Assembly (NCBI GenBank): GCA_937929885.1
Contig: CALFUQ010000089.1
Location: 1-33,459 of the forward strand
Direction: 5' to 3'
Source of the DNA: an uncultured Saprospiraceae bacterium
Lineage (GTDB): Bacteria > Bacteroidota > Bacteroidia > Chitinophagales > Saprospiraceae
DNA length: 33,459 bases
Notes under the pieces: model-generated
Seen by the model: the letters and a program-made list of their open reading frames with translations, nothing else
What the model was told of the DNA's origin: nothing
The model's database searches: none
Shown: in pieces, positions 1 through 33,459 of the stretch
Numbering within the stretch: position 1 is the first letter of the stretch
Layout of the letters: the number at the start of each line of letters is the position of its first letter
Made by a program: the position numbers and the translations under genes

Positions 1-56
1 GGATTGGCTTTTACATCGAGGTAGATTTCCTTCGCCGTTTTATCAGTTGTTTGCAT
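1..56 (-). CDS. 5' end of an unidentified gene, cut by window edge
   Basis: An ATG at 56-54 on the minus strand opens a frame that stays open to the left edge and reads MQTTDKTAKEIYLDVKAN. It follows the CoA-transferase gene by 52 bases on the same strand, so it is probably the next gene of the same operon. Eighteen residues are too few to recognise a family. No signal peptide is visible. It could be a chance open stretch, but its position and the ATG after an AT-rich leader fit a real start. Confidence 0.5.
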   Translation of the reverse strand, partial: MQTTDKTAKEIYLDVKAN

Positions 57-108
57 CAAGAATATTTTTTATTAAGCTTTTTTTAATTCTTTATTTCTGT
101 TCAACTCA

Positions 109-1287
109 TCAAGTATTGGAGATGAGTTTATGTTTTATTAGTTCGTCTATTTGTTCTTGTGTGTAGTTTAGTTTTTTCAATATAGATATGCTATCTGCTC
201 CGATTTCTGGTGGATCATTTTTCTTGACTGATCTTTCTCCTCCGTATTCGAGAGGGAATTTTGGAAGCTTGACCATTTCTCCATTTTTCATCTTGACGGG
301 ATAGAGGCTGTTACCTTCATTAAGTTGAGGATCTTCATAAAGATCCGATGGTCTTGATATCGGGGCAAAAGGAATATGACCAGATTCACATTTTTCTATG
401 ATCTCAGCTTTGGTATTTAACTTGACTCGTGCATCCAATTCTGCTAAGAACCAATCACGTTCATCAATTCTGCCATTATTAGTTTCCAGTCTTTTATCCT
501 CCTTCCAATCGTCCCAACCGAACGCCTCGCAAAATCTAACCCAATGCTTATCGCTAATGATACCAATGAATACTTTGTCATCATCTGATGTATCAAATAT
601 TTTATAGATCGACCATGCACTTAGTCGTTCAGGCATGGGTGGGATAGGGTAGTCTACCTGTGATTGGTAAGCCATATGCTGTCCTACTAAAAAAGTACAA
701 GTCTCAAACAAAGCTGATTTCACGAATTTTCCTTTTCCAGTTTTCTCTCTTTCGTAGAGTGCTTGCAGGATGCCGATGTATCCGAACATTCCTCCTGTGA
801 TATCAATTACCGACGTCCCTGCCCGCAAAGGATCACCACTCCTACCAGTCATGTAAGCTAAGCCACCCATCATCTGCACAACTTCATCCATTGCATGTCT
901 CTTCTCATAGGGGCCACTCAGGAATCCTTTAAGTGAACAATAGATGATCTTATCATTAATGCTTTTGAATTTCTCGTAGCCAAGATTCAAACGATCCATC
1001 GTTCCAGGCCCAAAGTTCTCGACAACTACATCTGCCTCCTTTGCTAGTTCATAAATGATCTTGAGTCCTTCTTCTGATTTAAGATCAAGTGCTAAACTCT
1101 TTTTATTCCGATTATAAAACCAGAAGTAACCCGTACCGAACCCTTTAAGGAATCTCGTAGGGCTACCTTTAGTAGGCTCTACCAGAATTACATCCGCTCC
1201 ATTCTCTGCCATCATCAGTCCTGCACATGGCCCCATCACTGCATGGGTAAATTCCAATACTTTGATCCCTTCTAAAACATTACTCAT
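109..1287 (-). CDS. CaiB/BaiF family (class III) CoA-transferase
   Basis: A 392-residue protein, close to the usual family III length. Class III hallmarks are visible: the N-terminal GIKVLEFTHAVMGPCAG stretch (7-23), the NRNKKSLALDLK motif (59-70), VVVENFGPG (88-96), and GDPLRAGTSVIDITGG, in which Asp162 sits where the formyl-CoA transferase catalytic Asp lies. These enzymes move CoA from a donor thioester such as succinyl-CoA to a carboxylic acid. Its start overlaps the stop of the AhpD-like gene by 8 bases. The operon also encodes a hydratase and an HMG-CoA-lyase-family lyase, so a likely role is charging an alkyl-malate such as citramalate; the substrate is inferred from context only. Activity on another acid is possible. 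Confidence 0.9.
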   Translation of the reverse strand: MSNVLEGIKVLEFTHAVMGPCAGLMMAENGADVILVEPTKGSPTRFLKGFGTGYFWFYNRNKKSLALDLKSEEGLKIIYELAKEADVVVENFGPGTMDRLNLGYEKFKSINDKIIYCSLKGFLSGPYEKRHAMDEVVQMMGGLAYMTGRSGDPLRAGTSVIDITGGMFGYIGILQALYEREKTGKGKFVKSALFETCTFLVGQHMAYQSQVDYPIPPMPERLSAWSIYKIFDTSDDDKVFIGIISDKHWVRFCEAFGWDDWKEDKRLETNNGRIDERDWFLAELDARVKLNTKAEIIEKCESGHIPFAPISRPSDLYEDPQLNEGNSLYPVKMKNGEMVKLPKFPLEYGGERSVKKNDPPEIGADSISILKKLNYTQEQIDELIKHKLISNT

Positions 1288-1846
1288 GAGTAGTCTTTAT
1301 TTTGTTATATGCTGCTAATGGTTTTTCTTCGATCGTGGTTTTAATGGTACTGTTGAATTTATTTAAAAATCCATACAACGAAATTGTAAAAACGATCTCT
1401 ACAATTTCTTCTTTGCTAAAATGTTTTTTGAGTTCCTCGAAATCGTCATCTGTAGAACCATTAGGGACCATCCCCGAATGATGAGCTAATTGCAAAGCAG
1501 CTTTTTCTTTTGCAGTGAATAGATTACTATTTGGGTATTCCCAAATAGCTTTCATTTTTGTTTCTTCTATCCCATTCTTAAGAGCTGTAAAGCTGGTATG
1601 AGCAGAGCAGTAGTGACAGCCAGATGCTTGGCTAGTGATGTAACCTATCATTCGTTTTAAACCTCCGTCTACCGTCCCTGTTCCTAAAATAGAATTTATA
1701 AAATGTCCAGCACCTTTGAGCATTTCAGGACAGTGGGCCATAATCAATCCGTCCTCTGGCATGAAACCCATTGTTTCTGCACCTTTCTCCATCAAGTCTT
1801 TAAACTCTGGTACTTCGTTTAATGATCTAGGTTCTATTCTGCTCAT
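1280..1846 (-). CDS. AhpD-like / carboxymuconolactone decarboxylase family protein
   Basis: A 188-residue protein with the AhpD/CMD core: helix-rich, with the active-site pattern GCHYCSAHTS, i.e. CxxC at Cys77 and Cys80 plus His83. In AhpD this trio supports alkylhydroperoxidase activity; true gamma-carboxymuconolactone decarboxylases lack the CxxC. The sequence thus favours a redox or peroxide-handling role over ring-fission decarboxylation. The gene lies between the LeuD-like subunit (6-base gap) and the CoA-transferase (8-base overlap), so it is co-transcribed. Whether it has a pathway step or protects against peroxide made by oxidases of this island cannot be told. Family call is firm, function open. 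Confidence 0.85.
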   Translation of the reverse strand: MSRIEPRSLNEVPEFKDLMEKGAETMGFMPEDGLIMAHCPEMLKGAGHFINSILGTGTVDGGLKRMIGYITSQASGCHYCSAHTSFTALKNGIEETKMKAIWEYPNSNLFTAKEKAALQLAHHSGMVPNGSTDDDFEELKKHFSKEEIVEIVFTISLYGFLNKFNSTIKTTIEEKPLAAYNKIKTTHE

Positions 1847-1852
1847 ATTTAT

Positions 1853-2335
1853 CTATGAAAGATTATAGGTTTTATTCTTTTTGAGATAAGCTACCAATCC
1901 CCCTTCCTCTAAAATATCAATCATGATCTGTGGTAGTTTCACAGCTGTGTATTTTTTATTAGCAGTTAGATCATGAACCTCCCCACTTTTAAGGTCATAT
2001 TTTATTTCAGCACCTATTTGGATATCATGTTTCCCAATTTCTAATACTGGCAAACCGATATTGATTGCATTTCTGAAAAATATTCTTGCAAAATCTTCAG
2101 CGATCACTACAGACACTCCTGATTGCTTAATGGCTATAGGAGCTTGCTCTCGCGAACTCCCGCACCCAAAATTTTCACCTGCAACTATTATATCACCTAC
2201 TTGAACATTTTTACTGAAAGACGGATCAAGATCTTCTAAAACATGATCGGCAAGTGTACTTAAATCAAGCGTCTTAGTGTACTTGCCTGGTATGATTCTA
2301 TCTGTATCTATGTTATTTCCGTATACGTAAACCAT
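1853..2335 (-). CDS. LeuD-like (de)hydratase small subunit, canonical active-site loop
   Basis: A 160-residue swivelling-domain subunit of the aconitase/isopropylmalate isomerase family. It shows DTDRIIPGKY (10-19), the substrate loop GENFGCGSSREQAP (53-66) with the Ser-Ser-Arg that binds substrate carboxylates, and AEDFARIFFRNAINIGLP. It should pair with the LeuC-like subunit at 2769-4007, from which it is separated by the inserted four-helix-bundle gene. The surrounding CoA-transferase and HMGL-type lyase, and the absence of leuA or leuB, argue against leucine synthesis and for a citraconate or alkylmaleate hydratase. Related enzymes include citraconate and 2,3-dimethylmaleate hydratases. 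Subunit family is certain; substrate is inferred. Confidence 0.88.
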   Translation of the reverse strand: MVYVYGNNIDTDRIIPGKYTKTLDLSTLADHVLEDLDPSFSKNVQVGDIIVAGENFGCGSSREQAPIAIKQSGVSVVIAEDFARIFFRNAINIGLPVLEIGKHDIQIGAEIKYDLKSGEVHDLTANKKYTAVKLPQIMIDILEEGGLVAYLKKNKTYNLS

Positions 2336-2340
2336 GATTT

Positions 2341-2376
2341 ATGCGATAATGTGTTTATGTGTTAATTTGTTGATGT
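2341..2376. repeat. Left arm of inverted repeat flanking the four-helix-bundle gene
   Basis: The plus strand at 2341-2350 reads ATGCGATAAT and its exact reverse complement ATTATCGCAT is at 2732-2741, on the other side of the four-helix-bundle gene. The wider arms share words such as ATAATGTG and TTGATGTG in opposite orientation but are imperfect. This arm reaches into the last codons of the four-helix-bundle gene. It looks like the end of an inserted unit. Confidence 0.55.
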
Positions 2377-2721
2377 CTTTCTTCTTGCAGAAGAAATTAT
2401 TTTTGGAAGCACCTTTTTAATCGAAATTAGGTCTGATTGTAAATTATGCGTTTCTGGATACGATTCAGATTTATCACCTAGTTCAAGCCTATATTCAGTT
2501 TCATAAGTTTCTTTGTCTGCTATTTTCAACTTGTGTATAAAATCTACTTTGCTTTCGCAGGATTGAGATTCGTGCACATTTGCACCTATCGAAGTTCCTG
2601 ACCTCATTAGTTGTTTTGCAATTACATATTTCTTATTCCTTTGCAATTCTTCTGTATTCTTAATTATCGAAAGAGAAAACTCTACTGTCAAATCAACAAT
2701 CAAATTTTTCTTGCTTTCCAT
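2362..2721 (-). CDS. Four-helix-bundle protein (23S rRNA intervening-sequence protein family)
   Basis: A 119-residue protein with the family signature: an N-terminal helix ending in a Lys/Gln stretch, AKQLMRSGTSIGANVHESQS, a KVDFIHKLKIADKETYETEYRLEL helix region, and a basic tail. The family was first seen inside 23S rRNA intervening sequences but also occurs alone in many Bacteroidota; biochemical function is not established. Here it splits the LeuC-like and LeuD-like genes and is bounded by inverted repeats, with an exact 10-base pair at 2341-2350 and 2732-2741. It is read in the same direction as the operon. The position suggests insertion of a small selfish cassette rather than a pathway gene. 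No rRNA sequence surrounds it. Confidence 0.85.
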   Translation of the reverse strand: MESKKNLIVDLTVEFSLSIIKNTEELQRNKKYVIAKQLMRSGTSIGANVHESQSCESKVDFIHKLKIADKETYETEYRLELGDKSESYPETHNLQSDLISIKKVLPKIISSARRKTSTN

Positions 2722-2730
2722 ATTGTTTTT

Positions 2731-2768
2731 AATTATCGCATCACCACATCAAAAAATCAGCACATTAT
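2731..2768. repeat. Right arm of inverted repeat flanking the four-helix-bundle gene
   Basis: Contains ATTATCGCAT (2732-2741), the exact inverse of 2341-2350. Read on the minus strand the arm resembles the spacer after the SDR gene at 30096-30140: both hold GTGCTGAT followed by TTTTGATGTG. It fills the whole gap between the LeuC-like stop and the four-helix-bundle start. Confidence 0.55.
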
Positions 2769-4007
2769 TCAAACATTTTTTGGGTTAGTAATTTCTCCAG
2801 TTAGTGCGCTTGCAGCTACTGTCGCTGGAGCAGCTAAGTATATGTTCGAGTTAGGATTTCCCATTCGTCCTCTGAAGTTCCTGTTGGCAGCTGATATAAC
2901 TACTTCGTCATCACCAGGGACTCCTTGATGAGTTCCGACACAAGGGCCACATCCTGGTGTGATTATCGAAGCTCCTGCTTCAATCAAAGTTTGCAAAGTC
3001 CCATCATTCATTGCATCTAGTAAAGTGCTCTTTGATGCTGGTGCGATCATAAATCTCACCCCATCTTTTATTCGTTTTCCTTTCAGTACTTCTGCTGCGG
3101 CTTGTAAATCTTCTAACCGTCCATTGCAACATGTTCCAATAAATGCATAATCTATTTTTGTTCCTTCAGTTGTGGATATATTTTCTACTTTATCTGGTGA
3201 TGGTGGTGCAGCTATTTGCGGCTCAAGATTACTTACATCAAATTTAAATATCTTTTTATAGTCAGCATCTTTATCTGGATAAATCGGTTCGTAGTCATAA
3301 TCCAATTCTAAACCTTTGGGATTTACGATACCAGTCTTTCCTCCCATTTCTGCTACCATATTCGCTATGGTCATTCTACTTGCCAGAGTCATTCCTTCGA
3401 ATGCTTCTCCTTCAAATTCTATTGCTTGGTAAGTTGCCCCTGATATGGTAAGCTGACCCACTAGATGTAGTATTAAATCCTTAGCCGAAACTCCTGCTTG
3501 TAATTTACCATTGCAGACGATTTTGATACTCTCAGGAACTTTGAGCCAGATCTTTCCTGTCATCATGGTCGCAGCTAAATCTGTCGACCCGACACCGCAT
3601 GCAAATGCGTTTAGCGCTCCATAAGTAGGTGTATGTGAATCTGCTCCTATAAAGATATCTCCTGGTTTTACGTATTGATGTTCAACCATGACCTGATGAC
3701 AAATGCCTTCGCCGATTTCGAAAAGTTTTATCTCTTGTTCTTTTGCAAAGATGCGCATCAATCTATGCAGGTTTGCGATACGTTCGTTAGGAGGTGGTAC
3801 TGCATGATCTAAGACAAGTATTACCTTATCCTTATCGAATACACTTTTGCCATTCATGGCCTTAAAAGCCTTGAGCGCCAGTGGGGCAGTAGTATCTGTA
3901 GCCATTACACCATCGACAGGAGTAATGATAAGATCTCCTGGTTTCACAGGGTGACCTACATGCGCTTCTATAATCTTTTCACTTATTGTTTTTCCTCCTT
4001 TACTCAT
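2769..4007 (-). CDS. LeuC-like hydratase large subunit (aconitase superfamily)
   Basis: A 412-residue [4Fe-4S] hydro-lyase subunit of the short archaeal-type LeuC/homoaconitase class. The three cluster ligands are present: Cys293 or Cys294 in FIGTCCNGRLED, and Cys353 and Cys356 in PGCGPCVGTHQG. GADSHTPTYGALNAF (121-135) and the C-terminal NRNFRGRMGNPNSNIYLAAP are standard. It overlaps the lyase gene by 4 bases (ATGA), so the two are translationally coupled. With the LeuD-like partner it should add water across a cis-dicarboxylic double bond, in the cytoplasm. In this operon a product such as (R)-citramalate or a 3-alkyl homologue would feed the CoA-transferase and lyase. Substrate not provable here. 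Confidence 0.9.
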   Translation of the reverse strand: MSKGGKTISEKIIEAHVGHPVKPGDLIITPVDGVMATDTTAPLALKAFKAMNGKSVFDKDKVILVLDHAVPPPNERIANLHRLMRIFAKEQEIKLFEIGEGICHQVMVEHQYVKPGDIFIGADSHTPTYGALNAFACGVGSTDLAATMMTGKIWLKVPESIKIVCNGKLQAGVSAKDLILHLVGQLTISGATYQAIEFEGEAFEGMTLASRMTIANMVAEMGGKTGIVNPKGLELDYDYEPIYPDKDADYKKIFKFDVSNLEPQIAAPPSPDKVENISTTEGTKIDYAFIGTCCNGRLEDLQAAAEVLKGKRIKDGVRFMIAPASKSTLLDAMNDGTLQTLIEAGASIITPGCGPCVGTHQGVPGDDEVVISAANRNFRGRMGNPNSNIYLAAPATVAASALTGEITNPKNV

Positions 4008-4912
4008 ATGATCGCTATATCGTCTTTTTGTAGCAGGCTGTACATTTTGCTTTGTAATTCATGACCGAGCAGTCCCTGCATCTCTAGTGATAGTTTGGCT
4101 ACCTTATTTATATCGATTCCTGTTTCATATCCCATTTGGTGAAGCATGTGTATTGTGTCTTCGGTGGCAATGTTGCCAGTCGCACTTGTTATAAATGGAC
4201 ATCCACCTAATCCACCAAATGCAGTATCAAATATTCTGACCCCTGATCTTAATGCAGCATAAACATTTGCGTAGCCCTTACTTTCTGTGTTGTGTAAATG
4301 CAAAATCAATGGAATATCACCTGCAAGTTCTTTTACACTGTTCATTAACTCTTCTATTTGCATCGGATTTGCCATGCCTGTAGAATCCGCTAACGCTAAT
4401 TCTTCGATACCTGTATCTAGGTGAAATTTTACCATATCTAAAACATGCTCCTTAGCAATCACACCTTCATACCTGCAACCGAAAGCACATTGAATGCCAC
4501 CACGAGCACGAATATTATTTTCTTGGCAAGTCTTCACCATTTCTAGGAACGCTGCTTTTGCTTCAGCTAACTTTTTTCTTGCGTTTTTTTGACTGTGTGT
4601 ATCACTTGCTGATATCGAACATGAGATATGATCTAGGCCTGCGGTTATTGCTCGTTCGACTCCCTTAAGATTTAGAACGAGACCGCTGTAGATGATACCG
4701 TCTTTCTTTGATACTCTTTTGCAAACTGCTTCTGCATCAGCCATCTGCGGTACTAACTTAGGATGTACGAAAGATGCGATCTGTATTCTTTTTATACCTG
4801 CATCGACGAGGCTGTCTATGAAGTGTAACTTCTGCTCAACACTCAGTATGACATCCAAATTCTGAATGCCGTCACGTAATCCCTGTTCTTCTATAGTTAC
4901 TTGATTATTCAA
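4004..4912 (-). CDS. HMG-CoA-lyase-family lyase, candidate citramalyl-CoA lyase
   Basis: A 302-residue TIM-barrel lyase. HMG-CoA-lyase hallmarks: Arg13-Asp14 in EEQGLRDGIQN, SFVHPKLVPQMADAE (47-61), the metal-binding His205 and His207 in LHLHNT, and the catalytic loop GGLGGCPF with Cys238, followed by GNIATED. The start appears to be TTG at 4912-4910: no in-frame ATG lies between the upstream stop and the conserved N-terminal strand, and the first internal ATG would remove the active-site Arg. It cleaves 3-hydroxy-3-methyl acyl-CoA thioesters. The family includes HMG-CoA lyase and the (R)-citramalyl-CoA lyase of Chloroflexus, which is likewise encoded beside a class III CoA-transferase. The operon favours the latter; an HMG-CoA role remains possible. 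Confidence 0.88.
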   Translation of the reverse strand: MNNQVTIEEQGLRDGIQNLDVILSVEQKLHFIDSLVDAGIKRIQIASFVHPKLVPQMADAEAVCKRVSKKDGIIYSGLVLNLKGVERAITAGLDHISCSISASDTHSQKNARKKLAEAKAAFLEMVKTCQENNIRARGGIQCAFGCRYEGVIAKEHVLDMVKFHLDTGIEELALADSTGMANPMQIEELMNSVKELAGDIPLILHLHNTESKGYANVYAALRSGVRIFDTAFGGLGGCPFITSATGNIATEDTIHMLHQMGYETGIDINKVAKLSLEMQGLLGHELQSKMYSLLQKDDIAII

Positions 4913-4927
4913 ATCTGATTTTAAATT

Positions 4928-5887
4928 TTAATCTATCAATTCATAAAACTCCAACCATGCACCATCTGGTGATTGCACCGAGATTACATCAGCTTTTCCG
5001 TAAGGTGCAAAATCTAAACCTTTGGTCTCATTTATTATTTTTACACCTTTCGATTTTAAGTGCTTCGTATAAGCAGCTAAATTTTCGACTGGATATTTTA
5101 ACATTAAAATGCCTAGGTTAGGAGGAGCGCATTGATCCCTAAAATCACGTCCATCTAGACCTTCTATCTCTACCAATTCTACAGAACCCTCATTGCCGCC
5201 ATCGGGGCTTAAGATAAGTATCTTTCTTCTGGTATCTGGATAGATGTTATGGGGTATACCAAAAACATTTGGTCCTGCTTTACTATTCTCACTGATATTC
5301 TCCATATAGATCTGCCAGCCTAGCTTATTCATATAAAAATCCTTTGCCACCTCAATGTCTCTTACGATCTGCGAAGAATTAAAGATATGACTCATCTCTT
5401 TGAGCAATGGGAAATTGGTTAGTGTAGGGGCATGTCTTTGAATCAATGCAAAAACCATATCTTCACTTCCTTTCAATAATATCTCTGAGACATGAAATTG
5501 GTTAAAGTGATATTCTTCATAATCACAGAAACCTGTCCACCCATAGGTGTGGAAGTCTTCTATCTTTTTTTCGATTTCCTTTACACGAATATCTACATCA
5601 TAGATTCCACCAGTATCCCAGCTTTGGGAGTTTGATCTGATATGCTTTTGTTCCACATTTTTGAAACTGATAAGTCGAAGCATTCCAAAATCCCTACCCG
5701 GATATTTCAGTAATGAACATTCTGCGGTTGCTTCTGAAGGAAGGTTCCAGAAATCAAGTTGAGCTTTACTTAAAGTAGCATTATGAATGATATCCCAACC
5801 TCCTAGATCGGCATACATCTGCTTATCTTTTTCCAGATTTCTAACAGAAAAAACTACTTCCTTGAAGCCATGTACCTTATAGTTCAT
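4928..5887 (-). CDS. Two-domain VOC (glyoxalase/dioxygenase fold) protein
   Basis: A 319-residue protein made of two vicinal-oxygen-chelate modules, about 1-140 and 165-319. The second starts HIFNSSQIVRDIEVAKDFY and ends with SPDGAWLEFYEL, the usual end of a VOC domain. The first module lacks an obvious His at the normal metal position in FKEVVFSVRNLEKD, so metal-dependent catalysis in that half is doubtful. It is the first gene of the minus-strand operon, 15 bases ahead of the lyase. VOC proteins include extradiol dioxygenases, glyoxalases and epimerases; a methylmalonyl- or alkylmalyl-type epimerase or a ring-opening dioxygenase would both fit. The exact reaction cannot be read from the sequence. 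Confidence 0.8.
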   Translation of the reverse strand: MNYKVHGFKEVVFSVRNLEKDKQMYADLGGWDIIHNATLSKAQLDFWNLPSEATAECSLLKYPGRDFGMLRLISFKNVEQKHIRSNSQSWDTGGIYDVDIRVKEIEKKIEDFHTYGWTGFCDYEEYHFNQFHVSEILLKGSEDMVFALIQRHAPTLTNFPLLKEMSHIFNSSQIVRDIEVAKDFYMNKLGWQIYMENISENSKAGPNVFGIPHNIYPDTRRKILILSPDGGNEGSVELVEIEGLDGRDFRDQCAPPNLGILMLKYPVENLAAYTKHLKSKGVKIINETKGLDFAPYGKADVISVQSPDGAWLEFYELID

Positions 5888-5913
5888 TAATCTCTCTTTA
5901 AAGAAAATAAAAT

Positions 5914-5949
5914 TAGTTAAGTTTGTTAACTATTTATAAAGTTAACTAA
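5914..5949. promoter_or_regulatory. Candidate operator O1, dyad TAGTTAA-N5-TTAACTA plus extra half-site
   Basis: In the 96-base divergent gap between the VOC gene and the E1 gene, TAGTTAA (5914-5920) and TTAACTA (5926-5932) form a perfect 7-base dyad with a 5-base spacer. A further TTAACTA half-site lies at 5942-5948. The same dyad with the same spacer occurs at 24281-24299 and in degenerate doubled form at 19423-19457. The size and symmetry suit a dimeric repressor or activator. No promoter box could be fixed with confidence. Confidence 0.6.
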
Positions 5950-5983
5950 TTTCTTGATTCTTAATTATTGTCCGTATTTGTTT

Positions 5984-8653
5984 ATGAATACCTCTAAAAA
6001 TAACATTGATTTAGTAGATATCGAGGTTAATGAATGGCTAGAATCTCTAGATGAATTTATAGACGATCTAGGTGAGCAAAAAACGGTGGAGCTGATGAAG
6101 ACTTTGAGGAATCATGCGCTGCGCCGTGGTATCAAATTAGTAGGAGAAGCGCTTAACACACCATACATTAATACTATCAATGTAAAACACCAGCCTCAAT
6201 ACCCAGGAGATACGGAGATTGAAACTAAAATCGAAAATATAAATCGGTGGAATGCCATGTGCGTAGTACTACAAGCCTACGATTCAGGTAAAGGCCTTGG
6301 AGGACATATTGCAACTTACGCTTCAGCCGCTACGATGTATGAAGTGGGCTATAATCATTTTTTTAGAAAGAAGAGTGAAGAATATGGGGGAGACTTAGTT
6401 TCGTTTCAACCACATGCTGCGCCTGGTATCTATGCTCGTGCCGTGCTAGAAGGTAGATTGACTATACAAGATCTTAAAAATTTCAGACGAGAGTTAAAGC
6501 CAGAGGGCGGTTTACCTTCTTATCCTCATCCACGACGGATGCCATGGTTTTGGGAAATTCCATCTGCTTCGATGGGGTTGATAGGTGTTTCTGCTATTTA
6601 TCAAGCAAGGTTTAAAAAGTACTTAGAGAATAGAGGCCTCAAAGAGAAAAATGGTGGTAAAGTCTGGGTTTTTGTTGGTGACGGTGAGATGGATGAACCA
6701 GAGACTTTGGGGACATTGAACATAGCAGTGCGAGAGCAATTGGATAATCTAGTTCTAATCGTTAACTGTAACCTGCAGAGATTAGATGGGCCTGTAAGGG
6801 GTAATGGGAAAATCATACAAGAGCTAGAGCGAAGTTTCCTAGGGGCGGGATGGAATGTGACAAAGGTGATATGGGGAAGCGAGTGGGACTCATTGTTGGA
6901 GAGAGATCACGATGGTATTCTAGTGGACAGAATGAATGAGGCATTGGATGGAGATTATCAGATGTATTCTGTTTTATCTGGTGAAAAAGTACGAGAGCAT
7001 TGGATAAAAGATAATCCTGAATTAGGGGATTTAATGCAATCGTTAACCGATGAAGAGATCAGAACGATAAAGCGCGGAGGACATGATGTGAAAAAAGTTT
7101 ATGCAGCATTTGATAAAGCGGCTCGACCTAATGGAAAGCCAAGTGTGATTCTCATGAAAACCATAAAAGGATATGGTATGGGTAAGGCTGGAGAAGGGAA
7201 GAATACCACTCATCAGAAAAAGAATATGAGTGAAGCAGAACGGATAGAAACGGCAACAAGACTTGGCATACCTCTCAGCGAAGCAGATGCTGCTAGCGCA
7301 AAATTTTATATACCAGCAGAAGATAGTCCTGAGATTCAATATTTGAAAAAAAGAAGGCAAGTTCTTGGAGGGTCTTTACCCGAGCGAACTGAGAGGGTGA
7401 AACCTATTGATCTTTTGCCTAAAGATATTTTTGCAGAGTTTGATAAGGGTTCTGGGAAAAGAGAGTTATCGACAACCATGGTGATGGTACGGATAATCTC
7501 TGTATTATTAAAAAACAAAGAAATAGGGAAGTACATCGTTCCGATCATCCCTGATGAAGCAAGGACATTTGGTTTAGATGGGCTTTTTAGATATGCAGGA
7601 ATCTATCAGCCAAAAGGGCAATTGTATGAGCCAGTAGATGCCGATACTTTAGCATACTACCGAGAAAGTACAGATGGGCAGATCCTACAAGAAGGAATTT
7701 GTGAAGCAGGAGCGATTGCATCATTCATGGCGGCAGGGACAGCTTATTCATTACATGGATTGCCAATGATTCCGTTTTATATTTTCTATTCGATCTTCGG
7801 ATTTCAACGGGTAGGTGATATGATCTGGGCCTGTGGTGACATGATGTGCAAAGGGTTTTTGCTTGGCGGAACTTCGGGACGCACAACACTCAATGGTGAA
7901 GGTGTCCAGCATCAAGATGGCCATTCACATGTACTAGCAAGTGTAATACCTAATCTAAAATCTTATGATCCTGCATTCGCTTATGAGCTAGCAGTAATCG
8001 TCAAGGATGGTATCGAACGAATGTATCATCACATGGAAAAGATATTTTATTACATCACCATCACCAACGAAAATATGCTCATGCCTCCAAGACCTAAGAA
8101 GGTAAAGGATGAAGATATCCTGAGAGGAGTATACAGATTTGAAGAAAGCAAAGGTAAGTCTGATAAGAAAGTACATTTACTTGGATCAGGAGCAATCATC
8201 ACCCAGACGCTTGCCGCAAAAGTGATGCTTGAAGAACTAGGAATAAGTGTAGACATGTGGAGTGTTACCAGCTATCAAGAATTGGAAAGAGATGCGACTG
8301 ATACAGAGCGAGAACATTTACTAAATCCAAATAGTAACCGTAAATCGATCTTAGAAGAGGTATTTGGAAAAGAAGAAGGGGTATTCGTTTCAACTTCTGA
8401 TTATATGAAAACAATGGGACTAGCACTCTCAAGATGGATGCCAGAATACTATGGTGTGCTAGGAACTGATGGCTTTGGTGTAAGTGAATCTAGAGAGACG
8501 CTGCGCGATCATTTTGAGGTGAGTCCTAAGTACATTGTTCTCGCTTCCTTGAATTTATTAGTAAAGAAAAGTGCTATCAATAAGACCGTGCTTACTAAGT
8601 TTATAAAGGATCAAAACATTTCAAAAGAAAAACTTAACCCTGCAACTTATTGA
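5984..8653 (+). CDS. aceE: Pyruvate dehydrogenase E1, homodimeric AceE type
   Basis: From ATG 5984 the protein is 889 residues, matching the roughly 887 of E. coli AceE; a longer reading from TTG 5954 adds ten residues without family support. Visible AceE features: GGHIATYASAA with the active-site-region His108, the ThDP motif GDGEMDEPETLG (232-243) with NCNLQRLDGP (261-270), and the GVQHQDGHSHVLAS loop typical of E1p. It decarboxylates a 2-oxoacid, normally pyruvate, and passes the acyl group to lipoyl-E2. Most Bacteroidota use the two-subunit E1, so a homodimeric one inside a catabolic operon is notable. It may serve pyruvate released by the lyase or aldolase, or a related 2-oxoacid such as 2-oxobutyrate. 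First gene of block B, under operator O1. Confidence 0.92.
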   Translation: MNTSKNNIDLVDIEVNEWLESLDEFIDDLGEQKTVELMKTLRNHALRRGIKLVGEALNTPYINTINVKHQPQYPGDTEIETKIENINRWNAMCVVLQAYDSGKGLGGHIATYASAATMYEVGYNHFFRKKSEEYGGDLVSFQPHAAPGIYARAVLEGRLTIQDLKNFRRELKPEGGLPSYPHPRRMPWFWEIPSASMGLIGVSAIYQARFKKYLENRGLKEKNGGKVWVFVGDGEMDEPETLGTLNIAVREQLDNLVLIVNCNLQRLDGPVRGNGKIIQELERSFLGAGWNVTKVIWGSEWDSLLERDHDGILVDRMNEALDGDYQMYSVLSGEKVREHWIKDNPELGDLMQSLTDEEIRTIKRGGHDVKKVYAAFDKAARPNGKPSVILMKTIKGYGMGKAGEGKNTTHQKKNMSEAERIETATRLGIPLSEADAASAKFYIPAEDSPEIQYLKKRRQVLGGSLPERTERVKPIDLLPKDIFAEFDKGSGKRELSTTMVMVRIISVLLKNKEIGKYIVPIIPDEARTFGLDGLFRYAGIYQPKGQLYEPVDADTLAYYRESTDGQILQEGICEAGAIASFMAAGTAYSLHGLPMIPFYIFYSIFGFQRVGDMIWACGDMMCKGFLLGGTSGRTTLNGEGVQHQDGHSHVLASVIPNLKSYDPAFAYELAVIVKDGIERMYHHMEKIFYYITITNENMLMPPRPKKVKDEDILRGVYRFEESKGKSDKKVHLLGSGAIITQTLAAKVMLEELGISVDMWSVTSYQELERDATDTEREHLLNPNSNRKSILEEVFGKEEGVFVSTSDYMKTMGLALSRWMPEYYGVLGTDGFGVSESRETLRDHFEVSPKYIVLASLNLLVKKSAINKTVLTKFIKDQNISKEKLNPATY

Positions 8654-8655
8654 TC

Positions 8656-9879
8656 ATGGCTAAGTTATTATTACCATCATTAGGAGAGGGCATCGAGAAA
8701 GGAACTATTGTTTCAGTACTCGTAAGTCAGGGTGATAATATCGAAAAGGAGCAGTCGGTGGTGGAAGTAGAAACAGACAAGGTAACTATGGAAGTGCCGA
8801 GTAGTTTGGAAGGTGTAATTGTAAAGATCCTAGTCAATGAAGGAGATGAAGTAGCGGTAGGTCAAGCTTTACTAGAGGTGGAGTCTGAAGGAGGTCAACC
8901 AGAGAAATCGGAAGAGAAGGCAGAAGTTGAAGTTGTAAAAGAAGAACCTCAAACAGATAACGAAACACCTCCCGATCAAACAGTCAAAAGAACAGAAATA
9001 CCACAGAATCCAGCTATAAGAAGAGAAAGGAAAGAAGGATTAAGAGTAACACCAAAAGCTCGAAAATTGGCTAGAGAATTAGGTGTAGGATTATCATCTG
9101 TAGCAACAGCTCAAGATGTGATATTAGAGGAAGATATAAAATATCATATCAAAGTATCTCCATTAAATAATGCGGCTACTCAATCAGCTTCCATCTTACC
9201 AAATTTCTCAGAGTGGGGTAATACTCATACAGAAAGCATGTCTGCTGTGATGAAGGCCACAGCGAAAAACATGATGCAATCGTGGAGAGAAATTCCTCAT
9301 GCATGGTTGCAAACTGAAGCAGATGTAACCGAAACAGAAATCCAAAGAAAGGAATTAAATAAGGTCTATGAATTGAAAATTTCATTGACAGTGTTTATAG
9401 CAAAGGCTGTAGCTAAAACCTTACAAGATTTTCCAAAGTTTAATAGTAGCATAGATTATCAGGCTCAAGAGATCATCTACAAGGACTTCATTAATATAGG
9501 TATAGCGGCAGATACAGAGCATGGATTATTTGTGCCAGTAATCAAGAATGTCGATCAGCTATCCCTGAGTCAGATCAGTACTTCATTAACTGATCTCGCG
9601 ACCAGAGCTAAAGACAAGAAATTAAAAATGGATGAACTCCAAGGCGGCAATTTTACTATTTCCAATTTAGGTGGATTTGGGACTACTGGAATATTTCCAG
9701 TGATCCTACCTCCTCAGGTTGCTATTCTTGGAGTAGCATCTTATCAAGTGAGAGAAGGTCGTAAGTTTCTTCCATTAACGATTGGGTTTGATCATAGAGT
9801 CATCGATGGAGCAGATGCAGGAAGGTTTCTTCAGCGATTGAACATTTACCTTGAAAACCCTCTTAAGCTTTTGGTGTAA
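8656..9879 (+). CDS. Dihydrolipoamide acyltransferase (E2) of 2-oxoacid dehydrogenase
   Basis: A 407-residue E2 starting at ATG 8656, two bases past the E1 stop. Domain order: one lipoyl domain (1-76) with Lys42 in VETDKVTMEV; a charged linker rich in Glu and Pro; a peripheral-subunit-binding domain around 129-163 (RVTPKARKLARELGV); and the catalytic domain to the end, with DHRVIDGADAGRF carrying His380 and Asp384. A single lipoyl domain and about 400 residues is the short E2 form, unlike the triple-lipoyl E. coli AceF. It acylates CoA from the E1 product. No lipoamide dehydrogenase (E3) is encoded in the window, so E3 must come from elsewhere in the genome. Confidence 0.92.
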   Translation: MAKLLLPSLGEGIEKGTIVSVLVSQGDNIEKEQSVVEVETDKVTMEVPSSLEGVIVKILVNEGDEVAVGQALLEVESEGGQPEKSEEKAEVEVVKEEPQTDNETPPDQTVKRTEIPQNPAIRRERKEGLRVTPKARKLARELGVGLSSVATAQDVILEEDIKYHIKVSPLNNAATQSASILPNFSEWGNTHTESMSAVMKATAKNMMQSWREIPHAWLQTEADVTETEIQRKELNKVYELKISLTVFIAKAVAKTLQDFPKFNSSIDYQAQEIIYKDFINIGIAADTEHGLFVPVIKNVDQLSLSQISTSLTDLATRAKDKKLKMDELQGGNFTISNLGGFGTTGIFPVILPPQVAILGVASYQVREGRKFLPLTIGFDHRVIDGADAGRFLQRLNIYLENPLKLLV

Positions 9880-9902
9880 AATTTAAAAGAAAAACGAATG
9901 CG

Positions 9903-10901
9903 ATGGATATAAACAATCCTATACATGTCAATACCTTCGAAGGACTATGCAACTATCTTCACACCGCAACCTTATGTAGTACCAATCTAGAGGCTACTAA
10001 AAAATTCTATGTGAGAGCAATGGGGATGACCATAGAAGGCCCTTTCGAATTGTCTGTTGATGAAATGAGTGGCCAACGAAATGTGTGGAATATTCCAGAT
10101 CATATTGATTACGATTATTATCTGATACATCGTCCCAGTGTTCCTAGTTTGGTGAATATCAGATTTTTGCATCTGAAGCAGGAGACTCCACACATTCATC
10201 AAAGTTATAGTTGCAGAGAATTAGGTTCTTTTTCATTAGGTTTTCCTAATGGCGATGTCCATGCTACGGATCAGCGAGTTGAAGATCAAGGGTTTGGTCG
10301 GATGGCTCCTTTGCAAGAAGGTGAAGTGACACGGGATGGTAAAACTTTTCCTTATTACGAAACCATCCATCAAGGACCTGATTTTGTACACTGTGTGAGT
10401 TTGGGAAGAGGAGGAGGTATGCCGCAGGTTTCTCCGATCGATGAAGAGACTAAGCTTGGGGGCCCAGGGTATTCGGCATTTGTAACTGATAATTCTGATG
10501 AAGAGTTAGCATTCTATTTAGATGTGATGGATATGAAATTTGGTTTTGATTGGGTTTGGGAAGCATCCCCAGGATCTGCTCTTGGAATTCCTGAAGGAGT
10601 GCCATTTAGATTTGCCGCAATCTATGCTAAAGGAGCAAGCCAAAATCATCTTTTGTTCCTCGATTATAAAGATGGTATATTCGAGAAGAGCGCTGCTCCT
10701 TCCAGAGTTCCAAATCAAGGAATAGGAATGTGGTCATTTGAAACAAAAAATATAGATATGGTTTTAGCTAATGCTAAACAACATAATGCAAAAGTGATAA
10801 CAAGTCCAACAAAGATTGTCGATCCTATTTTGGGATCAACCAAAACTATGACGATGGAAACACCAGGAGGGTTACTAATTGAAATATTTCAAACATTATG
10901 A
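9903..10901 (+). CDS. Two-domain VOC family protein, possible extradiol-type dioxygenase
   Basis: A 332-residue protein with two VOC modules. The first begins NYLHTATLCSTNLEATKKFY, with His20 at the usual first metal position; the second begins GPGYSAFVTDNSDEELAFY, and the protein ends METPGGLLIEIFQTL, where Glu in the last strand is a typical metal ligand. Length matches two-domain extradiol dioxygenases and related enzymes. It lies 23 bases after E2, and its stop overlaps the next start by 4 bases. It is not an obvious copy of the VOC protein at 4928-5887. Ring opening, isomerisation or lyase activity are all possible; the cluster suggests an oxygenolytic or epimerising step on the unknown substrate. 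Confidence 0.8.
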   Translation: MDINNPIHVNTFEGLCNYLHTATLCSTNLEATKKFYVRAMGMTIEGPFELSVDEMSGQRNVWNIPDHIDYDYYLIHRPSVPSLVNIRFLHLKQETPHIHQSYSCRELGSFSLGFPNGDVHATDQRVEDQGFGRMAPLQEGEVTRDGKTFPYYETIHQGPDFVHCVSLGRGGGMPQVSPIDEETKLGGPGYSAFVTDNSDEELAFYLDVMDMKFGFDWVWEASPGSALGIPEGVPFRFAAIYAKGASQNHLLFLDYKDGIFEKSAAPSRVPNQGIGMWSFETKNIDMVLANAKQHNAKVITSPTKIVDPILGSTKTMTMETPGGLLIEIFQTL

Positions 10902-11479
10902 GTGAGAAAATAGCTATATCGATTCTGCAGGAGTTTGTAGAAATCCTAAGCGGGACACTTGACAATATAGATCAAGTGATTGAGGAGAAAGCAAGTGGAA
11001 ATCAAGTACACCCCTATGCAAAGCATGTTACCAGTGACTGTACACATATCGTCAGGAATTTTCCTGAGGACGATAGAGGAAGATATATTTTAGAAGAAAG
11101 TTATTACACATATCCTGGAGAAGAAATGATCATAAAACCTCTGTTGTTTTATGTAACGGAGAAAGAAGGAACAGTTTATCTGAATTCTGTAACGGTACCT
11201 GAGAGATTAGATCCTGCGAAAGTCATAAATGCTAATAAAGAGTTATTCTTCGAACATGATGAACTGCATATCAAACCAACATTTGGAGCAGCGCCATATA
11301 AATTTAACCCTGAGAAAAGGCATTTTACAACAGATCATAAATGTGAGTTCATGCCTGGCCTTCACTTCAGATTGACAGAGACCTTAGAACATGGCAAGTT
11401 AAGTGTGATGGAAACTTGGATAAAAGATGGCGTAGTAACTACACCTTACAATACTCCAATTATTTACATAAAACAGTAA
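10898..11479 (+). CDS. Unknown 193-residue protein, weak CpcT/CpeT resemblance
   Basis: I do not recognise this gene firmly. The 193-residue product has no signal peptide or membrane segment and looks like an all-beta cytoplasmic protein. It opens ILQEFVEILSGTLDNIDQVI, which recalls the opening helix of CpcT/CpeT-type proteins, where a gap-and-Gln pattern follows a W/L-G element; GRYILEESYYTYPGEEM also resembles the beta strands of that fold. Two Cys residues (in TSDCTHIV and HKCEFMPG) are present. The start overlaps the VOC stop as ATGA and the MFS start is 2 bases after its stop, so it is part of the operon. A small ligand-binding or lyase-like calycin protein is one reading. Confidence 0.6.
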   Translation: MSEKIAISILQEFVEILSGTLDNIDQVIEEKASGNQVHPYAKHVTSDCTHIVRNFPEDDRGRYILEESYYTYPGEEMIIKPLLFYVTEKEGTVYLNSVTVPERLDPAKVINANKELFFEHDELHIKPTFGAAPYKFNPEKRHFTTDHKCEFMPGLHFRLTETLEHGKLSVMETWIKDGVVTTPYNTPIIYIKQ

Positions 11480-11481
11480 GT

Positions 11482-12690
11482 ATGAAAGCTTCAGATATCA
11501 AAATGCTCTTGGGTATTCCATTGTTTGGAATGGTCTTCTTAGCAGTCACAAATGGGATGACCTTCTCTGGTCTTACCGTATTTGATGAAGCGCTTATTGG
11601 TGATTTTGATTGGTCCAAGGCCCAACTCAAATTGAGAGATACTATCAATCTTTGGGTAGCTGCTTTGATCATGCCATTCATGGGAGCTATTATCGATAAG
11701 TATGGAGTTAAGACTACTTTTTCAATTGGTCTGGTATTGTTATCAGGTGTTATTTATGGCTATAGTGTAATAGGATCTGCCACGCATATGTATCTGCTTC
11801 ACGTGATAATGGCGTTTGCTTTGGCTGGTGCGGGGACACTCGCAGCTGTAATTATGGTATCGCAGCGGGTCTCAGAAAATAGAGGCGCAGCTATAGGTGT
11901 GGCACTTGCAGGAACAAGTTTAGGAGGTTACATTATGCCCAAAGTTGGAGGCTGGTTGTTAGAAGAGTTTGGATGGCGACAAGCATTTAGATATGAAGCA
12001 ATTCTTCCCTTAATTATGCTGTTTTTAGTTTGGATTTTCATAAAATCATCGGGTACCAAAAACAAAGATGGAAAAAGTAAGACTGATGACCTAGTAGAAT
12101 TGACATTTGCCGATGCGCTAAAGACCAAACAGTTTTGGCTGCTTTGTATTATTGGGTTTTTCACCTACTACAGTATTATGGGAGGGTATCTCAATTTGTT
12201 TTTATACATAAGGGAATTAGGGTTAACTACAGACGATGCTATCAAAGGTCTCGGATATATGTCATTATTTATTCTAGGTGCAAAATTCTTATCTGGATTT
12301 TTGACGAGCTACATAGACAAATACACCCTATTCAAAATTCAGGTCTTTATCATGATGTTAGGAGCGATTGGGTTTTCACTTTATAGTACATCGCTTGTAT
12401 GGTATGCGATTCCTTTATTTGCCATAGGATGGGGTGGGCTTTACACTTTGATCAATTACATTATCATCACAACTTTTGGTATAAACTCAGCAGGTAAGAT
12501 TGGCGGTACGATTTCATTATTTGAAAGTTTGGGAGCTGGACTAGGCATATCATTATCAGCTTACATTGCAGATAAATCTGGAACTTACGCTATGAGTTTT
12601 AAAGTAATAGCTTTGTTTCTGTTAATAGGTTTGATATTATCATTTTTCATAAGCCCTGTAAAAGAAGATGCAAGTACGGAACCCACGTAA
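11482..12690 (+). CDS. MFS transporter
   Basis: From ATG 11482 the protein is 402 residues with about twelve hydrophobic segments and the MFS loop motif GAIIDKYGVKTTFS between segments 2 and 3. A longer reading from 11416 would run through the previous gene's end and adds a hydrophilic stretch without MFS character, so 11482 is preferred. The protein resembles monocarboxylate/oxalate-type MFS carriers only in general form. It lies 2 bases after the preceding stop and its last 23 bases overlap the aldehyde dehydrogenase. Probable role: inner-membrane import of the substrate or a breakdown acid, or export of a by-product. Block C has a second MFS protein of a different subfamily. Confidence 0.88.
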   Translation: MKASDIKMLLGIPLFGMVFLAVTNGMTFSGLTVFDEALIGDFDWSKAQLKLRDTINLWVAALIMPFMGAIIDKYGVKTTFSIGLVLLSGVIYGYSVIGSATHMYLLHVIMAFALAGAGTLAAVIMVSQRVSENRGAAIGVALAGTSLGGYIMPKVGGWLLEEFGWRQAFRYEAILPLIMLFLVWIFIKSSGTKNKDGKSKTDDLVELTFADALKTKQFWLLCIIGFFTYYSIMGGYLNLFLYIRELGLTTDDAIKGLGYMSLFILGAKFLSGFLTSYIDKYTLFKIQVFIMMLGAIGFSLYSTSLVWYAIPLFAIGWGGLYTLINYIIITTFGINSAGKIGGTISLFESLGAGLGISLSAYIADKSGTYAMSFKVIALFLLIGLILSFFISPVKEDASTEPT

Positions 12691-14092
12691 TGGAAAGTAT
12701 GACTATGAGTTAGTTGTAGATAGTCCTGAGCAAGTAGGCCAAAAAAGCAAAGACCTAAGATCAGCACAAGCATCTTGGAATAGTGAAGGTGTAAACGCCA
12801 GGGTAAATGTCTTGCTTAAGCTAGCAGAAAAATTAGAAGAGCAAAAAGAAGATATCATAAACCAACTCTCTATAGATACAGGTCGTCGAAAGATAAGTCG
12901 GATAGAGTTTGATGGTGCAATTGGTCTCATAAAGGGAAGATGTTTTAGCGTACCAAAGTTGATGGAAGAGATACCTGTTAGAGATTCTTTTTCTAATCCT
13001 ACTGTAAGAATCAAACAACAGCAGGTTCCATATGAATTAGTCGGTGTGATAAGCCCTTGGAATTTTCCATTGTTGCTAGCGCTAATTGATACTGTGCCTG
13101 CCTTGTTAGCTGGTTGCACAGTGTTGCTTAAGCCAAGTGAAGTAACACCAAGATTTATTGATCCGCTAGAAGCGATCGTTGAAGCAATGCCTGAGTTGTC
13201 TAGAGTATTGAAATTTGTACGAGGTGGTGCTGAGAGCGGTGCGGCTTTAGTTGACAATGTAGATGTGATTTGTTTCACAGGAAGTGTTGCAACAGGCAAA
13301 ATCATAGCTATGAATGCTGCGAAAAATTTTATACCTGCTTTCTTGGAGTTGGGTGGTAAGGATCCTGCGATAGTCATGGCAGATGCTGATCTAGAGGTAG
13401 CAGCAGATGCGGTAATCAGAAGTGCTGCAGGCGCCACAGGGCAAGCTTGTCAATCACTAGAGAGAATCTATGTAGATCATACGATTTATGATGCATTTGT
13501 AGAATTACTATGCAAAAAGATTGAGCAGATCAACTATAATAGTAATTATGAGAAAGGTGGGACGATGGGTCCCTTGATTTTTGATAAGCAAGCTACTAAG
13601 ATCGAAAATCAATTAAAAGATGCCATTGCGAAAGGCGCTAAGATTGAAACAGGTGGGACCGTAGATAATATAAATGGAGGATCATGGATGATGCCTACTG
13701 TCGTTATTGATGTTAATCACAGTATGAGTTTAATGACGGAAGAGACCTTTGGTCCAGTCATTCCAGTCATGTCCTATAATAATCTAGATGAGGCGATTAG
13801 ATTAGCTAACGATTCAAATTATGGTTTATCTGGCTCTGTATTTTCTGGTGATGTAGAAGAGGCGATTAGAGTCGCTTCGTTAATTGATGCAGGCGGCATG
13901 AGTATCAATGATGGAAGTCTCACCAATCAAGTTTTTGACGCCACAAAGAACTCTTTTAAGTTATCTGGCTTAAATGGCTCTCGTATGGGGAATAATGGAT
14001 TTACCAGATTCTTTAGGACTAAGGCTTTGCTGATACAGACTGCTCACCCTCAGAGTATTCATTCTCAGGAAGAGGATAGCTCTTCTGTCTGA
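12668..14092 (+). CDS. NAD(P)-dependent aldehyde dehydrogenase
   Basis: A 474-residue aldehyde dehydrogenase. Seen: SPWNFP (129-134), KPSE (155-158), FTGSVATGK (203-211), catalytic Glu227 in LELGGKDPA, catalytic Cys261 in GATGQACQSLERIYV, and EETFGPVIPV near the C-terminus. The start at 12668 lies inside the MFS gene, but the N-terminus RNPRNGKYDYEL is the normal ALDH opening, so the 23-base overlap is probably real. It oxidises an aldehyde to an acid with NAD(P)+; the aldehyde is unknown. The stop codon TGA at 14090-14092 falls inside the left arm of a palindromic repeat (14085-14192), so the last few residues may have been altered by repeat insertion. Confidence 0.92.
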   Translation: MQVRNPRNGKYDYELVVDSPEQVGQKSKDLRSAQASWNSEGVNARVNVLLKLAEKLEEQKEDIINQLSIDTGRRKISRIEFDGAIGLIKGRCFSVPKLMEEIPVRDSFSNPTVRIKQQQVPYELVGVISPWNFPLLLALIDTVPALLAGCTVLLKPSEVTPRFIDPLEAIVEAMPELSRVLKFVRGGAESGAALVDNVDVICFTGSVATGKIIAMNAAKNFIPAFLELGGKDPAIVMADADLEVAADAVIRSAAGATGQACQSLERIYVDHTIYDAFVELLCKKIEQINYNSNYEKGGTMGPLIFDKQATKIENQLKDAIAKGAKIETGGTVDNINGGSWMMPTVVIDVNHSMSLMTEETFGPVIPVMSYNNLDEAIRLANDSNYGLSGSVFSGDVEEAIRVASLIDAGGMSINDGSLTNQVFDATKNSFKLSGLNGSRMGNNGFTRFFRTKALLIQTAHPQSIHSQEEDSSSV

Positions 14093-14192
14093 ACTAAGAT
14101 TTACTTGATTTAAGAATGATAAGATTAATTCAAAAATTGAGATTATCTTGCATCCTAAGATCCCTTAATCCTACAAATCTTAGTCAAGACAG
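14085..14192. repeat. Long palindromic intergenic repeat between convergent operons
   Basis: The ends are inverted copies: CTGTCTGAACTAAGATTT (14085-14102) faces a segment at 14175-14192 whose reverse complement is CTGTCTTGACTAAGATTT, two mismatches in 18. The interior is also roughly self-complementary, for example AAGATTAATTCAA (14121-14133) against TTGAGATTATCTT (14137-14149). Such an element would fold into one long imperfect hairpin. It covers the end of the aldehyde dehydrogenase and could act as a two-way terminator for blocks B and C. Repeats of this style are common between genes in Bacteroidota. Confidence 0.7.
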
Positions 14193-14234
14193 TATGTTCA
14201 CAATGTCGGCTTGAAAATAGAGTGTGAAACCAAA

Positions 14235-14846
14235 TCATATCTCATCCAACAACTCATTGAACTCCACCAAGAAACCATCAGGGTCATAAAAAGTACTTAC
14301 TAAAACTTTGATCTTACCACCATCATAACCAGGATACTCTACATGCTTAGGCGCAGTAAAAACCTCAATTCCAGGAATTGCTTTTATCTCCTCAAACTTT
14401 TTTTTGACATCATGGCTGTTGAATAGCAGCACGATATTTTGGGCAGTGAAGCCTTCTTTTCTTACAGCCTTTTCTTCTATGTCTTCTCCGTAATAATATT
14501 CCAATAGTCCTAGGACGCCATAGAACTCATGCGTTGCTTTAAGAAAAACTAAACGTAATGTTTGTTCTCCTTCTTTACCATCTTTTCTAGGTCGCTTTAA
14601 TTGGTTGTCATAAATGACTTTCATGCCCAGTGCATCTTTGTAGAGTTTGAGTGAGGTCTCTAGATCCCTTACTATTAATGTAGTCCGTCTCAGCACCAAT
14701 GGGAAATCTTTTGGCTGAGCAGTGATATTAAATATTTGCTCTTCTGTCAATGCCGGCGCGTTTGAAGATTGATTTTGAACGATCTTTTTAGATGCACATG
14801 AGCTTATGAACAAAAGAAGGCTAAATAGGAAGAATATATTTTTCAT
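14235..14846 (-). CDS. VOC-domain lipoprotein
   Basis: A 203-residue protein with a lipoprotein signal, FLFSLLLFISSCASKK, lipid attachment expected at Cys17. A single VOC module follows from about residue 50: PLVLRRTTLIVRDLETSLKL opens it and FYDPDGFLVEFNELLDEI closes it, with the closing Glu in the metal-ligand position. It is therefore predicted to sit outside the cytoplasm, which is unusual for VOC enzymes. Its start overlaps the stop of the next VOC lipoprotein gene by 4 bases, so the pair is probably made together and may form one two-module site. It is the last gene of block C. Substrate binding or a periplasmic conversion step are possible. Confidence 0.8.
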   Translation of the reverse strand: MKNIFFLFSLLLFISSCASKKIVQNQSSNAPALTEEQIFNITAQPKDFPLVLRRTTLIVRDLETSLKLYKDALGMKVIYDNQLKRPRKDGKEGEQTLRLVFLKATHEFYGVLGLLEYYYGEDIEEKAVRKEGFTAQNIVLLFNSHDVKKKFEEIKAIPGIEVFTAPKHVEYPGYDGGKIKVLVSTFYDPDGFLVEFNELLDEI

Positions 14847-15385
14847 GATTTCTGAAATTCGTATAGAACAATAAGATGGCCATCAAAATCTATGAATGCT
14901 TGCTCCATAAAAGTATCACCATCAGATCCAACTGCAATTTTTGGTTTAGTAATTTCTAATCCTAAAGCTTTTATTTTATTCATCGCCTCTGGAAGATTCT
15001 TTACTCTTATTACACTTGCGGACATGTGAGGGGTTGAAGGCAATTTAGGGAGTTTAATGCCTGATATTTGTGTCAATGCAATTGTCCTAATTTGGTCTGG
15101 GCTATCTAAGGTACAGAATTTAAGTTTTGCTTCTTTAGGAATATTGAAGACAGGGTAGGAGTAAGAGTCTTCGCTAGAATCAGATGTTTTGTGCACAGTA
15201 AACCCTAATATGTCTCGGTATATCTTTAGGGACTTGTCTAAGTCTGAGATTAGTAAGTTAGTTCTCTTGAAGTGGGTGCCTTCTAAAAATGGTGGCGTAC
15301 TTTTTAAGTTAGTTGTTGTGCTTTTTACACTTGAACATGAACTTATCAAGCTCAACATTAGAATTATAAATAGTAGGTTTTTCAT
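14843..15385 (-). CDS. VOC-domain lipoprotein, tandem partner
   Basis: A 180-residue protein with lipoprotein signal FIILMLSLISSCSSVK, lipid attachment at Cys17. One VOC module: THFKRTNLLISDLDKSLKIY at the start and FIDFDGHLIVLYEFQ at the end. The region is recognisably related to its neighbour at 14235-14846, suggesting tandem duplication, but the two have diverged widely. The opening strand lacks a clear His, so catalysis is uncertain. It lies 20 bases after the MDR reductase gene. A sequestering or carrier role at the outer or inner membrane would fit as well as enzyme activity. Confidence 0.78.
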   Translation of the reverse strand: MKNLLFIILMLSLISSCSSVKSTTTNLKSTPPFLEGTHFKRTNLLISDLDKSLKIYRDILGFTVHKTSDSSEDSYSYPVFNIPKEAKLKFCTLDSPDQIRTIALTQISGIKLPKLPSTPHMSASVIRVKNLPEAMNKIKALGLEITKPKIAVGSDGDTFMEQAFIDFDGHLIVLYEFQKS

Positions 15386-15405
15386 TTTAGATATTTAAGT
15401 AATTA

Positions 15406-16422
15406 TCAGCTAATTTTCACGAGCTGCTTGCCTACATTCTTTCCTTCAAATAATCTGTTGAGTGCGGCGGGCATAGATTCCAAACCTACTTGAATGTCCT
15501 CGTGATAATTTAGCTCTCCACTTTTTATCCACTGCAAAAGTTTATCATGTGCTTCACGGAATCTAGGTTGGAAATTATATATGAAAAAACCTTGCATCTT
15601 AGCTCGTCGTCCCAATATCAGATGCCAGTTTTTAAGACGGTAGTTTTGCTCGTATAATTTTTCATCACCATAAGTAGAGATCCTACCACAACATACTACC
15701 CTTGCGAATTTTTTTAAATTAGTTAACGCAATATCTAAAATTTCCCCTCCTACATTATCAAAGTATACGTCGACGCCATTTGGTGCAATTTCTTTTAACC
15801 TCTCATCAACATTTTCGGTTTTGTAATTGATGACATGGTCGTATGATAATTTTTCGAGCAAAACTTTTGCCTTCTCTGGTTTACTTGTAAGACCAATGGT
15901 CTTTGCTCCTTTAATCTTTGCAAGACCACCTATGATATTTCCTACCCCTCCCGCTGCAGCAGAGACAAGGACAATATCATTCTCTTTAAGCTCACCGATT
16001 TCATACAAACCAAAGTAAGAGGTATACCCAGTAACTCCTAATACACCTAATGCTGTGGATGGACTTAAGCCATGGTCATCTAATTTGTACATCATTTTGT
16101 CTGACACACAATCACTAATTAAGTATTCTTGCCAGCCAAAATTTGCACTCACATAATCACCTTCTTTGTAGCTAGTATTTCTGCTTTTAATTACCTGGCC
16201 AACTCCTCTTCCTCTTATCGTTTCACCTATTGACAGAGGATTTGCAAAGCCACCTCCATCCAGCATATAAAATTTCATAACTGGAGCTAGTGAAAGAAAC
16301 TGTGTTTTAATTAAGCACTCATTTTCCTTCAGCTCTCGTATGTCTTCAGTTTCGAGTAAGAAATCACTCTGCTTTACAAGCCCTTTAGGCCTTGCTGCTA
16401 ATACAAGCTTTTTATTGATCAT
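15406..16422 (-). CDS. NADPH-dependent alkenal/enone reductase, MDR superfamily
   Basis: A 338-residue medium-chain reductase of the zinc-free 2-alkenal reductase / CurA-like group. It has the N-terminal domain with QFLSLAPVMKFYM and GETIRGRGVGQV, the nucleotide motif SAAAGGVGNIIGGLAKIKGA, FDNVGGEILD, and the C-terminal QGFFIYNF element typical of this group. These enzymes reduce the carbon-carbon double bond of alpha,beta-unsaturated ketones or aldehydes with NADPH. No structural or catalytic zinc cysteines are seen. It is 4 bases from the DUF1838-like gene upstream. In a pathway for an unsaturated or conjugated compound it would remove a double bond. Confidence 0.9.
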   Translation of the reverse strand: MINKKLVLAARPKGLVKQSDFLLETEDIRELKENECLIKTQFLSLAPVMKFYMLDGGGFANPLSIGETIRGRGVGQVIKSRNTSYKEGDYVSANFGWQEYLISDCVSDKMMYKLDDHGLSPSTALGVLGVTGYTSYFGLYEIGELKENDIVLVSAAAGGVGNIIGGLAKIKGAKTIGLTSKPEKAKVLLEKLSYDHVINYKTENVDERLKEIAPNGVDVYFDNVGGEILDIALTNLKKFARVVCCGRISTYGDEKLYEQNYRLKNWHLILGRRAKMQGFFIYNFQPRFREAHDKLLQWIKSGELNYHEDIQVGLESMPAALNRLFEGKNVGKQLVKIS

Positions 16423-16426
16423 ATAA

Positions 16427-17341
16427 TTAGTGTGAACTAGATGCTTTACCTCTTACTGTTTTCTTTTCTTTTTCATCCATATGCTTCTTGAATACAGTCC
16501 AGCTTGTTTCGTTAACTCTATTGTCTGTTAATGGCGGAGGAGTATTGTATAGCGGATATCTTTCGTCCATTATTTTTTGAAGTCTTGGCCAGATCTCTGA
16601 TTTGTCAAAAGTACTGTAACCTGTTGCATTGAAAACCATGATTCCTGATTTGCTTCCCATCTCCATCCATGGTAGCCACTGAGCTACTCTAGTCCAAGCA
16701 ATATTTGATTGACCTAGTCTCTTCACATTAGGATCTGTAATTTCTTTGGCATCATATGCTGTATTGAATATTTCCATTGCATGGTATGCTCCACCGACAT
16801 AAACTTGATAATCGCTTCCAAGTGGATTGTCATAAAACAACGGGATCTCATCAGAGGTAAATGCGATTTTGCCATATACTCTTAAATCATAAGGATACGG
16901 ATCTGTGCCATCCGCGTTTTTTTCATATCGCATGCCTCTCATATTTACTGGATCATTTGCAACATGTAAAACTGGTACTTCTTCTCCCGACCAAGGGTTA
17001 GTCCATACATCCATAATTTCATTTGTTTCAGGATCTAGGTACATCATAATCTCTCTTGATACACTTTTGAAACCTTTGCCTCGTACAGGATCATTGCCAG
17101 TAACGCATTGTCTGGTATTGACTCCGACAAGATTAAATAGGTGTTTGTCTTTTTCACCTGGCACACGACTATAAGCTCTTCCTTCCCACATGCCATATCT
17201 AGTGATTCCTTCTTCGGTAGTTCCGCAAGTCGCTTTCATTCGTGCCGCGAAAGCTTCAGCTCCAGTTAAGGATTGTGATTGGCTATTGACTAAAGATGGT
17301 AGCCAAAGAAGCGCGACCATTACTATTAATATTCCTTTCAT
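16427..17341 (-). CDS. Exported DUF1838-like protein
   Basis: A 304-residue protein with a Sec signal (MKGILIVMVALLWLPSLVNS, cleavage likely before QSQSL). The body has GMWEGRAYSRVPGEKDKHLF, then MMYLDPETNEIMDVWTNPW and VLHVANDPVN, a pattern I associate with the DUF1838 family, whose function is unknown. A related, more diverged protein is encoded at 20603-21472. No catalytic motif stands out; conserved Trp and aromatic residues suggest a ligand-binding beta-rich domain. It is expected in the periplasm. It is placed between the lipoprotein at 17353 and the MDR reductase, so it belongs to the same operon and probably handles the substrate before import. Confidence 0.7.
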   Translation of the reverse strand: MKGILIVMVALLWLPSLVNSQSQSLTGAEAFAARMKATCGTTEEGITRYGMWEGRAYSRVPGEKDKHLFNLVGVNTRQCVTGNDPVRGKGFKSVSREIMMYLDPETNEIMDVWTNPWSGEEVPVLHVANDPVNMRGMRYEKNADGTDPYPYDLRVYGKIAFTSDEIPLFYDNPLGSDYQVYVGGAYHAMEIFNTAYDAKEITDPNVKRLGQSNIAWTRVAQWLPWMEMGSKSGIMVFNATGYSTFDKSEIWPRLQKIMDERYPLYNTPPPLTDNRVNETSWTVFKKHMDEKEKKTVRGKASSSH

Positions 17342-17352
17342 TTTAAGTATTT

Positions 17353-18114
17353 TTATTGATTATAAGTTAATACAAATAAACTATCTGGAAGCTCTTCATT
17401 AACTTCGAAATCTGTCCAGATTACTTCATTAGTTTTAATGTCATTATAAAATAATTCTACAAGACCAGATTGAAGCCAAGTATATTTTTCTTTCTCAAAA
17501 AAGTTAGAGTATAACCTATGATGCCACCCTCGGGGAGTATCAAAAGCTACCTTGACAATCTTGAAATCACCTAAAGTGATATCAAAAAATGTCTCGCCTT
17601 TATTAGGGTCGATTACTTTGACGGTGGCGGTGTTTTGATTTTTAATCATGTCCTCACCGACAATCGAAATTTCATATCCTTCTTCTAGTGTATGCCTGAT
17701 AGCCCCATAACCAAAAGCAGATGACCACATGTTATCAGCTTCGGATTTTTCTTGCTTACCATTTAGATCATAGGTATTGTTCCCATCAAAACTCAGTAAG
17801 ATTTTAGGGATCCCTTCTCTAATAGATTCTATTTTAACTTTTCCTGTTGCAATATGTGCATCTTCTTTTTTTGATGCATAGACACGCCACATATTGTGAA
17901 TTTCATTGTGCAATGTGTCCTTCCCTTGATAAAAGTTCGCATGACCTTTAAGGGTTAGGCTCTTCGGGTTTTTCCAAAAATCTCCACCCGCTTTGGCGTG
18001 TGCTTTTTGCATTATCTCCTTAGCCGTAATGTTATGATTTATATCTGTACGTCTATCATTATGACAACTGGTCATTACTATTGTTATGAGGAATATGTAA
18101 GCTGTAGTTTTCAT
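17353..18114 (-). CDS. Lipoprotein of unknown function, LolA-like appearance
   Basis: A 253-residue protein with lipoprotein signal (IFLITIVMTSC, Cys17). After a helix AKEIMQKAHAKAGG it is rich in alternating strands, KVKIESIREGIPKILLSF, TYDLNGKQEKSEADN, ATVKVIDPNKGETFFDITL, resembling proteins with a LolA/LppX-like open barrel that binds hydrophobic molecules. I do not recognise a specific family. Its start overlaps the stop of the MFS gene (ATGA), so the two are coupled. A role in holding or delivering a hydrophobic substrate for the MFS carrier is a reasonable guess only. Confidence 0.65.
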   Translation of the reverse strand: MKTTAYIFLITIVMTSCHNDRRTDINHNITAKEIMQKAHAKAGGDFWKNPKSLTLKGHANFYQGKDTLHNEIHNMWRVYASKKEDAHIATGKVKIESIREGIPKILLSFDGNNTYDLNGKQEKSEADNMWSSAFGYGAIRHTLEEGYEISIVGEDMIKNQNTATVKVIDPNKGETFFDITLGDFKIVKVAFDTPRGWHHRLYSNFFEKEKYTWLQSGLVELFYNDIKTNEVIWTDFEVNEELPDSLFVLTYNQ

Positions 18115-19379
18115 AAAGTAATGGGTTGTGAAACCCTTTTGATCTCAGGTATGAAAATGTGAATAATCAACACAGATAGGATATGTAAAAATGCAACTAT
18201 GACGAACACTGGAGAGTAACTTATGTTATCAACAAGCCATCCTATCACAGGAGTAAATAGCATCGCCCCAAAACTACCAGCAGAGCCAGATATTCCCCAA
18301 ACTGATGCAGCATTCTTACTATCAAAAAGATCAACAGGAATTGTGAATAGAGATGACTGCTTGAATTGTGTACTAAACAATGCTACTGAGATAAAAAAGA
18401 TAGCCCACATAGGAGATTCTACAAATAAACACATTAAAACAGGTACCACTAAGATTGCACCTATCCACATCACTCTTTTCCTAGATTGGTCGAGTGACAT
18501 GCCTTTTTCCATAAGCCTTGATCCTGTCCATCCTCCTGCAATACTTCCTATATCAGCAGCTAGAAAAGGAATCCAAGAAAATAGTCCGATTTGTAAAAGA
18601 TCAAATCCTTTTACATCAACTAAGTAACTTGGTAGCCAGAAAATAAAAAAGTAGAAAGCACCATCAGAAACAAATCTTGATAAGCCTACACCCCATACTT
18701 CTTTGTATTTTAAATAATCTGTCCAAGGTAATTTTTCATAGCTGTCACTTTCATCATTGATCTTTCGTATAAGTTCTTTTTCTTTAGTGCCGAGCTTTGG
18801 GTGGCGTTCTGGATCATGATAAATTATCTGCCATATTATTAACCAAACAAAACCGATTAAACCTGTAATAACAAATGCCATTCTCCATCCAAACTGATAA
18901 ATTAAAAATGCCATGAGTGGGGGAGCGATAATTGCACCAAGACCAGGTCCCATATTTAGTATGCCAGTTGCTTTAGTTCTTTCCTCTTGCGGAAACCACT
19001 TAGAGATGGCTTTCATCGCTGCGGGGAAATTTGCCGCTTCTCCAATTCCCAACAAAAATCTTAAACCAACAAAGCTCATAAAGCCTTTCCCAATGGCGTG
19101 CGCGATGCTTGCAATAGACCACCAAACCACCGCAATAGAAAATCCTTTCTTGATTCCAATTTTATCTATAAGGTTGCCTGAAACAAATTGCATAATGGCA
19201 TAAGCGAGTAAGAATGCAGAGACTATCCATCCGTATTGTTCATTGCTGATAGATAGATCTTCTTTGATGTAAGGTGCTGCTACGGAGAGTGCTTGTCTAT
19301 CTATATAATTGATAGTAGTAGCGATAAAGATGGTGCCTATGATCCACCATCTTACATTAGATCTATTTTGTTCAGGCAA
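18111..19379 (-). CDS. MFS transporter, anion:cation symporter (ACS) type
   Basis: A 422-residue carrier with about twelve membrane segments. NYIDRQALSVAAPYIKEDLSIS in segment 1, GNLIDKIGIKKGFS in the 2-3 loop and GIGEAANFPAAMKAISKWFP in segment 4 mark the ACS subfamily (hexuronate, galactonate and other organic-anion uptake). The substrate is thus probably an organic anion. It is the first gene of block C, directly downstream of the divergent region with candidate operator O2. It is a different subfamily from the MFS protein in block B, so the island may import two different anions, or import one and export another. Confidence 0.9.
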   Translation of the reverse strand: MPEQNRSNVRWWIIGTIFIATTINYIDRQALSVAAPYIKEDLSISNEQYGWIVSAFLLAYAIMQFVSGNLIDKIGIKKGFSIAVVWWSIASIAHAIGKGFMSFVGLRFLLGIGEAANFPAAMKAISKWFPQEERTKATGILNMGPGLGAIIAPPLMAFLIYQFGWRMAFVITGLIGFVWLIIWQIIYHDPERHPKLGTKEKELIRKINDESDSYEKLPWTDYLKYKEVWGVGLSRFVSDGAFYFFIFWLPSYLVDVKGFDLLQIGLFSWIPFLAADIGSIAGGWTGSRLMEKGMSLDQSRKRVMWIGAILVVPVLMCLFVESPMWAIFFISVALFSTQFKQSSLFTIPVDLFDSKNAASVWGISGSAGSFGAMLFTPVIGWLVDNISYSPVFVIVAFLHILSVLIIHIFIPEIKRVSQPITL

Positions 19380-19422
19380 TTAACGTTTAATATTTCCACT
19401 GCGTAAGATAAGATCTAAATAT

Positions 19423-19457
19423 TAGTTAAACACATTAATAATTAATAATATTAACTA
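19423..19457. promoter_or_regulatory. Candidate operator O2, two overlapping degenerate dyads
   Basis: In the 96-base divergent gap between the MFS gene and the CpcT-like gene, TAGTTAA (19423-19429) is followed after 5 bases by TTAATAA, and TAATTAA (19439-19445) is followed after 5 bases by TTAACTA (19451-19457). Each dyad has one exact half-site of the TAGTTAA-N5-TTAACTA pattern of O1 and O3 and one degenerate half. Two adjacent weaker sites suggest cooperative binding by the same regulator. Confidence 0.5.
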
Positions 19458-19475
19458 AACAAATACTATTTCCTT

Positions 19476-20546
19476 ATGTCAAAATTATGTAGTTCCTCTT
19501 TGTGCCTTTTGAGTGTTATCCTACTAATAAACTGTTCTCATACGAATCAAGCAGAAAAAGAAAAGCCTTCGGTTGTCTATGCAAGTTTTGGCGGTTCACC
19601 AATAGACGAAGAAGCTGAAAGAAAATATACTTTAATGGAGCGCGAGATAGAATATCTTATGGACATGTGGGAAGGTGACTATGATAATGTGGAGCAACTA
19701 TCATTCGAGTCTGATCGTGGTATGAAAGACCAAACACAGGGACAACATAAGAGAATTCACAGTGAAATATCTAAGTTTAAGAACGATGTAATTGGGGAGC
19801 ATTTACTTTATATCAATGAATATGAAAATAACGATCCTAAAAATAAATTTCGTGAGTATCTATATAAGTTCATACCTGAAGACAGCACAAAACAAATCAG
19901 AATGGAGATGTATAAGTTTAAAGAGGCAAGTAAGGTTCGCAATAAAGAGGCACTTTCAAAACTTAAGTTTTCCTCTTTAGAGGCTTTAGATGATTGCAAT
20001 GTATTCATACATAGAGAAGGAAGATCATTTGTTGGAAAAACTAATGCTGGGCCTTGTGGTTCGGATATTTCTGATGCTTCTTCTTTTACTTACCAAGTAA
20101 AAATTGAAAAAAATCACTATGCTTTTAAATACACTAGGAATAATGGAAATTCAATTGGACAAGCCATTAACGAAGACTGGTATTTGCTAGACAAGTCCAG
20201 GTGCTTTGTTTGTATGATCGATTTTCCTAGAGAAGAGGGAGGACGACCAGTTGATACAAGACATTACATAGAAGTGCATGATCAGGGAGGTCAATTCGAA
20301 TTTGATTATTTAGATGGTAGACATATGGTATTCACTATGCGCAATACTTGGTCATATGGCATGAAACGAAATACTTTCGTGATCGTACTTCAAGAAGGTA
20401 GTCTTAAGGGCAAAACATTGATCTATGCTTGGGGAGAAGATGAAGCAGATAGGATAGGGATGAATCCTGGTTGGATTAGAGTCCAGTGCGATCTTAAGGA
20501 TGGTAAGAATGCGGACTTGCAGCAAAGGCTTAGGCCTGATTCGTAG
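19476..20546 (+). CDS. CpcT/CpeT-like chromophore-lyase-family lipoprotein
   Basis: A 356-residue lipoprotein (signal MSKLCSSSLCLLSVILLINC, lipidation at Cys20). The body matches the CpcT/CpeT pattern: an opening YLMDMWEGDYDNVEQLSF, a His-rich KRIHSE segment, IRMEMYKFKEA, then DCNVFIHREGRSFVGKTN and PCGSDISDASSFTYQVKIE. In cyanobacteria these proteins attach bilins to phycobiliprotein; they have a calycin-like barrel with a bilin pocket. This copy has a lipoprotein anchor and lies in a heterotroph's catabolic island, so binding a bilin-like or other hydrophobic ligand at the membrane is more likely than attachment. It stands alone on its strand, divergent from the ACS carrier, and ends at a shared terminator. 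Family call is moderate. Confidence 0.7.
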   Translation: MSKLCSSSLCLLSVILLINCSHTNQAEKEKPSVVYASFGGSPIDEEAERKYTLMEREIEYLMDMWEGDYDNVEQLSFESDRGMKDQTQGQHKRIHSEISKFKNDVIGEHLLYINEYENNDPKNKFREYLYKFIPEDSTKQIRMEMYKFKEASKVRNKEALSKLKFSSLEALDDCNVFIHREGRSFVGKTNAGPCGSDISDASSFTYQVKIEKNHYAFKYTRNNGNSIGQAINEDWYLLDKSRCFVCMIDFPREEGGRPVDTRHYIEVHDQGGQFEFDYLDGRHMVFTMRNTWSYGMKRNTFVIVLQEGSLKGKTLIYAWGEDEADRIGMNPGWIRVQCDLKDGKNADLQQRLRPDS

Positions 20547-20554
20547 CATAAAAA

Positions 20555-20581
20555 AACCTCTTAGGATATTTCTAAGAGGTT
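20555..20581. terminator. Bidirectional terminator between convergent genes
   Basis: A perfect 10-base stem, AACCTCTTAG (20555-20564) with CTAAGAGGTT (20572-20581), and a 7-base loop. On the minus strand it is followed by a run of six or more T (plus-strand A run at 20550-20556), giving a strong intrinsic terminator for the gene ending at 20603. On the plus strand the T tail is weaker (TATTTT from about 20585). Confidence 0.85.
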
Positions 20582-20602
20582 CAGTATTTTAAATTTTACT
20601 TA

Positions 20603-21472
20603 TCATTTTCCCCATCCCAATCCTGCCTCTCCTTTTTGTAATGCTCTTACTTCTGCTACATTAGCTGGAGGTTTTAGCCACTTCGGTTTATCTGCTTTTG
20701 CCCAGGTTAGTATTTGCTCTGGAAATTCATCTTGACTCTCTACTCTCCATGAGTGAAGATGGATAATTGCCCTACCGTCTCCTGCCCATTTAGGCAAGGC
20801 TCCATATCTTGCCCAGCTCATCTGATGAGGTTCTTCCACTGAGCCCTCAGGATGAAAGAAGAAATCATAATTTTCCCAAGCTTGGTATTGCCCACCAGAT
20901 GGAAGAGGGAAGTCAAGAAATACAGATGCGTTGTAAATATAGGTTGAGCCTAATTTTCGGTAAGGAATTCCATCCTCAGCTTTGATTGTTTGAATCCTGT
21001 CTCCCACACCTTGTTCGACATCGCCATATATTCGATCATTTTCGAATCGGTAAGTTATCATTTGATATGGGTAGGCTATTGGTTCTACTTTATTTCCATT
21101 GTACTCTTTGATGACTTCTCCTGTTATTGGGTCGGTATAAGCAAAGGTCTTACGAGTGAGATGTATAATTTCCCCATCTTTTTCGTCTGGCCAAATACTA
21201 GTAGAACTATCAAAACCTATCATACCAAATAGTTTTTTGCCAGATGGGTATTCATAAACTCCGCCATCAGCAATCCAGTGCACAGCTTCTCCTGTTCCTG
21301 CTCGACCATCAACCCATACTTTTAAAACTTCAGGTGCGGCTTTATACGACGCTTTGTTATTTTTAGTGGATTTTGTAGTTGGTACTTCTGCTGTTTTTAA
21401 AGTGCTTGTTTTATTTACACTACCACAACTTAGTACTATAAATGCAACGATCAATAATGGAATTAGTCTCAT
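20603..21472 (-). CDS. DUF1838-like lipoprotein
   Basis: A 289-residue lipoprotein (signal LIPLLIVAFIVLSCGS, Cys16) with a Lys/Thr-rich linker to about residue 45. The domain has AVHWIADGGVYEYPSGKKLF, then KTFAYTDPITGEVIKEYNG and EPIAYPYQMITYRF, matching in order the GMWEGRAYSR, YLDPETNEIMDVWTNP and VLHVANDPVN segments of the protein at 16427-17341. The two look like distant paralogues, one lipidated, one free. It lies 80 bases downstream of the TonB-dependent receptor, separated from it by an intrinsic terminator, so it probably has its own promoter. Likely periplasmic side of a membrane. Function unknown. Confidence 0.65.
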   Translation of the reverse strand: MRLIPLLIVAFIVLSCGSVNKTSTLKTAEVPTTKSTKNNKASYKAAPEVLKVWVDGRAGTGEAVHWIADGGVYEYPSGKKLFGMIGFDSSTSIWPDEKDGEIIHLTRKTFAYTDPITGEVIKEYNGNKVEPIAYPYQMITYRFENDRIYGDVEQGVGDRIQTIKAEDGIPYRKLGSTYIYNASVFLDFPLPSGGQYQAWENYDFFFHPEGSVEEPHQMSWARYGALPKWAGDGRAIIHLHSWRVESQDEFPEQILTWAKADKPKWLKPPANVAEVRALQKGEAGLGWGK

Positions 21473-21500
21473 ATCTTTTAGTTAGTAATTAATATAAAAA

Positions 21501-21524
21501 GGCATCTTCAATATTGAAGATGCC
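21501..21524 (-). terminator. Intrinsic terminator after the TonB-dependent receptor
   Basis: A perfect 24-base palindrome with arms GGCATCTTCAAT and ATTGAAGATGCC lies 28 bases past the receptor stop and is followed on the minus strand by TTTTTATATT. This separates the receptor transcript from the DUF1838-like gene. Confidence 0.85.
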
Positions 21525-21552
21525 CTATATGAAAAAACTATTAAGTTATATT

Positions 21553-24234
21553 TTAGAAATCATAACCTACTGTGAATAATATTCTTCTAGGAATTTGTAC
21601 AACTCCAAAGCCCAGCTGTCCTGTGAAGTCTGGAGTCTTTTGTTTTTGTACTAATACTGTGTCATTTGTACTACCTAATACTAATTGTTGAGGACCTGCT
21701 GAGTCAAACAAATTCTTTATTCTCAACCCAATCTTAACTCCATTGCCATTGTTTAAGCCAATTTTGTAATTGACATATGCATTAGATATAGTAAGGTCTG
21801 GCGTCTCAATCAAGTTTAATGAAGTAGCATACCTACCTTGATACGTGACCATGTCAAACCCTAAGCCAAAGCTTGAGATATTATATCCAGCGTTGAATGA
21901 GAAAATAAAACTAGGAGTGTTATGAACCTGGTTTCCAGTTACATCAACTGCATAACGATTAGAAGCAGCATCGATTGTTACCAGTTCTAATCCGAAAAGG
22001 TTATCAAGATTTGCTTCAGGAATCATAGGAGTAGTCTCATCTCCATCATGATCTACGTTATCAAGTGCTATCTGCAATCCATCATACTGAGATGCTTGCA
22101 TAGTTGCACTAGCTCTCAGTAAAAGCCCTTTAACAGCTTGAGGTGCAAAAGTTAACTGAAACTCGGCTCCTCTAACAGTATTAGTTCCTACTGGTCGAGG
22201 TACAAAAGTTTGACCTCCAGTAGCCATTGGGTCAAAAACCGTCGCAATCCTATTATTTATAACTGTATTAAACAATCCTATATCTGCACCTAGATCACCT
22301 ATGCCAAATCTGAAACCTACTTCTGTATTAAATACTATTTCATCTTTTTCAGGTAGTGGAGTAGCTAGACCAACTGAAGGCAAAGAGAATGCTCTTACAA
22401 AACTACCATATACTGCAGATCTATCATTAAGCAAATAATTTAAACCAATCGATCCAGAAAAATTAGAGAAGTCTAATTCATTTTCAATAAGCTCAGCTGG
22501 AGCATAGTCTATACTTCCTATCTTGTCAGGATCATTATTGAAAAATCCTGTCATCTGGTCAAATCTTACCCCTACGTTGACACTTAGCTTATCGTTGAAT
22601 ACCATCTCATCTCCTGCAAAGAAACTAAGTACATTTTCTTCCTGATGAGAAGTTGTGCTAGAGAGGGAGAACGCTGTTGGCGGAGGGGTGCCTGGAGGGC
22701 CAAACCATCCGTATGTCGGTCGAGGGTCTACATTAGCGGTGTACCAGTGAAGCCCACCAAATCTATCATACTTTGCTCTACTCACATACATACCTACACT
22801 GATAAGATGTTTAGAAGATGCACCTCCCGCTTCAAACTGAAGTCTAGTTTCGTTAATAAAATCACCGATGTTTCCGATAGAATTTGCATTAAGTCTCAGC
22901 ATACTGGTCGCAGCTGTGTAGAAACTTGAGAAGGTAATCTCATTATGATCACGCCAATCATAGCTTGATATTCTCATTTTCTGAATCAACTTAGCACTAC
23001 CACCTAATCCAAATTCAGCAGAGATACCAAACAAGCCACCATTTACTTCTTCTCTATTTGCATTGGCTTGGTTTTGTTGGATCTCATTTCCATTTACATC
23101 AGTTACAGGTTGTGTGAATTGCACTGGCGCAAATGCACTTGTTCTCAGTGTTGAAACAAAATTAAGTTGGCTATTATCTGGGTAGAAAGTATTATTATTA
23201 CTCCAACCAGATGCAAGTTGTCCTGCTCCAACATCCCATGGAGAATCCGTTAAATTATTAAATTGGTTATTACCAACTATCCCATAAATTCTGATCTTAC
23301 TGTCATCTGAAATTTTGAAATCTAGATTTCCACTTAGCTGACCTCCCTTATCTTTAATAGCCCATTCCTTATATCCTGCATCCTCCATAATGTATCCACC
23401 TAAACTAAAGCCTACTTTATCAGATAGAGGTCCATTTATGTTGAAATCCATTCTATAATCAAAAGAGCCTTCATTAGGATGACCATCTCCCATTACGTTA
23501 TTTAGCTTTGTAAATGAAACACTGCCTCCAAACTCCTCACCCGCAGACCTAGATATTAAATTGACTGCTCCTGCTCCTGCTGCTCTACCAAATAATGTAG
23601 CTCCACTTCCTCTTACCACTTCCACTCTTTCAATATTTTTGTCAAGAGCCATATATTCATTAGTCCCTGCTGATCTAGAGGCAAACCCATTTAAAGGTAA
23701 ACCGTCTATTAAAGTGGTCACATAAGTATTACCAGATGGGAATCCTCGTATGTTATAGGATGATTTTCTACCCTGACTGTTATCAACGGTAACTCCTGGT
23801 GTTGCTACCAAGGCTTCAGCTACGGATTCCGCTTGCATATTAGTTAGCTCTTCAGAACCGATCGTAGTAATGGCAGTTGTTGTTTGTATTTTTCTTACTG
23901 GTTGTCTAGTTGCTGTCACAACTATGTCTGATAAAGTAGTTGCGTCCGTTTCTAACGATATGTTAGCAACTCCACCACCTACTGTAACCTCAGTGGTTCG
24001 CATACCTACATAACTAATAACAAGCATATCACCAGATGAAGCAGTGACAGAATAGTTACCATCAATATCAGTAATGGTTCCTGTATTTGTGCCTTTTACT
24101 ATTACGGATGCACCAATCAGTGGTTCTCCATCATCTCCTGTTACATTTCCTGTAACACTTTGAGCTGCGATAGTAGATATTGACAACCCAAAAACCAGGA
24201 GCATTAATAATGAATTATAAATAGATCTTTTCAT
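21553..24234 (-). CDS. TonB-dependent outer-membrane receptor
   Basis: An 893-residue receptor. Signal peptide 1-24 (LMLLVFGLSISTIAAQ); carboxypeptidase-regulatory-like domain about 26-100 (VTGNVTGDDGEPLIGASVIV); plug domain about 110-230 with GVTVDNSQGRKSSYNIRGFP and VEVVRGSGATLFGRAAGAGA; a 22-strand-type barrel to the C-terminal Phe (RRILFTVGYDF). There is no SusD-like gene next to it and its length is below the usual 1000 of SusC proteins, so it resembles FecA/FhuA-type receptors for small, bulky molecules such as iron chelates, cobalamin, haem or aromatic compounds. It is divergent from block F at operator O3, implying it is induced with the pathway and imports the pathway's substrate. 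Confidence 0.93.
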   Translation of the reverse strand: MKRSIYNSLLMLLVFGLSISTIAAQSVTGNVTGDDGEPLIGASVIVKGTNTGTITDIDGNYSVTASSGDMLVISYVGMRTTEVTVGGGVANISLETDATTLSDIVVTATRQPVRKIQTTTAITTIGSEELTNMQAESVAEALVATPGVTVDNSQGRKSSYNIRGFPSGNTYVTTLIDGLPLNGFASRSAGTNEYMALDKNIERVEVVRGSGATLFGRAAGAGAVNLISRSAGEEFGGSVSFTKLNNVMGDGHPNEGSFDYRMDFNINGPLSDKVGFSLGGYIMEDAGYKEWAIKDKGGQLSGNLDFKISDDSKIRIYGIVGNNQFNNLTDSPWDVGAGQLASGWSNNNTFYPDNSQLNFVSTLRTSAFAPVQFTQPVTDVNGNEIQQNQANANREEVNGGLFGISAEFGLGGSAKLIQKMRISSYDWRDHNEITFSSFYTAATSMLRLNANSIGNIGDFINETRLQFEAGGASSKHLISVGMYVSRAKYDRFGGLHWYTANVDPRPTYGWFGPPGTPPPTAFSLSSTTSHQEENVLSFFAGDEMVFNDKLSVNVGVRFDQMTGFFNNDPDKIGSIDYAPAELIENELDFSNFSGSIGLNYLLNDRSAVYGSFVRAFSLPSVGLATPLPEKDEIVFNTEVGFRFGIGDLGADIGLFNTVINNRIATVFDPMATGGQTFVPRPVGTNTVRGAEFQLTFAPQAVKGLLLRASATMQASQYDGLQIALDNVDHDGDETTPMIPEANLDNLFGLELVTIDAASNRYAVDVTGNQVHNTPSFIFSFNAGYNISSFGLGFDMVTYQGRYATSLNLIETPDLTISNAYVNYKIGLNNGNGVKIGLRIKNLFDSAGPQQLVLGSTNDTVLVQKQKTPDFTGQLGFGVVQIPRRILFTVGYDF

Positions 24235-24280
24235 TTTATATATTTTACTCAGAATAAATATATATAATTAACCTGATTAA

Positions 24281-24299
24281 TAGTTAACTTAATTAACTA
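24281..24299. promoter_or_regulatory. Candidate operator O3, perfect dyad TAGTTAA-N5-TTAACTA
   Basis: TAGTTAA (24281-24287), spacer CTTAA, TTAACTA (24293-24299): identical in both arms and spacer length to O1 at 5914-5932. It lies in the 99-base divergent gap between the receptor and the DUF3598-like gene. An additional TTAA-N5-TTAA lies just to its left (24269-24280). Confidence 0.6.
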
Positions 24300-24333
24300 A
24301 TTATCATAAATTTGGAAAAACTACAAAATTGAT

Positions 24334-24840
24334 ATGGAATTAAAACTATTCCCTAAGCATGTCGGAGTTTGGGAGGGTACTTATGCGCGAATCGAAGCAG
24401 ACGGTACGCTAAGAGATAAATGGAAAAGTAGACTTACAATTAAAATGCATGGTAATAAGTATCATCAAGTGAATCAATATTTCTGGGATGATGGGTTTGA
24501 AGAATGCTTAGATTTTGGGGAATGCGAATTTAATGAGAAAGGACAGTTGATTTTTGATAATCCTAGATTACTAGGTATGGCTTATGAATCTGGTCGTAGT
24601 ATAATATTAACATGGGAATATAAAGATCAACCTGATTCTATTTTATTCGAGCAAATTGATTTGATTGGGAATGACGACCACAGGATCAGGGTATGGAAGT
24701 GGGCAGATGGAGATACTTTTAATGGTATAACAATGATTAATGAAAGAAAAGTAAAAGAGATGCATGAGATCGATCCGCAATTTTGGATCGACCTACCAAA
24801 TAAAAGAACAAATGGACAAGCATCACGGTCTGATGGATAG
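24334..24840 (+). CDS. DUF3598-like lipocalin-fold protein
   Basis: A 168-residue cytoplasmic protein with no signal. It opens LFPKHVGVWEGTYARIEADG, continues with QVNQYFWDDGFEE and LIFDNPRLLGMAYESGRSII, and closes with RIRVWKWADGDTFNGITM and NERKV, the succession I associate with DUF3598-type proteins, which have a calycin/lipocalin-like barrel and are frequent in cyanobacteria. No catalytic residues are known for the family. It is the first gene of block F, 46 bases before the second LeuC-like gene. Binding of a hydrophobic pathway intermediate is a fair guess. The family call rests on pattern memory. Confidence 0.6.
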   Translation: MELKLFPKHVGVWEGTYARIEADGTLRDKWKSRLTIKMHGNKYHQVNQYFWDDGFEECLDFGECEFNEKGQLIFDNPRLLGMAYESGRSIILTWEYKDQPDSILFEQIDLIGNDDHRIRVWKWADGDTFNGITMINERKVKEMHEIDPQFWIDLPNKRTNGQASRSDG

Positions 24841-24886
24841 TTTTTTCATTTTAATTGACAATTATTTAAAGAAAACATAGAAAGAG

Positions 24887-26155
24887 ATGGGAATGACGAT
24901 TACAGAAAAAATAATGGCCAAACAAAGTGGACGTGATTCCGTGAAGCCTGGAGAATTAGTTTGGGTTGATATAGAATCTGTCATGACCATGGATTACCTC
25001 GGTAAGACGTGCTTTGATAAGTTTAAATCTTTAGGTAAAACTGAGGTATTTAATAAGGACAAAGTGATTTGTGTATCTGACCATCTGATTCCTCCACCAA
25101 ATCAGAAGTTTGCAAACATGCTTAATGAGTGGAGAGAAGTAGTCAAGGAGAATGATATCACTCACTTTTATGATCTAGGAAGACAAGGAATTGCTCATCA
25201 GATCATGGTCGAGCAAGGACATGTACTGCCTGGAACAGTAAGTATCGGTACTGATTCTCACGCGAATACTTATGGTGCTGTTGGAGCAGTCGGTAATGCG
25301 GTAGGCGTGACAGATGCGGCTGTGGCAATGGCTACAGGCAAAGCTTGGTTTAGAGTTCCTGACTCTGTAAAGTTTCACATCACAGGTGAATGGCAACCAT
25401 GGATCATGGGCAAGGATCTGAGTTTGCATATCATGGGAATGATGCACTGGAATGGACATCTTATATACAAAACATTAGAATATACTGGGCCTGCCATTGC
25501 ATCACTAGACATGGCGGGTAGAATGACCCTTTGCAATATGACAGTTGATTTAGGTGCAAAGAATGGGATCATAGCACCTGATAAAACTACCGCTGCTTAT
25601 TTAGATGGGGTTGCCAAGGGAGAGTGGGAAATGATTGCAAGTGACGATGATGCGAAATACGAGGCCGTTTACGAAATCGATGTTACAAACTTAGGCCCTA
25701 CGGTTGCAAAACCTGATAAGTTAGATGACACAGTACCTGTAGAAGAATTAGTTGGCACTAAATTTAATAAAGCATTTGTAGGTACTTGTACCAACGGTCG
25801 ACTAGAAGATATCGAGATCATGGCAAAGATCTTAAAAGACAAGCAAGTACATAGAGATGTCAATATGATGTTGGTACCTGCAAGCCAGACGGTTTATCTA
25901 GAAGCTTTGCGCAAAGGTTATCTTGAAACTTTAATCATGGCAGGAGTTGCAATAGATACACCAAGTTGCGCAGCATGTGCAGGTATACATACAGGGGTTG
26001 CTGGTGATGGCGATATCGTTTTAAGCGCAGGTAATAGAAATATGAAAGGAAGGATGGGAAGCAAAAATGCCCAGATTTATCTTACTTCACCTGCCGTAGT
26101 TGCAGCTTCCGCAGTTAAGGGGGAAATTACAGATCCGCGAACTTTCGCTGCTTAA
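24887..26155 (+). CDS. Second LeuC-like hydratase large subunit (aconitase superfamily)
   Basis: A 422-residue large subunit, paralogous to 2769-4007 but clearly diverged. The three [4Fe-4S] ligands remain: Cys301 in VGTCTNGRLED, Cys361 and Cys364 in SCAACAGIHTG. GTDSHANTYGAVGAV (121-135) and NRNMKGRMGSKNAQIY are intact, so the catalytic large-subunit core looks functional. Start may be ATG 24887 or ATG 24893 (two residues shorter). Its small subunit is 1.4 kb downstream at 27525, after an intervening flavin oxidase gene. A hydro-lyase acting on a substituted maleate or similar is expected; because the small subunit has an unusual substrate loop, the substrate probably differs from that of block A. 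Confidence 0.88.
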   Translation: MGMTITEKIMAKQSGRDSVKPGELVWVDIESVMTMDYLGKTCFDKFKSLGKTEVFNKDKVICVSDHLIPPPNQKFANMLNEWREVVKENDITHFYDLGRQGIAHQIMVEQGHVLPGTVSIGTDSHANTYGAVGAVGNAVGVTDAAVAMATGKAWFRVPDSVKFHITGEWQPWIMGKDLSLHIMGMMHWNGHLIYKTLEYTGPAIASLDMAGRMTLCNMTVDLGAKNGIIAPDKTTAAYLDGVAKGEWEMIASDDDAKYEAVYEIDVTNLGPTVAKPDKLDDTVPVEELVGTKFNKAFVGTCTNGRLEDIEIMAKILKDKQVHRDVNMMLVPASQTVYLEALRKGYLETLIMAGVAIDTPSCAACAGIHTGVAGDGDIVLSAGNRNMKGRMGSKNAQIYLTSPAVVAASAVKGEITDPRTFAA

Positions 26156-26170
26156 ATTATGTAAAGAAAA

Positions 26171-27514
26171 GTGAAAAGAAGAAAATTCATACAGAATTCT
26201 TTAATAGCTGGGACTGCTCTTGGGGCTGCACCCTTTGCATGCAAGCAAAAGAAAGATGCTGAGATCGTAATTCTTGGTGGCGGATATTCTGGTTTGTATT
26301 TGGCTTTTCTGTTAGAAAAAGCTGGACGGGAATTCATTTTGTTAGAAGGTAGCGATCGACTAGGAGGAAGAATGTTTACACACCCAAAGTTGGGAAGAGA
26401 TGTAGGAGGTCGAGGAATCGGTGATCGATATGATGAGACCATGGCGTTGGTCAAAGAACTCAATGTGGAATTAATAGATATTACGCCATATATGAACAGT
26501 CCGACTTCAATTTATTATAAAGGAAAGCTGTATTCAGATTGGAAAGATCGAGCTACTAATCCTAGAATGTTAGAGTTTATTCTACCCAATAAAACTGAAG
26601 AACTAACAAGTTTGACTGGATGGTATCAAAGGCCAGATTTAGATATCAAATACAGCGAATTGTTAGCTAATGCAGGAAGAACGGAAGAAGAAATCGACTT
26701 AATAAATATCAGTTCTAATTACAATGATGTAAGAGAAACATCATCGATGAACTCTTATCATAGTAAAGCGTTCAGGAAGTTTAATGGCTCTAAATCCATC
26801 TACAATTTTAAAGGAGGTACGAAAGCTTTTATTGATGCTTTAGTTGGGAAAATAAATGGAAAACTAATTACCAATAAAAAAGTTACTAGCATAAAAAGCG
26901 ATGATACAAATGCAATAGTTACTTGTGAGGATGGTAGTAGTTTCAGTTGTTCAAAAGTTGTCAGCACACTTCCATTTTCGACATTGAGAGATGTTGACTT
27001 ATCTATCAGTGCCAATCCTAATCAAAAGAAAGCGATAGAAAAGTTACCTTATACTTTGATCACACAGATTCATCTCAACGCCACCTCGGCCTACTGGGAA
27101 GAAGATGAAACTCCAGCTTCTATGTGGACTGATACTCCAATAGAAAGAGTAATGGATTTTAATCCTAGTCCAGATCATAAAGACTTAGTTTGTTGGGTGA
27201 ATGGAAAAGGAACAGCTTACTTCGATAAGATGAGTGATAAAGAAATTGGAGATGCAACCTTAAAAATATTAGCAGAAATAAGACCAGCCTCAGAAGGTAA
27301 AGTTGAATATCTAGGAACACACAACTGGGGCAAATATGAATTTAATAAAGGGGCATACGTAGAATTTGGTCCAGGACAAGCAGTGTGGTTTGAAGACATG
27401 ATCAAGCCAGCAGGTAATGTTCATTTTGCAGGTGAGCATACTGCAAAAGCCTCAAGAGGAATAGAGGGAGCAGCAGAATCTGCTAAACGAGTTTTTGAAG
27501 AATTAGTAGCATGA
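26171..27514 (+). CDS. Flavin amine-oxidase-family protein with Tat-type signal
   Basis: A 447-residue FAD protein starting at GTG 26171. The N-terminus RRKFIQNSLIAGTALGAA has a twin Arg followed by a hydrophobic stretch, then PFACKQ with a possible lipidation Cys24, so export in folded form by Tat is predicted. The dinucleotide fold is EIVILGGGYSGLYLAF (GxGxxG at 36-41) with ending Glu in LLEGSDRLGGRM, and the C-terminal flavin contact is VHFAGEHTAKASRGIEGAAESA. Members oxidise amines, but also phytoene-type or porphyrinogen-type substrates. It sits between the large and small hydratase subunit genes, although those proteins are cytoplasmic. Oxidation of an imported compound in the periplasm is the likely role. 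Confidence 0.85.
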   Translation: MKRRKFIQNSLIAGTALGAAPFACKQKKDAEIVILGGGYSGLYLAFLLEKAGREFILLEGSDRLGGRMFTHPKLGRDVGGRGIGDRYDETMALVKELNVELIDITPYMNSPTSIYYKGKLYSDWKDRATNPRMLEFILPNKTEELTSLTGWYQRPDLDIKYSELLANAGRTEEEIDLINISSNYNDVRETSSMNSYHSKAFRKFNGSKSIYNFKGGTKAFIDALVGKINGKLITNKKVTSIKSDDTNAIVTCEDGSSFSCSKVVSTLPFSTLRDVDLSISANPNQKKAIEKLPYTLITQIHLNATSAYWEEDETPASMWTDTPIERVMDFNPSPDHKDLVCWVNGKGTAYFDKMSDKEIGDATLKILAEIRPASEGKVEYLGTHNWGKYEFNKGAYVEFGPGQAVWFEDMIKPAGNVHFAGEHTAKASRGIEGAAESAKRVFEELVA

Positions 27515-27524
27515 AAATTTTAGG

Positions 27525-28052
27525 ATGATGATAAAAGGAAAATGTTGGGTAGCAGATGATTACGTGATGTCATACAATATGATTTTGCAAGAGTATTGGA
27601 CAGCACCTATTGATCCAGAAGAAAATAGTAAATGGGTAATGGCAGGCGTCGACGAAGCATTCAATAAAGAGAATGGATTCAAAGATCAAGGTTATACATT
27701 TATCGTAGCAGCGCACAATTTTGCGGGTGGAGGGAAGAGTATAGAGCATGTGGTGGCAGGACTAATGGGTGCAGGTATCAAAGCAGTATTTGCTGATAGT
27801 TTTGCAAGATTACAATTTAGGAATGCAATTAATTATGGATTGCCATTTGTAACGTGCAAAGACATAGTAAAAGGTTTTGAAACTGGAGATGAGCTGTCTT
27901 ATGATCCAGCTACGGGTGCCATAGAAAATGTAACAAAAGGCACCGAGTTTAATTCTGTTCCTGCAGCACCATTCGTTGCCGACGTGGGAGCCGCGGGTGG
28001 ATTGATGAATTTTGTAAGAGATAAGATCGCTAAAGGAGAACCAATTGGATAA
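27525..28052 (+). CDS. Diverged LeuD-like hydratase small subunit
   Basis: A 175-residue swivelling-domain subunit, recognised by FADSFARLQFRNAINYGLPF, nearly the same as in the block A small subunit. The substrate loop is altered: where the family has NFGCGSSREHA this protein has NFAGGGKSIEHV (65-76), so the Ser-Ser-Arg that holds substrate carboxylates is replaced. The N-terminal DTDxIIP element is also replaced (DDYVMSYNMI), and an insertion with WTAPIDPEENSKW follows. Start is ATG 27525 or ATG 27528. It should pair with the large subunit at 24887-26155. The changes imply a different substrate, perhaps one carboxylate replaced by an amide or bulky group, rather than loss of function, as the reading frame is intact and the fold motifs are kept. 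Confidence 0.78.
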   Translation: MMIKGKCWVADDYVMSYNMILQEYWTAPIDPEENSKWVMAGVDEAFNKENGFKDQGYTFIVAAHNFAGGGKSIEHVVAGLMGAGIKAVFADSFARLQFRNAINYGLPFVTCKDIVKGFETGDELSYDPATGAIENVTKGTEFNSVPAAPFVADVGAAGGLMNFVRDKIAKGEPIG

Positions 28053-28093
28053 ATAGTTACAACGAACTTAGGGGTTTAGAAAATCAAGAATTA

Positions 28094-28858
28094 ATGAAAG
28101 CCAATCAAGTAAAGAAAAGAATAGCTGAAGGAAAAGCGTGCTACGGAGTAATATCTCCGATGAACGATCCAACTATATGTGAATATGTAGGACTAAATGG
28201 TTTTGATTATTACATGATAGACGGTGAGCACGGTGGGATTTCGATCTCAGATGTCACAAACTTAGTTAGAGCCTGCGAAGTTGTGAATTGTACACCATTA
28301 GCTAGAATCAGAAGCGTAGATGCTAAACTCATCTTACAATTCATGGATGCAGGAGTTATGGGAGTGATGATGCCGAGTATTGATAATGTAGATGATGTAA
28401 GACGATTAGTAGATGCGATCAAGTATCCACCGATCGGTAAAAGAGGATTAGGGCCAGTACGAGCATCAGATTATATGCAAGGTGGCATGAGCCAAGAAGA
28501 ATACGTAAACTTTTCAAATCAAGAGACATTAGTGCTGCCACAAATAGAATCAATGGAATGTGTAGAAAATCTAGAAGAAATGTGTAAGATCGACGGAGTA
28601 GATGGATTTATAATTGGCCCGAGAGACTTAGCAATGTCGATGGGATTCTACGACGGGCCTGGCCATGACGAAGTAAAGAAGATGCTTGACCATATATTTA
28701 AAAAAGTATTAGCCAGCGGAAAATTCTACGGTACAGTAGCGGGGACGGCAGACCGGGCACAAGAGCTAATAGATAAGGGAGCAAGTATGATTCTTAACTC
28801 TGTACAAGGACTGATAAAAGGATCTGCGAAGAGTTTCTTAGTGAATAGACAAGCGTGA
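28094..28858 (+). CDS. HpcH/HpaI family aldolase
   Basis: A 254-residue TIM-barrel aldolase. Family motifs: FDYYMIDGEHGG with Asp43 and His46 (catalytic base region), Arg71 in PLARIRSVD, GKRGLGPVRASDY, metal ligand Glu152 in VLPQIESMECVENL, and DGFIIGPRDLAMSMGF with Asp178. Length matches HpcH/HpaI (250-270). These metal-dependent enzymes split 4-hydroxy-2-oxoacids into pyruvate plus an aldehyde; relatives split malyl-type compounds. It is 41 bases after the second hydratase small subunit. It could release pyruvate for the block B dehydrogenase and an aldehyde for the block B aldehyde dehydrogenase, linking the two blocks. Confidence 0.9.
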   Translation: MKANQVKKRIAEGKACYGVISPMNDPTICEYVGLNGFDYYMIDGEHGGISISDVTNLVRACEVVNCTPLARIRSVDAKLILQFMDAGVMGVMMPSIDNVDDVRRLVDAIKYPPIGKRGLGPVRASDYMQGGMSQEEYVNFSNQETLVLPQIESMECVENLEEMCKIDGVDGFIIGPRDLAMSMGFYDGPGHDEVKKMLDHIFKKVLASGKFYGTVAGTADRAQELIDKGASMILNSVQGLIKGSAKSFLVNRQA

Positions 28859-28860
28859 GT

Positions 28861-28940
28861 AATTGATGATTTGTAATTAAAAATTGAAAAAGTTATCGGA
28901 TCATTAAATTATCACATTAAAATAATTATCACACTAAAAG
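28861..28940. repeat. AT-rich GATG/CATC-word spacer repeat, possible empty insertion unit
   Basis: The gap between the aldolase and the HapK-like gene opens with AATTGATGATTTGTAATTAA and ends with TTATCACATTAAAATAATTA and TATCACAC. Both halves have the same word style as the arms around the four-helix-bundle gene (2341-2376 and 2731-2768), in opposite orientations, but with no gene between. Resemblance is by eye and loose. Confidence 0.35.
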
Positions 28941-28946
28941 AAAGAT

Positions 28947-29258
28947 ATGCCATCACTAGTAGTATTATTTAATCTCAAAGATGACTCTGCCAAAGTAGCC
29001 TACGAAGAATGGGCAAAAACAACTGATGTCCCAACAGTCAAAGGGTTGGTGTCGATTGATGATTTCAGATTGTATCGTTTGAATGGTTTGATGGGATCAG
29101 AGGAAAAATCACCTTATCAATATTGTGAAGTTATAGACGTCAATGATATGGGTAAGTTTGGAGAAGAAATAGCAACAGAAACTATGAAGCGGATAGCTGG
29201 TGAATTTCAAGAATTTGCAGATGCGCCCATGTTTATCATGTCAGACCAGGTAGCTTGA
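28947..29258 (+). CDS. RedY/HapK-like small protein
   Basis: A 103-residue protein: PSLVVLFNLKDDSAKVAYEE, WAKTTDVPTVKGL, PYQYCEVIDVNDM, and a final AGEFQEFADAPMFI. This run fits the RedY-like HapK family, small ferredoxin-like (dimeric alpha-beta barrel) proteins first named from prodigiosin (red tripyrrole) biosynthesis clusters; catalytic role not settled. It is preceded by an AT-rich repeat spacer and its stop lies 3 bases before the SDR start. In a catabolic island it may bind or isomerise a small pathway intermediate. The link to pyrrole compounds is suggestive only, as the family also occurs in unrelated clusters. Confidence 0.7.
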   Translation: MPSLVVLFNLKDDSAKVAYEEWAKTTDVPTVKGLVSIDDFRLYRLNGLMGSEEKSPYQYCEVIDVNDMGKFGEEIATETMKRIAGEFQEFADAPMFIMSDQVA

Positions 29259-29260
29259 TC

Positions 29261-30094
29261 ATGAGAAACCTAAAAGGTAAAACAGCGATTATCACTGGCT
29301 CTGGAAGGAAAGGAGGTATAGGAGAAGCAATAGCAAAGATGCTTGCGAAGCGTGGATGCAATGTGGTTATTACAGACATCGGCAAAGCAACAGGGAAGAA
29401 TTTTGGTAAGAGCCATATCGGCTCAACTTCAGAAATGCAATCTATCGTCCGAGCTATCAAAAAAGATAAAGGAAATGCCATAGCAGTCCCATGTGATGTA
29501 AGGAAGTCGAAAGATGTACAAGCATTAGTAAAAAAAGCAGTGAAGAAATTTGGTAAGCTTGATATTATCGTCAACAATGCCGGCGTGGGTTACATCATGG
29601 AGCCTTTCGAAGAATTTAAAGAAGCGAGCTGGGATGCAGTATTAGATGTAAATCTTAAAGGAGCATTCTTGTGCTCACAAGCTGCTGCACAACAAATGAT
29701 CAAACAAGGTAAAGGAGGGAATATAGTAAATATTGCAAGCCAAGCAGCAAAGAGTGGATTTCCATTTGCAGCAGCATATACTGCTTCTAAGCATGGTATG
29801 GTTGGTCTTACAAGATCAAATGCAATAGAATTAGGAGAGCACAAAATCAGAGTAAACGCTGTTTGCCCAAATCATATAACGACAGGACTAGGCCACTGGC
29901 AAAACAAATTCTTTAGCGATAAACTAGGACTTGAGTATGACGATTACTTGCAAGGTATAAAAGATAGAAATCCACTCAAAAGAACTGGGATGGTGGAGGA
30001 CATTGCAAAAGCAGTTTGCTTTTTAGTGTCTGACGAGGCTTCGTATATAACTGGTGAGGCAATGAATGTTAGTGGGGGAGAGGAGTATCATTGA
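29261..30094 (+). CDS. Short-chain dehydrogenase/reductase (SDR)
   Basis: A 277-residue classical SDR, starting at ATG 29261, two bases past the HapK-like stop. Cofactor motif TGSGRKGGIGEA (12-23), NNAG (105-108), catalytic Ser160 in IVNIAS, Tyr173 and Lys177 in YTASKHG. Acidic Asp39 in VVITDIG at the end of strand 2 favours NAD(H). The C-terminus has the usual YITGEAMNVSGG. An insertion around 40-65 is longer than in minimal SDRs. It would oxidise a secondary alcohol or reduce a ketone of the pathway. Followed by 226 non-coding bases with two repeats. Confidence 0.92.
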   Translation: MRNLKGKTAIITGSGRKGGIGEAIAKMLAKRGCNVVITDIGKATGKNFGKSHIGSTSEMQSIVRAIKKDKGNAIAVPCDVRKSKDVQALVKKAVKKFGKLDIIVNNAGVGYIMEPFEEFKEASWDAVLDVNLKGAFLCSQAAAQQMIKQGKGGNIVNIASQAAKSGFPFAAAYTASKHGMVGLTRSNAIELGEHKIRVNAVCPNHITTGLGHWQNKFFSDKLGLEYDDYLQGIKDRNPLKRTGMVEDIAKAVCFLVSDEASYITGEAMNVSGGEEYH

Positions 30095-30095
30095 T

Positions 30096-30178
30096 TAGTG
30101 TGCTGATAATTTTGATGTGCTAATGTGACGATTAAAGAATTTGATGATTGGATGAAGTGAAATGTAATGATGTGAAAA
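30096..30178. repeat. GATG/TGTG-word spacer repeat related to the four-helix-bundle flank
   Basis: Directly after the SDR stop, GTGTGCTGATAATTTTGATG (30098-30117) and the bases after it parallel the minus strand of 2768-2731 (GTGCTGAT then TTTTGATGTG then a GTGACGATTAAA or GCGATAATTAAA end). Further GATG words run to about 30172. There is no coding frame in it. Confidence 0.45.
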
Positions 30179-30195
30179 TTTGGAAAGATAACATC

Positions 30196-30273
30196 TGTCA
30201 GACTTTTTTGAGTCGACAAAATAAAAGTTCTCTCCTTTGTAAGAGGAGAGATGTCACAAAGTGACAGAGAGAA
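30196..30273. repeat. Compound palindromic intergenic repeat with three stem-loops
   Basis: Stem 1: TGTC-A-GACT (30196-30204) with AGTCGACA (30211-30218), one bulge. Stem 2: CTCTCCT (30230-30236) with AGGAGAG (30244-30250), 7-base loop. Stem 3: TGTCAC (30252-30257) with GTGACA (30261-30266), 3-base loop. Outer TTCTCTC (30228-30234) can also pair with GAGAGAA (30267-30273). It lies upstream of the HyuA gene and splits block F into two parts; it might trim or stabilise the transcript. Similar palindromes are widespread between genes in Bacteroidota. Confidence 0.7.
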
Positions 30274-30320
30274 TATAAAGAAGAATGGTAAAGCATTTAA
30301 AAATTAAAGCATCGTAGCGA

Positions 30321-32390
30321 ATGAAGCTAGGAATCGACATAGGCGGAACATTTACAGATCTAGTCCTCTTCAACGAGGCTGATAAAGGACTACAGTTTAC
30401 CAAAACTTTAACGACATATCCTGATCCCACCATCGGTATTTACAATGGTATAGAAGACTTGACAAAGAAGTTTGGATTGGATATCAATTCACTTGAAACT
30501 ATTGTGCATGGGACAACTCTAATTACAAATGCAATTATAGAACGCAAAGGGTCTAAAACTGCATTTATAACAACTAAAGGTTTTGAGGATGTTTTAGAGA
30601 TTGGTAGAGAATTGAGATATGATATTTACGATCTATTCTTGACTATGCCTAAGCCACTAGTACCTCGTAATCTTAGATACGGAGTTGCAGAGCGTGTTGA
30701 CAAAGACGGAAATGTTTTGACTAAATTATCAGATTCTGATTTGCAAGCAATAGGTAAGAAGCTTACAGAACAAAAAGTGGAAGCAGTAGGCGTTTGTTTA
30801 CTCAACTCATTCGCAAATACAGATCACGAACAAAGAATTGGAAATTATTTATCGGATCATTTTCCAGATATATTTTATAGTCTATCATCTGATATCATGC
30901 CCGAGATCAGGGAGTATGAGCGTAGCTCTGCCACAGCAATGAATGCTTATGTGCAACCACTTACAGATCAATACCTCAATAAACTAAGAACCGAATTAAA
31001 AGAAAAAGGCTTTGCGGGAAATTTGTTGATTATGAATTCTGCAGGTCGATTGACGACGATAGATGGTGCAAGAAAATCTCCGATACAGTTGTTAGAATCT
31101 GGCCCTGCAGGAGGATCGATGGCAGGGGTGTATTTTGGTAAACAAAAAAATACAGAAAACCTATTGTGTTTTGATATGGGTGGGACGACGGCTAAAGCAT
31201 CCTTGATTTTCAAAGGTAAGCCTGAGATTACTAATAATTTTGAAGCTGGTAGGGTCAAGCGATTTAAAAAAGGAAGCGGACTTCCTGTTAGAATTCCTGT
31301 GATAGATATGATCGAGATCGGAGCAGGTGGAGGAAGCATAGCACGAGTGGATAAACTTGGGTTACTTACAGTAGGCCCTGATAGTGCATCATCTACTCCA
31401 GGTCCAGCTTGCTATGGTTTAGGTGGTGAACAACCGACAGTCACTGATGCGGATCTAGTACTTGGCTATCTTAATGAAGAATTCTTTCTAGGCGGTAGTA
31501 TGAGTTTGAGCAAGCAAGCCGCACACGATGCAATCAAAAATAAACTGGCGATTCCTTTGGGTTTATCAGTAGAGGAGGCTGCATATGGTGTTCACAAGAT
31601 CGTCAATGAGAATATGGCAAACGCCTCAAGAGTCCACATACTCGAGAAGGGAATGGATCCGAGACATTTCAGTATGATCGCTTTTGGTGGAGCTGGTCCT
31701 GTTCATGCATTTGGAGTAGGAGAGTTGATCAATGCACCGCAACTTATTATTCCTGTTGGTGCGGGGGTGACAAGCGCGCTAGGGTTTTTACTATCACCTA
31801 TTGCTCAAGAAAATATCCACAGTTATATCAAAAATCTTGATACTTTAGATTGGGGCCATGTGAATAAGTTTCTTGATGATATGGAAGAAGATGGAAGACG
31901 ATTCGTAATTGCTTCAGGAGAAGATTCTAATAACATTTTAGTGGAGCGAGTAGCTGAGCTAAGGTATGAGGGGCAAGGTCACGAGATAACCATAGACCTC
32001 CCGCAAGGGAAATTAAACGATCTCTCAATTCCTGAGATCAAAAGAAGGTTCATTAAAGAGTATGAATTCCGCTATACTAAAAGTATCTCTGATGTGCCAA
32101 TACAAATGGTCACTTGGAGAGTGCAAGTAAGTGGTGCAACCCCAAACTTAGAAGTCAAGAATGCTGATTTTAAATCAAATGGCAAGTCTGCTTTCAAAGG
32201 AAATAGAAAAGTATATTTCAAATCAACAGGTTATATAGATTGCCCAGTATATGATCGATATGCTATGCATGTAGGTATGAGTGAAGCTGGTCCTATGATC
32301 ATCGAAGAGAAAGAAAGCACAACAGTTATTGGGCTCGATTGTGTGGTAAGTATTGATGAGCACAGCAATATTATTATTGATTACAAATAG
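30321..32390 (+). CDS. hyuA: Hydantoinase/oxoprolinase subunit A family ATPase
   Basis: A 689-residue ASKHA-fold protein of the HyuA family (usual 680-720). Seen: phosphate loop LGIDIGGTFTDLVLF (3-17), VHGTTLITNAIIERKG, ESGPAGGSMAGVYFG, FDMGGTTAKASLI, and GAGGGSIARVD with STPGPACYGLGG. Members hydrolyse cyclic amides (N-methylhydantoin, 5-oxoproline) with ATP, usually with a HyuB partner; others are subunits of acetone or acetophenone carboxylases. No HyuB is in the window, but it may lie beyond the flavoprotein at the right edge. In this island, opening of a lactam or cyclic imide is the attractive reading; carboxylation of a ketone is the alternative. Confidence 0.9.
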   Translation: MKLGIDIGGTFTDLVLFNEADKGLQFTKTLTTYPDPTIGIYNGIEDLTKKFGLDINSLETIVHGTTLITNAIIERKGSKTAFITTKGFEDVLEIGRELRYDIYDLFLTMPKPLVPRNLRYGVAERVDKDGNVLTKLSDSDLQAIGKKLTEQKVEAVGVCLLNSFANTDHEQRIGNYLSDHFPDIFYSLSSDIMPEIREYERSSATAMNAYVQPLTDQYLNKLRTELKEKGFAGNLLIMNSAGRLTTIDGARKSPIQLLESGPAGGSMAGVYFGKQKNTENLLCFDMGGTTAKASLIFKGKPEITNNFEAGRVKRFKKGSGLPVRIPVIDMIEIGAGGGSIARVDKLGLLTVGPDSASSTPGPACYGLGGEQPTVTDADLVLGYLNEEFFLGGSMSLSKQAAHDAIKNKLAIPLGLSVEEAAYGVHKIVNENMANASRVHILEKGMDPRHFSMIAFGGAGPVHAFGVGELINAPQLIIPVGAGVTSALGFLLSPIAQENIHSYIKNLDTLDWGHVNKFLDDMEEDGRRFVIASGEDSNNILVERVAELRYEGQGHEITIDLPQGKLNDLSIPEIKRRFIKEYEFRYTKSISDVPIQMVTWRVQVSGATPNLEVKNADFKSNGKSAFKGNRKVYFKSTGYIDCPVYDRYAMHVGMSEAGPMIIEEKESTTVIGLDCVVSIDEHSNIIIDYK

Positions 32391-32398
32391 TAATTATC

Positions 32399-33459
32399 AT
32401 GAGCAAAATCTATGATATAGTTATAGTAGGTGCGGGAACGGCGGGAATGGCTTGTGCCATAGAAGCCGCTCAGAAAGGTGCGACAGTTGCTTTGATAGAA
32501 AAAGCAGATAAGATTGGTGGAGCGATGCATTGGTCAGGAGGTCACATGAGTGCAGGCGGGACCCAACTCCAAATTAGAAAAGATATAGAAGATAGTATTC
32601 AAGATCACTATGAAGATATTGTAAGGATCAATGGAGGTAGTGGCGATCTAGCTTTGATCAAAAAGGCAGTCGAAGAGGCGCCCAAAACTCTAAATTGGTT
32701 GGATGATCTTGAATTTCCGTGGGCACCAGAATGTCCTAGAATAATTTATGGTCATGTACCGTACACGAAACCACGAACACAATACGGAGCTAACAAAGCG
32801 ATCTCGATCTTCGAGACGATGAAGCCACTTTGGGATGAACAAGTTAAAGCTGGAAGAATTTTCTGTAAGTTGAATGCTAAGTTTGAAAAATTGAGTCAAG
32901 AGAATGGTGTTTATAATACTGTGCATTTCGAAACTGCTAAAGAAGCATTGGAAGTCAAAGGAAAGAATATTGTACTTACTTCTGGTGGTTATGGGAGTAA
33001 CCAAGAACTTTTCAAGGAGAAGCATGGAGATATTCCATTTAGCAGTTCTGCTTACCCAGATTCGACAGGAGAGGTAATGATCTATATGGAGGACATTGAT
33101 GCAAGTTTCAGAATGGCTGATTATCATCTACCGAGTTTGGGCGGAATCGAATTGGAGCCAGGAAGTAATCGTGCAAATTTTAATGAGGCATGGGCAATGG
33201 TTTTGACAGCAGTCTATAGACAACCAAGAGATATTTATGTCAATGTCGATGGCAAGCGATTTCTAGCAGAGGATGAGATCAATGCAGATACTCGAGAACG
33301 AGAAGTTGTAAAGCAAAAAGACTGGTTGTTCTATGTCATTTTTGATGAGGATGGATTGATGACTAAGGATGATAGCGGTGTGGATAATCCGATTATGATA
33401 GGTTGGAGTACCGACAAGATTAAAGAAGAAGCAAAGAAGAATAGAGCAATCTTTGTGGC
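32399..33459 (+). CDS. FAD-dependent fumarate-reductase/ketosteroid-dehydrogenase-type flavoprotein, 3' end cut
   Basis: An ATG at 32399, eight bases after the HyuA stop, opens a frame that runs without a stop to the window edge (353 complete codons). The N-terminus DIVIVGAGTAGMACAIEAAQ followed by VALIEKADKIGGAMHWSGGH is the FAD-binding-2 family fold (GxGxxG, ending in acidic Glu), and later NIVLTSGGYGSN matches the second FAD contact of fumarate reductase and 3-ketosteroid 1-dehydrogenase relatives. The cut-off protein is probably 480-560 residues in full. It likely reduces or introduces a carbon-carbon double bond next to a carbonyl or carboxylate. No signal peptide is visible. Confidence 0.88.
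   Translation, partial: MSKIYDIVIVGAGTAGMACAIEAAQKGATVALIEKADKIGGAMHWSGGHMSAGGTQLQIRKDIEDSIQDHYEDIVRINGGSGDLALIKKAVEEAPKTLNWLDDLEFPWAPECPRIIYGHVPYTKPRTQYGANKAISIFETMKPLWDEQVKAGRIFCKLNAKFEKLSQENGVYNTVHFETAKEALEVKGKNIVLTSGGYGSNQELFKEKHGDIPFSSSAYPDSTGEVMIYMEDIDASFRMADYHLPSLGGIELEPGSNRANFNEAWAMVLTAVYRQPRDIYVNVDGKRFLAEDEINADTREREVVKQKDWLFYVIFDEDGLMTKDDSGVDNPIMIGWSTDKIKEEAKKNRAIFV

Follow-up and report, generated by a model that had tools for sequence, protein, structure and literature searches.

Several characterised regulators of the MarR family offer points of comparison for the locus described here. CouR, which governs p-coumarate catabolism in Rhodococcus jostii RHA1, acts within a divergent gap of 31 bp on an inverted repeat whose halves are 5 bp apart, and represses both divergent promoters until released by a pathway compound, its ligand being p-coumaroyl-CoA (excerpts of PMC4737184). 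The PII site of MexR from Pseudomonas aeruginosa reads TAGTTGA-CCTTA-TCAAC, its inverted GTTGA repeats being separated by 5 bp (PMC9892617).

The regulon proposed here resembles that of CouR in having a MarR regulator, a catabolic function, several operators, a 5-bp spacer and one operator serving divergent promoters. It differs in its half-site (TAGTTAAY versus ATTGA) and in the host, CouR coming from an actinobacterium; moreover, a 16-bp tandem is not described for CouR in the excerpts considered (PMC4737184). MexR shares the 5-bp spacing, and its half-site, TAGTTGA, is similar to but not the same as TAGTTAA; however, MexR controls an efflux pump and the flanks of its repeat are asymmetric. 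YvmB (PchR) of Bacillus subtilis is likewise a MarR-family protein that is autoregulated and controls a small regulon through palindromic boxes, with several boxes per promoter (PMC4992311), but its 14-bp box (GTTYMMYMGTAAAC) is different, its regulon is biosynthetic and one of its targets is activated. Finally, BilQ, from the bilirubin-reductase operon, is a MarR regulator adjoining bile-pigment metabolism genes and its profile weakly matches the MarR protein discussed below, whereas its hosts are gut Firmicutes and its pathway is reductive, with BilR/BilS (PMC10769871). The assignment of our MarR protein as a BilQ equivalog was rejected (NCBIfam NF045593, 33.2 bits versus a cut-off of 125).

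The window, i.e., the whole stretch of 33,459 nucleotides that was analysed, makes up all of contig C89 in a Saprospiraceae MAG of 4.13 Mb and 421 contigs that is 89.5% complete. The original prediction held that one dyad, TAGTTAA-N5-TTAACTA, is present at the only three divergent gaps of the window, twice exactly and once as a degenerate pair. The ORF layout did yield only three such gaps (5887|5954, 19379|19476 and 24234|24334), with the dyads inside them. Both exact copies were found by pattern search, at 5914-5932 between VOC_A and the AceE-like gene (TAGTTAAGTTTGTTAACTA) and at 24281-24299 between the TonB receptor and DUF3598 genes (TAGTTAACTTAATTAACTA); we consider them predicted primary operators, which, as for the other dyads, are assigned to neither strand. 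The MFS2 / CpeT gap contains the degenerate pair, a double operator whose overlapping halves lie in a 16-bp register at 19423-19441 (2 mismatches) and 19439-19457 (1 mismatch). Weaker secondary dyads, each matching at 10 of 14 positions, were located 16 bp to the right of the first exact site (5930-5948) and 16 bp to the left of the second (24265-24283). Dyads with up to 3 mismatches were not enriched in the window (6 versus 3.8 expected; 19 of 100 shuffles reached 6); this count being ordinary, the case rests on exact matches and placement. The 5-base spacer was kept, as predicted, but its bases are not free to differ: the outer ones were Y...R in nearly all sites, and dyad position 8 was C or T in 39 of 42 readings of the half-site. 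TAGTTAAY-N3-RTTAACTA therefore describes the element more accurately.

The three gaps had been expected to stand ahead of about thirty genes, in agreement with the 29-30 counted from the ORF layout. To the left of the first gap, a predicted operon on the minus strand (109-5887) comprises VOC_A, an HMG-CoA-lyase-like protein, LeuC1, a four-helix IVP, LeuD1, a CMD-family protein and a CoA transferase III, and this gene order was kept behind a dyad in genomes G081, G031, G038 and G354. The four-helix protein (2362-2721), located between LeuC1 and LeuD1, belongs to the 23S-rRNA-intervening-sequence family PF05635, and was absent from the LeuC1-LeuD1 operons examined in relatives. To the right, the predicted plus-strand operon (5954-14092) encodes an AceE-like E1, an E2 acyltransferase, VOC_B, an unknown protein of 193 aa, an MFS protein and an aldehyde dehydrogenase. 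The second gap separates a predicted minus-strand operon (14235-19379; MFS2, an unknown lipoprotein, DUF1838, an MDR reductase and two VOC lipoproteins) from a plus-strand gene for a CpeT/CpcT-family lipoprotein (19476-20546; PF06206, 46.7 bits). The third separates a TonB-dependent receptor and a DUF1838-family lipoprotein (20603-24234, minus strand, predicted operon) from a predicted plus-strand operon (24334-32390) of DUF3598, LeuC2, a flavin amine oxidase, LeuD2, an HpcH/HpaI aldolase, HapK, an SDR and hydantoinase A. The order of these last genes was the same in G031, with a dyad directly ahead, and in G081, with the TonB receptor first. Hydantoinase B was present in the islands of relatives and gave no match in the MAG itself, in a search of this 89.5% complete assembly run without a positive control.

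The exact dyad occurred four times in the whole 4.13-Mb assembly, twice in the window and at C204:1196 and C211:4115, versus 0.07-0.09 copies expected from Markov models of orders 1-3 built from other contigs of the same genome. Contigs C204 and C211 carry genes of kinds also present in the window, namely for VOC proteins, MDR oxidoreductases and an MFS transporter. A fifth, double site, flanked by a CpeT-family lipoprotein gene and a DUF1838 gene, was observed at C51:2182-2216, so that all four exact sites and this one adjoin genes of the same families. In an unbiased count of 6-bp palindromic dyads with gaps of 0-15, AGTTAA-N5-TTAACT ranked first in the intergenic DNA of this genome and, independently, in that of its relatives. 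As the dyad read backwards, used as a control pattern, also gave 2 exact matches in the same genome, the raw count alone is weak evidence, and placement and conservation carry the case. Matches with 2 mismatches in the same genome, apart from the C51 double site, were rejected as regulon members: their neighbours were unrelated and about half lay inside ORFs.

Placement bore directly on whether the dyad is as common within genes as between them. Across the islands retrieved, none of the 41 exact or one-mismatch sites (31 and 10, respectively) was genic, although 92% of island DNA is coding, and 29 of them lay in divergent gaps. This tally left out one MarR contig with no near-exact sites, as well as G049:C190 and G326:C218, whose exact sites lie away from recognised island genes. 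These last two dyads (G049:C190:41964 and G326:C218:7129) are intergenic, in MarR-positive genomes, with neighbours lacking recognised island homologues, and are possibly extra regulon members or chance matches; their position counts against the MarR reading set out below. A search for the Bacteroidota-type promoter TAnnTTTG beside the dyads gave only scattered matches in an inconsistent register.

Conservation in orthologous divergent regions extended to other genera. The dyad was kept in the orthologous VOC_A / AceE-like gap of G081, G031, G038, G354 and G211, and in the orthologous TonB receptor / DUF3598 gap of G031. In G081, G031, G354 and G211, the whole predicted regulon, including a MarR gene, forms one cluster of 40-65 kb in which every orthologous promoter has a dyad. 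The clusters G081:C8 and G031:C12 (about 40 kb each) carry dyads in the MDR330 / hydrolase and VOC_A / VOC_B gaps, at the TonB receptor or DUF3598 gene, and ahead of hydantoinase B. The full island and MarR are found on a single contig at G354:C14:58870-117863 (L110-L113; about 58-119 kb), with eight dyads of the refined pattern, MDR330 being preceded by a double operator; this locus is a better reference than the fragmented genome of the window.

The presence of the dyad also followed that of the MarR gene. Among 149 relatives, five genomes had at least two exact dyads (G000, G081, G031, G049 and G038), and these same five were the only ones with a MarR of 59% identity or more. Among 398 genomes of the family, with MarR called at E up to 1e-25, the refined pattern TAGTTAAY-N3-RTTAACTA occurred in 13 of the 26 MarR-positive genomes and in 2 of the 372 others (31 and 2 sites, respectively), while 370 genomes had neither; the Fisher p-value of 1.2e-15 is optimistic, as the species are related. 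All eight genomes with at least two copies were MarR-positive, and all nine with the closest MarR had the dyad. Within genera, G031 has both MarR and the dyad and the other g32 genomes have neither, and the same contrast was observed for G081 versus G230 and G211 versus G057. The reversed pattern showed no association with MarR, which was present in 3 of about 26 genomes with such matches. The island gene HapK was accompanied by MarR in all 17 genomes carrying it. No dyad was found in three GC-rich genomes (G039:C33, G199:C140 and G427:C9; L081, L124 and L125), which have a MarR of about 42% identity and a reduced, one-direction island; these islands count against the MarR reading unless the operator has drifted, as it probably has there. 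In three other islands (G014:C224, G303:C268 and G222:C52; L076, L118 and L114), two divergent MarR paralogues lie a few kb apart with dyads near.

The double site at 19423-19457 had been noted once, in one gap. The site is real but is not a special case, since the tandem is general: 28 of the 41 sites had a second dyad (at least 9 of 14 positions) exactly 16 bp to one side, and the double operator itself recurred in the same register at C51:2182-2216 and G354:C14:115207-115241. The mean match at 16 bp was 8.5, versus 5.6 (sd 0.5) at non-overlapping distances; beside an exact primary dyad, the secondary one can reach a maximum of about 11 positions because three bases are shared. Offsets of 4, 9, 13, 25 and 29 bp also scored high and were rejected, being explained by self-similarity of the dyad, so that only 16 bp is independent. 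Eight orthologous MDR330 / hydrolase gaps aligned poorly except over the tandem operator, with the secondary dyad on the MDR330 side. An offset of 16 bp amounts to some one and a half turns, which would put two dimers on more or less opposite faces.

The regulator had been predicted to lie outside the window, and a candidate was found on contig C211. This gene (C211:1478-1954, L017, minus strand) encodes a MarR-family protein of 158 aa (PF12802, 36.0 bits, cut-off 27; PF01047, 23.4 bits, just under the cut-off of 24.6), a size that fits small single-domain MarR proteins (about 140-170 aa). Its PDB matches were PA3341, SlyA and HpaR, and the recognition-helix segment VTRAN(I/V)TNL was identical in the eight closest orthologues. 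It is the third gene of an operon (MDR330, VOC361, MarR and CN hydrolase) whose promoter gap contains the exact dyad C211:4115-4133, kept in eight genera; MarR should therefore regulate itself.

The view that the shared dyad is the site of one regulator uniting one regulon is supported by placement, conservation and genomic linkage to MarR, which, like the sites themselves and the 16-bp tandem, were directly observed; neither of the two outcomes named beforehand as refuting that view, a dyad as common within genes as between them or one lost from orthologous divergent regions, was obtained. We consider it highly probable that a single MarR-family repressor uses the dyad as its operator and controls one catabolic regulon, with a spacing like that of CouR and MexR operators. 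MarR proteins characteristically bind as dimers and leave their operators upon ligand binding or oxidation. Here, each TAGTTAAY half-site would receive one winged helix of a MarR dimer, and the weaker dyad at 16 bp would be taken by a second dimer, to one side of the first. Sitting in the gaps, which span about 60-100 bp, MarR would block both divergent promoters until released by a pathway compound, upon which uptake, oxidation, hydration and aldol cleavage would be switched on together. Binding of MarR to the dyad, repression rather than activation, autoregulation and the ligand are what we infer.

An alternative, which we regard as unlikely, is that MarR binds the dyad as an activator, or with a sign that varies by promoter. 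Some MarR proteins do activate, and YvmB represses several genes but activates yisI (PMC4992311); however, the sites lie near start codons in short divergent gaps, where a steric block is the simplest mode of action, and most characterised MarR regulators are repressors, according to the excerpts of PMC4737184. It also seems improbable that the shared operator, though genuine, is read by another regulator elsewhere in the genome, with MarR as an island passenger that has its own site. Because MarR and the island travel together, finding the dyad along with MarR may reflect island presence and cannot separate MarR from another dyad reader present in every island, and the scan for DNA-binding families covered island proteins. 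Nevertheless, MarR was the only such family detected in that scan, which included the unlabelled genes of the complete islands covered; the near absence of the dyad from MarR-negative genomes fits a regulator travelling with its sites, not a housekeeping factor; and an inverted repeat spaced by 5 bp agrees with characterised MarR sites. That the dyads are AT-rich palindromes arisen by chance, terminators or copies of a dispersed repeat, with no regulatory role, is hardly credible, despite the reversed-pattern matches, the background character of matches with at least 2 mismatches and the single exact matches in MarR-negative genomes (G020, G034, G024, G073, G090 and G092), given the excess of exact copies, the intergenic position of all near-exact island sites, a control pattern unrelated to MarR, a conserved block that is the dyad and not a longer repeat, the absence of a GC-rich stem with a T run, and conservation at orthologous promoters.

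The families gathered by the proposed MarR repressor's operator include a TonB receptor, MFS, CpeT/CpcT, DUF3598, DUF1838 and HapK proteins, flavin amine oxidases, two LeuCD pairs, HMG-CoA-lyase-like and HpcH/HpaI lyases, a CoA transferase III, the AceE-like complex, hydantoinase A and a CN hydrolase. In addition, a PuuE-allantoinase-like protein is encoded on C51 and in G354, and G354 encodes an amidase of the isochorismatase family whose relatives include N-carbamoylsarcosine amidohydrolase and 3uao, the maleamate amidase NicF. This gene content is compatible with a route degrading a cyclic imide, for example a substituted maleimide, and as a set resembles a pathway leading from imide to maleate. 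The genes concerned are located at 19476-20546, 24334-24840 and 26171-28858 of the window, L018:399-1322 and L112:14186-14848 (CpeT, DUF3598, duplicated LeuCD, PuuE-like and isochorismatase-like). The presence of CpeT-type folds alongside imide enzymes suggests linear tetrapyrroles as the substrate; an aromatic acid is the alternative substrate class. We tentatively propose, as a possibility, that the regulon encodes all that is needed to degrade a linear tetrapyrrole (a phycobilin or a chlorophyll catabolite) aerobically, with MarR sensing a pathway intermediate. Following uptake by the TonB receptor and MFS proteins, the substrate would be handled by CpeT/DUF3598-type ligand-binding proteins and cleaved oxidatively to substituted maleimides. 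The PuuE-like, isochorismatase-like, hydantoinase and CN hydrolase enzymes would hydrolyse imide and maleamate; the two LeuCD pairs would then hydrate the products, and the HMGL- and HpcH-type lyases would perform aldol cleavage to pyruvate and acids. Neither this regulon nor a tetrapyrrole-to-maleate pathway was described in the literature searched, which did not extend to subscription papers.

As a MarR regulon this is ordinary in kind, and what makes it valuable is the undescribed pathway that the operator delimits. Some thirty genes that lay scattered and whose roles are unclear (among them CpeT, DUF1838, DUF3598, HapK, VOCs and the LeuCD duplicates) come together as one regulon in about ten genera of Saprospiraceae. 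The operator can also be used to look for missing pathway genes where metagenome assemblies are fragmented, four contigs having been linked here, and the MarR sensor offers an experimental route to the substrate through ligand screening. With a candidate regulator and its operator, about thirty poorly understood catabolic genes may thus be treated as one switchable pathway.
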